A DNA stretch of 64,000 nt from Sphingomonas sp. CL5.1. GTDB taxonomy: Bacteria > Pseudomonadota > Alphaproteobacteria > Sphingomonadales > Sphingomonadaceae. The DNA lies in the NCBI RefSeq assembly GCF_013344685.1, contig NZ_CP050137.1:682001-746000 (forward strand), read 5' to 3'. The notes below the pieces were generated by a model. That model was not told the DNA's origin and did not search any database. It saw only the letters and a list, made by a program, of their open reading frames with translations. This document shows positions 1 through 64,000 of the stretch, piece by piece (the stretch's first letter is position 1; every line of letters begins with the position of its first letter). The position numbers and the translations under genes were made by a program.

Positions 1-351
1 ATCGCGCTGCTCGCGAAGCACCGGATCGGCGCCGTCCCGGTGATCGACGGTGGCGCGGTGGTCGGCGTCTTTTCCGAGCGCGACGTGATCCACGGGCTGC
101 GCGACGGCGACACCGCGACGCTGCAACGCCCGGTATCCGAGACGATGACCGCGCCGGCACATACCGTCGCCCTCGCCGAGCCGGTGCTCGCCGCGCTCTC
201 GCTGATGACGCGGCGGCGGATACGCCACCTGCCGGTGGTGGAGGACGGGCGCGTCATCGGCATCGTCTCGATCGGCGATCTGGTGAAATACCGCATCGAG
301 AAGATCGAGGCCGACGCGGCGGCGATGCGGGAATATATCCAGCAGGCCTAG
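1..351 (+). CDS. CBS-domain protein, C-terminal part (5' truncated by window edge)
   Basis: The frame is already open at base 1 and ends at a TAG at 349-351, so only the C-terminal part of the gene is present. The visible part has the end of one CBS motif (HRIGAVPVIDGG, then GVFSERDVIHGL) and a complete second one (RRRIRHLPVVEDGRVIGIVSIGDLVKYRI). CBS pairs usually bind adenosine nucleotides and regulate an attached or partner protein. Free-standing two-CBS proteins of about 140-150 residues are common in alphaproteobacteria, and this is the likely form here. The ATG at 40 is internal to the CBS fold and is not taken as the start. Confidence 0.85.
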   Translation: MALLAKHRIGAVPVIDGGAVVGVFSERDVIHGLRDGDTATLQRPVSETMTAPAHTVALAEPVLAALSLMTRRRIRHLPVVEDGRVIGIVSIGDLVKYRIEKIEADAAAMREYIQQA

Positions 352-368
352 GATTTGGCCGTTGCCGC

Positions 369-1052
369 TCAGACGTCCGCCCAGCGGCGCAGCAGGTTGT
401 GATAGACGCCGGTCAGCCGGATCACCTCGGCATCGTCCTGTCCGCGATCCTGCCCGATCGACTGCACCGACTGATCCAGCTCGAACAGGATGCGGCGCGC
501 GCCCTCGTCGCGCACCATCGACTGGATCCAGAAGAATGACGCGATCCGCGCGCCGCGCGTCACCGGCGACACACGATGCAGGCTGGAGGCGGGATAGAGC
601 ACCATATGCCCGGCGGGCAGCTTGACGCTCTGCTCGCCGAACTGCCCCTCGATCACCAGTTCGCCGCCGTCGTAGCTGTCGGGGTCGGCGAGGAACAGGG
701 TGGCCGAAAGATCGCTGCGGATGCGGAAATCGCTGCCGCGCCGGATGCGCACGGCATTGTCGACATGCTGGCCGAACGTCTCCCCGCCCTCATAGCGATT
801 GAACAGCGGCGGATAGACCTTGAGCGGCAGCGCGGCGGCAACGAACAGCGGGGAGCGGGCCAGCGCGTCGAGCACGATGTTCCCCGCCTCGCGCGCGGCG
901 GCGCTTTCCTCCGCGAGCTGCTGGTTGCGCTTGGCGAGCGCGGATTGCGGGCCGGAGGTCGCGTTGCCGTCGATCCATTCGGCGGCATCGATCAGCGCGC
1001 GCAACCGCGCCACGCCGCCCGCGTCGAGCACATCGGAGATCGCGATCAGCAT
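369..1052 (-). CDS. piuC: Fe(II)/2-oxoglutarate-dependent PKHD-type hydroxylase (PiuC/YbiX family)
   Basis: The 227-residue protein matches the usual length of the PiuC/YbiX family. It carries the HxD iron-binding pair (H96, D98 in [10 protein letters not shown]), a distal histidine near H159 in SSLHRVSPV and a conserved Arg near R169 for 2-oxoglutarate. The start at 1052 was chosen because MLIAISDVL is the normal family N-terminus; the frame stays open further upstream but overlaps the neighbouring gene. The gene overlaps the end of the SEL1-repeat gene by 7 bases, so the two are probably translationally coupled. The receptor-SEL1-PiuC order is typical of catecholate or related siderophore uptake operons. 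The true substrate of this family is not settled. Confidence 0.9.
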
Positions 1053-1780
1053 CCTGCACCTTCCTTCAGCGCGGCCACGCCGCGAGTCGCGAAGCCGGGG
1101 ACGTCGCTCGCCGCCAGCCACGCCAGCGCCTTGGCGACGAACCGTTCGTTGCCAAGCTCGCCCGCGCGGCGCAGCCACGCCAGTGCCTCCTCCAGATCGC
1201 CCGCTTCCGCCAGCATCCGCGCGTGATTGAAGCAGCCGCGAAAATCGCCGCCCCCGGCCGCGCGGGCATAGCAATCGGCCGCCTTGGCCATGTCGCGCGG
1301 GGCCACCCAACCGTCTTCGGCGAAACTGCCGACATGGTTGATCGCCTTGGCATAGCCGGCCGCCGCCGCCTGCTCGAACAACGCGAGCGCGGCGGGCTTG
1401 TCCTCCGCCACGCCGACACCGAGCGCCAGCGCCGTGGCGTAATTATATTGCGCCTCAGGCAGCCCGCGCGCCGCCGCGACGCGGAAGCATTCCGCCGCGC
1501 GCGCCTTGTCCACCGCGACGCCCCAACCGAGATCGTAGCAGCGCCCGACCATGTTGAGCGCCATCGCATGATGCTGCCGAGCGGCACGCTCGAACCAGTG
1601 GAACGCGGCGCGCTCGTCACGCGCCACGCCGTTGCCGTCGAGCAGGAGCTGGCCGAACAATGCCTGCGCATCCGCCACGCCTTCCTCGGCGAGCCGAAGC
1701 AGGAACGCCGCGCGCTCCTCCGGCGGACCGGAGAGGCGCGCGGCGATTTCCTCGCGCGTCAGGGACGCGGTCTCGCCCAC
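1046..1780 (-). CDS. SEL1-like tetratricopeptide repeat protein
   Basis: The product is 244 residues, mostly tandem SEL1-type repeats of about 36 residues: units such as [56 protein letters not shown] and [26 protein letters not shown]. The repeats form alpha-alpha hairpins used for protein contacts. The start is a GTG at 1780, five bases after the stop of the TonB receptor, so the gene lies in the same operon. No signal peptide is visible. Its role beside PiuC is unknown; it may be a scaffold for the hydroxylase or a TonB-related partner. Confidence 0.88.
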
Positions 1781-1785
1781 CCGCG

Positions 1786-4251
1786 TCAGTAACGCACCGA
1801 CAGCGTGGCGAACGCCGACCGGCCCGGCGCGATCGTCGCATAATGCGATGCATAGGCCTGGGAGAAATAGGTCTTGTCGGTCAGATTCTGGACGTTGACG
1901 CTGAGGTTCACCCGCTCGGTGATATCATAGCCGAGCCGCGCATCGAACCGCGTATAGCCCGGCACCGAGCGCGCCAGCACCGTCGTCGCGGGCTTCACGG
2001 TGATGTTGCCGCTGGTGTCCTGCGAGGCGCTGCGGTTGTCGGCGTAGCCACCGAAAACGCGGCTGAAATAGAAGACGCCGCCGCCGATCTGGAGCCGACT
2101 GAACAGAGTGACGTTGGTCCACAGCGAGACGCTGTCCTTCGCCGTCTGCGGCGCCTGCTTGCCATTGTTGACCGATGGGACCAGCACTGTCGTCGCCTTC
2201 GCCGGGCCGTTCGCGGCCACGCTGAGCGAGCTGAAGCCGCCATCGACGATTTTCGGATCGAGGTGCGTATAGCCACCGAAGATCGTCCAGCCCGGCAGGA
2301 TCGTGCCGTTGACGCTCAGCTCGACGCCGCGGATGCGGCGCTTGCCGATGAACTGGACGGTATTGTCGTCGCCGGTGACGCGGGCATTGTCCGTGTCGGT
2401 CTGGAACGCCGCGGCGGAGAGGCTCAGCCGGCCGCCGAGCAGGTCCGCCTTGGCCCCGACCTCATAGGATTTGGTCTTTTCCGGCTTCAGCGCGTCGAGC
2501 ACGCTGGCGGCCGCAGTGGTGGTCGGCAGCGCGTTGCCTTCCGACCCCTCGCCGAGCAGGCTGTTCGGCGGCGTCGCGGCGGTGGCGTAGCTGGCATACA
2601 GGCTCGTGTTGTGCGTCGGCTTGAAAACCAGGCCTGCCTGCCAGTTGAACAATTCGTCGGTGCGTTCGAACTGGATCGCCTGCGTCGCGGTGAGCGGCTG
2701 GCCAGGCCGGACGCGCGAATGGAAGCGGTCATAGCGCAGGCCGAGGTTCAGGATCAGCGGCTCGGCGAGCGTGATCGAGTCGAAGCCGTAGATACCGATC
2801 GTATTGGCATCGTTCTGCGTCTCGGCGATCGGCTGGGTACGCGAGATCGGCGCCGGCGTGGTGGATGTATCGCTCGCATAATTCACCCACGGATCGTTTG
2901 GATTCGGGTTGAAGATGCTCGTGCAATAATAGCGCGACACGGTCGTCGGGTTGCAACGCGGGGAAATCGTGCCACCAGTCGAAAGCAGTTCGCTGCCCGA
3001 GGAGTTGACGAAGCCGCGCGTCACGAACGCGCCGCGCCGCGCCTTCTCCCACGCCAGCTCGGCGCCGATCGCGAAGCTGTGCTTGATCGCGCCGGTGTCG
3101 AACTTGCCGAACAAGTCGGTCTGATTGACGATCGAATCCGCATAACCATAACGCGTGTTGGCCCGCCGCCACACCTGCCCGGTGTTATAGACGTTGCCCT
3201 GCGAATCGTCCGGCAGCAGGAAGATGTACGCCTGCCAATTGTGGGTGAAACGCGAGGTGTTGCGCAACGTGATGCCGCCGAAGTCATGCTCCGCGCGGAT
3301 CGTCGCCTGATCGATGTCGGTATCGCGGAAATCGCGATCCTTGAGCCCGTAGAAGGTCGAGCGATCGACATAGCCCGACTGGCCGTTGGCGGTGGTGACA
3401 TGGCCAATTGCCGGCTCCGACAGGACATAGCCCGTCCTGGGGACATTGCCGATCGTGTAGAGATACGGGATGCCGGAATCCGGCAACTCGTTACTGTGCA
3501 TATGATAATAGCCGATCGTCAGCCGGGTCGGCGAATCCACGCCGATCGTGATCGACGGCGCGACGCCCCAGCGGCGCTGCCAGATCGCGTCGCGGCCGGC
3601 GACGTCCTGATCGTGGAACATGCCCTCGACGCGCACCGCGATCATGTCGGAGACGCGCTGGTTCACATCCGCCGTGAAGCGCTTGTAGTCGGCCGTGCCG
3701 TAGCTCGCGGTGGCGCGGGCGAAGCTCTCCTTCTGCGGCGTCTTGGAGATGATGTTGATCGTGCCGCCGGCATTGCCGCGCCCGCCGAGCGTGGTGTCCG
3801 AGCCACGGATGATCTGGATCGAATCCACCGCGAACACCTCGCGGCTCTGCGACGCGAAATCGCGCACGCCGTCGACATAGGTCGAGCCCTGGCTGTCGAA
3901 GCCGCGGATGAAAGGGCGGTCGCCGATCGGGTTGCCGCCCTCGGCCGCGCCGAAGGTGATGCCGGGGACGGTGCGCAGCGCATCGGCGAGCGTCGCGGAA
4001 CCGGTCTGCTCGATCGTCTCCGCCGGCAGCACCACGATCGAGCGCGGCGTATCGACCGGCGGGGCGATGAATTTCGGATTGGCGTCGCGGCGCTCGCGCT
4101 CGCCGGTCACGACCACGTCGGAATGCCGGACGGCATCGCCATCGGCTTCCGGCGCATCGGCGCCGCCGGCCGGCGCGGCCACGGCCACGGGGGCGCTGGC
4201 GATGAACCCGACGCACGACAGCGCCAGAAATGACTTGGACTTGTTCGACAC
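1786..4251 (-). CDS. TonB-dependent siderophore receptor
   Basis: This 821-residue outer-membrane receptor starts at a GTG (4251) preceded by a good AAGGGG ribosome site. It has a Sec signal peptide (SFLALSCVGFIASAPVAVAA), a plug domain with the DVVVTGERER TonB-box-like segment, LADALRTVPGITFG and IQIIRGSDTTLGGRGNAGGTINIISK, and a beta-barrel ending in an aromatic residue (SVRY). The plug motifs match the catecholate receptor group (Fiu/CirA-like). It should import ferric siderophores across the outer membrane with TonB energy. It heads the operon with the SEL1 and PiuC genes, and two Fur-like boxes lie in front of it. Confidence 0.93.
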   Translation of the reverse strand: MSNKSKSFLALSCVGFIASAPVAVAAPAGGADAPEADGDAVRHSDVVVTGERERRDANPKFIAPPVDTPRSIVVLPAETIEQTGSATLADALRTVPGITFGAAEGGNPIGDRPFIRGFDSQGSTYVDGVRDFASQSREVFAVDSIQIIRGSDTTLGGRGNAGGTINIISKTPQKESFARATASYGTADYKRFTADVNQRVSDMIAVRVEGMFHDQDVAGRDAIWQRRWGVAPSITIGVDSPTRLTIGYYHMHSNELPDSGIPYLYTIGNVPRTGYVLSEPAIGHVTTANGQSGYVDRSTFYGLKDRDFRDTDIDQATIRAEHDFGGITLRNTSRFTHNWQAYIFLLPDDSQGNVYNTGQVWRRANTRYGYADSIVNQTDLFGKFDTGAIKHSFAIGAELAWEKARRGAFVTRGFVNSSGSELLSTGGTISPRCNPTTVSRYYCTSIFNPNPNDPWVNYASDTSTTPAPISRTQPIAETQNDANTIGIYGFDSITLAEPLILNLGLRYDRFHSRVRPGQPLTATQAIQFERTDELFNWQAGLVFKPTHNTSLYASYATAATPPNSLLGEGSEGNALPTTTAAASVLDALKPEKTKSYEVGAKADLLGGRLSLSAAAFQTDTDNARVTGDDNTVQFIGKRRIRGVELSVNGTILPGWTIFGGYTHLDPKIVDGGFSSLSVAANGPAKATTVLVPSVNNGKQAPQTAKDSVSLWTNVTLFSRLQIGGGVFYFSRVFGGYADNRSASQDTSGNITVKPATTVLARSVPGYTRFDARLGYDITERVNLSVNVQNLTDKTYFSQAYASHYATIAPGRSAFATLSVRY

Positions 4252-4279
4252 GAAAATCCCCTTTCGGGCATCCCGCTAT

Positions 4280-4322
4280 TGAGAGTGGTTCGCATAGTCA
4301 ACGCTATTGCGAAATATTCTCA
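4280..4322 (-). promoter_or_regulatory. Pair of Fur-like boxes before the siderophore receptor
   Basis: Two related 15-base elements in opposite orientation lie 30-70 bases upstream of the receptor start: TGAGAGTGGTTCGCA at 4280-4294 on the plus strand and TGAGAATATTTCGCA read on the minus strand at 4308-4322. They agree at 12 of 15 positions and fit the 7-1-7 Fur pattern loosely (about 10 of 14 for the second). A TTGACT hexamer on the minus strand lies between them. The second box overlaps the last codons of the ribbon-helix-helix gene. Confidence 0.45.
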
Positions 4323-4570
4323 TCATCGTCGCAAAATGTATCGAACAGCCAGCAGCGCAATGCGCTGGCAAGATTGGGCGGATCGGGCTGGACGATGCGC
4401 AGCGCATCGATCTCCGCCACCAATGCGCTGAGCGGCAGCGCGCGCGTCGCCGCGGCCTTCTCCAGCGCGTGCCAGAAGATAGGCTCCAGGCTCACCGAGG
4501 TCTGGTGCCCGGCGATGGTGATCGATCGCTTGACCGGGCCGACGAAGCCCCCGGCGGGCGCGTCGATCAC
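4304..4570 (-). CDS. Ribbon-helix-helix domain protein
   Basis: This is an 88-residue protein starting at a GTG (4570) that overlaps the stop of cobT (GTGA), so it is the last gene of the cobS-cobT operon. The N-terminal part, [28 protein letters not shown], matches the RHH_4 family: a beta strand with an R-x-I-T-I pattern followed by two helices. Proteins of this family are probable DNA-binding regulators and are common in alphaproteobacteria next to cobT or phasin genes. The target is unknown. Confidence 0.75.
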
Positions 4571-6387
4571 GGCGTGTCGAACAGCGCGGCGAGTTGCTCG
4601 ATGATCGTGCCGCCAAGCTGGTCGACATCCATGATCGTCACCGCGCGGCTGTAATAGCGCGTCACGTCATGGCCGATGCCGATCGCCACCAGCTCGACCG
4701 GCGAGCGCTTCTCGATCCAGTCGATCACCTGCCGCAGGTGCCGTTCGAGATAGGAGCCGGAATTGACGCTGAGCGTCGAATCGTCGACCGGCGCGCCATC
4801 CGATATCACCATCAAGATGCGCCGCTCCTCGGGCCGCGCGACCAGCCGCGCGTGCGCCCACATCAGCGCCTCGCCGTCGATATTCTCCTTGAGCAGCCCC
4901 TCGCGCATCATCAGCCCGAGCGAGGTGCGCGCGCGGCGCCACGGCTCGTCGGCCTTTTTATAGACGATGTGGCGGATATCGTTGAGCCGCCCCGGCTGCG
5001 GCGGACGGCCGGCGGCGAGCCACGCCTCACGGCTCTGCCCGCCCTTCCACGCCCGCGTCGTGAAGCCGAGAATCTCGGTCTTGACCCCGCAGCGCTCCAG
5101 CGTGCGCGCGAGGATGTCGGCGGAGATCGCCGCGATCGAGATCGGCCGCCCGCGCATCGAGCCGGAATTGTCGATCAGCAGCGTCACCACCGTGTCACGG
5201 AACTCGGTGTCGCGCTCGATCTTGTACGACAGCGACATGTCCGGGCTGACCACCACGCGCGCCAGTCGCGCCGCGTCGAGCAGCCCTTCCTCCTGATCGA
5301 AGTCCCACGAGCGGCTCTGCTGCGCCATCAGCCGGCGCTGGAGCCGGTTGGCGAGCTTCGACACGACCGATTGCAGGTGGACGAGCTGCTGGTCGAGATA
5401 GGCGCGCAGCCGCACCAGCTCGTCCGCGTCGCACAGGTCGGTCGCGGCGATCACCTCGTCGAAATCGGTGGTCCAGACGCGATAGTCGAATTGCGGGGAG
5501 AGATCGGCGAAGGGACGGTTGGGGCGCACCGGCTGCATCCCCTCCTCGCCTTCGTCGCCCGGCTCGCCGTCCATGTCCTGGACGTCGTCGCCCATTTCCT
5601 GGCCTTCGCCGTCCTCGCTCTCGGCGTCGCTTTGCTCGCCGCGCGCCTCCGCCTGCGCCTCGCCCTGCCCCTCGCCGTCCTCGTCCTGATCGCCCTTCTC
5701 GTCATTCTCCTGATCGTCGGCGCCCTCGTCGTCGCTCTCGCTGTCCTCGGGCAGTTCGTCGCCCTGCGTCAGGTCGAGGTCTTCGAGCAGCTTGCGCGCG
5801 AGGCCCTGGAAGGCGCGCTGGTCGTCGAGCGCCAGCGCGAGCGAATCGAGGTCCGCCCCCGCCTTCTCGTCGATCCACTCGCGCACCAGGGCGAGGCCCG
5901 GCGCGGCGATCGCCGGCGATTCGCGCCCGGTCAGCCGCTCGCGCACGAGCAGGCCGAGCGCGGTGGACAGCGGCACCTCCTCGCGCGTGCGGGCGCGGGT
6001 GATCGGGTCGGACCGGAGCTTCACGTCGAGCGCGGTCGCTAGATTGTCGGCGATGCCGGCATAGCCCCGGCTGCCGAGCGCCTCGACGCGGGCATTCTCC
6101 ACCGCGTCGAACACCGCGCGCGCCACCGCCTCGTGCGGCGCGGCGCGCAGATGCATCGCCGGATCGTGGTGCCTGAGGCGCAGCGCGAAGCTGTCCGCGA
6201 AGCCGCGCGCCTCCGCCACCTGCTCCGCCGGCAGCGCGCGCGCGGGCATCGGCACCTTGAGATGCTTGCCCGACTGCGCCGGCGCGTCGGCGGTGAAGGC
6301 AAGCTCCACCTCCGGCTCGTCGGCCAGCGCGCGCGCCGTGCCGCCGAGCACCTCCTTGAACAGGTCGAGCGGGGTGCGTTCAGCCAT
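4567..6387 (-). CDS. cobT: Cobaltochelatase subunit CobT
   Basis: The 606-residue protein is of normal CobT length. It has an N-terminal helical domain, a very acidic low-complexity stretch (about residues 206-285, rich in Asp and Glu) and a C-terminal von Willebrand factor A domain with the MIDAS motif DNSGSM at 406-411. CobT forms a chaperone-like complex with the AAA+ ATPase CobS that drives cobalt insertion by CobN in aerobic cobalamin synthesis. The gene follows cobS by 12 bases. CobN is not in the window. Many sphingomonads keep cobST without a full cobalamin pathway, so the role may be chelation or something less defined. Confidence 0.93.
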
Positions 6388-6399
6388 CGCCCGCGCCGG

Positions 6400-7404
6400 T
6401 CAGGCTTTCCCCACCACGCTTTCGGGCAGGTCCTTGCCGAACACGCGCTGGTAATATTCCGCCACCAGCGGCCGTTCCGCCTCGTCGCACTTGTTGAGGA
6501 AGGAGAGGCGGAAGGCGAAGCCGACGTCCTTGAAGATCAAGGCGTTCTGCGCCCAGGTGATGACGGTGCGCGGCGACATCACGGTGGAGATATCGCCGTT
6601 GATGAAGCCCTTGCGGGTCAGGTCGGCGACGCGGACCATGTCCTCGACCACCTTCTTGCCCTCCGGCTTGTCGTATTCGCCGGACTTGGCGAGCACGATC
6701 TGCGCCTCGGTCGCCGCCGGCAGGTAGTTCAAGGTGACGACGATGTTCCAGCGGTCCATCTGGCCCTGGTTGATCTGCTGCGTGCCGTGATAGAGGCCGC
6801 TCGTGTCGCCGAGGCCGACCGTGTTGGCGGTGGCGAACAACCGGAAATACGGGTTCGGGCGGATCACGCGATTCTGGTCGAGCAGGGTGAGCTTGCCCTC
6901 CGTCTCCAGTACGCGCTGGATCACGAACATCACGTCGGGGCGGCCGGCGTCATATTCGTCGAACACCAGCGCGGTCGGCGTCTGGAGCGCCCAGGGCAGC
7001 AGGCCCTCGCGGAATTCCGTCACCTGCTGGCCGTCGCGCAGCACGATCGCGTCGCGGCCGACGAGGTCGATGCGGCTGATATGCGCGTCGAGATTGATGC
7101 GGATGCACGGCCATTTGAGGCGCGCCGCCACCTGCTCGATATGCGTCGACTTGCCGGTGCCGTGATAGCCCTGCACCATCACGCGGCGGTTGTGCGCGAA
7201 GCCCGCGAGCACCGCCAGCGTGGTATCGGGATCGAACACATAGGCGGGGTCGAGATCGGGCACGCGCTCGTCCGCCTCGCTGAACGCGGGGCATTGCATG
7301 TCGCTGTCGATGCCGAACATCTCGCGGACGCTGACGACCTTGTCTGGCGCGTCGAGGATCGTCGTCTCGCGGCTGTCGGGCTGGGTGTTCGGAATATCGG
7401 TCAT
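6400..7404 (-). CDS. cobS: Cobaltochelatase subunit CobS (AAA+ ATPase)
   Basis: The 334-residue AAA+ protein carries Walker [10 protein letters not shown] (79-87), Walker B VFDEYD (147-152) and the [20 protein letters not shown] sensor region characteristic of CobS/MoxR-type ATPases. The N-terminus with [13 protein letters not shown] is typical of CobS. It would power metal insertion together with CobT, whose gene is directly downstream. The start ATG is at 7404, about 48 bases after the stop of the HxlR gene. Confidence 0.94.
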
Positions 7405-7451
7405 GCGCGCCTCGCGGAATCTCGCACACGCCTTAGGCGCGGCGGCCCCCG

Positions 7452-8150
7452 TTATTCAACCTCTGCCTTGGGCGGAAGCGCGAACAGGTCGATGAAGGCG
7501 CGCGCCTTGTCGCGGTCGCCGATGAACACCAAAGCGCCCTCCGCCTCGGCCGCCTCGATCGGCCATTTGCCATAGACGATATTGGCCATGAATCGCGCGG
7601 TGGTGGCGAAATGCGCGTCGGTTTCGCCCTCCCCGCGCACGATCGGCAGCGCGCCGTCCGCCAGCCGCGCGACGAACGATTCGGGGCCGAAGGCGAAGCC
7701 GACCGTCATCGGCGGCAGCGCGCGCGCCTTCTCCGCGTCGATCATCGTGCGCAGCGACAGCATCATCGAGGCGGCGGACAGCGGCAACGTCCGGTCATGC
7801 TCCGGCGAGCGCGCCGCCCATGCGCCAAGCACCTTGATCGCGTCCTCCGCCTGATAGCCCCAACTGGTCAGCTCATAGACCTGCACGTTGGCGGGCGGCG
7901 GCAGCTTGCGGCGCTTCAGGATATGCGCCTTCTCAAGCCCCTCCAGCCGCTGCGTCAATACATTCGCGCTGATCCCGGTGAGCGACGCCTTCAGTTCCCC
8001 GAAGCGACGCGCGCCGAACATCAGCTCGCGCACGATCAGCAGCGCCCAGCGCTCGCCGACCAGCTCCATCGCCAACGCCGTGCCGCAGGCGTCGTCATAC
8101 CAACGCTTCGTCGTCGTCCCGCTTCGTTTAGTCACTTTTTCTAACTTCAT
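7452..8150 (-). CDS. HxlR-family winged-helix regulator with C-terminal extension
   Basis: The N-terminal 110 residues are a clear HxlR winged helix ([51 protein letters not shown]). At 232 residues it is about twice the usual length. The extra C-terminal domain (about 115-232, including [23 protein letters not shown]) may sense a ligand and is seen in other alphaproteobacterial HxlR proteins. It is divergent from the glyoxalase/GST gene run at 8218, so it probably regulates that run and itself. A 13-base direct repeat spans its start. Confidence 0.88.
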
Positions 8151-8168
8151 GGTTGCTTTTTATAACTT
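8135..8168. promoter_or_regulatory. Direct-repeat operator candidate for the HxlR regulator
   Basis: CTTTTTCTAACTT (8135-8147) and CTTTTTATAACTT (8156-8168) are direct repeats with one mismatch and a spacing of exactly 21 bases, two helical turns. They sit over the start codon of the HxlR gene and 50-80 bases upstream of the divergent glyoxalase gene, in DNA that is much more AT-rich than its surroundings. Confidence 0.5.
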
Positions 8169-8217
8169 TAAAGCGCACCCATCGCAAGCACCCGATTCGA
8201 AAATGGAGAGGTTTCCA

Positions 8218-8643
8218 ATGGCAAAAATGATCTTCGTGAACCTGCCGGTGGCCGATGTCGCGAAATCGACCGCGTTCTACGAGGCGATCGGGATGACGAA
8301 GAATCCGATGTTCTCGAACGAGCGGGCGTCGGCGATGGAATGGTCGGACACGATCGCGTTCATGCTGCTCGACCATTCCTTCTATTCCACCTTCACCGAC
8401 AAGAAGATCATCGACGCGAAGACGAGCAGCGGCGCGCTGATCGCATTGTCGTTCGACAGCCGCGACGCGGTCGACGCGATCACCGAAGCGGCGCTCGCCG
8501 CCGGCGGGCGCGAGCTGCACGATCCGGAGAACGAGGATTATATGTACAGCCGCGCGTTCGAGGATCTCGACGGCCACGGCTTCGGCCCGTTCTGGATGAA
8601 CATGGCGGCGGCCGAACAGGCGCTCGCGCCGGCCCACGGCTGA
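8218..8643 (+). CDS. VOC-family (glyoxalase-fold) protein
   Basis: This is a 141-residue single VOC domain (MIFVNLPVADVAKSTAFYEAIGM at the N-terminus, ending EDLDGHGFGPFWMN). It is related to the lactoylglutathione lyase/bleomycin-resistance group, although the sequence cannot give the substrate. The start ATG at 8218 has a GGAGAG site at 8205-8210. It is the first gene of the run controlled by the divergent HxlR regulator. Confidence 0.88.
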   Translation: MAKMIFVNLPVADVAKSTAFYEAIGMTKNPMFSNERASAMEWSDTIAFMLLDHSFYSTFTDKKIIDAKTSSGALIALSFDSRDAVDAITEAALAAGGRELHDPENEDYMYSRAFEDLDGHGFGPFWMNMAAAEQALAPAHG

Positions 8644-8673
8644 CACGTCATACGAATAACGAGGACGAGAGAG

Positions 8674-9327
8674 ATGCCGGACAAACCCCAGATCATCACC
8701 TTCGGCTGGGTGCCGGAGTTCGCGCGCGGTTTCGTCCGCGATATCCGCCCGCGCTGGGCCTGCGAGGAGGTCGGCCAGCCCTATGAGACGGTGCTAATCG
8801 CCGACGCCAAGGGGCCGGAGCATCGCCGGCTCCAGCCGTTCGGGCAGGTGCCGGCGTATCGCGACGGCGCGCTGGAGATGTTCGAATCCGGCGCGATCGT
8901 GCTGCATATCTGCGAGAAGGCGGGGAAGCTGATCCCCGCCGATCCGGTCGCGCGGGCGCGGGCGATCCAGTGGCTGGTCGCCGCGCTCAACTCGGTCGAG
9001 CCGTGGGTGGCGGCGCTGGCGGTCAACGACCTGTTCGAGGCCGACCAGCCGTGGTCCGCGACGCGGCACGACAAGGTGGTGGCGGACCTCGACGGCCGGC
9101 TCGCCGATCTCGAGACCGCGCTCGGCGACAGGCAGTGGCTCGAGGGCGACGAGTTCACCATCGGCGACCTGATGATGGTGTCGGTGCTCGGGCAATTGCG
9201 CGGGACAGGCGTGCTCGATCGCTTCCCGCGCCTCGCCGCCTATGTCGCGCGCGGCGAGGCGCGGCCGGCGCACCGCAAGGCGATGGCCGACCATCTCGCC
9301 ACCTTCGATCGGCCCGCAGCCGCCTGA
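8674..9327 (+). CDS. Glutathione S-transferase family protein
   Basis: The 217-residue protein has a thioredoxin-fold N-terminal half (RWACEEVGQPYETVLI, FGQVPAYRDGALEMFESGAIVLHI, where the ES pair contacts the gamma-glutamyl group of glutathione) and an all-helical C-terminal half (LADLETALGDRQWLEGDEFTIGDLMMVSVL). This is a normal GST layout. It follows the VOC gene by 30 bases and precedes the DUF1428 gene by 11, which suggests co-transcription in a detoxification-type operon. Confidence 0.9.
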   Translation: MPDKPQIITFGWVPEFARGFVRDIRPRWACEEVGQPYETVLIADAKGPEHRRLQPFGQVPAYRDGALEMFESGAIVLHICEKAGKLIPADPVARARAIQWLVAALNSVEPWVAALAVNDLFEADQPWSATRHDKVVADLDGRLADLETALGDRQWLEGDEFTIGDLMMVSVLGQLRGTGVLDRFPRLAAYVARGEARPAHRKAMADHLATFDRPAAA

Positions 9328-9338
9328 GGAGCAGAATC

Positions 9339-10058
9339 ATGCGTTACTTCCAGGGATTCGTCGTGCCGGTGAAACACGCCGACCGCGACGCCTATATCGC
9401 CGCCGCCGCCAAGGCCGCGCCGGCATTCGCCGAATATGGCGCGATCCGCCATGTGGAATGCTGGGGCGACGACGTGATGAACGGCACGCGCACCGATTTC
9501 CGCAAGGCGGTGAACGCCGCGGATGACGAGAATGTCGTCTTCTCATGGATCGAATGGCCCGACCGCGCGACCTGCGACAAGGCGACCGAAAGCATCATGA
9601 ACGACAAGAGGATGGAGCCGGACGGCCCGATTCCGTTCGACATGCAGCGGATGATCTACGCCGGCTATGACGTGGATTACGATAGCGGCGGCGAGCGGCC
9701 GTTCGGCTATGTCGACGGCATCGTCGCCTCCGTGCCGGACGGCGAGCGCGGCGCCTTCATCGACAGCGCGCGAGCGATCGGCGCGATCTTCCAGGAACAT
9801 GGCGCGACGCGCGCGGTGGACGGCTGGGGGGCGGACGTGCCGGACGGCAAGGTCACCGATTTCCGCCGCGCGGTGCAGGCCCCGGCGGGCGAGACGGTGG
9901 TGTTCGGCTGGATCGAATGGCCCGACAAGGCGACGCGCGACGCCGGCATGGCCGCGCTGATGCAGGACGGCCGGATGCGCGACAATCCGCCGCCGTGGAA
10001 CGGCCAGCTCGCGATCTTCGGCGGCTTCGCGCCGATCTTCGACACCCGCCGAGCCTAG
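9339..10058 (+). CDS. Tandem DUF1428 protein
   Basis: The start ATG at 9339 follows a GAGGAG site. The 239-residue protein is two copies of DUF1428 fused head to tail: residues 1 to about 118 (MRYFQGFVVPVKHADRDAYI ... DFRKAVNAADDENVVFSWIEWPD) and about 122-239 (GYVDGIVASVPDGERGAFID ... DFRRAVQAPAGETVVFGWIEWPD). The single-domain form is about 115-120 residues and has a ferredoxin-like dimeric alpha/beta-barrel fold (YbaA type). The fusion suggests an intramolecular dimer. Its function is unknown. Confidence 0.85.
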   Translation: MRYFQGFVVPVKHADRDAYIAAAAKAAPAFAEYGAIRHVECWGDDVMNGTRTDFRKAVNAADDENVVFSWIEWPDRATCDKATESIMNDKRMEPDGPIPFDMQRMIYAGYDVDYDSGGERPFGYVDGIVASVPDGERGAFIDSARAIGAIFQEHGATRAVDGWGADVPDGKVTDFRRAVQAPAGETVVFGWIEWPDKATRDAGMAALMQDGRMRDNPPPWNGQLAIFGGFAPIFDTRRA

Positions 10059-10068
10059 GAGAGCGACG

Positions 10069-10848
10069 ATGGGCAACATGGAAGGCACGCCGGTCTGGTT
10101 CGAGCTGACGACACCCGACCCGGACGGATCGCTGGATTTCTACAGACATGTCGCCGGCTGGGCGATCGCGCTATCCGCGATGGCGGAGCATGGCGGCTAT
10201 CGCATCGCCACCGCCCCGGACGGCGAGCGGATCGCCGGGCTGATGGCGCCGCCGCCGGGCGCGTCTGCGTCCGTCGGCTGGGGGGTCTATTTCGGCGTGG
10301 CGGACGTCGACGCGGCCGCCGCGCGGGTGAAGGAACTGGGCGGCGCGGTCCATTTCGGGCCGATGGACATCCCGCACGTCGGCCGATTCGCCGCCGTGGC
10401 CGATCCCCAGGGCATCGGCTTCAACCTGCTGACCGGCGCCGACCCCGAAGGCTCGCGCGCGTTCGCCGCCGCGCCGGGAGCGTTCGGGCATGGCGTGTGG
10501 GTCGAGCTGGCGACGCCGGACCCGGACGGCGCCTTCGCCTTCTATGGCGCGATGTTCGGCTGGGAGAAGGCCGGCGCGATGCCGATGGGCGAGATGGGCG
10601 ACTATGCCTTCATCGGCAAAGGCGCGGATTTCCGCCCCGGCGCGGTGATGTCGAGCAGCCTGAGCGGCGCGCCCGCGCGGTGGAACTGGTACGTCAACGT
10701 CCCCGACATCGACGCCGCGATCGAAGCGGCCAGGGCGCATCAGGGCGCGTTGATGCAAGGCCCCGATCCGATTCCCGGCGGCGACTATTCCGCCAACATA
10801 TCCGACGCGCACGGCTTCCGGATCGGCCTCGTCGGCCCGCGCAAGTAA
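10069..10848 (+). CDS. Two-domain VOC-family protein
   Basis: The 259-residue protein has two glyoxalase-fold domains, each opening with a WFEL/WVEL-TTPDPDG motif (VWFELTTPDPDGSLDFYRHVAGW and VWVELATPDPDGAFAFYGAMFGW). This layout matches the COG3324 group of predicted lyase or ring-cleavage relatives. It is in the same plus-strand run as the GST and DUF1428 genes. The substrate cannot be told from sequence. Confidence 0.88.
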   Translation: MGNMEGTPVWFELTTPDPDGSLDFYRHVAGWAIALSAMAEHGGYRIATAPDGERIAGLMAPPPGASASVGWGVYFGVADVDAAAARVKELGGAVHFGPMDIPHVGRFAAVADPQGIGFNLLTGADPEGSRAFAAAPGAFGHGVWVELATPDPDGAFAFYGAMFGWEKAGAMPMGEMGDYAFIGKGADFRPGAVMSSSLSGAPARWNWYVNVPDIDAAIEAARAHQGALMQGPDPIPGGDYSANISDAHGFRIGLVGPRK

Positions 10849-10860
10849 CGGAGAGGAACC

Positions 10861-11355
10861 ATGATCAAGATGCGCACCTGCCTGTGGTTCGACCACGGCG
10901 AAGCCCGCAAGGCGGCGGAATTCTATGCCCGCACCTTCCCCGACAGCCATGTCGAGCAGGCAAGCAACGCGCCGTCCGATTTCCCCGGCGGGACGAAGGG
11001 CAGCGAGTTGACCGTGCTGTTCACGGTGCTCGGCCAGCCGTTCATGGGGCTGAACGGCGGGCCGAACTTCAAGCCGAACGAGGCGGTCAGCTTCCTGGTC
11101 TATACCGAGACGCAGGAGGAGACCGACCGCTACTGGAACGCGATCGTCGGCGAGGGCGGCGCGGAAAGCGCGTGCGGCTGGTGTAAGGACCGCTGGGGCT
11201 ATTCGTGGCAGATCACGCCGCGCGTGCTGATGGACGCGATGAGCGATCCCGATCCGGCAGTGTCGAAGCGCGTGTTCGAGGCGATGATGACGATGCGCAA
11301 GATCGACATCGCCGCGATCGAGCGCGCGCGGCGCGGCGAGGAGCTTCCGGCGTGA
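10861..11355 (+). CDS. PhnB-like VOC-family protein
   Basis: This 164-residue protein belongs to the PhnB/3-demethylubiquinone-methyltransferase-like VOC group: TCLWFDHGEARKAAEFYARTFPDSHV at the N-terminus, then FMGLNGGPNFKPNEAVSFLVYTETQEETDRYWNAIV and CGWCKDRWGYSWQITPRVL. It starts 12 bases after the previous gene with a GGAGAGG site. Its stop overlaps the GTG start of the next gene. Confidence 0.9.
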   Translation: MIKMRTCLWFDHGEARKAAEFYARTFPDSHVEQASNAPSDFPGGTKGSELTVLFTVLGQPFMGLNGGPNFKPNEAVSFLVYTETQEETDRYWNAIVGEGGAESACGWCKDRWGYSWQITPRVLMDAMSDPDPAVSKRVFEAMMTMRKIDIAAIERARRGEELPA

Positions 11356-11834
11356 GCGGCGATGCTTGCGAACTGGCGATCGAGCGCGTCATCGATGCGC
11401 CGCGCGCTGCCGTGTGGCGGGCGATGACCGATCATCTCGCCGAATGGTGGTGCCCGCGCCCGTGGGCGACGGAGATCGTCGCGCTCGAATGGCGCTCGGG
11501 CGGGCGCTTCCATCTCGCGATGCACGGGCCGGAGGGCGAGGTGCACGGCGGCGACGGCATGTTGCTGGAAGTGGTGCCGGGCGAGCGGATCGTCTTCACC
11601 AACGCGCTCGGCGAAGGCTGGGCGCCGCAGGCGGCCCGGCCGGTGGCGATCGTCGGCATGTTCACGCTCGCCGACGCGCCCGATGGCCGCACCGCCTATC
11701 GCGCCAGCGCGCGCCACTGGAACGCCGCCGACACGAAAGCGCATGACGAGATGGGCTTCGCCGAGGGCTGGGGCATCTGCGCCGACCAGCTTGCGGAGGT
11801 GGCGCGCCGCCTGACCGAGGCGGCCGATGCGTAA
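11352..11834 (+). CDS. SRPBCC/AHSA1-family protein
   Basis: The 160-residue protein starts at a GTG that overlaps the preceding stop (GTGA), the only start fitting the fold. It shows the AHSA1 pattern: IERVIDAPRAAVWRAMTDHLAEWWCP at the start, then GGRFHLAMHGPEGEVH and a C-terminal helix (HDEMGFAEGWGICADQLAEVARRL). The fold binds hydrophobic ligands. The usual company is VOC and YCII-type genes, as here. It overlaps the next gene by 8 bases. Confidence 0.88.
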   Translation: MSGDACELAIERVIDAPRAAVWRAMTDHLAEWWCPRPWATEIVALEWRSGGRFHLAMHGPEGEVHGGDGMLLEVVPGERIVFTNALGEGWAPQAARPVAIVGMFTLADAPDGRTAYRASARHWNAADTKAHDEMGFAEGWGICADQLAEVARRLTEAADA

Positions 11835-12486
11835 GCTCGTCGGCGGCGTGTTCCAGTCGCTCGACGGCGTGATGCAGGCGCCGGGCGGACCGGGCGAGGA
11901 CTGGACCGGCGGCTTCACGCTCGGCGGCTGGTCGGCGTGCCTGTGGGACGAGATGATGGGGCAGGCGATGGGCGGCGTGTTCGACGGCCCGTTCGACCTG
12001 CTGCTCGGGCGCAAGACATGGGAGATATTCGCCGCGCACTGGCCCTATGTCGGGTCGGGCGATCCGATGGGGGCGCTGTTCGACGGCGTGACCAAGTTCG
12101 TCGCGACGCGCGGCGACGAACCGCTGGAATGGCGGAACAGCCGCCGCGTCGGCAGCATAGATGAGATCGCGGCGGTCAAGGCGTCCGACGGGCCGGACCT
12201 GCTGATCCAGGGCAGCAGCACCCTGTATCCCGCGCTGTTCGCGGCGGGGCTGGTCGACCGGCTGTTCCTGATGACCTTCCCTGTGGTGCTCGGCGCGGGC
12301 AAGCGGCTGTTCGGCCCCGGCACCCCGCCTTTCGCGCTTAGGCTCGTCGAGCATCGGGTGTCGACGACCGGCGTGACGATCGCGACCTATGAACCGGCCG
12401 GCGCGGTGCCGATCGGCGACTTCCAGCTCAGCGAGCCGAGCGGAGGCGAGAAGGCGCGGCGGGAACGGATGAAGCGCGAGGGATGA
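11827..12486 (+). CDS. Dihydrofolate reductase/RibD C-terminal family protein
   Basis: The 219-residue protein has the YyaP/RibD-C pattern: RKLVGGVFQSLDGVMQAPGGP at the N-terminus, LLLGRKTWEIFAAHWP, then DLLIQGSSTLYPALFAAGLVDRLFLMTFPVVLGAGKRLFGPG. It is a predicted NADPH-dependent reductase of unknown substrate. It closes the seven-gene run that starts at 8218, and overlaps the AHSA1 gene. Confidence 0.88.
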   Translation: MRKLVGGVFQSLDGVMQAPGGPGEDWTGGFTLGGWSACLWDEMMGQAMGGVFDGPFDLLLGRKTWEIFAAHWPYVGSGDPMGALFDGVTKFVATRGDEPLEWRNSRRVGSIDEIAAVKASDGPDLLIQGSSTLYPALFAAGLVDRLFLMTFPVVLGAGKRLFGPGTPPFALRLVEHRVSTTGVTIATYEPAGAVPIGDFQLSEPSGGEKARRERMKREG

Positions 12487-12489
12487 TCT

Positions 12490-13086
12490 TCAGGCGAAGG
12501 CCGGCGCCTGCCGCAATTGCTGATAGGCCGCGATCACCTTCGCCAGCGTGTTCTCATGGCTGCGGTCGCCGCCGTTGCGATCGGGATGGTAGCGGCGGAC
12601 CAGCTCCGAATAGCGGCGGCGCAGCGCGGTGCGATCGGCATCCGGCTCCAGCCCCAGCACCTTCAGGCTGGCGCGGTCCTGCCCGGACAGCGGCTTGCCG
12701 TCCTTGCGCTCGGGCGCGCTCTCGCGGCGGAAGCGCGCGCTGATCGCGTCGAGCGGATCGACGAAATCCGCCCAGCGCGGGCCGGCATCGGTGCCGGCGC
12801 GCGCGAAGGCCCGCGCCTCGCGCTCCCATCCGGCGATCGGGCGCTGCGCGGCGTGGATCTCCTCGGCGCTCATGCCCTCGAAATAATTATAGCCCGCGTT
12901 GAAGGCGCGGACATGATCGAGGCAGAACCAGCGGAAGGCGGGTGGTCCATCATAGCCGCCCGCCGCGCCGTCGAGCGGCGGCGCGCGGAACTCGCCCGCC
13001 TCGGCGCAGCCCGGCGCGGCGCAGGGGCGATCGCCCGCGACCCGCCCGTGAAAGCGCGTGTTCGGTCGTTCCTTCCTTTCGCGCAC
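12490..13086 (-). CDS. J-domain (DnaJ-like) protein
   Basis: The C-terminal 60 residues are a J domain (LKVLGLEPDADRTALRRRYSELVRRYHPDRNGGDRSHENTLAKVIAAYQQL) with an intact HPD motif. The N-terminal part has a Cys-containing segment (CAAPGCAEAGEFRAP) and a tryptophan-rich stretch typical of a small sphingomonad J-protein family. I chose the GTG at 13086, which gives 198 residues; the frame remains open upstream but runs into the bolA gene, so the start is uncertain. It is divergent from bolA with about 42 bases between. Confidence 0.82.
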   Translation of the reverse strand: MRERKERPNTRFHGRVAGDRPCAAPGCAEAGEFRAPPLDGAAGGYDGPPAFRWFCLDHVRAFNAGYNYFEGMSAEEIHAAQRPIAGWEREARAFARAGTDAGPRWADFVDPLDAISARFRRESAPERKDGKPLSGQDRASLKVLGLEPDADRTALRRRYSELVRRYHPDRNGGDRSHENTLAKVIAAYQQLRQAPAFA

Positions 13087-13128
13087 CTGTCCCGAGCCTT
13101 TCACGGAAAAGCCCGCTATATAGGGACG

Positions 13129-13419
13129 ATGACCGACATCGCCACCGGCCCGATCGCCCGGGAAATCGCCGCCCGGCTCACCGCCGCGCTCGCCCCCACG
13201 CGCCTCGACGTGATCAACGAAAGCGCGCAGCATCGCGGCCATATGGGCGACGACGGATCGGGCGAGAGCCATTTCCGCGTCGTCGTGGAGAGCGCCGCCT
13301 TCGCCGGCCGGTCGCGCGTCCAGCGACAGCGGCTGGTCAACCAGGCGCTGGCCGAGCTGCTGCGCGATCACGTCCACGCGCTCGCCATCCGCGCCGTCGC
13401 GCCGGGGGAAGCGGCGTGA
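13129..13419 (+). CDS. bolA: BolA-family protein
   Basis: The 96-residue protein has the BolA fold signature: LDVINESAQHRGHMGDDGSGESHFRVVVESAAFAGRSRVQRQRLVNQALAELL. BolA proteins work with monothiol glutaredoxins in iron-sulfur trafficking and stress responses. The J-domain/BolA divergent pair is common in alphaproteobacteria. Its TGA overlaps the GTG start of the NUDIX gene. Confidence 0.92.
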   Translation: MTDIATGPIAREIAARLTAALAPTRLDVINESAQHRGHMGDDGSGESHFRVVVESAAFAGRSRVQRQRLVNQALAELLRDHVHALAIRAVAPGEAA

Positions 13420-13862
13420 GGGCCGAGCGCCCCGCCGCGCGCATCCTGCTGGTCGACGCGGCGGGCCGCGTGCTGCTGTTCCGCTTCGATACCGCTGACG
13501 AGCGGCCGCCCTTCTGGTGCACGCCGGGCGGCGCGGTCGATCCGGGCGAGAGCCACGCCGCAGCCGCGCGCCGCGAATTGCTGGAGGAAACCGGCATCCA
13601 CGCCGATCCCGGCCCGGAAGTGGCGCAGCGCACCGTCGAGTTCCTCACCATCGAGCGGGTCGAGGTGGTCGCCGACGAACGCTGGTTCCGCGTCGATATC
13701 GACGGGGCGGCGGTGGATTCGTCGCGCCACACCGCGCTGGAGCGGCGGGTGATGACGCAATGGCGCTGGTTCGCGCGCGAGGAGATCGCGGGCTGGCCGG
13801 AAACGATCTATCCGGCGGATATCGTCGCGATGCTGGAGGCGACGGATCGGGTTTGTTCGTGA
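13416..13862 (+). CDS. NUDIX hydrolase
   Basis: The 148-residue protein starts at GTG 13416 overlapping the bolA stop. The NUDIX box is complete: G-x5-E-x7-REL-x-EETG in GGAVDPGESHAAAARRELLEETGIH. It should hydrolyse a nucleoside diphosphate linked to another moiety; the substrate is unknown. Its stop overlaps the next start (GTGA). Confidence 0.92.
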   Translation: MRAERPAARILLVDAAGRVLLFRFDTADERPPFWCTPGGAVDPGESHAAAARRELLEETGIHADPGPEVAQRTVEFLTIERVEVVADERWFRVDIDGAAVDSSRHTALERRVMTQWRWFAREEIAGWPETIYPADIVAMLEATDRVCS

Positions 13863-14299
13863 ACGCCCTTTCGCGCAAGACGCGCCTGAAGCGCTTCATC
13901 GAACTCGTCTGGAACGAGGGGAAACTGGATGCGGCGGACGGATATCTTGCGGGCGCCTATACCGTCGTCCACGATCCGGGCGACCCGTGGGAAGGCATGA
14001 CGCTCGATCCGGCGGGCTTCAAGGATCGCGTCAGGCTATCGCGCGCGGCATTCCCGGATCAGCAATTCGATGTCCAGGAGATGTTGGCCGATGGCGGCGG
14101 CGTCGCAATGACCTGGCTATGGGCCGGAACCCATGTGGGCGATCTCCCCGGCTTTCCGGCCACCGGCAAGCCGATCCACATGTCCGGCGCGACGATCTAC
14201 TTTTTCGACGATGCGGATCGGTTGACCGGCCACTGGCAGATCACCGATCGGCTCGGCGTCTATCAGCAACTTCAGCGGAACCTCACAGCCAGCCGGTAA
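13859..14299 (+). CDS. SnoaL-like polyketide-cyclase fold protein
   Basis: The 146-residue protein starts at GTG 13859 in a GTGA overlap with the NUDIX gene. RLKRFIELVWNEGKLDAADGYLAGAYTVV, the central LPGFPATGKPIHMSGATIYFFDDADRLTGHWQITDRLGVYQQL and the length fit the SnoaL/ester-cyclase group of the NTF2-like superfamily. No function can be assigned; it is co-transcribed with bolA and NUDIX. Confidence 0.82.
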   Translation: MNALSRKTRLKRFIELVWNEGKLDAADGYLAGAYTVVHDPGDPWEGMTLDPAGFKDRVRLSRAAFPDQQFDVQEMLADGGGVAMTWLWAGTHVGDLPGFPATGKPIHMSGATIYFFDDADRLTGHWQITDRLGVYQQLQRNLTASR

Positions 14300-14314
14300 G
14301 CCGCATTATGCCGC

Positions 14315-15136
14315 TCAATGGTGATCGTGGCCGTCCCCATGCGCGTGGCCGTGCAGCGCCTCCAGCACCTCGTCGGTCCGCGCCGGATCGCCGATCGCCA
14401 GCACCTGCCCGCCGCTCGCCGAGGTCAGCGGGTCGCCGTTCCAGTCGCACATCCGCCCGCCCGCGCCCTCCACCACCGGCACCAGCGCGGCGAAGTCGTA
14501 GAGCGCCAGCCCCGCCTCGCACACCAGATCGAGCTGTCCCGCCGCGAGCAGCCCGTAATTGTAGCAGTCGCCGCCATAGATCGGCCCCTGCCGCGCATGG
14601 CCGCCCGACACCGCCGCGACCAGCGCGAGGAAGCCGTCCGCTTCCTCTCCGGTGAAGGCGTGCGGGCTGGTCGTGGCGAGCAGCGCCCCCTCCAGCGTCG
14701 CGCAGGGCCGCGTGCGGATCTCGCGCGCGTTGAGCGTCGTCGGCCGCCCCGCCGCGCCGAGCCAGCGCTCGCGCTGCACCGGCTGGTCGATGATGCCGAG
14801 CATCGGCCAGCCCTCCTCGACCAGCGCGATCAGCGTGCCGAAGATCGCGCGGCCGGCGGTGAAGCTGCGCGTGCCGTCGATCGGATCGAGCACCCATTGG
14901 CGGCCGCTGACGCCCTCCTTGACGCCATATTCCTCGCCGACGATCCCGTCGCCCGAACGCTCGGCATCGAGGATGCGGCGCATCGCCGCCTCGGCCGCGC
15001 GATCGGCGAGGGTGACGGGGGAATGGTCCGCCTTGATCTCCACGCCATGTTCGGCGCGGAAATAGGGACGGATCGCCTCCCCCGCCGCATCGGCGAGACG
15101 GAGCGCAAGGTCGATATCTGCTTGGCGGATCGGCAT
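14315..15136 (-). CDS. hisN: Inositol-monophosphatase family phosphatase, likely histidinol-phosphatase (HisN type)
   Basis: The 273-residue protein carries the metal-dependent phosphatase motifs GEEYG (68-72) and DPIDGTRSF (84-92), and a late GAGGRMCDWNGDPL motif. The overall sequence fits the HisN subgroup that dephosphorylates histidinol phosphate, but other small phosphates cannot be excluded. The ATG at 15136 is preferred; a GTG two codons upstream (15142) is possible. The last twelve residues are a histidine-rich tail (HGHAHGDGHDHH), unusual for the family. The gene stands alone, convergent with the SnoaL gene. Confidence 0.82.
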   Translation of the reverse strand: MPIRQADIDLALRLADAAGEAIRPYFRAEHGVEIKADHSPVTLADRAAEAAMRRILDAERSGDGIVGEEYGVKEGVSGRQWVLDPIDGTRSFTAGRAIFGTLIALVEEGWPMLGIIDQPVQRERWLGAAGRPTTLNAREIRTRPCATLEGALLATTSPHAFTGEEADGFLALVAAVSGGHARQGPIYGGDCYNYGLLAAGQLDLVCEAGLALYDFAALVPVVEGAGGRMCDWNGDPLTSASGGQVLAIGDPARTDEVLEALHGHAHGDGHDHH

Positions 15137-15202
15137 GGCCACGCGCCTATCGCACCCGGCGCGATCGCGCTAGGATCGGCGCATACGCAAGGAGACCTCG
15201 TC

Positions 15203-15742
15203 ATGCGCCTGCTCCCGCTGTTCGCCGCCACCGCCGCCGTGGCGCTCGCCGCTCCCGCCGCCGCCACGCTCGCGCCGGGCGCCAAGGCACCCGATTTCAC
15301 CACGCGCGGCGCGATCGCCGGCAAGGTGGTGCGCATCAGCCTCGCGGAGAAGCTGCGCCATGGGCCGGTCGTGCTCTATTTCTTCCCGGCCGCCTTCACG
15401 CCTGGCTGCAACGCCGAGGCGCGCGCCTTCGCCGAGAAGGTCGACGAATTCCGCGCGGCGGGGGCGACGGTGATCGGCATGTCCGCCGATACCGTCGAGG
15501 ACCTGCAGAAATTTTCCTCCGCCGAATGCGCCGGCAAGTTCGCGGTGGCCAGCGCCGGGCCGAACATCGTGCAAGGCTATGACGTATCGCTGCCGCGCGC
15601 GATCAATGGCCGGCAAGTTACCAACCGCACCAGTTACGTCATCGATCGCAGCGGCAAAATCGTCTTCGTCCACAGTGACATGAGCCCTGCGGAACATATT
15701 ACATCAACACTGGAAGCGGTGCGAAAGCTTAAGACACGCTAA
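15203..15742 (+). CDS. Exported peroxiredoxin (AhpC/TSA, BCP-like)
   Basis: The 179-residue protein has a Sec signal peptide (MRLLPLFAATAAVALAAPAAA) and a thioredoxin fold with the peroxidatic cysteine C69 in FFPAAFTPGCNAEARAF. A second cysteine, C109, could be resolving. It should reduce peroxides in the periplasm. The start ATG has an AAGGAG site at 15189-15194. Similar exported peroxiredoxins are common in sphingomonads. Confidence 0.9.
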   Translation: MRLLPLFAATAAVALAAPAAATLAPGAKAPDFTTRGAIAGKVVRISLAEKLRHGPVVLYFFPAAFTPGCNAEARAFAEKVDEFRAAGATVIGMSADTVEDLQKFSSAECAGKFAVASAGPNIVQGYDVSLPRAINGRQVTNRTSYVIDRSGKIVFVHSDMSPAEHITSTLEAVRKLKTR

Positions 15743-15836
15743 CATCTGGTCACAAGTTCTTAGTCCTTTGCCGATACCAGCCTTTTGAACAACGCACGCA
15801 GCGGCCGGCAAATCGCGGCCGCCGCACGCCAGAGGG

Positions 15837-16910
15837 ATGGTGACGGTGGAGTTCATTGCTGCGCGGCAGGTACAGGATGGCAGCGCGCCGCCAGGGCTGT
15901 TCGAACGGATCGGGATATTCCTCGCCGAGCATCGACTCAGCCCCGAGCCGGCGCATTATTCCTTTTCCTATCACGTTCTTAGCGATCCAGAGGGAGAGCT
16001 GGCGCGCGCGGTCGCGGCGATTACCGACGGCGGCGTGCGGCTGTCACGCGACGATATCGTGTCGCTGGGCGGCGAGGCGGTGACCGGGCCGGCGGTGGAA
16101 TATTCGGGCGAGTCGCCGCGAGTCGCACCCTCGCTCCCCACGCCTGAGGAGCAGGCCGACGCCGCCGCGCTGATCGCCAAGACGCAGGCGCAGGTCGACG
16201 GGTTCGCCGATACGGTTCGCGCCATCCATGTCGAGGCGAAGGGCTTCGGCCGCGACATAGCCGCCAGCGCGGCGGCGATGCGCAAGGACACGCTGGGCGA
16301 GGGGATCGACGAAATCGCGCGGCTGACCGGCGCGATGCTGGAGCGCGTCCGGCAGGTCGAGGCGCGGCTGGAAGTGGCGACCCGCGAGACCGAGGAGTTG
16401 CGCTCCGCGCTCGCCATCGCGCGCGGGAATGCGCGGCTCGATCCGCTGACCGAACTGGCCAACCGTCGCGCGTTCGACGAAGCCTATGCCGCGCTCATGC
16501 CGGGCACCTCAGCGGTGGTCGCGGTGTGCGACGTCGATCACTTCAAGCGGGTCAACGACGATTTCGGCCATGCCGTCGGCGATCGCGTGCTCAAGACGAT
16601 CGGCCATACGCTCGCCACCGAATGCGAAGGCCACCTCGTCGCGCGGCTGGGCGGGGAGGAATTCGGCATATTGTTCGTCGGCGTCGAGCTGGACGAGGCC
16701 CGCGTGCTGGTCGAGCGCGCGCGCGCCGCGGTGGCGAGCCGGCGGCTGCGGTTGCGCTCCACCGATGCGTTCATCGGCACGATCACCATCTCCGCCGGGA
16801 TCGCGCGCATCTTCGCGGCCGAACGGCAGGAGGCCGGCATGGCCCGCGCGGACGCCGCCCTGTATGCCGCCAAGCGCGCCGGCCGGGATCGAGTGGAAAT
16901 CGCGCCTTAA
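15837..16910 (+). CDS. GGDEF-domain diguanylate cyclase
   Basis: The 357-residue protein has an N-terminal helical region (about 1-190, with a likely coiled coil at 165-195) and a C-terminal GGDEF domain with active-site GGEEF at 272-276 and the DPLTELANRRAF opening motif. It should make cyclic di-GMP. The RxxD inhibitory site normally five residues upstream is not present. No transmembrane segment is visible, so it is probably cytoplasmic. A GTG at 15846 is an alternative start with better spacing to the AGAGGG site. Confidence 0.9.
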   Translation: MVTVEFIAARQVQDGSAPPGLFERIGIFLAEHRLSPEPAHYSFSYHVLSDPEGELARAVAAITDGGVRLSRDDIVSLGGEAVTGPAVEYSGESPRVAPSLPTPEEQADAAALIAKTQAQVDGFADTVRAIHVEAKGFGRDIAASAAAMRKDTLGEGIDEIARLTGAMLERVRQVEARLEVATRETEELRSALAIARGNARLDPLTELANRRAFDEAYAALMPGTSAVVAVCDVDHFKRVNDDFGHAVGDRVLKTIGHTLATECEGHLVARLGGEEFGILFVGVELDEARVLVERARAAVASRRLRLRSTDAFIGTITISAGIARIFAAERQEAGMARADAALYAAKRAGRDRVEIAP

Positions 16911-17002
16911 GTTGGCGTTCAGCGCCGATTAAGCGTGGCGCATCTCACCATCTATCGCGGAGTGATTTCCACAACGAATTGATTTTAGACAATTTATAAA
17001 AC

Positions 17003-17018
17003 TGGCACGGCTCCTGCA
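17003..17018 (+). promoter_or_regulatory. -24/-12 (sigma-54-like) promoter before micro-protein pair
   Basis: TGGCACGGCTCCTGCA matches the sigma-54 consensus TGGCACG-N4-TTGCA with one mismatch, and its GG and GC pairs are exactly 12 bases apart. It lies about 55 bases upstream of the first micro-protein start at 17074. An AT-rich stretch (GATTTTAGACAATTTATAAA) is just upstream. Confidence 0.55.
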
Positions 17019-17073
17019 ATCCTGTTGGCATCGACCGTCGAATTCCTCGGCGGCAAGCAGGAAAGCAAAAGCC

Positions 17074-17184
17074 ATGACCGACCGTTTCACCACCGCCCGC
17101 CACTATGCCCTGAGCCTCGTCGGCGCGCTGTTCGTCGCCGCGCTGATGGTCAGCGCCGCCGTTCCCGTCGTGCCGATCGCCTGA
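17074..17184 (+). CDS. Micro-protein with one membrane helix (36 residues)
   Basis: The ATG at 17074 opens a 36-codon frame, preceded by a purine-rich stretch (GGAAAGCAAAAGCC). The peptide has a short charged N-terminus (MTDRFTTARHYA), one hydrophobic segment (LSLVGALFVAALMVSAA) and ends VPVVPIA. Peptides of this type recur in sphingomonads and are often left unannotated. No function is known. It sits behind the -24/-12 promoter and is followed by a second, shorter peptide gene. Confidence 0.6.
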   Translation: MTDRFTTARHYALSLVGALFVAALMVSAAVPVVPIA

Positions 17185-17218
17185 TCGGCACGCCCCGCCT
17201 CATCGGAGAGACAGAAAG

Positions 17219-17305
17219 ATGTACCGTCCCCTCGCCCTCGGCTTCGCCTCCTTCGCCACCGCCGCGCTGCTGATCTACGTCAACGCCGTCAGCGTGATCG
17301 CCTGA
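17219..17305 (+). CDS. Second micro-protein with one membrane helix (28 residues)
   Basis: The ATG at 17219 follows a GGAGAGACAGAAAG site and encodes 28 residues: MYRPLALGFASFATAALL then IYVNAVSVIA. It has one hydrophobic helix and resembles the 36-residue peptide 35 bases upstream, including the C-terminal small/branched pattern ending in IA. It is likely co-transcribed from the same -24/-12 promoter. Function unknown. Confidence 0.55.
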   Translation: MYRPLALGFASFATAALLIYVNAVSVIA

Positions 17306-17311
17306 TCTTCC

Positions 17312-18517
17312 TCAACGCCCCACCGGCAGGTCCCTGAACGCGGCGTCCTTGTCGACGCGGATCTCGCCGGGCAAACCGAGCACGCGCTCGGCGATGATGT
17401 TCTTCAGTATCTCGTCGGTCCCGCCCGCGATGCGCAGGCCGGGCGCGTTCATCACCGCCGTCTGGAACAGGCCCTTGAGCGGCAGCAGCGCGGGATCGGC
17501 GATGATCCCGTACTGGCCCTCCGCCTCCACCGCCGCATTGCCGAGGTCCTGTAGCTGGTTGGCGGCGATGATCTTGCCGATCGAACTTTCCGGCCCAGGC
17601 GTCTGCCCCCGGCTGAGCGCGGTGATCGTGCGCATCCGCGTATTGCGCAGCCCCTCGGCCTGCACATACCAGTCGGCGAGACGCTGCCGGAAGGCGGGGT
17701 CCGCGATCAGCGGCCCGTCCGCCGCATCGAGACCCTTCGCCAGCGCGAGGATCTCCTTCGGCGACGCGCCCGTGCCGCCGCCCACCGCCAACCGCTCGTT
17801 CATCAGCGTGACTAGCGCGACCTTCCACCCGTCGTCCACCGCGCCGAGCCGCTGGGAATCCGGGATGCGCACGTCGGTGAAATAGATTTCGTTGAAGTTC
17901 GATCCGCCGGACATCTGGTGGATCGGCCTGATCTCGATCCCCGGCGAGCGCAGGTCGAGCCAGAACATCGTCAGCCCCTTGTGCTTGGGCACGTCGACAT
18001 TGGTGCGGACCAGCACGATGCCGTAATCCGAATAATGCGCGCCGGAGGTCCACACCTTCTGGCCGTTGACCACCCAGTCATCGCCGTCACGCACCGCGCG
18101 GGTGCGGATCGCCGCCACGTCCGATCCGCCGGCCGGCTCGGAGAAGAGCTGCGACCAGATTTCCTCGCCGCGCAGCGCCGGGCCGACGAAGCGCCGCTTG
18201 GTGGCGTCGTCGGCGAAGGCCATCACGGTCGGTACGCACATGCCGAGGCCGATGGTGAAATAGCCGTACTGGACGGGGAATTTCGCTTCCTCCTGCCCGA
18301 AGATCACGCTCTGGATCGGCGTGCCGCCACCACCGCCCCATTCCTTCGGCCAGGTGATCTGCGCATAGCCGGCCGCCGCCTTGCGCGCCTGCCAGCTTCG
18401 CGCGGCGGCCATGTCGTCGGCGTGGGGGAGCGCCTTGTGCCCGGCGACGTTCTTTTCCAGCCACGCGCGGGCGGCGGCGCGATATCCGGCTTCTTCGGGG
18501 GTGTCATTGAAATCCAT
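17312..18517 (-). CDS. Acyl-CoA dehydrogenase, large-subunit type
   Basis: The 401-residue protein has the full acyl-CoA dehydrogenase layout: helical N-terminal domain, beta domain with FSEPAGGSDVAAIRTRA and GDDWVVNGQKVWTSGAHYSDYGIVLVRT, and C-terminal helical domain ending AGGTDEILKNIIAERVLGLPGE. This matches the FadE family that pairs with a shorter partner to form heterotetramers in steroid and branched-acid degradation; the partner is probably the gene directly upstream (18533). The start ATG 18517 has a GAGAGGAAAG site. The acyl group oxidised is unknown. Confidence 0.92.
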   Translation of the reverse strand: MDFNDTPEEAGYRAAARAWLEKNVAGHKALPHADDMAAARSWQARKAAAGYAQITWPKEWGGGGGTPIQSVIFGQEEAKFPVQYGYFTIGLGMCVPTVMAFADDATKRRFVGPALRGEEIWSQLFSEPAGGSDVAAIRTRAVRDGDDWVVNGQKVWTSGAHYSDYGIVLVRTNVDVPKHKGLTMFWLDLRSPGIEIRPIHQMSGGSNFNEIYFTDVRIPDSQRLGAVDDGWKVALVTLMNERLAVGGGTGASPKEILALAKGLDAADGPLIADPAFRQRLADWYVQAEGLRNTRMRTITALSRGQTPGPESSIGKIIAANQLQDLGNAAVEAEGQYGIIADPALLPLKGLFQTAVMNAPGLRIAGGTDEILKNIIAERVLGLPGEIRVDKDAAFRDLPVGR

Positions 18518-18532
18518 CTTTCCTCTCCCCGA

Positions 18533-19630
18533 TCAGGCCGCGTTGCGCATTTCGAGCTGGCTCACCAGCCGCTCGCGCCATGTCGCGGGCGCGCCGGCGA
18601 CGAGGCTCAACTGCCGCGAGCGCCGGTAATAAAGCTGCGGATCGGCCTCCCAGGTGAAGCCGATGCCGCCGTGCGTCTGGATATTCTCCTTCGACGCGAA
18701 CCAGAATGCCTCGCTCGCCGCGACGCGCGCGGTGGCGGCGGCCAGCGGCAGCTCGGGCGCGGCGCTGTTGAGCGCCCAGGCGCCGTAATAGGCATTGGAG
18801 CGCGCGATCTCGTTCTTCACATAGATATCGGCGAGCTTGTGCTTGATCGCCTGATAGCCGGCGATCGCGCGCCCGAAGGCGAAACGCTCCAGCGCATAAT
18901 CCTTCGCCATCTCGAGGCACCGGTCCGCCCCGCCGAGCTGCTCGAAGGCGAGCAGCACCGCCGCGCGATCGAACACCGCCTGCATCGCGACGATGCCGTC
19001 GTCCCCGCCCAGCCGCTCCACCGGAGCGCGATCGAAGACGAGCTTCGCCGCCGAGCGCGTCGGATCGAGCGTCCTGAGCACCTCCGCCGAGACGCCCGCG
19101 CCCTTTTCCACCAGATACATCCCGTCCTTCGCCAGCACGACGATCAGGTCCGCCACGTCGCCGTCCGTCACCGGGATCTTCTCGCCGGACAGCGTGCCGC
19201 CGGTCGCGACCGTGTGGAGTGAGGCCTGCGTCACCGGCCCGGCGCGCTCGCTGGTGGCGAAGGCGCCGATCGCCTCGCCGGCGGCGATCCGGGGCAGCCA
19301 TTTCGCCTTCTGTGCCTCGCTACCGAACAGCATCAGCGCCTCGGCGACGAAATAGACCGTCGAGGCGAACGGGATCGGCGCGCAGGCGCGGCCGAGTTCC
19401 TCGGCCAGCGCGCATAACTCGACATGGCCGAGGCCAAGCCCGCCGTAATTCTCCGGGATCGCGGTGCCGAGCCAGCCCTGCGCCGCAACCGCCCTCCACA
19501 ACGCCGCGTCGTAGGCACAGTCGTCTTGATCGAGCACGCCGCGCACCACCTTTGCGTCGCATTTCGCGGCGAGGAAGCGGCGCGCTTCGTCCTTCAGCAT
19601 CTTCTGGTCGTCGGAATAGTCGAAGTTCAT
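18533..19630 (-). CDS. Acyl-CoA dehydrogenase, small-subunit type
   Basis: The 365-residue protein has the shorter, more divergent acyl-CoA dehydrogenase pattern: MLKDEARRFLAAKCDAKVVR at the start and the late motif IQTHGGIGFTWEADPQLYYRRSRQL, typical of FadE27-like partners. It lies 15 bases upstream of the large-subunit gene and 10 bases after the SDR gene, in one operon. The two likely form an alpha2-beta2 enzyme with one FAD site per heterodimer. That pairing is inferred from order and family type. Confidence 0.9.
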   Translation of the reverse strand: MNFDYSDDQKMLKDEARRFLAAKCDAKVVRGVLDQDDCAYDAALWRAVAAQGWLGTAIPENYGGLGLGHVELCALAEELGRACAPIPFASTVYFVAEALMLFGSEAQKAKWLPRIAAGEAIGAFATSERAGPVTQASLHTVATGGTLSGEKIPVTDGDVADLIVVLAKDGMYLVEKGAGVSAEVLRTLDPTRSAAKLVFDRAPVERLGGDDGIVAMQAVFDRAAVLLAFEQLGGADRCLEMAKDYALERFAFGRAIAGYQAIKHKLADIYVKNEIARSNAYYGAWALNSAAPELPLAAATARVAASEAFWFASKENIQTHGGIGFTWEADPQLYYRRSRQLSLVAGAPATWRERLVSQLEMRNAA

Positions 19631-19640
19631 CGCCCGCCTC

Positions 19641-20426
19641 CTATCGCGGCTGCATCCGGATCGCGCCGTCGAGGCGCACGTCCTCGCCGTTGAAATAGCC
19701 GTTGCGGATCATCTCCAGCGCCAGCGCGGCATATTCCTCCGCCGCGCCGAGCCGCTTCGGGAAGGGCACCATCGCCGCCAGCGCCGCCTTCACCTGCGGC
19801 TTGGCGCGCGCGAGCAGCGGCGTGTCGAAGATGCCGGGCAGGATCGTGTTGACGCGGATTCCCTCGCCCATCAGGTCGCGCGCGATCGGCAGCGTCATGC
19901 CGATCACCCCGGCCTTGGCGGAGGCGTAGGCGACCTGCCCCATCTGCCCCTCCTCGCCCGCGACGCTGGCGGTGTTGACGATCGCCCCGCGATCACCGTC
20001 CGGCAGCGGATCGAGCGTCATCATCCCCGCCGCCGCGCCGACGATGCAGCGGAAGCTGCCGATCAGGTTCAGCTCGATCGTCTTCACATATTTGTCGAGC
20101 GGATATGGCTCGATCTCGCCCGTCTCCTTCGAGCGCGCGACCGTCTTGTGCGCGCCGAAGCCGCCGCCGGCGCAGTTGACCAGGATGCGCTCCTGCCCGT
20201 TCGCCGCGCGCGCCTGCGCGAAGCCGGCGTCGACCGACGCCTGGTCCATCACGTCGACCGCGCAGAAGGTCGCGCCGATCCTCGCCGCCGCCTCTGGCCC
20301 GATCTCCTCGTTCTTGTCGAACAGCGCGACCTTTACCCCCGCCGCGCGCAGCGCGCTCGCCGTCGCATGGCCGAGGCCGGAAGCCCCGCCGGTGACGATC
20401 GCCGCGATATCCGGTCCCAGCTTCAC
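19641..20426 (-). CDS. Short-chain dehydrogenase, 3-hydroxyacyl-CoA dehydrogenase type
   Basis: The 261-residue protein has an N-terminal TGGASGLG nucleotide motif, an NCAGGGFG segment and a catalytic YASAKAG (YxxxK). The spacing and the GEEGQMGQVAYASAKAGVIGMTLPIARDL stretch match the HSD17B10-like 3-hydroxyacyl-CoA dehydrogenases that prefer NAD. The start is GTG 20426 with a GGAGGG site; it is the first gene of a three-gene operon with the two acyl-CoA dehydrogenases. It should oxidise a 3-hydroxyacyl-CoA made by the divergent hydratase. Confidence 0.9.
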   Translation of the reverse strand: MKLGPDIAAIVTGGASGLGHATASALRAAGVKVALFDKNEEIGPEAAARIGATFCAVDVMDQASVDAGFAQARAANGQERILVNCAGGGFGAHKTVARSKETGEIEPYPLDKYVKTIELNLIGSFRCIVGAAAGMMTLDPLPDGDRGAIVNTASVAGEEGQMGQVAYASAKAGVIGMTLPIARDLMGEGIRVNTILPGIFDTPLLARAKPQVKAALAAMVPFPKRLGAAEEYAALALEMIRNGYFNGEDVRLDGAIRMQPR

Positions 20427-20440
20427 GCATCGCCCTCCTG

Positions 20441-20471
20441 TATCCTGTTGCGGGATAACATCAGTTATGTT
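20441..20471. promoter_or_regulatory. Overlapping inverted repeats between SDR and enoyl-CoA hydratase genes
   Basis: In the 79-base divergent gap two inverted repeats overlap: TATCC-N7-GGATA (20441-20457) and AACAT-N5-ATGTT (20457-20471). They are possible operators for a TetR- or GntR-type fatty-acyl regulator that is not in the immediate neighbourhood. No copy was found elsewhere in the window. Confidence 0.3.
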
Positions 20472-20505
20472 GAGGTGCGCGTCAACAGATCGTGGGAGAA
20501 GGCGC

Positions 20506-21300
20506 GTGGGCTATGAAACGCTGATCGTCGAGCGGCAGGGCGAGGTCGATCGGGTGACGCTGAACCGGCCGGACCGGCTCAACACGCTGGACGACACGAT
20601 GATCGCGGAGCTTTCCGGCTATTTCGGCGGCCTCGCCACCGATCGCGATTGCCGCGTGGTGGTGCTGAAGGGCGCCGGGCGCGGCTATTGCGCGGGGCTG
20701 GACCTGACGGCGGCGGGCGGCAGGCGGCGCGACACGATCGACCGGCTCGCCCACCAGCGCAGCATCGCGGAGATCGTGATGAAGATGCGCTATTGCCCGC
20801 AACCGATCGTCAGCCTCGTCCACGGCCCGGCGTGCGGCGGCGGCTTCGCGATGGCGCTGGCGAGCGACATCCGCATCGCCGGCGAATCGGCGCGGATGAA
20901 CGCCGCCTTCATCCGCATCGGCCTGTCCGCGTGCGATATCGGGGTGAGCTATTTCCTCCCCCGGCTGGTCGGGGCGAGCGTCGCGGCGGAGTTCATGCTG
21001 ACCGGCGATTTCATCACCGCCGATCGCGCGCTGGCGACCGGCCTCGTCAGCCGCGTGGCGCCCGACGACCGGATGGAGGAGGCCGCCGCGCCGCTGATCG
21101 AATCGATGCTGACCACCGCGCCGCTGGGCCTCAGGCTCACCAAGGAATGCCTGCGCATGGCGATCGACGCGCCGAGCCTGGAGGCGGCGGTGGCGATGGA
21201 GGACCGCAACCAGATGCTCTGCGCCTCCGGCCCCGATTTCGAGGAAGCGATCGCCGCCTTCTTCGAGAAACGCCGGCCGGAATACGGCCGGAAGGGATAG
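20506..21300 (+). CDS. Enoyl-CoA hydratase/isomerase family protein
   Basis: The GTG at 20506 with a GGGAGAAGG site gives 264 residues starting VGYETLIVERQGEVDRVTLNRPDRLNTL. The crotonase signature (GYCAGLDL for the first oxyanion residue; VHGPACGGGFAMALASDIRIA for the second) is intact. It should hydrate a 2-enoyl-CoA or isomerise it. It is divergent from the SDR/acyl-CoA dehydrogenase operon, with which it would complete three steps of beta-oxidation; no thiolase is next to it. Confidence 0.9.
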   Translation: MGYETLIVERQGEVDRVTLNRPDRLNTLDDTMIAELSGYFGGLATDRDCRVVVLKGAGRGYCAGLDLTAAGGRRRDTIDRLAHQRSIAEIVMKMRYCPQPIVSLVHGPACGGGFAMALASDIRIAGESARMNAAFIRIGLSACDIGVSYFLPRLVGASVAAEFMLTGDFITADRALATGLVSRVAPDDRMEEAAAPLIESMLTTAPLGLRLTKECLRMAIDAPSLEAAVAMEDRNQMLCASGPDFEEAIAAFFEKRRPEYGRKG

Positions 21301-21303
21301 ACC

Positions 21304-22419
21304 TCAGACCCGCATCGGCATCAGCACGTAGAGCGCGGGCGCCTTGTCATTCTCGCGGATCAGCGTCGGCGCGGCGGCGTCGGCGAGGTGGACCTCCACC
21401 ATGTCGCCGTCGATCTGACCGAGGATGTCGAGCAGATAGCGGCTGTTGAAGCCGATCTCGAACGGGGCCGAGACATATTCGCCCGGCACTTCCTCCGCCG
21501 CCGTGCCGTTCTCCGGGCTGGTGACGGAGAGCGTCACCTTGTCGCGATCCAGCCCGACCTTCACCGCGCGGGTCTTTTCCGTCGCGATGGTCGAGACGCG
21601 ATCGACACCCTCCATGAAGCTCTTGGGGTCGATCTTGAGGATCTTGTCGTTGCCGGTCGGGATGACGCGCGAATAATCCGGGAAGGTGCCGTCGATCAGC
21701 TTGGAGGTGAGGATCGCCTGCCCGAGATCGAAGCGGATCTTGGTCGCGGAGAGCGACACGCCAACCGAGCCGTCCACCTCGTCGAGCAGCTTGCGCAGCT
21801 CCGCCACGCATTTGCGCGGCACGATCACGTCCGGCATCCCCTCCGCGCCATCGGGACGCGGCATCGTCACGCGGGCGAGGCGGTGGCCGTCAGTCGCCGC
21901 CGCCTTCAGCACCGGCTGCGCGCCCTCGTCGGCGACGTGCAGGAAGATGCCGTTGAGATAATAGCGCGTCTCCTCGGTGGAGATGGCGAATCGCGTCTTG
22001 TCGATGATCTGCTTGAGCGCCTCGGCCGGCATCTCGAACTGCGTCGGCAGCTCGCCTTCCGCGATCACCGGGAAATCGTCGCGCGGCAGCGTGCCGAGCG
22101 AGAAGCGCGCGCGGCCCGCCACGATCGTCATCCGCCCCTCGGCGGCGGAGAGCGAGACCTGCGCGCCCTCCGGCAGCTTGCGCGCGATGTCGAACAATGT
22201 GTGCGCGGAAACGGTGGTCGCGCCGGGCTGGTCAACCGCCGCCGGCACGCTCTCGTTGATCTGGAGGTCGAGGTCGGTGGCCATCAGCTTGAGCGCGCCT
22301 TCCGCCGTCGCCTCGATCAGGACGTTGGACAGGATCGGGATGGTGTTCCTGCGCTCCACCACGGATTGCACATGGCTAAGCCCCTTGAGGAGCGTCGCGC
22401 GTTCGATCGTCGCCTTCAT
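21304..22419 (-). CDS. dnaN: DNA polymerase III subunit beta (sliding clamp)
   Basis: The 371-residue protein starts MKATIERATLLKGLSHVQSVVERRNTIPILSNVLIEA, the standard clamp N-terminus, and has the three clamp repeats with the C-terminal end ALYVLMPMRV. The frame is open for 15 codons upstream of the chosen ATG at 22419, but that extension (MNCPPASAGG) is not part of the family. It is separated from the porin gene by a strong terminator. It is not next to dnaA or recF here. Confidence 0.97.
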   Translation of the reverse strand: MKATIERATLLKGLSHVQSVVERRNTIPILSNVLIEATAEGALKLMATDLDLQINESVPAAVDQPGATTVSAHTLFDIARKLPEGAQVSLSAAEGRMTIVAGRARFSLGTLPRDDFPVIAEGELPTQFEMPAEALKQIIDKTRFAISTEETRYYLNGIFLHVADEGAQPVLKAAATDGHRLARVTMPRPDGAEGMPDVIVPRKCVAELRKLLDEVDGSVGVSLSATKIRFDLGQAILTSKLIDGTFPDYSRVIPTGNDKILKIDPKSFMEGVDRVSTIATEKTRAVKVGLDRDKVTLSVTSPENGTAAEEVPGEYVSAPFEIGFNSRYLLDILGQIDGDMVEVHLADAAAPTLIRENDKAPALYVLMPMRV

Positions 22420-22480
22420 TCTATCATCCCCCAGCCCGCCGGCAGAGGCCGGGGGACAGTTCAATCCACCCTAGCCAATG

Positions 22481-22511
22481 AAAAAGGGCCGGAGCAAGCG
22501 CCCCGGCCCTT
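22481..22511 (-). terminator. Rho-independent terminator after porin gene
   Basis: Read on the minus strand, AAGGGCCGG pairs with CCGGCCCTT across a 10-base loop and is followed by TTTTT. Arms are at 22484-22492 and 22503-22511. It ends the porin transcript before dnaN, so dnaN is transcribed from its own promoter. Confidence 0.85.
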
Positions 22512-22539
22512 CTTTTCGGTGGATAGGCTCCGCCAGCGA

Positions 22540-23160
22540 TCAGAAGCGCATGCCCACGCCAGCCATGATCTGATGGCGATCGACGTTCGGATCGTAATTG
22601 TCGATGCCGTTCATGTGGCCATAGTGCGAGTAGCGATACTCGCCCTTGATATAGGCGGTCGGCGTCAGGTTGTATTCCACGCCCGCGCCCAGACGATAGC
22701 CGTCGAGGTTGCGGCCGTCCTCATAGACGGTCGAGGTGCCGTCGAAGTAACGCGCGTTGAAACGGGCGTTGGTGTAGCCGGCCTTGGCGTAGATCATCGC
22801 CTGCGGCGACACGACATAGCCGAGACGGCCGCCGACATAGATGTCGCGGCCCGCCTTCAGGCGGAAGCTGTCGTTGGCGTTGACGACGTCATAGGCGCGC
22901 GCCTTGGTGGTCGCGCCGTCGATCTCGCCCTCGACGCCGAGCACGGCGTTGCCGCCGATGCGCGCGTCATAGCCGACCGCGCCGCCATAGGTGAAACCGT
23001 CGCGGCCATCGCTGTCGCCGTCATGGGAATTCAGGTGATCCCAGCCGGCGAGGACCTCGACACGCGGGCCCGAGAACGGGGCCTGGCTCTGCGCCAGCGC
23101 GGGAGTGGCGAGGGCGGCGCCCATCGCAGCGGCCGCGGTGGCGATAACGAGCTTACGCAT
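22540..23160 (-). CDS. Opacity-type outer-membrane beta-barrel protein
   Basis: The 206-residue protein has a signal peptide (MRKLVIATAAAAMGAALATPALAQ), an 8-strand-type barrel pattern of alternating aromatic/polar residues (VEVLAGWDHLN, FTYGGAVGYDARIG, DIYVGGRLGYVV, YIKGEYRYSHYG) and ends in Phe (MAGVGMRF), which is typical of OmpA-like/opacity porins exported by BAM. It is a common abundant protein in sphingomonads. It stands alone with its own terminator. Confidence 0.9.
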   Translation of the reverse strand: MRKLVIATAAAAMGAALATPALAQSQAPFSGPRVEVLAGWDHLNSHDGDSDGRDGFTYGGAVGYDARIGGNAVLGVEGEIDGATTKARAYDVVNANDSFRLKAGRDIYVGGRLGYVVSPQAMIYAKAGYTNARFNARYFDGTSTVYEDGRNLDGYRLGAGVEYNLTPTAYIKGEYRYSHYGHMNGIDNYDPNVDRHQIMAGVGMRF

Positions 23161-23385
23161 AAACAAACTCCATTCACTAAACCGTCCCCGGAAAACTGGG
23201 GGCGCGGCGGCTATTTGGGCCTTCTCCGCGCGCTTTGCATGAACCTCAGATAAACGCGGAAATCCGTTGTTTTTGGGACACAGGGGGTTGAAATCACCCC
23301 GGTCTGTTCCAATCGCGCGCGGCTCTCGCGGGGGGCGGAGAAAGACGTTGCGCCGTGCCCCTCGGGCGGTCCAGAGAGCACGCTC

Positions 23386-24027
23386 ATGGACGCACCCCCG
23401 ATCCGCCGCCTCGGCCGCGATTTCATCGCCCGCCACGGCGAAACCGTGTTCAACGCCGCCCGCCGCCTGCAGGGGGACGCGCCGCATACGCCGCTCACCC
23501 GCGCCGGATTCGCGCAGGCGGAGGAGATGGGCCGCGCGCTGCGCGACCTGCTCGGCGCGAAACCCGCGCTGACGCTCTGGGCGTCGAGCACCGGCCGCGC
23601 GCTCCAGACGCTGGCGATCGTCGCCGAGCATCTCGATCTCGACTGGCACGACGCGCGGATCGACCCGCGCCTCACCGAGATCGGCATGGGAAGCTGGGGC
23701 GGGCGCTATTACGCCGACGTGATCGGCGAGGTCGGGCCGGTGATCGACGCGGAGGGGCTGCTGCGCCCCGCGCCGGACGGGGAGGATTATCCCGCGATCG
23801 CGCGCCGCGTCTCGGGCTGGCTCGCCGACACCGCCGGAGATGCCGGCGACCGGCTGGTCATCATGCACGGCATCTCCAGCCGGGTGATGCGCGGGGTGAT
23901 GACCGGCGCGCCGGACGGCCGCTATGGCGCGCCGGTGCTGCCCGGCCATCCGCAGGGCACCGTCACGCTGATCGAGGGCGGGCGCGAATCGGTCGTCCAT
24001 CTCGGCGCGGGCTACGCCCCGGCGTGA
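23386..24027 (+). CDS. Histidine phosphatase superfamily protein
   Basis: The 213-residue protein has the RHGET motif at residues 16-20 with the catalytic His17, a second arginine in [10 protein letters not shown], and the later [11 protein letters not shown] motif holding the second catalytic histidine. It is a phosphoglycerate-mutase-like phosphatase; the substrate is unknown. Its stop overlaps the next start. Confidence 0.9.
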
Positions 24028-24497
24028 TCGCCGCCGCGCTCCTGCTGCTCGCCACCGCCGCCGACGGGCGCGCGACGCTCGGCGTGTGGCAGAGCTGGGG
24101 CGCGTTCCGCGATGCCGCGCCGGCGCGCTGCTTCGCGATGGCGGCGCCGGTGCGCGCGGGCGCCGCCGCGCGCTGGCGGCCGTTCGCCAGCGTCATCGGC
24201 CGTTTCGGCAGGGACCGGCGCGGCGCGCTGTTCGTCCGTCTCAGCGCCGCCGTCCGCCCCGGCGCGCCGGTGACGCTGGCGATCGGCGACCGCCGCTTCA
24301 CCCTCTCTGCCCGCGATTCCGCCGCCTGGTCGCCCGACGCCGCGACCGACCATGCCGTGATCGCGGCGATGCGCGGCGCGCGCAGCATGAGCATCTCCAC
24401 CGTCGCGTCGGGCGGGCGCCCCTTCGCGGACACCTATGCGCTGTCCGGCGCGGCGACCGCGATCGACGCCGCCGCCCTGGGCTGCGCCGGCCGCTGA
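24024..24497 (+). CDS. Small exported protein, IalB-like, of unknown function
   Basis: A GTG at 24024 overlapping the preceding stop (GTGA) gives 157 residues with a short hydrophobic start ([15 protein letters not shown]). The [23 protein letters not shown] segment and the single pair of cysteines (C near 37 and near 154) resemble the invasion-associated locus B group found in many alphaproteobacteria. It is a probable periplasmic protein. The gene precedes rlmN. Confidence 0.6.
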
Positions 24498-24532
24498 TTC
24501 GCGACGGCTGGAAAAATCGCGCGGTTTCGCTT

Positions 24533-25753
24533 ATGTGCGCGTCCATGCAGACAGCTTCGGCCGCCCCCATGCCCATTCCGGGGCACATCGACCCTGTGCC
24601 CGTGGAGCGCACCCTCGCGCCGCGCAGCGACGGGCGAATCGACCTGCTCGGTCTGACGAAGCATGACCTGCGCATGGCGCTGGAGACGTCGCAGCTCGAG
24701 CCGAAGCAGGCGAAGCTGCGCGCCAAGCAGCTCTGGCACTGGATTTACAATCGCGGCGTCACCGATTTCGAGCTGATGACCGACATCTCGAAAACGCTGC
24801 GCCCGTGGCTGGCGCAGCGCTTCGTCATCAGCCGGCCGGAGGTGGTGACCGCGCAGGTCTCGACCGACGGGACGCGCAAGTGGCTGCTCCGCTCGGACGA
24901 CGGGCAGGATTACGAGATGGTGTTCATCCCCGACGCCGATCGGGGCACTCTGTGCGTCTCCAGCCAGGTCGGCTGCACGCTCAACTGCCGCTTCTGCCAC
25001 ACCGGCACGATGCGCCTCGTCCGCAACCTCACCGCCGGGGAGATCGTCGGGCAGGTGATGCTGGCGCGCGACGCGCTCGGCGAATGGCCGAGCCAGCCCG
25101 AGGGACGGATGCTCACCAACATCGTGATGATGGGGATGGGCGAGCCGCTGTATAATTTCGAGAACGTCCGCGACGCGCTCAGGCTCGTGATGGATGGCGA
25201 CGGCCTTGCGCTGTCGAAGCGGCGGATCACGCTCTCCACCTCGGGCGTCGTGCCGATGATGGCGCGCGCGGGCGAGGAGATCGGGGTGAACCTCGCCGTC
25301 TCGCTCCATGCCGTGACGAAGGAGGTGCGCGACGAGATCGTGCCGCTCAACCGCAAATACGGCATCGAGGAGCTGCTTCAGGCGTGCGCCGATTATCCCG
25401 GCGCGAACAACGCGCGGCGCATCACGTTCGAATATGTGATGCTGAAGGACAAGAACGATTCGGACGCGGACGCGCGCGAGCTGGTGCGGCTGATCCGGCA
25501 ATATCGCCTGCCGGCCAAGGTGAACCTGATCCCGTTCAACCCATGGCCCGGCGCGCCCTATGAATGCTCCGCGCCCGAACGGATCAAGGCGTTCTCGAAC
25601 ATCATCTTCGAGGGCGGCATCTCCGCTCCGACGCGCACCCCGCGCGGGCGCGACATCGACGCCGCCTGCGGCCAGCTCAAGACGGCGGCGGAGAGGAAAA
25701 GCCGCGCGGAACTCGACCGGCTGGCGGAGGAGAAGCTCGCCGCGCTGGGGTGA
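24533..25753 (+). CDS. rlmN: 23S rRNA (adenine(2503)-C(2))-methyltransferase RlmN
   Basis: The 406-residue radical-SAM enzyme has the CX3CX2C iron-sulfur motif (C148, C152, C155 in [11 protein letters not shown]), the [12 protein letters not shown] stretch, and the late DIDAACGQL segment with the methyl-carrying cysteine. It methylates A2503 of 23S rRNA and A37 of some tRNAs. The ATG at 24533 is used; a second in-frame ATG at 24545 is also plausible. The frame is open further upstream but that part is antisense-like and not family sequence. Confidence 0.96.
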
Positions 25754-25762
25754 GGCTTCCGC

Positions 25763-26518
25763 TCAGCTCGCGCGCGGCGCGGGCGGCGTGACGGTGCGCG
25801 CCGAATCGACCAGCAGTTCGGCGCCGTTCACCAGCAAGGCCTCGTCCGACGCGAGATAGAGCGCGGCATAAGCGAACTGCCGGGGATCGCCCGCGACCGG
25901 GCTTTCGGGCGGCAGGCCCAGCCCTTCGCGCAGGTTGCGCACCATCGGCGTGTCGATCGTCCCCGGATGGATCGAGTTGCACCGGATACCATAGCCCTGG
26001 TTCTGGCAGTGGACGGCGACCGACTTGGTCAGCGAGCGCACCGCGCCCTTCGACGCGCAATAAGCGGCGGCATAGGCCTCGCCGCTATGCGAGCCGACCG
26101 ATGCGATGTTGACGATCGACCCGCCACCACTCCGCTTCATCGCCCGCACCGCCATCCGGCAACCGAGGAAAACGCCATCCGCGTTCACCGCCTGAACGCG
26201 CCGCCAGTCGGCGACATCGGCATCCTCGATCGAGCCGGGGATCAGGATCGCGGCGTTGTTCATCACTATGTCGATCCGCCCGAATTGCTCGACCGCCGCG
26301 CGGCCGACCATATCCCAATCCTCCGGGGAAGATACGTCGTGGCGCAGGAACAGGCCGGGCCGGGCGAGTCGCGCCGCCGTTGCCCGCCCCGCTTCCTCCG
26401 CGACGTCGGTGAGCAGCACGGTCGCCCCCTCCTCCGCGAACAAGGTGGCGATCGCCGCGCCAAGCCCCATCGCCGCGCCGGTGACGATCGCGACCTTGCC
26501 CTCCAGCCGGCCGGTCAT
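25763..26518 (-). CDS. Short-chain dehydrogenase (3-oxoacyl reductase-like)
   Basis: The 251-residue SDR has TGAAMGLGAA near the N-terminus, a NNAAILIPG segment and YCASKGA (YxxxK). The VHCQNQGYGIRCNSIHPGTIDTPM stretch matches the cyclohexanol/steroid-dehydrogenase-like SDR group often seen in sterol and terpenoid clusters. It is the last gene of the four-gene DUF35-thiolase-NTF2-SDR operon and overlaps the NTF2 gene by 4 bases (ATGA). Substrate unknown; a cyclic or side-chain alcohol is likely. Confidence 0.88.
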   Translation of the reverse strand: MTGRLEGKVAIVTGAAMGLGAAIATLFAEEGATVLLTDVAEEAGRATAARLARPGLFLRHDVSSPEDWDMVGRAAVEQFGRIDIVMNNAAILIPGSIEDADVADWRRVQAVNADGVFLGCRMAVRAMKRSGGGSIVNIASVGSHSGEAYAAAYCASKGAVRSLTKSVAVHCQNQGYGIRCNSIHPGTIDTPMVRNLREGLGLPPESPVAGDPRQFAYAALYLASDEALLVNGAELLVDSARTVTPPAPRAS

Positions 26519-27066
26519 TCATCCGCTCCGGCGAGCGCGTCGCGGAACTCGCCGACCAGACGATAATAATCGTCGTCCGGCCAGCGCAGGCTATGGGCGC
26601 CTGCCGGCCAGTCGGCATAGGCTCCGGTCGCCGGAACCACGGTCGAGAAATCGGAAAGGCCCCGGCGGCGCAGTATCTTCCACACCCCGTCGCGACATTC
26701 GCACAGGTCGATGTAGCGGCCCTCGAAGAAAGCATCCTCCTCGCCCCGCCCGTCCGCCGCGTTTCGCCGGTGATGCGCGAGATAATAGCTTTCGGCGAGC
26801 GCCCGCTCCTCCCGCACCTCGACCGAGACGTTCGAGACATGATGCGCCGCGTGGAGGCAGCGCTCGATGATCGGCAGCGCATAGTCGATGAAGCCGTCGG
26901 CCGGCCCGCGATAGCCGCCGTGCGCGATCGTCGCCTCCGGCCAATAGCATTGCCGCATCCCTGCTATGTCCTTGCGGTCGTTGGCGCGCGCGCCGGCATG
27001 GATCAGCGCGGTCACCGCGAGCGTCGCCTCGATCCGGCGCAGCCGCTCGCCGAGGTCCGCGTCCAT
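26515..27066 (-). CDS. NTF2/SnoaL-like protein, cytoplasmic paralogue
   Basis: The 183-residue protein has no signal peptide. It carries the aligned motifs ARANDRKDIAGMRQCYWPEATIAHGGYRG, HAAHHVSNVSVEV, LAHHRRNAADGRGEEDAFFEGRYIDL and VWKILRRRGLSDFS. A second protein in the window (52092-52724) shares all of these but carries a twin-arginine signal. The fold is the scytalone-dehydratase/ketosteroid-isomerase type, so a dehydratase, isomerase or hydratase role is likely. It lies between the thiolase (3-base gap) and SDR genes. Confidence 0.82.
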   Translation of the reverse strand: MDADLGERLRRIEATLAVTALIHAGARANDRKDIAGMRQCYWPEATIAHGGYRGPADGFIDYALPIIERCLHAAHHVSNVSVEVREERALAESYYLAHHRRNAADGRGEEDAFFEGRYIDLCECRDGVWKILRRRGLSDFSTVVPATGAYADWPAGAHSLRWPDDDYYRLVGEFRDALAGADE

Positions 27067-27069
27067 CGC

Positions 27070-28263
27070 CTATTGCCCCTCGTCGCGGCTGATCGCGAAG
27101 GCGGTGGCCTTGGTCAGCCCGTTCGAGATCGTCGCGATCGCGCGCCGCGCGCCCGGCACCTGCCGCTCGCCGCCGCGATCGGTGACCTGGATCACCGCCT
27201 CGGCAAGCTGCGTCATGCCATGCAGCCGCCCCTCGCCCAGCGCGCCGCCGCCGGTGTTGACCGGCAGCTTGCCGCCGAGGCTACCATGCCCGTCGCGCAG
27301 GAAGGCCAGCCCCTCGCCGCGCGGCACGATCCCCAGCCCCTCCAGCCACAGATATACGAACGGAGCGAAGCCGTCGTAGAGCTGGGCGGTGTCGAAATCG
27401 CTCGGGCCGAGGCCGGTCGCCTCCCATAGCCGCGCCGCGACCTGCTCGCACCCGATCCAGATATCGTCGAGCGTCATCGGCACGCCGGTCGGCGGCGAAT
27501 GGGTGCCGGCGGAGAAGCCGGTCAGCAGCGCCGGCTTCCGCTTCAGGTCGCGCGCCCGCTCGGTCGAGGTGAGCAGCAGCGCCGCGCAGCCGTCGACCGG
27601 AATGTCGCAATCGAGGATCGACATCGGATCGGCGATCATCCGCGCGTTGAGGTAATCGTCCGCCGCCAGCGGCTTGCCGCGCCAGAAGCCGTTGGGATTG
27701 CGGCAGGTATTGGCGCGGTTGTCGACTATGTAGCGGGCGAGGTCGGCGCGCGAATAGCCGAACATCTCGAAATAGCGCTTGACCACGCTCGCCGCCCAGG
27801 ACGGCGGACCACTGAAGCCGAACGGCGCCAGCCATTGCTCCGGCCCGACCGAATATCTGTTCTCATAGTTGATGTAGCTGCCCGGCGGCACGTGCAGCGC
27901 GCGATAGACGACCACATGGCTGCACACCCCGCTGGCGATCGCCATCGCCGCTTCCATGAAGGCCTGCGTCACCATGCCGTTGGTCGAGCCGGTCCAGCGC
28001 GTGTGGGTGTGGATGCCGAGCCGCTCGCCCAGCGCCCAAGGGGTGACGACGTCGATCCCCTCCACCGTGCCCTTCGCCCCGCCGTAGCGCGGCATCGAGG
28101 GCGAGGTGGCGAGGCCGTCAAGCGCGCGGCGATCCAGCCCCGCGTCGGCCAGCGCCGCGTCCACCGCCTCCGCTGCGAGGCTGGCGAGCGAGCGCTCCGG
28201 CCGGCGCGTCAGCGGGCTGTAGCCGATGCCCGCGACCGCGATCCTGTCCCTGAACGCCCGCAT
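27070..28263 (-). CDS. Thiolase-fold protein without the nucleophilic Cys; possible retro-aldolase
   Basis: The 397-residue protein is a thiolase of the SCP-x/lipid-transfer type (IAVAGIGYSPLTRRPERS; AEAVDAALADAGLD). At the position of the thiolase nucleophile (VCASG) it has TGSTNG (Ser93), so there is no catalytic Cys. It keeps the late NTGGGALGEGRLHG region (His348) and an LYDGF motif (Tyr296). Cys-less thiolases that pair with a DUF35 protein include Ltp2, the steroid side-chain aldolase of actinobacteria. The adjacent DUF35 gene, overlapping by one base, makes the same pairing likely here. Whether Tyr296 matches an Ltp2 active-site tyrosine needs an alignment. Confidence 0.88.
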   Translation of the reverse strand: MRAFRDRIAVAGIGYSPLTRRPERSLASLAAEAVDAALADAGLDRRALDGLATSPSMPRYGGAKGTVEGIDVVTPWALGERLGIHTHTRWTGSTNGMVTQAFMEAAMAIASGVCSHVVVYRALHVPPGSYINYENRYSVGPEQWLAPFGFSGPPSWAASVVKRYFEMFGYSRADLARYIVDNRANTCRNPNGFWRGKPLAADDYLNARMIADPMSILDCDIPVDGCAALLLTSTERARDLKRKPALLTGFSAGTHSPPTGVPMTLDDIWIGCEQVAARLWEATGLGPSDFDTAQLYDGFAPFVYLWLEGLGIVPRGEGLAFLRDGHGSLGGKLPVNTGGGALGEGRLHGMTQLAEAVIQVTDRGGERQVPGARRAIATISNGLTKATAFAISRDEGQ

Positions 28264-28700
28264 CACGCCGCCTCCCGCGCCGGGCGGAATTGCGGCAGCG
28301 CGCAATCCTCCGTCACCCGCTCGAACGTCACTTCCAGCGGCATGCCAAGCCGCAACTCCTCCTCGCGCGCGCCGACGATATTGGTGGAGAGCAGCAGATG
28401 CGGCTGTTCCGCCAGCTCGACGATCGCCACGATCAGCGGCAGCATGTCGCGGAAGCCGGGGGCCGGCGCTTCCTTGAGCACGCACCAGGTGAACAGGCTG
28501 CCCTTGCCCGAGACCGTCTCATAGCCCAGGTCCTCGCTGCCGCAGGTCGGGCAGGCGAGGCTCGGCGCGTGGTTCCAGCGGCGGCAGGCGCGGCAGCGCT
28601 GGATATCGAGTCGCCCGGCCTTCGCCGCGTCCCAGAATGCCTCGCTCACCTCGTCGCCAAGCGGCAACGGCCGCAGGACGGCTTCGCTCTCCACGGTCAC
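28263..28700 (-). CDS. DUF35 OB-fold/zinc-ribbon protein, partner of the thiolase
   Basis: The chosen GTG at 28700 has an AGGAAGG site and gives 145 residues. A rubredoxin-like zinc ribbon with C36, C39, C50 and C53 (CRACRRWNHAPSLACPTC) is followed by an OB-fold (GKGSLFTWCVLKEAPAPGFRDMLPLIVAIVEL). DUF35 proteins bind acyl-CoA and act with thiolases, HMG-CoA synthases or steroid aldolases. It is the first gene of the operon, and its start overlaps no other gene. Two copies of the shared 19-bp operator lie upstream. Confidence 0.9.
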   Translation of the reverse strand: MTVESEAVLRPLPLGDEVSEAFWDAAKAGRLDIQRCRACRRWNHAPSLACPTCGSEDLGYETVSGKGSLFTWCVLKEAPAPGFRDMLPLIVAIVELAEQPHLLLSTNIVGAREEELRLGMPLEVTFERVTEDCALPQFRPAREAA

Positions 28701-28728
28701 CGCTGATCCTTCCTTCCTCGCCGGATAT

Positions 28729-28747
28729 AGCACCATAGTGCAATTTT
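28729..28747 (+). promoter_or_regulatory. Operator copy a (AGCAC-CATA-GTGCA-ATTTT)
   Basis: First of the shared 19-bp elements, with the pattern TGCAC-N4-RTGCA plus an A/T pentamer. Its arms are GCAC/GTGC. It lies 29 bases in front of the DUF35 start at 28700, in the control region shared with the P450 gene. Confidence 0.6.
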
Positions 28748-28812
28748 CACGCATTTGTGTGCCTCTATTCGCCGCTGGTTGCAAGCGCCGCGCCGAAATT
28801 TGACGAACGCCG

Positions 28813-28841
28813 TTGACGGGTCCAGCACTAGCCCGTATTTT
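28813..28841 (+). promoter_or_regulatory. Promoter of the P450-ferredoxin pair
   Basis: TTGACG (28813-28818) and TATTTT (28836-28841) are 17 bases apart, a good sigma-70 layout. Operator copy b begins at the last base of the -10 hexamer, so a bound repressor would block RNA polymerase. Confidence 0.6.
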
Positions 28842-28859
28842 TCACTCAAATGCAAAATT
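28841..28859 (+). promoter_or_regulatory. Operator copy b (TTCAC-TCAA-ATGCA-AAATT)
   Basis: Second element in the divergent DUF35/P450 gap. It has one mismatch to the TGCAC left arm and a perfect right arm plus AAATT. It covers the expected transcription start of the P450 gene (ATG at 28879). Confidence 0.65.
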
Positions 28860-28878
28860 GACAGGATGAGGCCAATCC

Positions 28879-30102
28879 ATGCAAGCGACCGCCGCCGTTC
28901 GTCCAAGCCATGTGCCGCCCGAGCTGGTCGGCGGCTTCAACCTGATGGACGACCCCTCGATGCTGCCGCAGCCGCTCGGCGATCCGCACACCGCGATCGC
29001 TCGGCTGCTCGACGGGCCGCCGGTCTTCTACTCGCTCAACATGACCCGCAACGGCGAGGGCGCGTGGATCGTGGTGCGCGCCGAGGACCAGCGCCGCGTG
29101 CTGCAGGACGGCGCGACCTTCTCCAGCAATCGCAACATCTTCTCGTCCGCGCTGGGCGAGAACTGGCCGCTGATCCCGCTGGAGATCGATCCGCCGGAGC
29201 ACGGCAAATGGCGCTCGCTGCTCAACCCCCTGCTCTCCCCGCGCCGCGTGGTGAACCTCGAGCCGATCGTCCGCCAGCGCGCGATCGACCTGATCGAGGG
29301 GATCAAGGCGAAGGGCACGAGCTGCGAGGCGATGAGCGAGTTCGCCTTCCCCTTCGCGGTCAGCATCTTCCTCCAGTTCCTCGGCATCGGCCATGAGCGG
29401 CTGCACGAGTTCGTCGGCTGGGCCAACGACCTGCTGCACGGCACACCGGCACAACGGACCGAGGCGGCGAAGATCGTCGTCGCCTATCTCGACGACCTGC
29501 AGGCGCTGCGCCGCCGCGAGCCGGCCGACGACTTCATGACCTTCGTCACGCAAGCCGAGATCGACGGCCGCCGGATGACCGAGCATGAAGTGAAGTCGAT
29601 GAGCGTGCTGCTGTTCATCGCCGGGCTGGACACGGTGGCGGCGGCGATCGGCTTCGACCTGCTCTATCTCGCGCGGCATCAGGCCGAGCAGGAACTGCTG
29701 CGCGCCGAGCCGAACCGCATCCTGCTCGCCGCCGAGGAGATGCTGCGCGCCTTCCCGACCGTCACGCCGATCCGCCGCGCGACGCGCGACGTGGAGGTGG
29801 CGGGCGTACTCATCAAGGCGGGCGACCTCATCGCCTGCCCGTCGATGACCGCGAACCGCGATCCGGCGGAATTCACCAACCCGGAGAAGATCGACTTCGC
29901 GCGCGAGGACAATCGCCACGTCGCCTTCGCCTATGGCCCGCACCGCTGCCTCGGCTCGCACCTCGCGCGGCGCGAGGTGGTGATCGGGCTGGAGGAATGG
30001 CTGGGGCGGATTCCCACCTTCCGCTTCAAGGAGGGGCATCTGCCGACCGTGTACGGCGGCTTCGTGTTCGGGGTCGAGGATCTGGTGCTGGCGTGGGACT
30101 GA
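28879..30102 (+). CDS. Cytochrome P450
   Basis: The 407-residue soluble bacterial P450 has the heme-binding motif FAYGPHRCLGSHLARRE (axial Cys357), the I-helix FIAGLDTVAA (248-252 AGLDT, with the oxygen-activating D-T pair) and an E287-x-x-R290 pair. It should hydroxylate a hydrophobic substrate using electrons from the [3Fe-4S] ferredoxin encoded 25 bases downstream; the ferredoxin reductase is not nearby. Similarity in motifs to CYP families of terpene and steroid oxidation is noted but not enough to name a family. Confidence 0.94.
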   Translation: MQATAAVRPSHVPPELVGGFNLMDDPSMLPQPLGDPHTAIARLLDGPPVFYSLNMTRNGEGAWIVVRAEDQRRVLQDGATFSSNRNIFSSALGENWPLIPLEIDPPEHGKWRSLLNPLLSPRRVVNLEPIVRQRAIDLIEGIKAKGTSCEAMSEFAFPFAVSIFLQFLGIGHERLHEFVGWANDLLHGTPAQRTEAAKIVVAYLDDLQALRRREPADDFMTFVTQAEIDGRRMTEHEVKSMSVLLFIAGLDTVAAAIGFDLLYLARHQAEQELLRAEPNRILLAAEEMLRAFPTVTPIRRATRDVEVAGVLIKAGDLIACPSMTANRDPAEFTNPEKIDFAREDNRHVAFAYGPHRCLGSHLARREVVIGLEEWLGRIPTFRFKEGHLPTVYGGFVFGVEDLVLAWD

Positions 30103-30127
30103 CGCGGCAAAGCGAGAGGAAAAGACG

Positions 30128-30325
30128 ATGCGCGTGATCGTGGATGGCGCCAAATGCCAGGGCAACGCCCGCTGCTGGGCGCAGGACCCCGAGATGTTCG
30201 ACCTCAACGACGAAGGCTATCTCCCGACGCAGGTGATCGACGTGCCGGACGATCCCGACAAGCAGCTCAAGGCGCGGCGCGGCGTGCGCGCCTGCCCGGA
30301 ACGCGCGCTGACGCTCGAGGAATAG
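30128..30325 (+). CDS. [3Fe-4S]-type ferredoxin, P450 partner
   Basis: The 65-residue ferredoxin has three cluster cysteines in the CYP-ferredoxin pattern: C10 and C16 in CQGNARC, and C56 in ACPERAL. The fourth position is not Cys, as expected for a [3Fe-4S] protein. It lies directly after the P450 gene, with a terminator after it, so the two form one transcript. It should carry electrons to the P450. Confidence 0.93.
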   Translation: MRVIVDGAKCQGNARCWAQDPEMFDLNDEGYLPTQVIDVPDDPDKQLKARRGVRACPERALTLEE

Positions 30326-30348
30326 GCCGGGACGGAAATCCCCACCTG

Positions 30349-30379
30349 GGCCGGCGGGAGCGCGCTTCCGCCGGCTTTT
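30349..30379 (+). terminator. Terminator of the P450-ferredoxin transcript
   Basis: GCCGGCGG (30349-30356) pairs with CCGCCGGC (30367-30374) across a 10-base loop and is followed by five Ts. It is a strong intrinsic terminator 24 bases after the ferredoxin stop. Confidence 0.85.
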
Positions 30380-30431
30380 TCGTGCGTGTGGCCGGCGGAA
30401 TCCCGTTCGCCCTTCCGCCACGACGACGGAA

Positions 30432-30459
30432 GGGCGGAGCCACCGTGGCGGCTCCGCCC
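30432..30459. terminator. Second hairpin between ferredoxin and TonB receptor genes
   Basis: A perfect 10-base inverted repeat (GGGCGGAGCC ... GGCTCCGCCC) with an 8-base loop, followed on the plus strand by TCCCTTTT. It lies just beyond the 3' end of the minus-strand receptor gene (30490) and may terminate either transcript. Confidence 0.5.
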
Positions 30460-30489
30460 TCCCTTTTCGCCCCCTCGGGGAAAGCGGCG

Positions 30490-33459
30490 TCAGAACTTGA
30501 AGCGCACGCCCGCCGTGAAGGCGCGGCCGACGAAATCGTACACCGCGATATTGGTCGGCAGGTTGACGCCCGGCACGGTGCCGGGGATCAGCGGCGGGTC
30601 CTTGTCGAACAGGTTGTTGATCGTCAGGAACGGCTCGAAGTGCTTGCCCTCCCCGATATCGACCTTCGCGCGCAGCGTGAGGTCGGTGTAGAATACCGCG
30701 CCGACATGATCGTCGACGAAGCTGACGCGGGCGCCGTTCGGCAGCGCGCCCGGAATGTCGAGCCGCATCGAGCCGACCATCTGCTCCGATATCGTCAGGC
30801 CGAAACGGTCGGTGCTGTAATCGGCGGTCAGCGAGCCGCGCCAGCGCGGATAGCCCGCCGGGTTGGAGCCGACCACGTTGACGCCCGCGTAATGCAGCGT
30901 CGGCGCGCCGGCATATTGCTGGGTATCGAACTTGTCGAGGTAGTTGGCGTAGAGCCGCAACGCGAGCCCGCCATTGCCCAGACTGGTGCGATAGGTGGCG
31001 TCGAAGTCGATGCCGGCGGTCTTCAGGAAGGCGATGTTCGCCGGCGCGATACGGATCAACGTCGGGAAGGCAGTAGGCGAACTGCGCGTAATGAGCGCGC
31101 ACTCCGGACCGGTGCCGCCGCTGTTGGTGCAATTGTCGACGATCTGCTGCGCCGAAAGCTGATCGATCAGCGAGTCGACCTTGATCGAATAATAGTCGAC
31201 CGACATGCTGAAGCCCGGCAGGAAGCGCGGCGTCAGCACGGCGCCGATCGTCAGCGTCTTGGCCTTCTCCGGCTTCAGGCCCAGATTGCCGGACGTGACC
31301 GACGAGACGTTCTGGTTGATACCGGAGCCGATCGTGCCGGCGGCGTTCTGCTTGTCGTTGATGATGCCGATCGCCGATTGTGCGCCGCTGTACAGCTCGA
31401 ACAAATTGGGCGCTCGGATGTCACGCGAATAGGTAGCGCGCAGCAGGAAATCCTGCACCAGCTTCCATGTGCCGCCAGCCTTCCAGGTGGTGACCGTGCC
31501 CGAAGTCGAATAATCGGTCACACGGACCGCGCCGTTGAGGCTCAGCTCCTGGAACAGCGGCGCATCCTTGAGGATCGGCACCGCCAGCTCGGCGAAGCCC
31601 TCCTTCACGTTATAGCTGCCGTGGCCCTGGCCGACGTTGGTCAGCCAGTAGAACAATGCGCCGGCCGGCACGCCGCGCAGCCCCGCGAAATAGGCGCTGC
31701 GCTTGGCCGCGGTGTCCAGATCGGCCGGATCGGCGTTGCTGGTGAGATCGAGCGACTGGTTGCGCCATTCGACGCCGGCGGCGAGGTCGACCGGCCCGGC
31801 CGGCAGGTTGAACAGGCTGCCGGAGATGCTGGCGGTGACCGAATCCTGCTTGATCGTCGCGTCGTAGCGCGAGGTGCCGGTGGCATAGGCATAGCCCGCC
31901 GGGGTCGCCGCCGCCGGATTGCCGGCGAGCAGGTTGAGCGGCTGGCAGCCGGCATATTGCGCCGCCACCGTCGGATCGGTCAGCACGCGGCAGGTCGGCA
32001 CGCCGTTCGCCATCACCACGTCGGTCGCGGCGAAGAGCTTCTTGTTATCGTACAGTCCGGAGGTGGCCATATGGTGCACCGACTGGCCGTGGGTGTAGTT
32101 CAGCGACCATTTGAAATCGCCGAAATGGCCGTCGAGCCCGGCGGTCGCCATCCAATAGTCGGTGCGCTCCCGCGCCAGCGGCTGCGGCTGGCCGGCGTCA
32201 TAGGAGCCGACGGTGAGATAATCGTTCGGCCCCGCCAACGTGGCCTGCATCGCGGGCGAGAGATACGGGTTGCCACTGTAGAGATTGACCGCCTCGCTGG
32301 GCGGCACGAGCGCGTTGGTCTGTGTCGGATAGACATAGTCGCTACGGCTGAACAGGCCCTGGACATAGGCGTTGATGCCATCGGACACGTCATAGGACAG
32401 GCGGCCGAACGTGTTGTAGGTCTTGCCGGGGATGATCGCGGCATTCTGCTGCGTGATGCCATAGCCGTCGCCGCCAGACTGGAAACCGGTGGTGCCGACC
32501 GCCGTGCCGGTGTTGAACGGCCGGGTGGTGCCGTCCGGGTTGACCACCTGCCCGATCAACGGATTGGTGAGGGAGCTGGCGCTCGTGATCCGCGCGTTGC
32601 TGGTCAGCGCGGAGATGCGCACGTCGGTGCCGATCGTATAGGGATTGGTCGCCGTGCCCGGCGTGCCGCCGCCGACGACCGAGCCGACATAGTTATAACC
32701 CTTGTTCGAGAAATCGCGATCGGCGCGCTTCATCCCGTCGTTGTTGTTGTATTCGGCGCTGAACTCGATATGGCCGCGACCGCCCGCGAAGCCGGTGCCT
32801 CCGGCAATGCCGATGCGCTGGCTGGCGGCATAGCCGCGCTGCGCCACGCCGGCCTGCGCCACGCCGCTCAACCCGTTGAAATTCTTGTCGAGCACGAAGT
32901 TGACGACGCCCGCCACCGCGTCCGATCCCCAGGCCGCCGACGCGCCGCCGGTGACGACGTCGACGCGCTGCATCAGCAGTTCCGGCAGCACGTTGGTGTC
33001 GATCGTGCCGACATATTCGGTCGGCGAGACGCGCAGGCCGTCGAACAGGATCAGCGTGCGCAGCGGCCCCTTCGGATTGGCGCCGGTGGTGCCGAGGCCG
33101 CGCAGGTTGAGGATGTTGCCGTGGATCGGCAGGTTCGAGAAGTTCGACGCGGCCTTGCTCGGGCTGAGCGAGTTGGCGAATTGCGGCAGCTTGTTGAGCG
33201 CGTCCGGTACGCCCGACGGCGTCGACTTGAGCAGGTCGTCGGTGGTCGCCACGGTGACCGGCGTCGGCGCGGTATAGCCATCGCGCACGATGCGCGTGCC
33301 GGTGACGACGACGTCGGGCGTGGTCTGCGCCGGAGCGGACTGGTCCTGAGCCGCCTGGCCCTGCGCGGCGGCCGGAGCGGGCGCCGTCTCGGCGACGGCG
33401 GGCACGGCGAACGTCAGCGCGCTGGTCGCCATGAGCGCGGCAATGGCACGAACTCTCAT
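30490..33459 (-). CDS. TonB-dependent receptor of the catabolic cluster
   Basis: The 989-residue receptor has a signal peptide (MRVRAIAALMATSALTFAVPAVAE), a proline/glutamine-rich linker, the TonB-box-like PDVVVTGTRIVRDGY, a plug with DALNKLPQF, RGLGTTGANPKGPLRTLILFDGLRVSP and VDVVTGGASAAWGSDAVAGVVNFVLDKNF, and a long barrel ending VRFKF. It belongs to the large carbohydrate/aromatic/terpenoid-type TonB receptors of sphingomonads and is not of the siderophore type. Its promoter carries two operator copies, so its expression follows the other catabolic genes. It probably brings the unknown substrate into the periplasm. Confidence 0.92.
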   Translation of the reverse strand: MRVRAIAALMATSALTFAVPAVAETAPAPAAAQGQAAQDQSAPAQTTPDVVVTGTRIVRDGYTAPTPVTVATTDDLLKSTPSGVPDALNKLPQFANSLSPSKAASNFSNLPIHGNILNLRGLGTTGANPKGPLRTLILFDGLRVSPTEYVGTIDTNVLPELLMQRVDVVTGGASAAWGSDAVAGVVNFVLDKNFNGLSGVAQAGVAQRGYAASQRIGIAGGTGFAGGRGHIEFSAEYNNNDGMKRADRDFSNKGYNYVGSVVGGGTPGTATNPYTIGTDVRISALTSNARITSASSLTNPLIGQVVNPDGTTRPFNTGTAVGTTGFQSGGDGYGITQQNAAIIPGKTYNTFGRLSYDVSDGINAYVQGLFSRSDYVYPTQTNALVPPSEAVNLYSGNPYLSPAMQATLAGPNDYLTVGSYDAGQPQPLARERTDYWMATAGLDGHFGDFKWSLNYTHGQSVHHMATSGLYDNKKLFAATDVVMANGVPTCRVLTDPTVAAQYAGCQPLNLLAGNPAAATPAGYAYATGTSRYDATIKQDSVTASISGSLFNLPAGPVDLAAGVEWRNQSLDLTSNADPADLDTAAKRSAYFAGLRGVPAGALFYWLTNVGQGHGSYNVKEGFAELAVPILKDAPLFQELSLNGAVRVTDYSTSGTVTTWKAGGTWKLVQDFLLRATYSRDIRAPNLFELYSGAQSAIGIINDKQNAAGTIGSGINQNVSSVTSGNLGLKPEKAKTLTIGAVLTPRFLPGFSMSVDYYSIKVDSLIDQLSAQQIVDNCTNSGGTGPECALITRSSPTAFPTLIRIAPANIAFLKTAGIDFDATYRTSLGNGGLALRLYANYLDKFDTQQYAGAPTLHYAGVNVVGSNPAGYPRWRGSLTADYSTDRFGLTISEQMVGSMRLDIPGALPNGARVSFVDDHVGAVFYTDLTLRAKVDIGEGKHFEPFLTINNLFDKDPPLIPGTVPGVNLPTNIAVYDFVGRAFTAGVRFKF

Positions 33460-33512
33460 ATCCTACCTCCCCAAAGCAGCGCCGGCGGTTGATTTTTAAC
33501 CGGCGTCAAAAG

Positions 33513-33531
33513 TGGACTTGAATGCAAAATT
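33513..33531 (+). promoter_or_regulatory. Operator copy c (TGGAC-TTGA-ATGCA-AAATT)
   Basis: One mismatch in the left arm, perfect right arm and AAATT. It lies 54-72 bases upstream of the TonB receptor start. On the minus strand TTGACA (33553-33558) is followed after 17 bases by TACCAA, which borders this operator, so it sits at or just after the -10 region. Confidence 0.65.
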
Positions 33532-33548
33532 GGTACGGCGATGAATCT

Positions 33549-33567
33549 TGCGTGTCAATGCAAAATT
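33549..33567 (+). promoter_or_regulatory. Operator copy d (TGCGT-GTCA-ATGCA-AAATT)
   Basis: One mismatch in the left arm. The minus-strand -35 hexamer TTGACA (33553-33558) is embedded in it, and its right end overlaps the stop of the carboxylesterase gene. Copies c and d are 36 bases apart. Confidence 0.65.
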
Positions 33568-35077
33568 AAGGCTGGACCGCCAGCCCCGTCTCGCGCCGCC
33601 AGCGATCGTACCATGCCGCCATCGCCGCCGGCCTGATGCCCTGCGTCACGCTCATCCGGTCGCGCACCAGCAATGTCTCGTGCGAGCCGGGCGCGGTGCG
33701 CGGCCAGATCACCGGCCCCGCGCCGTTCGGATCGCCGGAACGCAGGAAATTCAGCCACATGCCGCGCCATTCCCGCGCCATCGCGGCGGTGCGCGGATCG
33801 TCCTCCGGCGCGACGCCGAACAGATAGGGCATGTCGGCGCAATGCGGCGCGCCGGGCACGCTCGCTCGCTCGGCCGGCGGCACGAAATCGAAATGATAGC
33901 TCCAAGCCGGCGCGCGGCGCGCCGCCAGCCCCGCCATGCCGAGCGCGGCGGAGGTGAAGATGAAATCAGTCTGCACGCGGCGGATCAGTTCCGCCTCGCT
34001 CAACGGGCCATCGGCTTCGTAGATCGGACGCCACGAGTCGAGGTCGATCCCGAACAGCCGCTTGAGCGTCGGCGCGTCGAAGCCCATCAGCCCGAACACG
34101 CTCGCCTCGTTGCTGGTCGATCCGGCGATGAACGGCACCGGCGCCTGCTCGCCGCGCGCGAAGATCGCCGAGATCGCGTCGGGAACCAATCGCCCGTCGA
34201 CGATCGCGCCGAACGCCGGCGGCCCCGGATCGGCGGCGAGCACCTGCGCGATGCTCAGCCGGCGCAGCGCTGCCAGCCCGGCCGCGCCCGTGTCGGTGAC
34301 GCCCGCGCGCGCCGCGAAGGCCACGCCCTCCGCCTCGGCGCGGTCGAGCGGGCGGGTGGCGTTGAAGAAGCCGCCGCCGGAATGCGCGCTCGCCCGCGCG
34401 AACAGCCCGCGCGCCGCTGGCGATGCCAACAACGCGTTGACGCTCGATCCGCCGGCGGAGCAGCCGAGGATGGTGATATTGTCGGGATCGCCGCCGAACC
34501 GCGCGATGTTGCGCCGCGTCCATTCCAGCGCGCGGAGCTGGTCGGAGAGCCAGAAATTGCCGGTCCCGCGCCCCGCCTCCGCGACGAGCGCGGGATGCGC
34601 GAAGAAGCCGAAGCGGCCGACGCGATAATTGGGCGAGACGAGGATCACCCCGCCGCGCACCAGCGGCGACAGCCCGGCTTCCACCATGTAGCGCCCCGAG
34701 CCGAAGGCATAGGCCCCGCCGTGGATCGAGAACAGCACCGGCAGCCGCTTCGCCGCGCGATCCGGCGTTATGATGCTGAGCGTCAGGCAATCCTCGCTCT
34801 GCGCATGGGCCGGCCGGTTGCCCTCCGGCTTCTGCGGGCAATCGAAGCCGAAGCGCGTCGCGTCGCGGATGCCCTTCCACGGACGAACGGGCAGCGCCTC
34901 GCGCCAGCGCAGCGCGCCCACCGGCGGCAGCGCATAAGGGATGCCGCGCCACGCCGCGCCTTGCTCCAGCGCCACGCCGCGCACCCGCCCGGTGTCGGTG
35001 GTGACGACCGGGCCGGCGTTCGCGGCGAGCAGCACCGCCGCGGCGAGCAGCCCGATCGCCCGCCGCGCCCGCCTCAT
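33566..35077 (-). CDS. Type B carboxylesterase, exported
   Basis: The chosen ATG at 35077 overlaps the stop of the luciferase-like gene (ATGA) and gives 503 residues with a signal peptide (MRRARRAIGLLAAAVLLAANAGPVV). The alpha/beta-hydrolase features are an oxyanion HGG (119-121), the nucleophile S207 in GCSAGGSS and the SEDCLTL motif typical of p-nitrobenzyl-esterase-like enzymes. It should hydrolyse a carboxylic ester in the periplasm. The frame extends further upstream but that part is antisense to the preceding gene. Confidence 0.9.
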   Translation of the reverse strand: MRRARRAIGLLAAAVLLAANAGPVVTTDTGRVRGVALEQGAAWRGIPYALPPVGALRWREALPVRPWKGIRDATRFGFDCPQKPEGNRPAHAQSEDCLTLSIITPDRAAKRLPVLFSIHGGAYAFGSGRYMVEAGLSPLVRGGVILVSPNYRVGRFGFFAHPALVAEAGRGTGNFWLSDQLRALEWTRRNIARFGGDPDNITILGCSAGGSSVNALLASPAARGLFARASAHSGGGFFNATRPLDRAEAEGVAFAARAGVTDTGAAGLAALRRLSIAQVLAADPGPPAFGAIVDGRLVPDAISAIFARGEQAPVPFIAGSTSNEASVFGLMGFDAPTLKRLFGIDLDSWRPIYEADGPLSEAELIRRVQTDFIFTSAALGMAGLAARRAPAWSYHFDFVPPAERASVPGAPHCADMPYLFGVAPEDDPRTAAMAREWRGMWLNFLRSGDPNGAGPVIWPRTAPGSHETLLVRDRMSVTQGIRPAAMAAWYDRWRRETGLAVQP

Positions 35078-36075
35078 TGGTTGAGGTCCACCATCTTCGC
35101 GTCGATCAGGCGCGGCAGCACCTCCTTCTCGAACAGGCGCAGGCTGGCCCAGGACAGATCGGGGTCCAGCCCGCCGAGCAAGGCGTGGAAGTTGATCCCG
35201 GCATTGGCCGGCTGGGTCTTGAGCCAGTCGAAGCACTGGTCCGGCGTCAGCACCTTGATGTTGGGCATCGCCTTCAACGCCTCGACCGTCTCGGCCGCCT
35301 TGTAGAGCGTGTCGCCGGTGCCGCGCTCGGTCGCCCATTGCGCATAGGTGTTGGTGGCATAAGCGACGTGCGGCGCGATGCGCGGCCAGTCGCGATCGGG
35401 ATCGTCGGTGATGTAGAGGAAGCTGGCGATCGACTTGACCAGCGGCTCGGGCGGCGGAAAGCCCAGCTTCGCGCGCTCCTCGGCATAGATGTCCCACAGG
35501 CCGGGATGGCCGGGGAAATATTGATAGCCGCCCTTGGCCGCGCGCAGCGCCGATTTCTCGGTCGATCCGCCCATGTAGATCTTCGGCCCGCCCGGCTGCA
35601 CCCCCGGCGGGGTAACGCGGACGGTGCGCCCGTCATAGTCGAACGGCTCGCCGCCCCACGCCTTCTTCAGCGTGTCGAGCGCCTTGTTCATCAGCCCGAG
35701 CCGCTTGGTGATGTCCTTGCCGAACATCTCGAACTCGTGCGGGCGATAGCCCATGCCGGCGGTGAGCCAGATGCGCCCGTTCGAGATATTGTCGAGCACC
35801 GCGAGGTCCTCGGCCAGCCGCAGCGGATCGTGCATCGTGACGACCAGCGCGGAAAGGTGGACGTTGATCTTCTCCGTCACCGCGAAGATCGACGCGGCCT
35901 GCACCATCGAGGACGGGCAATAGCCGTCCTCCGCGCCGTGATGCTCGGCGAGGAAGACCTGCGTGAAGCCGAGCTTGTCGGCCCATGCCGCCTGCTCGAT
36001 CGCGGTGCGGTAAAGCGCGGGATGCGGCGTCCCGAACCTGGGGCTGTTCATGTCGTAGCGCAGATTGAGCTGCAT
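35074..36075 (-). CDS. Luciferase-like (LLM class) flavin-dependent oxidoreductase
   Basis: The 333-residue TIM-barrel protein starts MQLNLRYDMNSPRFGTP. It has the VFLAEHHGAEDGY motif (E44, H45, H46), LVVTMHDPLRLAEDLAVLDNISNGRIWLTAGMGYRPHEFEMFG and GGPKIYMGGSTEKSALRAA for flavin phosphate binding. The EHH motif is typical of FMN-using alkanal-monooxygenase relatives, and a flavin reductase gene lies in the cluster (48436). The same superfamily also contains F420-dependent enzymes, and F420 genes lie at 59.5-64 kb, so the cofactor is open. It sits 37 bases after the CoA-transferase gene. Confidence 0.88.
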   Translation of the reverse strand: MQLNLRYDMNSPRFGTPHPALYRTAIEQAAWADKLGFTQVFLAEHHGAEDGYCPSSMVQAASIFAVTEKINVHLSALVVTMHDPLRLAEDLAVLDNISNGRIWLTAGMGYRPHEFEMFGKDITKRLGLMNKALDTLKKAWGGEPFDYDGRTVRVTPPGVQPGGPKIYMGGSTEKSALRAAKGGYQYFPGHPGLWDIYAEERAKLGFPPPEPLVKSIASFLYITDDPDRDWPRIAPHVAYATNTYAQWATERGTGDTLYKAAETVEALKAMPNIKVLTPDQCFDWLKTQPANAGINFHALLGGLDPDLSWASLRLFEKEVLPRLIDAKMVDLNQ

Positions 36076-36112
36076 GGCGGTGGCTTTCGCTATGGCCCTG
36101 GGCGCGAACGCC

Positions 36113-38491
36113 TCAGGCGTTGACCTTGGAGGCGATGCGGCCGGTGACGTCGGCGGGCTGGATCGCGATGCGGCGGGCGAGCAGGTCGTCGATCTCGGCA
36201 TCGCCGTAACCGACCTCGGCGAGCAGCGCGCGGGTATGCTCGCCAAGGCGCGGCGCGGGGCCGGCGGCGCGGCCGGGCGTCCTGGAGAGCTGGTTGAACA
36301 GCCCGTATTCGCGGACATGGCCGTACATCGACTGGAAATTCTCGATCACCCGGTTGCTGTCGAGCAGCCAGTCGAACCACAAGGCGTCGTCGATCCACAG
36401 CGTCTCGCAGACGATCTCGGCCGGGGCGCCGGCCGCGTCGAGCGTCGCGAACGCCTCCTCCTTGCCGCGCGCGGCGAACCAGCCGTCGAGCAGCGCCCTC
36501 AGCTCGGCATCGGCACCGTCGCGGTCGCGCACCGTCGGATAGCGCTCGACGAGATCGGGCCGGCCGATCGCGCGGGCCAGCGCGGCGAAGCGATCGTCGG
36601 CGCGGCACGAGACGCAGACCCAGCCGTCCTTGGTGCGATAGATGCGGTCGAGCGCGTTGAACCCCTGCTGCTCGGCATCGGCACGCAGGCCATAGACCGG
36701 CTTCATGTCGGCATCGAGGAAATGCTCGGAGGTGGTCCACAGGCTCGAATGGAGCTGCGGGCATTCGACATATTCCGCCGCGCCGCCCTTCTGGTCGCGG
36801 TTCTCCAGCGCCATCATCACCGCAACGGCGGCGAGGAAGCCGTTGTTGTAATCCTCGTTGCCGAACGCCGAGCGGTTGGGCGTGTTGCCCTTCCCGCCCG
36901 TCTCGTAGAGCAGGCCGACCCAGCCGCTGACCAGCGGCGCGAAGCTCTTGAGCAGCGACTTCGGCCCCCTCGATCCATAGCCGGGCAGGTAGAGGTAGAT
37001 CAGCTTCGGGTTGATCGCCTTCAGCGCCTCGAAGCCGATGCCGAGCTTGTCGGCCTTGCCGGGGCGCAGGTTGTGGGTGACGACATCGGCGGTGGCGACC
37101 AGCCGGCGCGCGGCCTCCAGCCCTTCGGGCGTCTTGAGATCGAGCACCACGTCGCGCTTGCCGCGATTGGCCGCGTCGAACACGTCGGGCAGCGGGCGCA
37201 TCTGGTCGCCGCCCGGCGTCTCGACCTTGATGACGTCCGCGCCGAGATCGTTGAGCAGGCGGCCGCCGAAGCCGACCGCGAAGAAGGAGGAGAAATCCAC
37301 CACGCGCACCCCCTCCAGCGGGCGGTCGATGTCGCGCACCTTCGGGAACGTGGGCGCCGTGCGCCGCGACAGGTCCGCCAGCGCGTCATTGTCCGCCCCG
37401 ATCTCCGGCGCGGGCTTCGGCGTGGCACAGGGCGTGTCGGCGAAGCGGATCGCCGGGGCGGCCTGGTGGATCGTGCCGAAATCCTTGTCCGGCAGCGCGA
37501 TGCGCATCTTCGCGAACTCGACCTGCTCGTCGAGCAGGATCTCGCCCGGCTCCAGCACCGGCAGCGCGGCGACGTCGGCCGCCTGGAACAATTCGATCCA
37601 CTCGGCGCGCGATTTCTTCCTGAACGCGTCGAATATCTCGACGCGCGCGATCTGATATTCGTCCTCCGTCAGCGGCACCGCCATCTCCGGCCCCTTCACC
37701 GCCTGGATGCGATCGCCGAAGCCGAGGATGTCAAACGCCGGCTTGAAGCCGCCCGAGCCGGTGTGGACCTGAAGGAACTTGCCGTCACCGCACTCGAACA
37801 TGCCGGTGACGAGGCGGACGTTGCCGAAGCGGTCGAGCGCGCCCGAATCGCCCTTCTTGATGTAAGAGATGCCGTCTTCCTGCCACCAGTGGTTCATCGG
37901 GCTTTGCGCGAGGAAGGCGTCGAGCAACGAGGCCTCCACCTCCTGCCCCGTGCCGATCGAGCGGCGCGCGCGCACGGCGGCGAGCGCCGAGATCGTCGCG
38001 AGGAACGCCTGCCCGTAATGCAGCGCGGGGTGGCCGAGATACATCGGCCCCGGCCGGTGCGAGCTGCCCTTGTCGACCATCGTGCCGAGCCGCGCGGCGG
38101 CGAGCGATTCGCCATAGGGCCGGCCCGCCAGCGGCGTGTTCCGGCTGTAGGCGGTGAGCGCGCACGACACGAGCGAGGGGAAATCGCGCTCGAGGCTGGC
38201 CGCGTCGAGGCCGAGCGCGCCGGCCTCCGCGTCGGACAGCGAATGGATGATGATATCGGCGCCCTTCAGCAGGCCGCGCAGCTTCTCCGGCTCGGCCGCG
38301 ATATCGAACTCGACGCTGCGCTTGCCGCGATCCCACCCCTTGCGCGTCAGGTCATGGGCGAAGAAGGTGCCGCCGAGCGGCTCGACCTTCACCACGTCCG
38401 CGCCGTGATCGGCCAGCAGCATGGCGGCCATCGCGCCGGGCATGACGGTGGAGGCTTCGACGACGCGCAGGTGCGCGAGCGGTCCGGACAT
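36113..38491 (-). CDS. Tandem-domain CaiB/BaiF CoA-transferase
   Basis: The 792-residue protein holds two class III CoA-transferase domains, residues 1 to about 380 and about 390-792, each opening with the RVVEAST/RVVDFSS and GADVVKVEP/GADVIKVET motifs. Domain 1 keeps the catalytic Asp (D191 in EASLLDAFL). In domain 2 the equivalent position is His581 (VECPQLHSSLW), so domain 2 may be inactive or altered. Such enzymes move CoA between acids, and some are racemases. It is the first gene of the operon with the luciferase-like and esterase genes. Confidence 0.9.
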   Translation of the reverse strand: MSGPLAHLRVVEASTVMPGAMAAMLLADHGADVVKVEPLGGTFFAHDLTRKGWDRGKRSVEFDIAAEPEKLRGLLKGADIIIHSLSDAEAGALGLDAASLERDFPSLVSCALTAYSRNTPLAGRPYGESLAAARLGTMVDKGSSHRPGPMYLGHPALHYGQAFLATISALAAVRARRSIGTGQEVEASLLDAFLAQSPMNHWWQEDGISYIKKGDSGALDRFGNVRLVTGMFECGDGKFLQVHTGSGGFKPAFDILGFGDRIQAVKGPEMAVPLTEDEYQIARVEIFDAFRKKSRAEWIELFQAADVAALPVLEPGEILLDEQVEFAKMRIALPDKDFGTIHQAAPAIRFADTPCATPKPAPEIGADNDALADLSRRTAPTFPKVRDIDRPLEGVRVVDFSSFFAVGFGGRLLNDLGADVIKVETPGGDQMRPLPDVFDAANRGKRDVVLDLKTPEGLEAARRLVATADVVTHNLRPGKADKLGIGFEALKAINPKLIYLYLPGYGSRGPKSLLKSFAPLVSGWVGLLYETGGKGNTPNRSAFGNEDYNNGFLAAVAVMMALENRDQKGGAAEYVECPQLHSSLWTTSEHFLDADMKPVYGLRADAEQQGFNALDRIYRTKDGWVCVSCRADDRFAALARAIGRPDLVERYPTVRDRDGADAELRALLDGWFAARGKEEAFATLDAAGAPAEIVCETLWIDDALWFDWLLDSNRVIENFQSMYGHVREYGLFNQLSRTPGRAAGPAPRLGEHTRALLAEVGYGDAEIDDLLARRIAIQPADVTGRIASKVNA

Positions 38492-38542
38492 AATTCTCTC
38501 CCAAGCGCGTGCCGCAGTCGATCGGCCCGTCGAATCGAAATC

Positions 38543-38561
38543 TGCACTGATGTGAAAAAAG
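38543..38561 (+). promoter_or_regulatory. Operator copy e (TGCAC-TGAT-GTGAA-AAAAG)
   Basis: Perfect left arm, one mismatch in the right arm and a weaker A/T tail. It lies 52-70 bases upstream of the CoA-transferase start, in the gap shared with the TetR gene at 38648. Confidence 0.45.
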
Positions 38562-38589
38562 ATTCAACTAATTTTAGACAGCGGTAAAA

Positions 38590-38608
38590 AATTTTGCATC
38601 CGCGAAAA
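38590..38608 (-). promoter_or_regulatory. Operator half copy f (TTTTC-GCGG-ATGCA-AAATT on the minus strand)
   Basis: The right arm and AAATT tail are perfect on the minus strand but the left arm is poor. It lies 40-58 bases upstream of the TetR gene start at 38648, which would fit autoregulation. Confidence 0.35.
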
Positions 38609-38647
38609 CCTGGTGCATGATCGGCGACAAGGGGAGGGAGACGCGCC

Positions 38648-39328
38648 GTGAGCAAGCCGCAGGAACCGGAAGGCTATGCCAGCCCCGCGATGCTGGAGCG
38701 CCGCAAGCGCATCCTCGCACAGGCGCGGGCACTGGTTTCCGAGAAGGGCATCGAGGGGTGGAGCCTCGCCGAGCTGGCCGCGCGCGCCGACGTCTCGCGG
38801 CAGACCTTCTATTACGCCTTCGGCGGCAAGGAGGATGTCATCGCCGCCGCGATCCTCGATTATTTCGAGGAATATGAGCGCGTCATCCCGTATCGCGCCG
38901 CGCCCGGCAGCATCGACCGGCTGATCGAGCGCATCGTCGCGATCGGCCACCGCAACCTGACGATCCGCAATTACGTCGCGGCGCTCATCACCATCTATTA
39001 CGGGCGCTCGCCGGAACTGTGGCGGACGATGCACGACGTCTCCTCCCGCCCGCATCAGGCGACGATCGACGCGCTGGCGGCGGCGGGCCAGTTGCAGCCG
39101 TGGGTCGATCCGGCCGCGCTCGCCGAGATGATGGTGGGGCAGACGATCCTGATCGCCAACGCCTGGCTGCAGGGGCGCATCGCGGACGACGCGATGATCG
39201 ACCGCATGGCGCTGGCGGTGCTCACCGAGCTTGCCGGCTCCGCCCGCGAGGAGACACGCGCGCGGACCGAGACGACGATCCGCCGGATCACCGCCGGGGG
39301 TGCGGAGGCCTATATCGCGTCGATCTGA
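38648..39328 (+). CDS. TetR-family regulator
   Basis: A GTG at 38648 with a GGGAGGGAG site gives 226 residues. The N-terminal helix-turn-helix (RRKRILAQARALVSEKGIEGWSLAELAARADVSRQTFYYAFGGKEDVI) is followed by a ligand domain. This regulator is related to the TetR at 44872 along its whole length: both have IRNY at the domain junction and LQPWVDP later. It is divergent from the CoA-transferase operon, with two operator copies between. It probably controls the catabolic genes in response to an acyl-CoA or substrate; ligand unknown. Confidence 0.92.
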   Translation: MSKPQEPEGYASPAMLERRKRILAQARALVSEKGIEGWSLAELAARADVSRQTFYYAFGGKEDVIAAAILDYFEEYERVIPYRAAPGSIDRLIERIVAIGHRNLTIRNYVAALITIYYGRSPELWRTMHDVSSRPHQATIDALAAAGQLQPWVDPAALAEMMVGQTILIANAWLQGRIADDAMIDRMALAVLTELAGSAREETRARTETTIRRITAGGAEAYIASI

Positions 39329-40674
39329 TCCCGCGCGGCGATCGCGGCGTCGAGGTGCGGCAGCACCGCGCGCATCGCGACCAGCGCCAGCGACGCGCCG
39401 CCGATCACCACGATCGCCAGCGACTGCCCGACCATCGCCTCGTTATGGAAGACGTAGGTGGTGATCGCCCCGACGATCGCCGGCCCGGCGCCGAAGCCGA
39501 CGATGTTGAACACGAACATCAACATGCCGAGCAACTGCCCGCGCAGTCCAGCGGGGGCGAGCAGCGCGATGATCGCCGAGCCATAGACAATGAACGGAAC
39601 GGTGATGAGCTGGATCAGCGCGTAGCAGGCGAGGAACACGTAAGGATTGGTCGCGAGGAAGGCGTAGATGATCGCGGGCGACAGCGCGACGATCGTCCAG
39701 GTGTAGAAACGCAGATGCGCGTCGCGCATCCCGCGCGCGAAAAGCCGGTCGACCACCCGCCCGCACACCACCAGCGCCAGCGCGCCGAAGATGTTCATCG
39801 CCGACAGCGCCACGCCGTAGCGCGCCGGCTCCCAGCCGAAATGCCGGTCCATATAGGCGGGCACCCAAGAGGTCAGCGAATAGCCGACCACCGCGAGGCA
39901 GGAGAAAGCGAAGGTCGCCGCACCGAGCAGCACGGCATGTTGCTTCAGGAAGGCGCGGAGCGTGCCGGCGGCGACCGTTTCCCGCTTGCCCGCGTCACGG
40001 CGCGGCGGCTCGGGAAAGCTGAGCGCGAGGAACATCAGCAGGAAGCCGGGGATGCCGATCAGCGCGAAGGTGATCTGCCAGTAATGCGCCGGGCCGTGGA
40101 ACGGCCAGTCGATATGGTCGAGCGATTTCGCGAAGGCGATCGCGAACCCGCCGAGGCCGAAGGCGGCGGCCGAGCCGGTCTTGCCCGCCGCCTGGAATAC
40201 CGAGGTGGCGACCGTCACCTTGTCGCGCGGGAAGGCGTCGCCGATCATCGAATAGGCCGCCGGCAGCAGCGCCGCCTCGCCGATCCCGACGACCACCCGC
40301 GCCGCCAGCAGCTCGCCGAAGGTCGCGGCGAACCCGCACGCCAGCGTCGCCAGCGCCCAGATGCCGACGCCGCAGAAGATCACGATGCGCCGCGGGAAGC
40401 GATCGGCCGCCCAGCCGAGCGGGATGGCGAACAGCGCATAGGAAAGCGCGAAGGCCGGCCCGAGGATCAGGCTCATCTGGAAATCGGTCAGCGCCATCTG
40501 CTGCTTGATCGGCGGCACCAGCATCGACACGGTGAGCCGGTCGAGCCACGCGAAGACGTAGATCAGGAACAGCGCGCCCACCATCCACCACGCCGTCGCC
40601 AGCGAGGGGCGCTGCGTCGCTTCGCCCGGCGCGTCTTCCAGCATTCCGGTCGCGACTTCGGTTGCGGTCGTCAT
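39310..40674 (-). CDS. MFS transporter
   Basis: The 454-residue protein has twelve hydrophobic segments and MFS motifs: DRFPRRIVIF between helices 2 and 3, GIGEAALLPAAYSMIGDAFPRD in helix 4-5. It belongs to the same MFS subgroup as the transporter at 47135. ATG 40674 is preferred over 40680 because a GAAGG site is well spaced to it. Its 3' end overlaps the end of the TetR gene by 19 bases. It should carry a carboxylate or aromatic substrate across the inner membrane; direction unknown. Confidence 0.9.
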   Translation of the reverse strand: MTTATEVATGMLEDAPGEATQRPSLATAWWMVGALFLIYVFAWLDRLTVSMLVPPIKQQMALTDFQMSLILGPAFALSYALFAIPLGWAADRFPRRIVIFCGVGIWALATLACGFAATFGELLAARVVVGIGEAALLPAAYSMIGDAFPRDKVTVATSVFQAAGKTGSAAAFGLGGFAIAFAKSLDHIDWPFHGPAHYWQITFALIGIPGFLLMFLALSFPEPPRRDAGKRETVAAGTLRAFLKQHAVLLGAATFAFSCLAVVGYSLTSWVPAYMDRHFGWEPARYGVALSAMNIFGALALVVCGRVVDRLFARGMRDAHLRFYTWTIVALSPAIIYAFLATNPYVFLACYALIQLITVPFIVYGSAIIALLAPAGLRGQLLGMLMFVFNIVGFGAGPAIVGAITTYVFHNEAMVGQSLAIVVIGGASLALVAMRAVLPHLDAAIAARDQIDAI

Positions 40675-40696
40675 CCTCATCCTTCGTGACTTTTCG

Positions 40697-40713
40697 TTAA
40701 ATCGATCGGATAA
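40697..40713. promoter_or_regulatory. Second shared motif, copy 1 (TTAAATCGATCGGATAA)
   Basis: Lies 23 bases in front of the MFS start and 11 bases in front of the TetR start at 40724, in the divergent gap. A near-identical sequence (three-base core differing) lies at 59409-59425. It is a likely operator for the TetR beside it. Confidence 0.5.
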
Positions 40714-40723
40714 ATCCGGGGCG

Positions 40724-41383
40724 ATGCAGCAGTCCCCGATCGAATCGTCCGCCACCGCCGCGCTGAAGCACGCCGCGATGCGGCTGTTCGCCGAGCGCGG
40801 GACCGACGGGGTGACGGTGCGCGAAATCGCGCGCGCGGCGGGGCAGCTCAACCACGGCGCGGTCAGCTATCATTTCGGCGGCAAGGACGCGCTGATCCGG
40901 GCGATCGTCGCCGACGGCGCGCGGATCATCGACCAGCGCCGCAACGCGCGGCTCGACCTGATCGAGGCGGCCGGCGGGCCGTTCACCATCAGCGAGGTGA
41001 TCGACACGATCATCTATCCCTCGCTGGCGGTGTTCGGGCCGGACGAGGAGGAATGCTACCTGCGTTTCATCGCGGTGCTCGGCATGACGCGCCGGACATT
41101 GTTCGACGAGGCGGTCGGCGAGCGGTGGAACGGCGGCTATCAGCGCTGCCTCGCCCATCTGCGCCGGCTGATGCCGCCGATGCCGGCCGCGCAGGCCAAT
41201 CAGCGGCTGGTGTTCGTCGGCGCCTATATCGCGCAGATCCTCGCGTTGCGGCAGACCCGCCTGTCCGACACCAGCCGCGCGCACGCGACCTGGCCGAGCG
41301 AGAGCACGCTGCGCCACCTCACCCACACCGCCGCCGCCATGCTCGAAGCGCCGGGCTTCGCGGCGACCGGGGCGGGCGAGTAG
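40724..41383 (+). CDS. TetR-family regulator (second type)
   Basis: The 219-residue protein has an N-terminal TetR helix-turn-helix (ALKHAAMRLFAERGTDGVTVREIARAAGQLNHGAVSYHFGGKDALI) and a C-terminal domain of the kind that starts FTISEVIDTIIYPSLAVFGPDEEE. It is not closely like the TetR genes at 38648 and 44872. It is divergent from the MFS gene and is the best candidate for binding the TTAAATCG-N3-GGATAA motif found here and at 59409. Confidence 0.92.
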   Translation: MQQSPIESSATAALKHAAMRLFAERGTDGVTVREIARAAGQLNHGAVSYHFGGKDALIRAIVADGARIIDQRRNARLDLIEAAGGPFTISEVIDTIIYPSLAVFGPDEEECYLRFIAVLGMTRRTLFDEAVGERWNGGYQRCLAHLRRLMPPMPAAQANQRLVFVGAYIAQILALRQTRLSDTSRAHATWPSESTLRHLTHTAAAMLEAPGFAATGAGE

Positions 41384-41393
41384 CGCCACCGGA

Positions 41394-42296
41394 TCAGGCC
41401 TTGCCGGCCTGCTGCTTGTTGGCGCTGGCCATGCTCTTGCCGTCGAACCCGCCGGCGAGCGAGCCGGTGACGATCTGGTTATGCGCATGGGCCAGATGGT
41501 GCATGTGGAACACCGCGTCCATCGTCGTGCGCTTGCCGCGCGCCTCCTCGACATGGTTGATTGCCTGCTTGCACAGCGCGAGGCCGAAGCGCGGGCGCTG
41601 CGCGATCTCCAGCGCGATCTTCTCCACCTCCGCCGCCAGCTCGGCGCGCGGGAAGATGCGGTTGACCATGCCGAACTGATGCGCGCGCGACGCCGGCATC
41701 CGTTCGCCCAGCATCAGCAGCTCGCGGGCGATACGCGGCGGCAGCTCGAAGGCGTGAGCGAAATATTCGACGCCGGGGAAGCCCATCCGCACCACCGGGT
41801 CCTGGAAGAAGGCGTCGTCGGAGGCGACGATCATGTCGCACACCCAGGCCAGCATCAGCCCGCCGGCGACGCAGGCGCCCTGCACCATCGCGATCATCGG
41901 CTTGGGGATTTCCTGCCAGCGGCGGCAGAAGCCGAGATAGACGTCCTGCTCCAGCGCATATTGCGCCTCCGCGCCCTCCAGCCCGAGGTGATCGTACCAC
42001 AAGAGCTTGCGCTCGCGCGGCATCAGCCGGTCGTATTCCGGGGTGCCGAGATCGTGCCCGGCGGAGAAATGCTTGCCGTTGCCGCCCAGCACGATGACCT
42101 TGACCGCATCGTCCTCCACCGCGCGACGGAACGCCTCGTCAAGCTGGCCGAGCAGGCGGTAGTTCTGGCTGTTGGCGTAATCCGGCCGGTTGAGCATGAT
42201 CCACGCCACGCCCTCGCGCCGCTCATAGGTGATATAGGTCGGGACGTCGCCCGCCTCGCCGGCCGCGAGGGCCGCATTCGCCACGCTGTTTTCCAT
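41394..42296 (-). CDS. Enoyl-CoA hydratase/isomerase family protein
   Basis: The 300-residue crotonase has ITYERREGVAWIMLNRPDYANSQNYRLL, an oxyanion segment KHFSAGHDL and GACVAGGLMLAWVCDMIVASDDAFFQDPVV. A roughly 30-residue insert after the SAGHDL motif (GTPEYDRLMPRERKLLWYDHLGLEGAEAQYALEQ) is typical of a long subgroup seen in terpenoid and steroid clusters. Its tail is longer than usual (AHNQIVTGSLAGGFDGKSMASANKQQAGKA). It is divergent from the acyl-CoA dehydrogenase pair at 42472 and shares two operator copies. Confidence 0.9.
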   Translation of the reverse strand: MENSVANAALAAGEAGDVPTYITYERREGVAWIMLNRPDYANSQNYRLLGQLDEAFRRAVEDDAVKVIVLGGNGKHFSAGHDLGTPEYDRLMPRERKLLWYDHLGLEGAEAQYALEQDVYLGFCRRWQEIPKPMIAMVQGACVAGGLMLAWVCDMIVASDDAFFQDPVVRMGFPGVEYFAHAFELPPRIARELLMLGERMPASRAHQFGMVNRIFPRAELAAEVEKIALEIAQRPRFGLALCKQAINHVEEARGKRTTMDAVFHMHHLAHAHNQIVTGSLAGGFDGKSMASANKQQAGKA

Positions 42297-42346
42297 GAAA
42301 ATCGCTCTCAACCTGTTTCGCCCTGTGCGCGGGGCAGCCTCATCGT

Positions 42347-42365
42347 TACACAAAGATGCAAAATT
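42347..42365 (+). promoter_or_regulatory. Operator copy g (TACAC-AAAG-ATGCA-AAATT)
   Basis: One mismatch in the left arm. The minus-strand promoter of the hydratase gene, TTGACG (42383-42388) and AATTTT (42360-42365) 17 bases apart, has its -10 hexamer inside this element. Confidence 0.65.
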
Positions 42366-42391
42366 CCACAAGCCGCCGGACACGTCAATTC

Positions 42392-42410
42392 TATCCTTGC
42401 GTGCAGAATT
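42392..42410 (+). promoter_or_regulatory. Operator half copy h (TATCC-TTGC-GTGCA-GAATT)
   Basis: Good right arm and tail (GTGCA-GAATT) with a poor left arm, 45 bases from copy g. It is 5 bases in front of TTGACT (42415-42420), a candidate -35 for the acyl-CoA dehydrogenase gene at 42472. Confidence 0.4.
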
Positions 42411-42471
42411 AAGATTGACTTGGCGGAACGCCCCGTGCATCATCGCCGGCCAGGATCAATCGGGAGAATCC

Positions 42472-43674
42472 GTGAGCACCTCCGCCGCCCCTGATGCCGA
42501 AGCCGTCGACGATTTCCGCCGTGAGGTGCGCGCGTGGCTGGGCGCCAATTTCCCGCCAAGCCTGAAGGGCCACCCCGCGCTGCTCAGCGGACATGACGAA
42601 TTGCACGGCCCGCCGGAGGACCACGCCCGATGGAAGGCCGCCATCGCCGGCAAGGGCTGGGGCGTGCCGACCTGGCCGGTCGAATATGGCGGCGCCGGGC
42701 TGAGCGATGAGCAGGCCGACGTCATCGCCGGGGAGATGGAGCGGATCGGCGCGTTCCAGCCGATCATGAGCATGGGGCTGATGATGCTCGGCCCCACCCT
42801 GCTCGAATTCGGCAACAAGGAGCAGAAGCGCCGCCACCTGCCGCCGATCGCGCGCAGCGAGATGCAATGGTGCCAGGGCTTCTCGGAACCGGGCGCCGGC
42901 TCCGACCTCGCCTCGCTGCGGCTGCGCTGCGAGGATCGCGGCGATCACTGGCTGCTCAACGGGCAGAAGATCTGGACCTCCTATGCCCATCATTCGGACT
43001 GGTGCTTCCTGCTCGCCCGCACCGACACCTCGGTCAAGCATCGCGGGATCAGCTTCCTGCTGGTCGACATGGAGACGCCGGGGATCGACGTGCGCCCGAT
43101 CGAGTTGATCAACGGCATCTCGCATTTTTGCGAGGTGTTCTTCTCCGACGTGCGCGTGCCGAAGGAGAATCTGGTCGGGGAGGTCAACGGCGGCTGGACG
43201 ATCGGCAAGCGCCTGCTCCAGCACGAGCGCACCGGCCTGTCGCGGCTGCGCGGGGCAAAGGCGCATGTGCTCGATCTCGTCCCGATCGCGCGCCGCTATC
43301 AGGAGACGGACGCCGACGGGCGGCTCGCCGACGGCGACCTGCGCGGGCGGCTGGCCGAGCATCTGATGACCGATCACGCCTATCGCCTGACGCTGGAGCG
43401 GCGGCGCGACGAGGGTGAGGCGGGGACGAAGCCGACCACGCCGGTCTCCACGCTCAAGAATATCGGCGCGGCGATGGGCCAGCAGCGCGGCGAGCTGGCG
43501 GTCGAGCTGGTCGGCCTGAACAGCCTGGGCTGGGCGGGCGACGGCTACAGCGCCGAGGAGCTGGAGCTGACGAGCCAGTGGCTCCATTCCAAATGCTATT
43601 CGATCTACGGCGGCAGCCACGAGATCCAGAACAACATCACGGCCCGGCACGAGCTTGGCCTGCCTTCGGACTGA
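42472..43674 (+). CDS. Acyl-CoA dehydrogenase, large-subunit type
   Basis: A GTG at 42472 with a GGGAGA site gives 400 residues. It has CQGFSEPGAGSDLASLRLRCE, GDHWLLNGQKIWTSYAHHSDWCFLLART and the late SIYGGSHEIQNNITARHELGLPSD, which fits the large partner of a heterotetrameric FadE pair. The next gene, 12 bases downstream, encodes the small partner. The pair resembles the one at 17.3-19.6 kb but is regulated by the cluster operator. Confidence 0.92.
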   Translation: MSTSAAPDAEAVDDFRREVRAWLGANFPPSLKGHPALLSGHDELHGPPEDHARWKAAIAGKGWGVPTWPVEYGGAGLSDEQADVIAGEMERIGAFQPIMSMGLMMLGPTLLEFGNKEQKRRHLPPIARSEMQWCQGFSEPGAGSDLASLRLRCEDRGDHWLLNGQKIWTSYAHHSDWCFLLARTDTSVKHRGISFLLVDMETPGIDVRPIELINGISHFCEVFFSDVRVPKENLVGEVNGGWTIGKRLLQHERTGLSRLRGAKAHVLDLVPIARRYQETDADGRLADGDLRGRLAEHLMTDHAYRLTLERRRDEGEAGTKPTTPVSTLKNIGAAMGQQRGELAVELVGLNSLGWAGDGYSAEELELTSQWLHSKCYSIYGGSHEIQNNITARHELGLPSD

Positions 43675-43686
43675 GCGGATATCCCC

Positions 43687-44811
43687 ATGACCCTGGCCCT
43701 CACCGAAGAGCAGACGATGATCCGCGACGCCGCCGCCGGCTGGGCGGCGGAGCGCGCGCCGACCACGGCGCTGCGCGCGCTGCGCAAGGAAGCGCTCGCC
43801 GCGACTGGCCATGATCCGGCGCTCTATGCCGAGATGGCGGAGATGGGCTGGACCGGCGTTACGATCCCGGAGGCGGAGGGCGGCTTCGGCATGGGCTTCG
43901 CCGCCGCCGGCCTGATCGCGGAGCAGCTCGGCCGGACGTTGGTCGCCTCGCCGCTGATCGGCTCCGCCGTGGTCGCGGGCGCTATCCTCGTCATGGCCGG
44001 CAGCGCGGAGCAGAAGGCGGCGTGGCTGCCGCGCATCATCGCCGGCGATGCGGTGGTCGCGCTCGCGCTGGATGAGGGGCCGCGCCACGACCCCACCCGC
44101 CTCGCGTTCGACGCGCGATGCGAGGGCGCGGATTGGGTGCTCGACGGCGTCAAGCGCCCGGTGTTCGACGGGACGGCCGCCGACGCCTTTATCGTCGCCA
44201 CGCGCACGCCGGGCGGCCTGTCGCTGTTCCTCTGCCCGGCCGACGGGCCGGGGGTGAGCCGCGCCGCACTGCGCCAGATCGACAGCCGTGGTGCGGCGCT
44301 AGTCACCTTCGCCGGCTGCCGGCTCGGTGCCGAGGCGCTGATCGGGGCGGAGGGCAAGGCGGCCGCCGTGCTCGACCGCGCGCTCGACCGGGGCCGCGCG
44401 GTGCTCGCCGCCGAGATGCTCGGCAGCGCGCAGGCCGCGTTCGACGCGACGATCGACTATCTGCGCACCCGCGTGCAGTTCGACAAGCCGATCGGCGCGT
44501 TCCAGGCGCTCCAGCACCGCGCCGCCGAGCTGCTCGCCGAGCTGGAGCTGACCCGCTCGGCGGTGCGCGCCGCGCTCGCCGCGATCGATGCGGGCGACGC
44601 CGACGAGGCGCGCCTCGCCTCGCTCGCCAAGGCGCTGGCCGGCCGGACGCTGCGCAAGGTCGCGCAGGAGATGGTCCAGATGCACGGCGGCATCGGCATG
44701 ACCGACGAGCATGACGCCGGCCTCTACCTCAAGCGCGCGCAGGCGGCGGACATGACATGGGGCAACGCCGCCTTCCATCGCGACCGCTATGCGCGGCTAT
44801 CCGGATTCTGA
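43687..44811 (+). CDS. Acyl-CoA dehydrogenase, small-subunit type
   Basis: The 374-residue protein starts MTLALTEEQTMIRDAAAGWAAERAP and ends with the small-partner signature QMHGGIGMTDEHDAGLYLKRAQAADM. FAD-binding segments are weaker than in the large subunit, as in FadE27-like partners. It lies directly after the large-subunit gene and should form a heterotetramer with it (inferred from order and family). Confidence 0.9.
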   Translation: MTLALTEEQTMIRDAAAGWAAERAPTTALRALRKEALAATGHDPALYAEMAEMGWTGVTIPEAEGGFGMGFAAAGLIAEQLGRTLVASPLIGSAVVAGAILVMAGSAEQKAAWLPRIIAGDAVVALALDEGPRHDPTRLAFDARCEGADWVLDGVKRPVFDGTAADAFIVATRTPGGLSLFLCPADGPGVSRAALRQIDSRGAALVTFAGCRLGAEALIGAEGKAAAVLDRALDRGRAVLAAEMLGSAQAAFDATIDYLRTRVQFDKPIGAFQALQHRAAELLAELELTRSAVRAALAAIDAGDADEARLASLAKALAGRTLRKVAQEMVQMHGGIGMTDEHDAGLYLKRAQAADMTWGNAAFHRDRYARLSGF

Positions 44812-44814
44812 TCT

Positions 44815-44833
44815 ATCACGATGGTGCAGATTC
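44815..44833 (+). promoter_or_regulatory. Operator copy i (ATCAC-GATG-GTGCA-GATTC)
   Basis: Perfect right arm, two mismatches in the left arm and a weaker tail. It lies 39-57 bases upstream of the TetR gene at 44872 and shares its GATG centre with copy j. Confidence 0.4.
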
Positions 44834-44871
44834 CGGTTGGCCTTGTCCCTGAACCATGACACTTAAGGCCG

Positions 44872-45627
44872 ATGCTGGATCAGGACGACATCGCGGGAAC
44901 CGGACAGGAAGCCGCCGCGGCCAGCGCGGGCAATGCGCGATCCGCCGGCTATTCCAGCCCCTCGATCGTCGCCCGCCGCCACCGCATCCTCGACGAGACG
45001 CGCCGGATGATCGGCGAGGTCGGGCTGACCAATCTCAGCATGGACGACGTGGCGAAGCGCGCGAACGTCGCCAAGCGCACGCTCTACAACGCGTTCCAGA
45101 GCAAGGAGCATCTCGTCGCCTCCGCGATCAGCAAATATATGGAGGCTTACGAGCGCAAGATCCATTATTCCAAAGAGGACGCCACGCTCGACTGGATGCT
45201 CGAGCGCCTCGTCATCGTCGCGCGCCGCAACCTGGAAATCCGCAACTACACCCGCGCGCTGATGAACATCTATCATCTCGCCGAGGTGGACCCGGAGATC
45301 CGCCAGGCGATCCACGACATCGCCGCCCATTCGCACGAGCCGTGGATACGCCGGCTGGCGGCGAAGCGGCAGCTCCAGCCATGGGTCGATCCCGACGATC
45401 TCACCTCGATGCTGGTGCGCTATCGCTACGCCACCGCCCACGCCTGGACGGAGGGCGAGATTCCCGACGAGAACATGGTGGTGGAGGTGGTGCGCGGCTT
45501 CCTGACGGTGATGGCGGGCGCGACGCGCGGGGCGGCGCGCAAGGAGATCGTCGACGCGCTGAACACGCTCGACCAGCATCCGTTGATGAAGGAGCATTTC
45601 GCCGGGATGAGGAAGAAGAAGGGCTGA
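44872..45627 (+). CDS. TetR-family regulator
   Basis: The 251-residue protein has an unstructured N-terminal extension of about 35 residues, then a TetR helix-turn-helix (RRHRILDETRRMIGEVGLTNLSMDDVAKRANVAKRTLYNAFQSKEHLV) and a ligand domain with ARRNLEIRNYTRALMNIYHLAEVDPEIRQAIHD and LQPWVDPDDLTSML. It is homologous to the TetR at 38648. A copy of the shared operator is in front of it. It ends convergent with the aldehyde dehydrogenase gene. Confidence 0.92.
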   Translation: MLDQDDIAGTGQEAAAASAGNARSAGYSSPSIVARRHRILDETRRMIGEVGLTNLSMDDVAKRANVAKRTLYNAFQSKEHLVASAISKYMEAYERKIHYSKEDATLDWMLERLVIVARRNLEIRNYTRALMNIYHLAEVDPEIRQAIHDIAAHSHEPWIRRLAAKRQLQPWVDPDDLTSMLVRYRYATAHAWTEGEIPDENMVVEVVRGFLTVMAGATRGAARKEIVDALNTLDQHPLMKEHFAGMRKKKG

Positions 45628-45642
45628 AGGGGCGCGCTCCGA

Positions 45643-47130
45643 TCAGGCGTCGGTCCTGACCCACACCCCCTTGGTCTCGAGATAGCTTTCGACATGGTCG
45701 AAGCCGCCCTCGCGACCGCTGCCGCTCATCTTGTAGCCGCCGAACGGCACGCCGGGGTCCATCGTGTGATAATGGTTGATCCAGATCGTGCCCGCGCGCA
45801 CCCGCCGCGCCACCGTCATCGCGCGCGAGATGTCGCGGGTCCACACCGCGCCGGCCAACCCGAACTGCGTGGCGTTGGCGCGGGCGATGACCTCCTCCAT
45901 CGTATCGAACGGCATGACGCAGCCGACCGGCCCGAAAATCTCCTCGCGCGCGACGCGCATGTCATCGTGGACGTTGCCCAGCACGGTCGGCGCGACATAG
46001 AAGCCGCGGGCGAGATCGCCCTCGTCCAGCGCCGATCCGCCGAGCAGGATGCTCGCCCCCTCGCGCGGCGCGAGATCGAGATAGCCGCACACCCGCTCGA
46101 ACTGCACGTCCGACACGATCGGGCCGACCTGCGTCGCCGGATCGAGCGAATGGCCGATGACATAGTGCCGCCCGACCTCGGCAAGCCGCGCGACGAATTC
46201 GTCGTGGATCGCGCGCTCGACGAAGATGCGCGATCCGGCGCTGCACACCTGCCCGCTGTTGTTGAAGATCGCGCTAGCCGCCATCGGCACGGCGAGATCG
46301 AGATTGGCGTCGGCGAAGATGATGTTGGGCGATTTGCCGCCCAGCTCCATCGTCACCTTCTTCACCGTGGCGGCGCTGGCGGCGATGATCTTCTGCCCCG
46401 TGCCGCACGAGCCGGTGAAGCTGATCTTGTCGACGTCGGGATGCGCGGAGAGCGCCGCGCCCGCGCCGCCGTGGCCAGTCATGACATTGACCACGCCCGG
46501 CGGAATCCCCGCCTCCAGGCACAGTTCGGCGAAGCGCAACGGGGTCAGCGAGCCGCGTTCCGAGGGCTTGAGCACGATCGTGCAGCCCGCCGCCAGCGCC
46601 GGCGCGCATTTCCACACCGCGGAGAAGATCGGCCCGTTCCACGGGATGATGACGCCGACCACCCCGACCGGCTCCTTGAGCGTCATGCTCATCAGCTCGA
46701 CCGGTGCGGAATTCTCCAGCGTATAGCCGTGGATCGCCGTGGCGAGGCCGGCGAAGTGGCGCAGCGCGCGGACGATGATCGAGCGGATCGCCTTCGACGG
46801 GGTGATCGGCCGCCCCATCTCCAGCGTGTCGGCCAGCGCGAGATCGTCGAACTCGCGCTCGATCAGGTCGGCGAGCCTGAGCAGGACAAGCTGGCGGTCG
46901 GCGGCCTTGAACCTGCTCCACGGCCCCTCGAATGCGGCGCGCGCGCTGGCGACGGCGCGGTCGATATCCCGCGCGTCGCCCTCCGCGATCTGTGCGATCG
47001 CCTTGCCGGTGCACGGATCGATCGCGTCGAACCACTGGCCGCCCGACGGCTCGACCTTCTTGCCGTCGATCAGCAGCAGGTTGCGGCCGGCATCGAATTG
47101 CGGGGGTAGTGCGGCGGAAAAGTCATTCAT
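45643..47130 (-). CDS. NAD(P)-dependent aldehyde dehydrogenase
   Basis: The 495-residue protein has the catalytic Cys296 (NSGQVCSAGSRIFVE) and the general base Glu262 (MELGGKSPNIIFAD), plus IIPWNGPIFSAVWK and FTGSCGTGQKI for cofactor binding. It should oxidise the aldehyde formed by the PQQ dehydrogenase encoded in the same operon, in the cytoplasm. It is the last gene of the operon 51929-45643, 5 bases after the MFS gene. Confidence 0.95.
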   Translation of the reverse strand: MNDFSAALPPQFDAGRNLLLIDGKKVEPSGGQWFDAIDPCTGKAIAQIAEGDARDIDRAVASARAAFEGPWSRFKAADRQLVLLRLADLIEREFDDLALADTLEMGRPITPSKAIRSIIVRALRHFAGLATAIHGYTLENSAPVELMSMTLKEPVGVVGVIIPWNGPIFSAVWKCAPALAAGCTIVLKPSERGSLTPLRFAELCLEAGIPPGVVNVMTGHGGAGAALSAHPDVDKISFTGSCGTGQKIIAASAATVKKVTMELGGKSPNIIFADANLDLAVPMAASAIFNNSGQVCSAGSRIFVERAIHDEFVARLAEVGRHYVIGHSLDPATQVGPIVSDVQFERVCGYLDLAPREGASILLGGSALDEGDLARGFYVAPTVLGNVHDDMRVAREEIFGPVGCVMPFDTMEEVIARANATQFGLAGAVWTRDISRAMTVARRVRAGTIWINHYHTMDPGVPFGGYKMSGSGREGGFDHVESYLETKGVWVRTDA

Positions 47131-47134
47131 CGGA

Positions 47135-48439
47135 TCAGTCCCTGACGGCGGCGAGGCGGCGCAGTTGCGCGCGGCCCTGCGCGAAGAGAATGGCGGAGAT
47201 GGAAAGCACGATCGCTACCAGCAGGATCAGCGAGGTGCCGATCTTCAGCGGATCGCCCAGCACCTTGTCGGTGAAGAAGCCGACGAGAAACGTGCCCAGC
47301 GCCATGCCGATCAGCCCCGTGACCAGCACGAAGATGGCGGAGACGCGACCGCGCAGCTCGGGGGGCGTCACCACCTGCGTCGCGGCGGGGCCCATGGAGG
47401 CGGTGGAGAGGATGAATAGCATATATCCGCCGAACAGCGCGACGGTCAGCACCGGATTGCCGACGAGGAAGGCGCAGATCGCCAGCGGCGCCGCGACCAG
47501 CAGGGTCATCAGGCACCACAGGATATGCGCGTCGCGCCGGCCGCGCGAGAACATGCGGTCCACCGCCCAGCCGTGCAGCGGCAGGCTCGCCGCCGGGACG
47601 ATCTGCGCGATGCCCATCGTCAGGCCGATCTGCGTCGGCGTCCAGCCGTGGACGCGGATGAGATAGGTCGGCGTCCACAATTGCAGCGCGATCGTCACCG
47701 TATAGACGAGGCCGATCCCCAGGATGATCGCGGCGAAGGCGCGGCGGTTGGCGAGGATGAAGCGCAGCGCCTCGCCATAGCCGCCGCCCGCCGGCACGCC
47801 GGCCGCGCGCTGGCGCGGCGGTTCCGGGAACAGCAGGATCAGCAGCGCGGTGGCGACGCCGGGGATGCCGGTGATCAGGAACGCCTGCTGCCACGGGGCG
47901 AAATGGCCGATCAGCGGCCAGCCGGCGGTCGCACCCTTCAGCACCGCGCCGACCAGCGGGCCGCCGAGCAGGAAGACGATGCCCGCGCCCATCACCCCGC
48001 CCATCACGAAGATCGACATGGCGAGCGACAGCCGCTCCGGCGGGAAGCTGTCGCCGATGATCGAATAGGCGCCGGTGGTGTAGCCCGCCTCGCCCGCGCC
48101 GACCAGCGAGCGGCCCAGCGCCAGCGCGGCGAACGTGCCGGCCAGCCCGCAAAAGGCCGCGCCCGAGCTCCACAGCACGACGCAGCCGAACAGCACCCAG
48201 CGCCGGCTGGAGCGATCGAGCAGCAGCCCGACGGGGATCGCGCAGATGCTGTAGAGCACGGCGAAGGCCGGCCCCTGCAACAGGCTGACCTGAAGGTCCG
48301 ACAGGCCGAGGTCCGCCTTGATCGGCTCGACCATCAGCGCCATCAGATAGCGATCCGCCAGCGAGCGGATATAGAGGACGAACAGGATCGCCACGGTCAG
48401 CCACGCGATCCGCGCGGGGGGATAGCGCAGGCCGGTCAT
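47135..48439 (-). CDS. MFS transporter
   Basis: The 434-residue membrane protein has DRSSRRWVLF after helix 2 and GAGEAGYTTGAYSIIGDSFPPERLSLAMSIF in helices 4-5, as in the MFS gene at 39310. The start at ATG 48439 overlaps the end of the flavin reductase gene (ATGA). It probably moves the acid or alcohol product across the inner membrane. The frame upstream of the start is antisense-like and not included. Confidence 0.9.
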   Translation of the reverse strand: MTGLRYPPARIAWLTVAILFVLYIRSLADRYLMALMVEPIKADLGLSDLQVSLLQGPAFAVLYSICAIPVGLLLDRSSRRWVLFGCVVLWSSGAAFCGLAGTFAALALGRSLVGAGEAGYTTGAYSIIGDSFPPERLSLAMSIFVMGGVMGAGIVFLLGGPLVGAVLKGATAGWPLIGHFAPWQQAFLITGIPGVATALLILLFPEPPRQRAAGVPAGGGYGEALRFILANRRAFAAIILGIGLVYTVTIALQLWTPTYLIRVHGWTPTQIGLTMGIAQIVPAASLPLHGWAVDRMFSRGRRDAHILWCLMTLLVAAPLAICAFLVGNPVLTVALFGGYMLFILSTASMGPAATQVVTPPELRGRVSAIFVLVTGLIGMALGTFLVGFFTDKVLGDPLKIGTSLILLVAIVLSISAILFAQGRAQLRRLAAVRD

Positions 48440-49083
48440 GCCTCGTCGTCCTTCTTCACGCGGGCCGGGTCGAACACCGGCCGGTCGAGCTTGAACTGGT
48501 CGGTGGTGCGGACATACCAGCCCGCGCCGTGGGTCCGCCCGATCAGCCCCATCGCGGGGGTGTCGAGATAGAGCTTCCCGGGATCGCTGATGAACGCATC
48601 GGCGATATGCGCGACGAGGATCTCGCCGATCATCACTGTCTGGTGTGTGCCGATGTCCAGCGCGGCGACCTTGCGGCATTCGAAGCTGACCGGGCTGGTC
48701 GCGACGCGCGGCGGCCGCACCGCCTCCGACGGCATTGTCTCGATCCCGGCATAGTCGATCTCGCTCACCTCGCGCGGAGCGTCGACGCTGGAGAGGTTCA
48801 TCTTTTCCGCATCGCCCTCGCAGACGAGGTTCACGACGAACTCCCCCGTATCGATGATGTTGGTCGCGGTGTCCTTGAGCTGGCGGGTGCGCAGGTCCTT
48901 GAGCAGGCCGAGCACGACCAGCGGCGGCTCCACCCCGCAGACGTTGAAGAAGCTGTACGGCGCGGCATTGACCACGCCGCCCTTCGACATGGTCGTCACC
49001 CAGGCGATCGGCCGCGGCGTGACGGTGGAGTTGAGTATCTTGTAGCGCGCCGCCAGCGGCAGCTCGCGCAGGTCGTAGCGCAT
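48436..49083 (-). CDS. Flavin reductase-like FMN-binding split-barrel protein
   Basis: The 215-residue protein matches the DIM6/NTAB flavin reductase family: YKILNSTVTPRPIAWVTTMSKGGVVNAAPYSFFNVCGVEPPLVVLGL, then FVVNLVCEGDAEKMN and HQTVMIGEILVAHIADAFI. It should reduce FMN with NAD(P)H, or bind FMN as an oxidoreductase. The most obvious client is the luciferase-like gene at 35074, which is in another operon but carries the same operator control. Confidence 0.88.
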   Translation of the reverse strand: MRYDLRELPLAARYKILNSTVTPRPIAWVTTMSKGGVVNAAPYSFFNVCGVEPPLVVLGLLKDLRTRQLKDTATNIIDTGEFVVNLVCEGDAEKMNLSSVDAPREVSEIDYAGIETMPSEAVRPPRVATSPVSFECRKVAALDIGTHQTVMIGEILVAHIADAFISDPGKLYLDTPAMGLIGRTHGAGWYVRTTDQFKLDRPVFDPARVKKDDEA

Positions 49084-49087
49084 GGGG

Positions 49088-49879
49088 TCAGCCCTTCCTC
49101 GCGGCCGATCGAGCGGCAAAGCCCTCGCGGGCGCGGATCGCCTCCTCGCCGGACTGGAGCTGGTGGCAATAGGCCAGCTCCAGCGCGTGCGCATTCTCCA
49201 GGCTGGCGGTTTCGGAGGCGTGGATCAGCCGCTTGCTCAGCTCGGTCGCATGGCGGTTGCCGTCGCCGACGCCGCGCGCGAAGGCCAGCGCCTCCGCCAC
49301 CACCGCACCGTCCGGCACGATGCGGCTGACGAGGCCGAGCCGCGTGGCTTCCTCGACCGGCACGGCCCGTCCCGAATAGACGATCTCGGACGCGATCCGC
49401 CGTCCCGCCGCGCGCGTCAGATACCAGGAGACGCCGCCGTCCGGCACCAGCCCGTAGCGCACGAACGGCGCGCCGAACGAGGCCGAGGCCCCGGCGATCA
49501 GCACGTCGCAGGCGAGCGCGATGCCCCAGGCGACGCCCCATGCGCCGCCCTCCACCGCCGCGATCGTCGGCACCGGCAGCGCGGAGAGCCGGCGGATCGC
49601 CCGCTGGCCAAGCTCCAGCCGGGCAGCGAGGTTCATCGCCCCCTCGCCGCGCGCCGGCGGGTTCTTCATGTCGCCGCCGTTGCTGAACCAGCCTTCCGCG
49701 CCGCAGATCACCAGCGCGCGCGGCGGCGTGCCCGCCTCGATCTCCGTCAACAGGCCGGCGAAGGCCTCCCACATCGCGAACGAGACGGTGTTCTTCGCGC
49801 GCGGCCGATTGAGCGTGACGAGGATCACCCCGTCATCGCCACGCTCGACCAGCAGGTCGTCGGTCCGTTCCTCCGCCAT
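49088..49879 (-). CDS. Enoyl-CoA hydratase/isomerase family protein
   Basis: The 263-residue crotonase has VTLNRPRAKNTVSFAMWEAF, an oxyanion motif GWFSNGGDM in place of the usual SAGxD, and GGAWGVAWGIALACDVLIAGASASFGAPFVRYGLVPDGG. The general acid/base glutamates are not in the usual places; GGAWGVAW lacks the Glu of true hydratases, so an isomerase or hydrolase role is possible. It lies between the PQQ dehydrogenase gene (1-base gap) and the flavin reductase gene. Confidence 0.88.
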   Translation of the reverse strand: MAEERTDDLLVERGDDGVILVTLNRPRAKNTVSFAMWEAFAGLLTEIEAGTPPRALVICGAEGWFSNGGDMKNPPARGEGAMNLAARLELGQRAIRRLSALPVPTIAAVEGGAWGVAWGIALACDVLIAGASASFGAPFVRYGLVPDGGVSWYLTRAAGRRIASEIVYSGRAVPVEEATRLGLVSRIVPDGAVVAEALAFARGVGDGNRHATELSKRLIHASETASLENAHALELAYCHQLQSGEEAIRAREGFAARSAARKG

Positions 49880-49880
49880 G

Positions 49881-51929
49881 TTATTTCTTCGGCGCGGTTT
49901 CGCGCGCGCGCTGGCGGATATAGTGGCGCAATCCCTCCAGCTCCTCGTCGCTCAGGTTGGCGAAGCGGCCCATCCCGCGATCCATCAGTGCGCCCTCATG
50001 GACGATGCTGTAGAAGGCGTCCTTGTCGAGCGGCACCGCCGACTTGCGCAGGTCCGGCGCGGCGCCGCCGGCGATCATCCCGCCGCCGTGGCAGATCACG
50101 CAGCTCGTGTTGTAGATCGCCGCGCCGATCGCCGCCTTCTTCGGATCGACCACGAAGGCGGGATCGTCGGCGATCTCCTCCGTCACCGGCTCGAACTTCG
50201 GCAGGCTGGCGGTGCCACCGATGCGGAAGGTCAGCACGCGGCGATGCTGCTGGCGGTAATCCCAGTTGGGCTTGTTGGCGAAGCTGGAGCGGAAGCTGGC
50301 GAGCACGGTGACATATTGCACGCCGTCCACCAGATAGCTGATCGGCGCGGAAAGGATGCCGTTCTGCGCGAAGAAGCTCCACAGCTTCGTCCCGTCGCTG
50401 GCGCGATAGGCGATGAGGTCGCCGGTGTTGACGCCCTGGAAGATCACATTGCCGCCGGTCGCCAGCACCCCGCCGTTGAACGTGCCCGGCTGCGGGATCG
50501 ACCATGCCTTGCGCTGCTTCGCCGCGTCCCACGCAACGAGGAAGCTCCTGGACGGCGGCACCGTAATGTCCGGCGGTGGCGCGCCCAGCCCGGTGTTGAC
50601 GAACATCCCGTTGTGGACCTTCCACGTCTTGAGATCGGGATCGATATGGACGCGCCCGCCCTCCATCACCGGGATATAGGTGAGGCCGGTTTTCGGATCG
50701 TGCGCCATCGCCTGCACGCCATGCGCGCCGTTCGGGAAGGGATAGAGGACGAACGGCTTGCCGTTCGGATAGCGCGCCTCGGGATTCTCGACCGGGCGGC
50801 CGGTCGCCATGTCGATCCTGTCGGCCCAGTTGACATGCGCGAACTTCTCGGCGGAGAGCAGCTTCCCGGTCTCGCGATCGATCACATAATAGAAGCCGTT
50901 CTTCGGCGCGTGGAGGATCACCGGGCGCTTGCGGCCATCGACGACCAGATCGGTCAGCTCGATGTCCATCGCGTTGTTGAAGTCCCACGTGTCGCCGGGG
51001 TTGGTCTGGTAATGCCAGGCGTGCTTCCCGGTCTTCGCATCGAGCGCGACGACCGAGGCGAGATAGAGATTGTCGCCGCCGCCGGGCGAGCGGATCTTCT
51101 CGTTCCACGGGAAGCCGTTGCCGGTGCCGATATAGATGCGGTCGTATTTCGCGTCATAGGCCATCGCCTGATAGACCGCGCCGCCGCCGCCGAACTTCCA
51201 CCATTCGCCGGTCCAGGTGGAGGCCGCCTTCTGCGTCGTCTCGTCATGATCGACCGCCGGGTTGCCGGGGACGACATACCAGCGCCACGCCTTCTTGCCG
51301 GTATTGAGATCGTAGGCGGTGACATAGCCGCGCACCGGCGAGTAATCCGCGCCGCCGAAGCCGATCACCACCTTGTCGCCGGCGACGAAGGGCGGGCCGG
51401 TGATATAGCCGCCGGGCGCCTCGTCGAGCGTCTCGACGCTCCACAGCAGCTTGCCGTCCCTCGCATCGACCGCGATCAAACGGCCGTCGCGCGTCCCGGT
51501 GAACACCTTGCCATCACGATAGGCGATGCCGCGAATGCCCCAGCCGGCGCGCATCCGGGTCTGCGCGCCCGGCGATTCCGCCACCTTCGGATCATATTGC
51601 CATAGCAGCTTGCCGGTCTTCGCGTCGAGCGCATGGATCACGCTGTTGCCGGCGGCGAAATAGAGCACGCCGTTCACCGCCAGCGGCGCGGTATAGGCGT
51701 CGAACGTGTCGATGTCGTAATACCAGGCGAGGCCGAGCCGGCCGACGTTGGCATCGGTGATCTGGGTCAATGGGCTGTAATGCTGCTCGCTGTCGTCGCC
51801 GCCGAAGCTGAACCAGTCGCGCCCCTCGACCGGGCCGCCGCCAGGGGCCGCCCCGCTCTGTGCCGCCACGGCCGCCAGCAACGCGGCGGCGCCCGCCAGA
51901 AGCGTGGCGCGCCCAAGAAAACTGCCCAT
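49881..51929 (-). CDS. PQQ-dependent quinohaemoprotein dehydrogenase, secreted, lacking vicinal cysteines
   Basis: The ATG at 51929 (5-base spacing from GGAAGG) gives 682 residues with a signal peptide, an eight-bladed PQQ propeller and a C-terminal cytochrome c with C610-x2-C613-H614 and a likely Met653 ligand. GTGN (Asn271) and the catalytic Asp316 (NPGDTWDFN) match alcohol dehydrogenases. Asn318 two residues later, not Asp, argues for calcium rather than lanthanide. Two features differ from known enzymes: the vicinal Cys-Cys position reads AGWGIRG (128-134), and the metal-binding GAE reads GAD (Asp195). It should oxidise an alcohol in the periplasm and pass electrons to its heme. Confidence 0.92.
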   Translation of the reverse strand: MGSFLGRATLLAGAAALLAAVAAQSGAAPGGGPVEGRDWFSFGGDDSEQHYSPLTQITDANVGRLGLAWYYDIDTFDAYTAPLAVNGVLYFAAGNSVIHALDAKTGKLLWQYDPKVAESPGAQTRMRAGWGIRGIAYRDGKVFTGTRDGRLIAVDARDGKLLWSVETLDEAPGGYITGPPFVAGDKVVIGFGGADYSPVRGYVTAYDLNTGKKAWRWYVVPGNPAVDHDETTQKAASTWTGEWWKFGGGGAVYQAMAYDAKYDRIYIGTGNGFPWNEKIRSPGGGDNLYLASVVALDAKTGKHAWHYQTNPGDTWDFNNAMDIELTDLVVDGRKRPVILHAPKNGFYYVIDRETGKLLSAEKFAHVNWADRIDMATGRPVENPEARYPNGKPFVLYPFPNGAHGVQAMAHDPKTGLTYIPVMEGGRVHIDPDLKTWKVHNGMFVNTGLGAPPPDITVPPSRSFLVAWDAAKQRKAWSIPQPGTFNGGVLATGGNVIFQGVNTGDLIAYRASDGTKLWSFFAQNGILSAPISYLVDGVQYVTVLASFRSSFANKPNWDYRQQHRRVLTFRIGGTASLPKFEPVTEEIADDPAFVVDPKKAAIGAAIYNTSCVICHGGGMIAGGAAPDLRKSAVPLDKDAFYSIVHEGALMDRGMGRFANLSDEELEGLRHYIRQRARETAPKK

Positions 51930-51981
51930 CTGCACCTTCCCGAACTATGATTGCCGGGCGCGTGTTCGCGCTCCGCATAAA

Positions 51982-52000
51982 TGCACGATGGTGCAATTTT
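51982..52000 (+). promoter_or_regulatory. Operator copy j (TGCAC-GATG-GTGCA-ATTTT), best copy
   Basis: Both arms are perfect (TGCAC/GTGCA). It lies 53-71 bases upstream of the PQQ dehydrogenase start and near the Tat-signal NTF2 gene. On the minus strand TTGACT (52008-52013) is just upstream and may be the -35. Confidence 0.7.
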
Positions 52001-52091
52001 CGCGTGAAGTCAACACGGCCCCATGCTATGCGGACGCGCGGTTTCGGGGCGGGTCGGACACAACCGCCGCCGTGCGGAAAGGACATAGGGG

Positions 52092-52724
52092 ATGAGCCGA
52101 ATCGATCGCAGGACGGCGCTGGCCGGCACCATGGCGGCGGGGGGTTTCGCGGCGGCAAGCGGCGCCGCGCGCGCCGCGCCGGGGAAGGCGGCCCCCAGCT
52201 CCGCCGCGCAGCTCGACATGCTGCTGTCGCGGGCGCAGATCGAGGAGGTGCTGATGCAATATGCGCGCGGCAACGATCATGCCGACGAAGCGATGATCCG
52301 CGACTGCTTCTGGCCGGAATCCACCCACAAGCACGGCGGCTTCGACGGGCGTTCGCAGGATTTCGTCGGCTTCGCGATGAAGATCCTGACGAAGCTCAAA
52401 TATTGCGCGCACCACATCTCGAACGTCTCGATCCAGGTGAAGGGCGACCGCGCGTTCAGCGAATGCTATTATTTCGCGCACCACCGCCGCGAGACCAAGG
52501 ACGGGACGGGCGAGGAGGACGCCTTCTTCGAGGGGCGCTACCTCGATTTCCTCGAACGGCGCGGCGGCGTGTGGAAGATCATCCGCCGGCGCGGCCTGTC
52601 CGACTATACCGCCGATCCGATCCCCGCGAACACGCCGTTCGCCGCGTGGCCGGCGGGCACGCATACCGAGCGCAACCATGACGACGAATGGTATCGGATG
52701 CTCACGCAGTTCGATGCGTCGTAG
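52092..52724 (+). CDS. NTF2/SnoaL-like protein with Tat signal, periplasmic paralogue
   Basis: The 210-residue protein starts MSRIDRRTALAGTMAAGGFAAASGAARAA, a twin-arginine signal (RR then T-A-L-A-G and a hydrophobic stretch). The mature part, LLSRAQIEEVLMQYARGNDHADEAMIRDCFWPESTHKHGGF onward, shares HHISNVSIQVKGDRAFSECYYFAHHRRETKDGTGEEDAFFEGRYLDFLERRGGVWKIIRRRGLSDY with the cytoplasmic paralogue at 26515. A Tat-exported NTF2-like protein acts folded in the periplasm, next to the PQQ enzymes. Function unknown; dehydratase or isomerase likely. Confidence 0.85.
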   Translation: MSRIDRRTALAGTMAAGGFAAASGAARAAPGKAAPSSAAQLDMLLSRAQIEEVLMQYARGNDHADEAMIRDCFWPESTHKHGGFDGRSQDFVGFAMKILTKLKYCAHHISNVSIQVKGDRAFSECYYFAHHRRETKDGTGEEDAFFEGRYLDFLERRGGVWKIIRRRGLSDYTADPIPANTPFAAWPAGTHTERNHDDEWYRMLTQFDAS

Positions 52725-52736
52725 CGACGTCGCCGC

Positions 52737-54803
52737 TCACTGCCCCCGGTCGTCGGCCGGGGGCTTGTGCACCGGCGCGGCCTGCGTCTCCCGCGCGCGC
52801 TGGCGGAGATAGTTCATGATCGCGCGCAACTCGCGGTCGGAAAGCTCGCCGAACTTCGGCATCCCGCGCGACACCAGGATTCCGCCGCGCACCACCTGCT
52901 CGAAGCCCGCGAAGTCGAGCGGCACCGGCGAGCGGCGCAGGTCCGGTGCCGCGCCGCCGGACAGCGCATTCGCGCCATGGCAGGTCGCGCAACGCTCGGC
53001 ATAAGGCTCCGCCCCCTCCTTCGCCAGCGCGGCGTCAAACGGGAAGGCGTGGTCGTCGGGGAAGGAACGGTCCACCGGCGGCGGCGCGGGCAATCTGTCC
53101 TTGCCGTCCAGCGCGAAGGCGAGCACGCGCCAGCCACGCTCGCGATAGTCCCATTCCGGGCCGTAGCCCTGCGCGGTGGGGAAGCGCGATCCGGCGATGA
53201 CGGCGATATATTGCTTGCCGCGCGCGCGATAGGTGATCGGCTGCGCCATCACCGCGGTCTGCGCGTCGAACGACCAGAGCTGCCGCCCGGTGTCGGCCGC
53301 GAGGATGGTGAACTGCCCGCTGCCGCGCCCCTCGATCAGCAGGTTGCCGGCGGTGGTCGCGGTGCCGCCGCCGCCGCGCACGCCCTGCAACGGGATGCGC
53401 CACGCCTCGCGCTGCTTAACCGGGTCCCACGCGAGCAGGAACGAGGTCGGCGTGCGCGGCTTGAGATCGGGCGGGGCCACGCCAATGCCGTTGCTGATCC
53501 GCTGGCCGGAAAGGAACTTCCAGTCGGCGAGCCTGCCCGGCGGATCGACATAGACCCGCCCCTGATCCATCGCCGGGATATAGGCGAGCCCGGTCGCCGG
53601 GTTGAAGCTCATCGCCTCGATATTGTGCGCCCCGAACGGCGAGGGATAGACGATCGCCGCCTTTCCGCCGGGGAAGCGCGCGGCGGGATTCTCGATCGGG
53701 CGGCCGGTCTTGGGATCGATGCCCTTCGCCCAGTTCACCGGCACGTAGTTCTTCGCCGAGATCAGCTTCCCGTCGCGCCGGTCGATCACGTAGAAGAAGC
53801 CGTTCTTCGGCGCGTGGAGGATCACCGGACGCGTCTCGCCGCCGATCTTCAGGTCGGCCAGCTCGATATCCATGTCGGAATTGAAGTCCCAGGTCTCGCC
53901 GGGATTGGTCTGGTAGTGCCAGATATAGTCGCCGGTGTCGGCGTCCAGCGCGACGATCGAGCAGACGAACAGATTGTCGCCGCCGCCCGGCGAGCGGATC
54001 TTCCGGTTCCACGGCGTGCCGTTGCCGGTGCCGATATAGAGCCGGTTCAATTCGGGGTCATAGGCCATGGCGTTCCACACCGTGGCCCCGCCGCCATATT
54101 TCCACCATTCGCCGGTCCAGGTCTTCGCGGCCATCGCCATGGCCTTGTTCTCGAAGTCCTGCTTCGGGTCGCCCGGCACGGTGTAGAAGCGCCACGCCTG
54201 CTTGCCGCTCGCCTGTTCGTAGGCGGTGACATAGCCGCGCACCGGCGCGTAATCCGCGCCGCCGTGGCCGACGACCACCTTGTCCTTGTAGACCCACGGC
54301 GCGCCGGAGATGTAGCGCCCGTCGTTCGGCCCCTCGGTGGTCTGCACCTCCCAGTCGAGCTTGCCGGTCTTTGCGTCGAGCGCGATCAGCCGGCCGTCCA
54401 TCGTGCCGGTGAAGATGCGGCCATTGGCGTAAGCGATGCCCCGGCTGCCCCATGCGCCGCGCAACTTGTCCCCCGCCTGCTCGCGGGCGTGGGAATCATA
54501 GGTCCACAGAAGCTTGCCCGTCGCCGCGTCAAGCGCGTGGACGAAGCTCGCCCCGGCGGCGAAATACAGCACGCCATCGACCGCGACCGGCGCGGTGAGG
54601 CTCGATCCGCCAATGTCGATATCATAATGCCACGCGAGGCCGAGCCGCCCGACATTGCCGGCGTTGATCTCGTCGAGCGGGCTGTAATGCGTCGTGCCCG
54701 GCCCGTCGTAATCCGGCCAGTCGTCGCCATTCGGCCCCTTCGGGCCGTGGCCGCATCCGGCCAGCGCGAGCGCGAGGGCCGAAGCCAGTGCAAGACGCCG
54801 CAT
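52737..54803 (-). CDS. PQQ-dependent quinohaemoprotein dehydrogenase, lipoprotein form
   Basis: The ATG at 54803 with GGAGG gives 688 residues. The first 17 residues end in a lipobox (LALALAGC, Cys17 followed by Gly), so it is a predicted outer-membrane lipoprotein. It shows the same unusual features as the enzyme at 49881: GAWGSRG (116-122) where the vicinal cysteines should be, and GGADYAP for the GAE ligand. PWN and WDFNSDMD segments suggest a calcium enzyme. A C-terminal CATCH heme motif is followed by SRGMPKFGELSD with a probable Met ligand. It is the last gene of the operon that begins at 59397. Confidence 0.9.
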   Translation of the reverse strand: MRRLALASALALALAGCGHGPKGPNGDDWPDYDGPGTTHYSPLDEINAGNVGRLGLAWHYDIDIGGSSLTAPVAVDGVLYFAAGASFVHALDAATGKLLWTYDSHAREQAGDKLRGAWGSRGIAYANGRIFTGTMDGRLIALDAKTGKLDWEVQTTEGPNDGRYISGAPWVYKDKVVVGHGGADYAPVRGYVTAYEQASGKQAWRFYTVPGDPKQDFENKAMAMAAKTWTGEWWKYGGGATVWNAMAYDPELNRLYIGTGNGTPWNRKIRSPGGGDNLFVCSIVALDADTGDYIWHYQTNPGETWDFNSDMDIELADLKIGGETRPVILHAPKNGFFYVIDRRDGKLISAKNYVPVNWAKGIDPKTGRPIENPAARFPGGKAAIVYPSPFGAHNIEAMSFNPATGLAYIPAMDQGRVYVDPPGRLADWKFLSGQRISNGIGVAPPDLKPRTPTSFLLAWDPVKQREAWRIPLQGVRGGGGTATTAGNLLIEGRGSGQFTILAADTGRQLWSFDAQTAVMAQPITYRARGKQYIAVIAGSRFPTAQGYGPEWDYRERGWRVLAFALDGKDRLPAPPPVDRSFPDDHAFPFDAALAKEGAEPYAERCATCHGANALSGGAAPDLRRSPVPLDFAGFEQVVRGGILVSRGMPKFGELSDRELRAIMNYLRQRARETQAAPVHKPPADDRGQ

Positions 54804-54814
54804 CACCCGCCTCC

Positions 54815-56350
54815 TCAGCCGCCGATCGTCCGGTCGCCCGGCCAGTAGCGCTGGCGGAGCTGCTTCTTGTTGATCTTGCCCATCGCGTTGCGGCCGATGT
54901 CGTCGACGAAATCGTAGCTGCGCGGGCATTTGAACCCGGCGAGCGCCTCGCGGCAGAAACGGTCCAGCTCCGCCGCGTCCGGCGGGCTGGCCGGATCGCG
55001 CGCGATGACCAGCGCCTTCACCTCTTCGCCCATCTCGCTGTTCGGCGCGGCGAGCACGGCGACGTCCGCCACCTCCGGGTGACGGATCAGCACCTGTTCC
55101 GCCTCGGCCGGATAGATGTTCACCCCGCCCGAGACGATCATGTCGGAGACGCGATCGGTGATGAAGAGATAGCCCGCCTCATCGACATAGCCGACCTCGC
55201 CCAGGGTGAAGACGCCCGGCGCGATATGTGCGGCGGCGGTCTTTTCCGGATCGCCCTCATAGACGATCCCCCGCCCGGTGCTGTCGCGGAAATAGACCTG
55301 CCCCTCCTGATTGGGGCCAAGTTCCTTCCCGTCCTCGCCGAGGATGACGGTGGCATAGGGCGGCAGCGCCCTGCCGACCGAGCCGGGCCGCTCCAGCCAT
55401 TCGGGCGAGGTGATGAAGGTGGTCGATCCGGCCTCGGTGCCGCCATAGGCCTCGACCAGCACCGGCCCGAACCAGTCGATCATCGCCTTCTTCACGTCGC
55501 GCGGGCAGGCCGCGCCGGTATGCGCGAGCCGCTGCATCGAGGAGACATCGTACTTCGCCTTCACCGCGTCGGGCAGCGCGAGCAGGCGCTGGAAATGCGT
55601 CGGCACCATCACCGATCCGGCGACCTTGTGCCGCTCGATCAGCGCCAGCGCCCGTTCCGCGTCGAAATGGCCCATCACCACCAGCGCCGATCCGGCGAAG
55701 ACGTTGCGCGCCATGCCGAGCGGCCCGGTGTGGTAGAGCGGCCCCACCGCGATCCCCGGCGAGGGCGTGCGGCGCGGGCGGACGATCGCGGCGAACCCGG
55801 CCACCGTCGCCGCCTCGGGGAAATATTGCGGCGGCGTCTGCGTCGCCTTGGGCGTGCCGGTGGTGCCGGAGGTGTAATGGAGGTGCGGCAGCGGCTTCAC
55901 CGACGCATCCGGCTCCGCATCGGAAGCGGCGGCGAGCCAGTCCTCCCATGCGGTCAGCCCGTCGCGTGGTTCGCAACGCCAGCCGATCACCGTGTCGAGG
56001 CCCACCGCGCGGGCCGCCTCGAGGCCGGTCGCCGCCGTCTCCGGCCCGACGAACAGCACCGAGGCGCCCGAATCGCGCAGGATATATTCAAGCTCGCCGG
56101 CGGTGAGGTGATAGCTCACCGGCACGGTCGAGACGCCCGCCTCCAGCCCCGCGACATAGGCGATCACCGTCTCCGCGCTGTTGGGCGCGAACACCGCCGC
56201 GCGGCGCGTGGCGTCGACCGCGCGCGACAGCGCGTTGGCGGCGCGGTTGAGGATCGGGTCGAGCCGGTGCCAGCTATATTCCACCCGCTCGTCGACCAGC
56301 GCGAGCGCGTCGCGCTGATCCGGGGCGACGGAGAGCAACGTCTGCGACAT
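54815..56350 (-). CDS. Acyl-CoA synthetase (fatty-acid-CoA ligase type, AMP-forming)
   Basis: The 511-residue protein starts [36 protein letters not shown] motifs are HYTSGTTGTPKATQTP, EAYGGTEAGSTTF and VNIYPAEAEQVLIRHPEVADVAVLAAP; the late Lys is in NAMGKINKKQLRQRYWPGD. It should activate a carboxylic acid to its CoA ester using ATP. The start overlaps the acyl-CoA dehydrogenase stop (ATGA). In levulinate catabolism the equivalent role is played by LvaE. Confidence 0.93.
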   Translation of the reverse strand: MSQTLLSVAPDQRDALALVDERVEYSWHRLDPILNRAANALSRAVDATRRAAVFAPNSAETVIAYVAGLEAGVSTVPVSYHLTAGELEYILRDSGASVLFVGPETAATGLEAARAVGLDTVIGWRCEPRDGLTAWEDWLAAASDAEPDASVKPLPHLHYTSGTTGTPKATQTPPQYFPEAATVAGFAAIVRPRRTPSPGIAVGPLYHTGPLGMARNVFAGSALVVMGHFDAERALALIERHKVAGSVMVPTHFQRLLALPDAVKAKYDVSSMQRLAHTGAACPRDVKKAMIDWFGPVLVEAYGGTEAGSTTFITSPEWLERPGSVGRALPPYATVILGEDGKELGPNQEGQVYFRDSTGRGIVYEGDPEKTAAAHIAPGVFTLGEVGYVDEAGYLFITDRVSDMIVSGGVNIYPAEAEQVLIRHPEVADVAVLAAPNSEMGEEVKALVIARDPASPPDAAELDRFCREALAGFKCPRSYDFVDDIGRNAMGKINKKQLRQRYWPGDRTIGG

Positions 56351-57573
56351 CAGCGCGCTCCTGCATATTCGGCGACCTTGAGCTTGCCGAGCTGCGACAT
56401 GTGCACCTCGTCCGGCCCGTCGGCCATGCGCAGGTAGCGCGCGGTGCCGAAGATCGTGGCGAGCGGGTAATCGCGGCTGAAGCCGATCGCGCCGTGGACC
56501 TGCATCGCCCGGTCGGCGACCGTCTGCGCCATGCGCGGGGCGACAATCTTGATCGCGGCGATCAGATCCTTCGCCGCCTTGTTGCCGACCCGGTCCATCG
56601 CATCGGCCGCCTTCAGCGTCAGCAGCCGCGCCTGCTCGATCTCGCAGAACGACAGCGCGATATCCTGCCGCACGGAGGACTGGTCGGCGAGCTTGCGCCC
56701 GAACGCGACGCGCTCGTCGGCGCGCCTGCACATCAGCTCCAGCGCGCGCTGCGCCATGCCGATCAGGCGCATGCAATGGTGGATGCGCCCCGGCCCGAGC
56801 CGGCCCTGCGCGATCTCGAACCCGCGCCCCTCGCCGAGCAGCAGGTTCTCCTTCGGCACGCGGACGTTCGTGAACTGGATCTCGCAATGGCCGCCCGGCG
56901 AATGCAGCGCTTCCAGCACGTGCAGCGGGCGGATCACCTCGATGCCGGGCGTGTCGGCCGGGATGATGATCTGCGAATGCTGCTGGTGGCGCGGCTTGTC
57001 GGCATTGGGCGTCTTGCCGAGCAGGATATAGACCTTGCAGCGTGGGTCCATCGCGCTGGAAATCCACCATTTGCGGCCGTTGACGACGTAATCGTCGCCG
57101 TCGGGAACGATCGTCGCCTCGATATTGGTCGCGTCGGACGAGGCGACGTCCGGCTCGGTCATCACATAAGCGGAGCGGATCTCGCCGGCGAGCAGCGGCT
57201 TGAGCCATTTCTCCCGCTGCTCGGGCGTGCCGTATTTGGCGAGTATCTCCATGTTGCCGGTGTCGGGCGCGGCGCAGTTGAAATATTCCGACGCGCCCAG
57301 CACGCGCCCCATCAGCTCGGCCAGCGGGGCGTATTCGAGGTTGGTGAGGCCGGGCGAGAACTCGCCATATTCGTGCGGCAGGAACAGGTTCCACAGCCCT
57401 TCCGCCTTCGCCTTCGCCTTCAGCGCCTCCGTTCCCGGCCACGGCTGCCACAGGGTCGCGGGATCGTGGAGGAAATGGTCGCGCTCCGCCTCGATCGGAT
57501 AGACGTTGTCCCGCATGAAGGCATCGACCCGCTCGCGCAGGGCCTGCACCTTGGGGCTATATTGGAAGTCCAT
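56350..57573 (-). CDS. Acyl-CoA dehydrogenase family protein (ACAD10/11- and LvaC-like)
   Basis: The 407-residue protein has the ACAD10/11-type motifs [51 protein letters not shown] and [34 protein letters not shown]. In ACAD10/11 and in LvaC of Pseudomonas putida this type of dehydrogenase acts with an APH-type kinase: the kinase phosphorylates the 4-hydroxyl of a hydroxyacyl-CoA and the dehydrogenase eliminates phosphate to an enoyl-CoA. The gene for an APH kinase is two genes upstream in this operon. The exact acyl substrate is unknown. Confidence 0.92.
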
Positions 57574-57592
57574 CGCCTGTCCTCTCGCAATC

Positions 57593-58333
57593 CTAAAGCG
57601 TGACGCCGCCATCGACGACGAGCGTCTGGCCGCACATGAAGCCGGCCAGCGGCGAGGCGAGGAACAGCGCGACATTGGCCATGTCCTCCACCGTGCCGAA
57701 ACGGCCGAGCGGGATGCGGGAGAGCGCGCCGGCGCGGCGCTCCGCATTGTCCATCGTCACCTTGGTCATCTTGGTATCGACCAGGCTAGGCGCGATGCCG
57801 TTGACCCGGATGCCGGCCCCCGCCCAGGCCAACGCCAGCGTGCGGACGAGCTGCACCGCGGCCGCCTTGGACGCGGCATAAGCGGGGTTGCCGAACGTCG
57901 CCTTGAACGCGCCGATCGAGCTGATGACGATCACGCTGCCCTTCGCCTCGGCCAGCGCGTCGTGGAAACGCTGCGAAATCTGCATCACGCTGGCGACGTT
58001 CACCGCCATCACCTTGTCGAAGCCGGCGCGCTCGAACTCCTGCCTCTTGTAGAGCACCATGCCCTGCGAATGGACCAGCACGTCCAGCCCGTCCGGGAAG
58101 GGATCGGGCGCGGCGGCGATCGCGGCGGGGTCGGCAACGTCGACCTGCGTATAGCCGAGGCCAGCGAGGTCCGATCCTTCGGCCGCGTCATAATCGTCCG
58201 GGCCGGCGCGCGTACCCCAGACATGGACCCGCGCGCCCTTCGCGCGGAACGCCTGCGCGATGCCGTTGCCGATCCCGCTCGATCCGCCGACCACCAGCAC
58301 GCGCTTGCCGCTGAAATCGAGTTCGCCCGTCAT
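57593..58333 (-). CDS. Short-chain dehydrogenase
   Basis: The 246-residue SDR has [11 protein letters not shown] for NAD(P) binding, VHSQGM in place of the usual NNAG motif, the serine pair VISSIG and YAASKAAA (YxxxK). In the levulinate pathway LvaD reduces the 4-oxo group; an SDR between kinase and dehydrogenase genes here suggests a similar 4-oxo/4-hydroxy step. It overlaps the kinase stop (ATGA) and is followed by the dehydrogenase gene. Confidence 0.9.
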
Positions 58334-59397
58334 GCCTGCTCCCTTTCGACGCGGAAAGCGCCCTCGTTTATCCAGCGCCCGGCGCGCGCCAGCAGCCAGC
58401 GGCTGCGCGCATGGAGCCGATCGCCCACGTCGCGCGCCGCCTTGCCGGCGCAGGCGCGCGCATAGGTCCCTTCCAGCAGGATCGCGAACTTGTAGCAGGC
58501 GAACACGGCGTACCAGTCCATCCGCGCCAGCGAGCGGCGCGAGCGCGCGGCATAATGCGCGACCAGCTCCGCGCCGGTCGGGAAGCCGTTCCACGGCGCG
58601 ATGTCGAGCATCCCGCCGTCCGCTTCCTCCGGCCAGGTCGACAGCATCCAGCCGAGATCGATCAGCGGGTCGCCGATCGTCGCCAGCTCCCAGTCGATGA
58701 TCGCGGCAAGCTCCGGCGCGTCATGGCGGTACATGACGTTGGCGAGATGATAGTCGCCGTGGAGGATGCCGGCGGTGAAGCTGGCGGGGCGGTTGGCCTC
58801 CAGCCAGCGGGCGACGCCGGCGACGTCGCCCAGCTCGTCGCGCCCCGGCCAGCCGGCCAGTTCGCCATAGCTGTCGAGCTGCGCCTGCCAGCGCGCGACC
58901 TGCCGCTCGAGGAAGCCCTCCACCTTGCCGAAATCGCCAAGCCCGGCAGCGACATGATCGACCGCGTGGAGCGCCGCCAGCCCCTCGACCAACGCGAAGC
59001 CCATGCGGCGCTGGGCCGCCGCGCCGTGGTGGCTTTCGGGCAGGCCGTTGACCGGATTGAACCCGTCGACCGGCTCCATGAGATAGAAAGCCGCGCCCAG
59101 CACATGTTCGTCGCCGCAGGCGGCGATCAGCGCGGGATGCGGCACGTCGCTGCCGGCCAGCGCGCCCAGCACGCGCGCCTCGCGCCGCATCGTCTCGTTG
59201 CTGTTGGCGCGCAGGTGGAGCGGCGGGCGGCGCAGCACGAAGGCGCGGCCGCCGCGCTCGAATCGCGCCAGCACGTTCTGGCTGCCGCCGGAGAGAAGCT
59301 CCAGCCGCTCGATCGGGCCGGCCGAAAGCCCCTCTCCATCCATCCATGCCGTCAGCGCGGCCTTGTCGACCCCGGCGGCTTCGCGTTCCTCGCCCAT
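58330..59397 (-). CDS. APH-family kinase, probably acting on 4-hydroxyacyl-CoA (LvaA/ACAD10-11-kinase-like)
   Basis: The 355-residue protein kinase-like fold has the catalytic loop LHGDYHLANVMY (H213, D215, N220) and the metal-binding IIDWELATIGDPLIDLGW (D235, E237). It starts MGEEREAAGVDKAALTAWMDG. It is of the ACAD10/11-associated APH group, not the antibiotic type. First gene of the operon kinase-SDR-acyl-CoA dehydrogenase-acyl-CoA synthetase-PQQ dehydrogenase, with all but one boundary overlapping or within 20 bases. Substrate inferred from LvaA. Confidence 0.9.
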   Translation of the reverse strand: MGEEREAAGVDKAALTAWMDGEGLSAGPIERLELLSGGSQNVLARFERGGRAFVLRRPPLHLRANSNETMRREARVLGALAGSDVPHPALIAACGDEHVLGAAFYLMEPVDGFNPVNGLPESHHGAAAQRRMGFALVEGLAALHAVDHVAAGLGDFGKVEGFLERQVARWQAQLDSYGELAGWPGRDELGDVAGVARWLEANRPASFTAGILHGDYHLANVMYRHDAPELAAIIDWELATIGDPLIDLGWMLSTWPEEADGGMLDIAPWNGFPTGAELVAHYAARSRRSLARMDWYAVFACYKFAILLEGTYARACAGKAARDVGDRLHARSRWLLARAGRWINEGAFRVEREQA

Positions 59398-59408
59398 GTC
59401 ACACCTGA

Positions 59409-59425
59409 TTAAATCGCTTGGATAA
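59409..59425. promoter_or_regulatory. Second shared motif, copy 2 (TTAAATCGCTTGGATAA)
   Basis: Matches the element at 40697-40713 except in the 3-base core. It lies 12 bases in front of the kinase start and overlaps the proposed -10 hexamer of its promoter (CATTAT on the minus strand, 59422-59427). Confidence 0.5.
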
Positions 59426-59440
59426 TGCCCTTGACGTTTC

Positions 59441-59459
59441 TGCATTGCAATGCAATTTT
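59441..59459 (+). promoter_or_regulatory. Operator copy k (TGCAT-TGCA-ATGCA-ATTTT), 14-bp perfect palindrome
   Basis: TGCATTGCAATGCA is a perfect 14-base palindrome followed by ATTTT. The minus-strand promoter of the kinase operon, TTGCAA (59445-59450) to CATTAT (59422-59427) with 17 bases between, has its -35 inside it. The element is also about 80 bases upstream of the F420 operon start on the plus strand. Confidence 0.7.
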
Positions 59460-59535
59460 TAGCCCGCCACGCAATGTCGGAAAATGTGGCGGACAAGGGC
59501 ATGGCGGGGCACTAGAAACCCCGTTCGGCAATCTG

Positions 59536-61914
59536 ATGGGAGCGGCTTTTCCGGTGATGACGGCAGACGAAGCGCACGCCCTTTCGACGCTGCCGGCCGA
59601 GGCGCTGCTGGCGCGCGCCGCCGCGATTCGCGACGAGGCGTTCGGCATCGTGCAGAGCTGGTCGCCCAAGGTGTTCATCCCGCTCACCCAGCTTTGCCGC
59701 GACCTTTGCCATTATTGCACCTTCTCGCGCCCCCGTGCCGGTCAGCGCGCCTATATGACGCCGGAGGAGGTGCTGGCGGTGGCGCGCGAGGGCGCGGCGG
59801 CGGGCTGCACCGAGGCGCTGTTCACGCTCGGCGACAAGCCGGAGCTGCGCTTCGCCGCCGCGCGGCGCGAGCTGGCGGCAATGGGCCATGCCACCACGAT
59901 CGACTATCTGGAGGCGATGTGCCGCCTCGTCCTCACCGAGACCGGCCTCATCCCGCACGTCAACGCTGGGGTGATGACGCGCGGAGAGATGGCGCGGCTC
60001 AAGACGGTGTCCGGCTCGCAGGGGCTGATGCTCGAAACGATCGCCGACCGGCTCGGCGCGAAGGGCGGCCCGCATTACCGCTCGCCCGACAAGGTGCCCG
60101 CCGCACGGCTCACGGCGACGGCGCTGGCCGGCGAGCTGGACATTCCCTTCACCAGCGGCATCCTGATCGGCATCGGCGAAACGCGCGCCGAGCGGATCGA
60201 GGCCTTGCTCGCGATCCGCGATCTCCACGCGCGCCACGGGCATATCCAGGAAGTGATCGTCCAGAACTTCCGCGCCAAGCCGCGCACGCCGATGGCCGAC
60301 GCCGACGAGCCGACGCTCGACGAATTATTGTGGTCGATCGCCGCCGCGCGGCTGATCCTGCCGCGCGGCATCTCGCTCCAGGCACCGCCGAACCTTGCCG
60401 ACGCCGCCTTCCCGCGCCTCATGGAAGCGGGGATCAACGACTGGGGCGGCATCTCCCCGGTGACGCCCGACCACGTCAATCCCGAGCGGCCGTGGCCGGC
60501 GGTGGACAAGTTGCGCGCCGCGACCGAGGCCGCCGGCCGCCGGCTGGTCGCGCGCCTGCCCGCCTATCCCGCCTTCCTCGCCGCGCCGTGGCAGGAGGAT
60601 GGTCCACGCCGCGCATTGCTCGCGCAAGCCGATGCGCACGGGATGGCGCGCGCCGATCGCTGGTCGCCGGGCCAGCCGCTCCCGCCGCAGCCCGCGCCCG
60701 CCAAGGGCAATGTCTCGCCGCGCATCGAACGGATCGTCGCCCGCGCAACCGCCGGGCAGGAGATCGCGGGCGAAGAGATCGAGGCGCTGTTCGCGGCGCG
60801 CGGCGCGGACGTGGAGCACATCTGCCGCAGCGCCGACGCGCTGCGCCGCGCGGTCAACGGCGACGAGGTGACGTTCGTCGTCAACCGCAACATCAACTAT
60901 ACCAACATCTGCGCCTATAAATGCAGCTTCTGCGCCTTCTCCAAGGGGCGCGGGGCGGAGAGCCTGCGCGGCGCGCCCTATGACCTTGACCTCGCCGAAG
61001 TCGCCCGCCGCGCCGACGAGGCGGTGGCGCGCGGCGGCACCGAGGTGTGCATGCAGGGCGGCATCCATCCCTCCTATACCGGCGAGACGTATCTCGGGCT
61101 GCTCGGCGCGGTGAAGGCGGCGCAGCCCGATCTCCACATCCACGCCTTCTCCCCGCTGGAGGTGCGGCACGGCGCGGAGTCGCTGGGCCTGCCGCTCGAC
61201 GCTTATCTCGCGCGGCTGAAGGCGGCGGGCCTCGGCTCGCTGCCCGGCACCGCCGCCGAGATTCTCGACGACGAGGTGCGCACGGTGATCTGCCCCGACA
61301 AGCTCGACACCGCGCAATGGCTGGAGACGATCGAGGCGGCGCACCGCGTCGGGCTGCGCACCACCGCCACGATCATGTTCGGCCATGTCGATGGCCCGCA
61401 GCATTGGGCGCGCCACCTGATCGCGACCCGCGATCTGCAACGGCGCACCGGCGGATTCACCGAGTTCGTGCCGCTGCCGTTCGTGCCGATGGAGGCGCCG
61501 ATGGGCCTCAAGGGCGAAAGCCGGCGCGGCCCGACCTTCCGCGAGGTGCGGCTGATGCACGCGGTGGCGCGGCTGGCGCTGCACCCGCATCTCACCTCGA
61601 TCCAGGTGAGTTGGGTCAAGCTAGGCGCCGCAGGGGTGAAGGCGTGCCTGAACGGCGGCGCCAACGATCTCGGCGGCACGCTGATGGACGAGAGTATCTC
61701 CCGCGCGGCCGGCGCGGCGCACGGGCAGGAGCTGCCGCCGCAGGAGATGGAGGCGCTGATCCGCTCGATCGGCCGCACGCCGCGCCAGCGCACCACGCTT
61801 TACGGGAAAGTCGCGCCGGCGATCCGGGCAATGGGGCGCGCCGCCGCGCCGCTCACGCCGGTCGTGCTCACCCCACCCAGGAAACGCAAGGAGAGGGCGG
61901 CCGAAGATGCCTGA
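59536..61914 (+). CDS. fbiC: Fused FO synthase (CofG-CofH, FbiC type)
   Basis: The ATG at 59536 gives 792 residues. The N-terminal CofG half has a radical-SAM CX3CX2C (C54, C58, C61 in CRDLCHYC) and the C-terminal CofH half another (C459, C463, C466 in CAYKCSFC). A second possible start is ATG 59557. The frame stays open up to 59425, but that segment covers the operators and is not FO synthase sequence. The enzyme makes the deazaflavin FO from tyrosine and the flavin precursor. Fused forms are the rule in actinobacteria and occur in some proteobacteria. Confidence 0.94.
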   Translation: MGAAFPVMTADEAHALSTLPAEALLARAAAIRDEAFGIVQSWSPKVFIPLTQLCRDLCHYCTFSRPRAGQRAYMTPEEVLAVAREGAAAGCTEALFTLGDKPELRFAAARRELAAMGHATTIDYLEAMCRLVLTETGLIPHVNAGVMTRGEMARLKTVSGSQGLMLETIADRLGAKGGPHYRSPDKVPAARLTATALAGELDIPFTSGILIGIGETRAERIEALLAIRDLHARHGHIQEVIVQNFRAKPRTPMADADEPTLDELLWSIAAARLILPRGISLQAPPNLADAAFPRLMEAGINDWGGISPVTPDHVNPERPWPAVDKLRAATEAAGRRLVARLPAYPAFLAAPWQEDGPRRALLAQADAHGMARADRWSPGQPLPPQPAPAKGNVSPRIERIVARATAGQEIAGEEIEALFAARGADVEHICRSADALRRAVNGDEVTFVVNRNINYTNICAYKCSFCAFSKGRGAESLRGAPYDLDLAEVARRADEAVARGGTEVCMQGGIHPSYTGETYLGLLGAVKAAQPDLHIHAFSPLEVRHGAESLGLPLDAYLARLKAAGLGSLPGTAAEILDDEVRTVICPDKLDTAQWLETIEAAHRVGLRTTATIMFGHVDGPQHWARHLIATRDLQRRTGGFTEFVPLPFVPMEAPMGLKGESRRGPTFREVRLMHAVARLALHPHLTSIQVSWVKLGAAGVKACLNGGANDLGGTLMDESISRAAGAAHGQELPPQEMEALIRSIGRTPRQRTTLYGKVAPAIRAMGRAAAPLTPVVLTPPRKRKERAAEDA

Positions 61915-62584
61915 CGTGAAGAAGACCATCGCCGTGCTCGGCGGCACCGGCAAGGAAGGCGGCGGGCTGGCGCTGCGCTGGGCGCATCTCGGCCATCCGG
62001 TGATCGTCGGCAGTCGCACCGCCGAGCGTGCGGAGGAAGCCGCCGCCGGGATGCGCGAGACGCTGGGCGGCGGCGCGGACGTGCGCGGCATGGCCAACCC
62101 CGACGCCGCGCGCGCCGCCGATATCGTCGTACTCGCGGTGCCGTTCGCGGCGCAGCGATCGACCGTCGTGGAAGTCGCCGACGCGCTTCGGGGCAAGATC
62201 CTGATCGACGTCACCGTCCCGCTCGTCCCGCCGAAGGTGAGCCGCGTACAGCTCCCCGACGGCGGCAGCGCGGTGGAGGCGGTGCAGAAGCTGCTCGGCG
62301 AGGGCGTGCGTGTCGTCTCCGCCTTCCAGAACATCTCCGCGCACCATCTGACGAAGCTGGACGAGGACGTGGAGTGCGACGTGCTGGTCTGCGCCGACGA
62401 TCCCGAGGCGGCAGAGGAAGTGGTCGCGCTGGCGCGGGAGATCCGCCTCACCGCGTGGAACGCCGGCCCCTTGTGCAACTCGGTGGTGGCGGAGGCGCTG
62501 ACCAGCGTGCTGATCGCGCTCAACCGCCGCTACAAGGTGCCCGGCTCGGGCATCCGCATCACCGGCGTGCCGCGGGCGGCGTGA
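61907..62584 (+). CDS. npdG: NADPH:F420 oxidoreductase (NpdG)
   Basis: The 225-residue protein overlaps fbiC by 8 bases. The Rossmann motif IAVLGGTGKEGGGLALRWA, GSRTAERAEE for NADPH phosphate binding, VVLAVPFAAQRSTVVEVADAL and the C-terminal CNSVVAEALTSVLIALNRRYKVPGSGIRITGV match F420-dependent NADP reductases. It should link NADPH and F420H2 pools, keeping F420 reduced. Confidence 0.93.
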   Translation: MPDVKKTIAVLGGTGKEGGGLALRWAHLGHPVIVGSRTAERAEEAAAGMRETLGGGADVRGMANPDAARAADIVVLAVPFAAQRSTVVEVADALRGKILIDVTVPLVPPKVSRVQLPDGGSAVEAVQKLLGEGVRVVSAFQNISAHHLTKLDEDVECDVLVCADDPEAAEEVVALAREIRLTAWNAGPLCNSVVAEALTSVLIALNRRYKVPGSGIRITGVPRAA

Positions 62585-63348
62585 GCGGGCGCGGCTATTC
62601 GGTGACGGCGCTGGCCGGCGTGCCCGTGGTGCGGCCGGGTGACGATCTGTGCCGGGTGGTCATGCAGGCCACGCAGGCGAGCGGCATGGCGCTGGAGGAC
62701 AGCGACGTCGTGGTCCTCGCGCAGAAGATCGTCTCCAAGGCGGAAGGGCGACAGGTCGCGCTCGACAGCGTCGCCCCCTCGCCCGCCGCGCTCGAAATGG
62801 CGGCGCGCACCGGCAAGGACGCGCGGCTGGTGGAACTGATCCTCTCCGAGAGCGACGAGGTGGTGCGCGAGCGTCCCAATTTGCTGATCGTGCGCCACCG
62901 GCTCGGGCTGGTGCTCGCCAATGCCGGGATCGACCAGTCGAACGTGCTGCCCGGCGAAGGACCGCAGGCGCTGCTGCTGCCGATCGACCCGGACGCCAGC
63001 GCCGCGCGGCTGCGTGACGCGCTACGTGAGGCGACCGGCCGCACCGTCGCGGTGCTGGTGATCGACAGTCTCGGCCGCGCATGGCGGATGGGCACGACCG
63101 GCACCGCGATCGGCGTCGCCGGGCTGCCGGCGGTGCTCGACCTGCGCGGGCGGCCCGACCTCACCGGGCGCAAGCTCGAATCGAGCGAGCTGGGCCTCGC
63201 CGACGAGATCGCCGCCGCCGCCTCGCTGGCGATGGGGCAGGCCGACGAGGGCACGCCGATCGTGATCCTGCGCGGCCTTTCCTATGCGGCGGACGGCAGC
63301 AGCGCGCGCGCGATCGTCCGTCCGCGCGGGATGGACCTGTTCCCATGA
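62581..63348 (+). CDS. cofE: Coenzyme F420:L-glutamate ligase (CofE)
   Basis: The GTG at 62581 overlapping the npdG stop gives 255 residues. Family motifs are VVVLAQKIVSKAEGR, NLLIVRHRLGLVLANAGIDQSNV and DSLGRAWRMGTTGTAIGVAGLPAVLDLRGRPDLTGRKL. CofE adds glutamates to F420-0 using GTP. It lacks the FbiB nitroreductase-like C-terminal domain of actinobacteria, so any dehydro-F420 reductase would be separate. Confidence 0.95.
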   Translation: MSGRGYSVTALAGVPVVRPGDDLCRVVMQATQASGMALEDSDVVVLAQKIVSKAEGRQVALDSVAPSPAALEMAARTGKDARLVELILSESDEVVRERPNLLIVRHRLGLVLANAGIDQSNVLPGEGPQALLLPIDPDASAARLRDALREATGRTVAVLVIDSLGRAWRMGTTGTAIGVAGLPAVLDLRGRPDLTGRKLESSELGLADEIAAAASLAMGQADEGTPIVILRGLSYAADGSSARAIVRPRGMDLFP

Positions 63349-64000
63349 TCGTCGCGCTGGCCGGCGGGGTCGGCGGGGCGCGGCTCGCCAACGGCCTCGC
63401 GGGCGTGCTCCAGCCGGGCGAGTTGCTGGTCGCGGTCAATGTCGGCGACGATTTCGAGCATCTCGGCCTCACCATCTGCCCCGATATCGACACGGTGACC
63501 TATACGCTCGCCGGCCTCAACGATCGCGAGCGCGGCTGGGGGGTGAAGGACGAGAGCTGGGCGTTCATGGATACGCTGCGCAAGCTCGGCGGGCCGGACT
63601 GGTTCGCGCTTGGCGACCGCGATCTCGCCAAGCATGTGCTGCGCACCGACCGGCTGCGCCGGGGCGACACGCTCACCGCGATCACGCAGGACATCGCCCG
63701 CGCCTGCGGCATCGTCCAGACGATCGTGCCGGTGAGCGACGATCCGGTGCGCTCGATCGTCGAGACGGACGAGGGCGCGCTGCCGTTCCAGGACTATTTC
63801 GTCCGCCGCCGCTGCGAGCCGGTGTTCCGCGCCATCCGCTATGAGGGAGCGGAGGCCGCGCGGCCCGCGCCGGCGCTGCTCGCGGCGCTGGAAGACCCGG
63901 CGCTGGAAGCGATCGTGATCTGCCCGTCCAATCCGGTGCTGAGCATCGGCCCGCTGCTCGCGGTGCCCGGCGTCGCGGAGGCGCTGCGGCGACGGCGCGC
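63345..64000 (+). CDS. cofD: 2-phospho-L-lactate transferase CofD (3' truncated by window edge)
   Basis: The ATG at 63345 overlaps the cofE stop (ATGA). The 218 visible residues show MIVALAGGVGGARLANGLAGVL, NVGDDFEHLGLTICPDIDTVTYTLAG and WFALGDRDLAKHVLRTDRLRRGDTLTAIT, all typical of CofD/FbiA. It joins the phospho-lactyl (or related) guanylate donor to FO. The frame runs off the end at base 64000; cofC, the donor-forming enzyme, is expected beyond the window. Confidence 0.95.
   Translation, partial: MIVALAGGVGGARLANGLAGVLQPGELLVAVNVGDDFEHLGLTICPDIDTVTYTLAGLNDRERGWGVKDESWAFMDTLRKLGGPDWFALGDRDLAKHVLRTDRLRRGDTLTAITQDIARACGIVQTIVPVSDDPVRSIVETDEGALPFQDYFVRRRCEPVFRAIRYEGAEAARPAPALLAALEDPALEAIVICPSNPVLSIGPLLAVPGVAEALRRRR

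Follow-up and report, generated by a model that had tools for sequence, protein, structure and literature searches.

What could join the promoters of a long catabolic gene cluster in Sphingomonas sp. CL5.1 to an operon for the biosynthesis of the rare redox cofactor F420? The DNA analysed here (the window, 64,000 nucleotides) had been read as carrying a shared element, TGCAC-N4-RTGCA with an AAATT/ATTTT tail, at eleven promoter positions. From the distribution of the sites, their conservation with the local regulator TetR3, their placement at promoters and their co-occurrence with F420 genes, we propose one regulon, whose candidate operators are probably bound by a TetR3 homodimer that would repress the catabolic and F420 operons. 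The analysis supports the sequence-only reading in its idea of a single regulon, bound by a TetR protein that probably represses it.

The operator

Sequence elements are present at all eleven positions, but the shape first given is too loose and partly wrong: at sequence level, the putative operator is a real motif in the form of a 24-bp dyad, AAWWYTGCAC-N4-GTGCARWWTT. Taken strictly, TGCAC-N4-RTGCA has only three occurrences in the whole 4.57-Mb genome and a single one, at 51982, in the window, on which ground it was dropped as the element. With one mismatch it gives 16 strand-wise matches in the window (chance mean 6.1, sd 3.3), and because such copies lie inside genes at 24536, 44464 and 46571, the claim that coding DNA is free of the element does not hold for this looser version.

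In the window the left half of the dyad is degraded, so that mainly RTGCAAAATT/RTGCAATTTT is visible, and eight of its eleven genome-wide copies lie within the 31-kb region. The wider RTGCARWWTT has 38 copies in the genome compared with 9 for a reversed-pattern control, and 11 of the 38 fall in the region, one of them (57985) outside the gaps listed earlier. The binomial p for half-motif enrichment (~1e-15) is post hoc, since the pattern itself was derived from the window.

A matrix trained on the sites of relatives, leaving out the window and its near relative L047 but with training sites chosen by the half-pattern first noticed in the window, placed ten window sites at 22.3-32.2 bits, against a random maximum of 16.6 (20 x 64 kb). 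The left half of the dyad appeared unprompted in loci picked by TetR3 homology. In an unguided 6-mer dyad count over 39 loci, TTGCAC-4 and CTGCAC-4 were among the top 30 rows and near zero at other spacings, which alone is not proof because GC-rich words and others rank above them.

The candidate operators are listed by matrix coordinates. The half-site formerly placed at 38590 is superseded by the variant at 38570, the copy at 44810 is weak, and the other positions stand.

28724..28747, + strand: operator between a thiolase-like gene (-) and the P450 gene (+), 30.2 bits
28836..28859, + strand: operator of the P450 promoter, overlapping the -10 (TTGACG-17-TATTTT) by promoter spacing, 29.1 bits
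33508..33531, + strand: operator 5' of the TonB receptor gene, 25.2 bits
33544..33567, + strand: second operator 5' of the TonB receptor gene, 22.3 bits
38538..38561, - strand: operator between CoA-transferase (-) and TetR1 (+), 23.5 bits
38570..38593, no strand assigned: variant in the same gap, without GTGCA, 23.7 bits
42342..42365, + strand: operator covering the -10 of the promoter for enoyl-CoA hydratase (-; TTGACG-17-AATTTT on the minus strand), 23.8 bits
42387..42410, + strand: hybrid operator (TATCC / GTGCA) 5' of the acyl-CoA dehydrogenase operon (+), with a near-identical variant in locus L080, 24.1 bits
44810..44833, + strand: weak candidate 5' of TetR3, 14.2 bits, inside the random range
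51977..52000, + strand: best operator, between PQQ dehydrogenase (-) and SnoaL (+), 32.2 bits; also the top genome match of model R1
59436..59459, + strand: operator of the F420 operon, overlapping the -10 (TTGACG-17-AATTTT) by spacing, 25.6 bits

The regulon extends beyond the window end, with sites at C1:748171 (31.4 bits) and C1:749709 (25.1 bits). Among viral contigs, six stretches carry an exact ideal dyad, which we regard as chance, and plasmids yielded only two distant homologues.

The catabolic genes

28879..30102, + strand: CYP101-like P450 (PF00067)
30490..33459, - strand: TonB-dependent receptor (PF00593, PF07715)
35074..36318, - strand: luciferase-like monooxygenase (PF00296), leftmost start, overlapping the CoA-transferase frame
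36113..38491, - strand: two-domain CaiB-type CoA-transferase (PF02515, two stretches)
41394..42297, - strand: enoyl-CoA hydratase (PF00378), probable start at 42297
42472..43674, + strand: acyl-CoA dehydrogenase 1 (PF02770/02771/00441), probable start
49881..51935, - strand: PQQ dehydrogenase with cytochrome c domain (PF01011, PF13442)

The nearest solved structures to the P450 are P450cam-like proteins, with CYP101J2/D lower down. For the luciferase-like enzyme, the best NCBIfam model is TIGR03619 (F420), below its cut-off, and the best PDB matches are alkanal monooxygenases (FMN); a flavin reductase is present in 23 of 41 related loci, which speaks for FMN there. A search of the organism's own genome for PF04075 gave no match, and neither did the control. 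Both PQQ operons had been assigned to the regulon; the one at 49881-51935 has its promoter site, and none of the 40 best-scoring matrix places is near 54929, the second PQQ dehydrogenase gene.

TetR3 as the probable binder

44872..45627, + strand: TetR3, proposed repressor, recognition helix VAKRTLYNAFQS (PF00440, 1.2e-14; the operator follows its relatives)
38648..39328, + strand: TetR1, diverged TetR3 paralogue, helix VSRQTFYYAFGG (PF00440; 37% identity; helix table)
40724..41383, + strand: TetR2 (PF00440; in other genomes, its relatives stand at the head of the F420 operon)

TetR3 has an N-terminal TetR_N helix-turn-helix (54.2 bits, cut-off 24), its AlphaFold2 model (mean pLDDT 85.6) consists of helices with no strands of at least three residues, in line with the TetR fold and its C-terminal ligand/dimer domain, and TetR-family proteins lead its fold matches. 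It fits best as binder, and the operator tracks its relatives. Homology to TetR3 was used to choose 41 loci; RTGCARWWTT was found 97 times in them, compared with 0-33 (mean 11.9) for ten controls of like composition, and all but two (L081, L085) have a site of at least 17 bits. These loci were partly found by the peptide pattern KRT[LI]YNAF, so the conservation of the recognition helix is partly selected. Across 39 loci, leaving out L047, L055 and the window, there are 128 sites of at least 17 bits, 126 of them outside gene interiors, and none in the reversed sequence.

At sequence level, the putative operator heads the same operons across Sphingomonadales. It precedes CaiB in 22/25 cases, PQQ-ADH in 22/26, ACD1 in 10/11, ECHb in 7/7 and ECH in 27/36, and it is missing from genes that usually come after these leaders (LLM 0/18, FlavRed 0/23); unclustered other genes have it in 13 of 188 cases. 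Matches of model R1, built from sites of carrier genomes, occur in 37 of 42 TetR3 genomes (176 in total, 0.97 per Mb), as opposed to 8 of 38 control genomes without TetR3 (13, 0.11 per Mb; Mann-Whitney p 2.4e-11, with kinship among carriers ignored and genomes treated as independent). Five TetR3 genomes gave no R1 match (G150, G156, G157, G184, G187). The per-genome E of these matches is 0.008-1, hence lone sites elsewhere prove little. Although the dyad is present at the targets, as expected of a TetR operator, a site at the gene's own start is seen for only 15 of 42 TetR1/3 genes, and that of the window TetR3 is weak. The half-motif was not seen beside VAQRTLY-type TetRs, which is weak evidence because the window's own TetR3 stretch (L041) is likewise blank under the strict pattern.

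Both TetR1 and TetR3 had been named as likely binders, and this holds best for TetR3. It is unlikely that TetR1 is the binder, or that it uses the sites jointly with TetR3, favouring the modified ones in its own gap. TetR1 is a homologue with two adjoining sites, and the half-sites of its gap deviate strongly in the window and in L052 and L053; however, its recognition helix has diverged (VSRQTFYYAFG or VAKQTLYYAFG), so that equal binding is unsupported, TetR1-type copies occur in only 5 of 42 loci including the window (counted in loci only) compared with operators in 39 of 41 related loci, and many clusters carry TetR3 alone.

Placement at promoters

Within 70 bp of 93 operators we counted 70 TTGAC, at 51 of the sites, where 13.75 would be expected at random places, a baseline that includes coding DNA; the other 42 operators have none in this distance. 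The occurrences peak at -25 and at -35 to -39 from the operator centre. In 37 of the 70 cases TTGAC begins 17-49 bp before the centre, which sets the -10 or the start in or adjoining the operator and thus fits repression by TetR3. A subset is arranged differently: for 12 of 70 the -35 begins 9-16 bp past the centre, and some operators (42387, several TetR3-ECH gaps) stop just 5' of a -35. For these, a fit to repression is not given by placement alone, and they are what speaks for TetR3 activating, or acting both ways, at some promoters. We consider this improbable, since the larger class of placements argues against activation and activators are uncommon among TetR proteins.

The link to F420

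59536..61914, + strand: fbiC, CofG-CofH fusion, FO synthase (Radical_SAM, CofH_C), start codon uncertain
61907..62584, + strand: npdG-like NADPH:F420 reductase (PF03807), clustering with an L085 protein named npdG by NCBIfam
62374..63348, + strand: cofE, F420-0:glutamyl ligase (PF01996, 9.5e-77), leftmost start
63081..64000, + strand: cofD (TIGR01819), leftmost start, running on to C1:746286

With cofC (PF01983) following cofD, fbiC, cofC, cofD and cofE are all present and co-directional. In the nearest relative fbiC has a copy with 96% identity, and the L080 genome has one with 70%, which is NCBIfam CofGH.

The F420 operon, earlier included only as a possibility, is among the best-supported members of the putative regulon. 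fbiC is found in 39 of 41 TetR3 genomes compared with 19 of 149 across the family. The operator lies upstream of fbiC in 23 of 30 loci from TetR3 genomes (covering 30 of the 39 genomes with both genes; two of the 23 sites, at 16.1 and 16.6 bits, do not exceed what random sequence gave) compared with 1 of 17 without TetR3. Seven of the 30 carrier loci lack it, and in an unselected family draw only three of six genomes with a TetR1/3 relative and fbiC have the site (G000, G084, G143; not G011, G022, G133). A 21-bit site next to fbiC without TetR3 is seen in one genome, G114. In L080, L085 and L054, TetR3 relatives adjoin F420 genes.

Gene clusters are inherited partly as blocks and the sites overlap promoters, so the motif might be a shared promoter element or the site of a global regulator, with TetR3 merely co-inherited. 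This is very unlikely: a general element should be commoner than 38 half-motifs in 4.57 Mb, it should not be absent by fbiC in 16 of 17 TetR3-less loci, and the sites accompany TetR3 through differing gene orders. TetR2, whose operon with fbiC has its start overlapped by the operator in many genomes, was rejected as a hardly credible regulator, because eight genomes have R1 matches and no TetR2 at E<=1e-15 (G152, G153, G159, G160, G169, G170, G188, G189; G160, G169 and G188 have only 1-2 matches, near chance, and some are incomplete MAGs) and strong TetR2 homologues in L180, L184 and L192, genomes where no TetR1/3 relative is present, have no site closer than 1.5 kb.

Proposed mechanism and known systems

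A TetR3 homodimer would sit on the 24-bp dyad, with the recognition helix VAKRTLYNAFQ of each subunit on one TGCAC half (or on its weaker TRNCC variant) and the conserved basic arm YSSPxIxxRRxRIL reading the flanking A/T tract. Many sites lie over the -10 and start region or next to it, so apo-TetR3 would exclude RNA polymerase. TetR3 may be released by an intermediate of the pathway, probably a hydrophobic product such as an acyl-CoA, and this would then induce the TonB receptor (uptake), the P450, the CoA-transferase and luciferase-like monooxygenase, beta-oxidation and the PQQ dehydrogenase jointly with fbiC-npdG-cofE-cofD-cofC; F420 would serve this catabolic pathway.

Nearest to the TetR3 profile among solved sequences are KstR and Mce3R of mycobacterial cholesterol catabolism, and by fold KstR and the acyl-CoA-binding TtFadR rank near the top, after AvaR1. 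The likeness lies in a TetR repressor over a large catabolic regulon; the profile match spans some 95 N-terminal positions, mostly the helix-turn-helix, and phylum and pathway differ. The KstR operator is TnnAACnnGTTnnA, unlike the 24-bp dyad, and to our knowledge F420 genes lie outside its regulon. The PsrA half-site is GTTT/AAAC. PheR, an IclR protein, was discarded as the same system. The operator of EdcR, TnnCnnTACnAnTnGTAnnGnnA, has no match in the window with up to two mismatches, and with this palindrome absent an EdcR orthologue was rejected. EdcR, the estrogen repressor of Caenibius tardaugens, is likewise a sphingomonad TetR protein repressing catabolic operons from an operator over the -10, according to excerpts of its description (PMC8700777). 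Proteobacterial PsrA, FadP and LiuQ also have dyad operators (15-25 nt) and acyl-CoA catabolic targets, with neither the 24-bp motif nor F420 genes noted in excerpts of that study (PMC5343134).

The F420 operons of Actinobacteria and Proteobacteria, as excerpted from a 2021 review (PMC8498797), have the same fbiC, cofC, cofD, cofE and npdG; unlike those, the operon here would be one member of a local TetR regulon that also takes in a catabolic cluster. The same excerpts list as unanswered why Proteobacteria synthesize F420, and the literature searched, partly as excerpts, yielded no regulator of its synthesis there. Comparison of the loci inclines us to the view that in Sphingomonadales and some other Proteobacteria F420 may be made on demand, as an inducible catabolic cofactor, with one TetR repressor placing all of the F420 operon under joint control with a catabolic regulon via a shared 24-bp operator. 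An operator shared by F420 genes and a catabolic cluster may help to explain F420 production in sphingomonads. Such a conserved switch makes the purpose of F420 directly testable, and the operator can be used as a marker for more F420-linked catabolic genes.

Operator sequence

The sequence-only reading had proposed an operator, TGCAC-N4-RTGCA plus AAATT or ATTTT, at eleven positions in the window, all outside coding DNA. A sequence element is present at every one of these positions, but the TGCAC-N4-RTGCA core is just part of the site and, with one mismatch, occurs in three genes too. An exact copy of the core is seen at just one window position, and the 4.57-Mb genome has three such places. 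RTGCARWWTT has 38 genome copies, 11 of them within window positions 28738-59459 (the copy at 57985 was not put forward as a site), and its purest versions, RTGCAAAATT and RTGCAATTTT taken together, number 11 in the genome, 8 of them in this region (binomial 6.8e-16, post hoc).

The comparison covered 41 named genome loci, each picked because it has a relative of TetR3, the proposed repressor (44872-45627, plus strand). Most come from Sphingomonas, Sphingobium, Novosphingobium and Croceicoccus; Emcibacter, Niveispirillum and Luteimonas are among the outliers. Since one of the two peptide patterns searched was the recognition-helix core KRT[LI]YNAF, these loci are selected for a TetR3-type helix. 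They contain 97 copies of RTGCARWWTT; counts for ten control patterns ranged from 0 to 33, with a mean of 11.9. Alignment of 85 non-redundant sites, window included, revealed a 24-bp dyad, AAWWYTGCAC-N4-GTGCARWWTT, the left half of which emerged unprompted. At some promoters a second half-type, TRNCC (TGAACC, TATCC, TAACC), replaces TGCAC, and the hybrid site AATTTGAACC..GTGCAAAATT is retained at CoA-transferase promoters of many relatives. A matrix built from 73 sites, leaving out the window and its near-identical relative L047, scored ten window sites at 22.3-32.2 bits against a random-sequence maximum of 16.6; this test is not wholly independent of the window, since the training sites came from a half-pattern first noticed there.

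Predicted target genes and promoters

Sites of at least 17 bits are present in 39 of the 41 loci. Counted over 39 loci, with L047, L055 and the window left out, there were 128 such sites, of which 126 do not fall within the interior of a gene; reversed sequence gave no site of this strength. They fall at operon leaders and not at the genes usually next in line.

Predicted targets in the window, and sites beyond its end (L114, a stretch running past it)
Window: thiolase/P450
Window: TonB receptor
Window: CoA-transferase and luciferase-like monooxygenase
Window: hydratase/acyl-CoA dehydrogenases
Window: one PQQ dehydrogenase/SnoaL
Window: F420 operon
L114:2866-4104, minus strand: site before a second CaiB-type CoA-transferase gene
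L114:5645-4194, minus strand: site before a zinc-dehydrogenase-like gene, then a cytochrome c gene
L114:11084: third site, 17.2 bits, inside a gene and near random level

The window's CoA-transferase (36113-38491) has about 790 amino acids and two CaiB family matches, and adjoins the luciferase-like gene in many relatives. The P450 (28879-30102) is CYP101-like, hinting at terpenoid-like substrates. It is followed, within 28879-30325, by a small 4Fe-4S type ferredoxin; the usual CYP101 partner is a 2Fe-2S ferredoxin.

Within 70 bp of 93 operators, TTGAC was observed 70 times, at 51 operators, against 13.75 expected from random places, coding DNA included. Of these, 37 begin 17-49 bp before the operator centre, which places a 17-bp-spaced -10 in or adjoining the operator, and 12 begin just after the centre. 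Two window promoters serve as examples:
28813: TTGACG-17-TATTTT
59431: TTGACG-17-AATTTT
Such placement suits repression by occlusion at many, not all, promoters. The predicted TetR3 structure (pLDDT 85.6) matched AvaR1 best, followed by folds including KstR and acyl-CoA-bound TtFadR; the ligand might be an acyl-CoA-like or other hydrophobic molecule.

The proposed regulator

The operator model R1 matched 37 of 42 whole genomes carrying a TetR3 relative (176 matches, best E 0.008) and 8 of 38 control genomes (13 matches, best E 0.19), that is 0.97 versus 0.11 matches per Mb; the model was built from carrier-genome sites, a bias toward carriers, and one dyad may count on both strands. Of the 47 clustered TetR sequences from the 42 loci, 40 contain KRT[LI]YNAF, which is partly a product of locus selection. 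Five paralogues of the type of TetR1 (38648-39328, plus strand) carry the helix VSRQTFYYAFG or VAKQTLYYAFG. No half-motif was found within 1.5 kb of VAQRTLY[YN]AF homologues in three family genomes, and the window's own TetR3 stretch likewise has none under the same strict pattern. It is very improbable that TetR2 (40724-41383, plus strand) governs the operator, as eight of the genomes matched by R1 lack it at E<=1e-15, and in three genomes having neither a TetR1 nor a TetR3 relative no site lies near the TetR2 homologues.

The TetR3 gene of Sphingobium faniae (L059:9995-10735) is called as two adjacent open frames and may be interrupted; its locus retains operators. At L200 (genome G023, 14044-17823) a TetR2 homologue adjoins genes related to two in the window, the APH-like kinase (58330) and the acyl-CoA dehydrogenase (56350), possibly a separate TetR2 module; the only site of at least 15 bits in this 20-kb stretch is at 4339, about 10 kb from the homologue.

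Link to F420 synthesis

The window's F420 operon, fbiC-npdG-cofE-cofD-cofC, begins with the FO synthase gene fbiC, which is present in 39 of 41 TetR3 genomes versus 19 of 149 Sphingomonadaceae genomes. It is missing from two, Sphingomonas lycopersici and a MAG whose locus is nearly the same; there TetR3 persists, with most of these neighbours absent within 10 kb. The S. lycopersici TetR3 (L048:9716-10717) is 81% identical to the window's and has a 22.8-bit operator close to its start, in a genome without an fbiC match and a 20-kb locus without most catabolic genes; it is perhaps an orphaned regulator.

Thirty fbiC loci, one per genome, were scanned from the 39 fbiC-bearing TetR3 genomes, and 23 have an upstream site of at least 16 bits, two of them scoring just 16.1 and 16.6 (reversed-sequence maximum 11.8); L126 has two further sites downstream of fbiC. 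Where TetR3 is absent (17 fbiC loci from 13 genomes), a single fbiC locus has a site, in G114 at 21.4 bits; G017, counted among the 13, has a weak TetR3-like match (2.4e-27). In the same unselected family draw, three of the six genomes having fbiC and a TetR1 or TetR3 relative have a site by fbiC. TetR3 relatives adjoin fbiC/npdG in L080, npdG in L085 and cofC-cofD in L054, and in many genomes a TetR2 gene heads the F420 operon with the operator overlapping its start. In two of these (L118:682-1443, L138:640-1380) the likely ATG lies within the operator, about 7 nt past a 17-bp-spaced -10, so that the message may be leaderless. The genome has nine luciferase-like matches; the cluster's own enzyme resembles FMN enzymes in the PDB.

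EdcR and PheR were considered as the same system and rejected; they are distinct systems (PMC8700777, PMC13273656). An F420 review leaves the cofactor's role in Proteobacteria open (PMC8498797). Novosphingobium (PMC13318209) and Sinorhizobium meliloti (PMC8407117) are reported to have F420 biosynthesis genes, and the accessible sections of these papers give no regulator for them. In the accessible full-text literature, including parts of PMC5343134, we recognised no description of the 24-bp operator or of a proteobacterial F420 regulator. Confidence is slightly reduced because the loci were helix-selected and just half of the six unselected genomes had an fbiC-side site. By the sequence comparisons, the operator is real, conserved and tracks one regulator. 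It quite likely defines a new TetR regulon, whose tie to F420 synthesis was not anticipated and has strong support.
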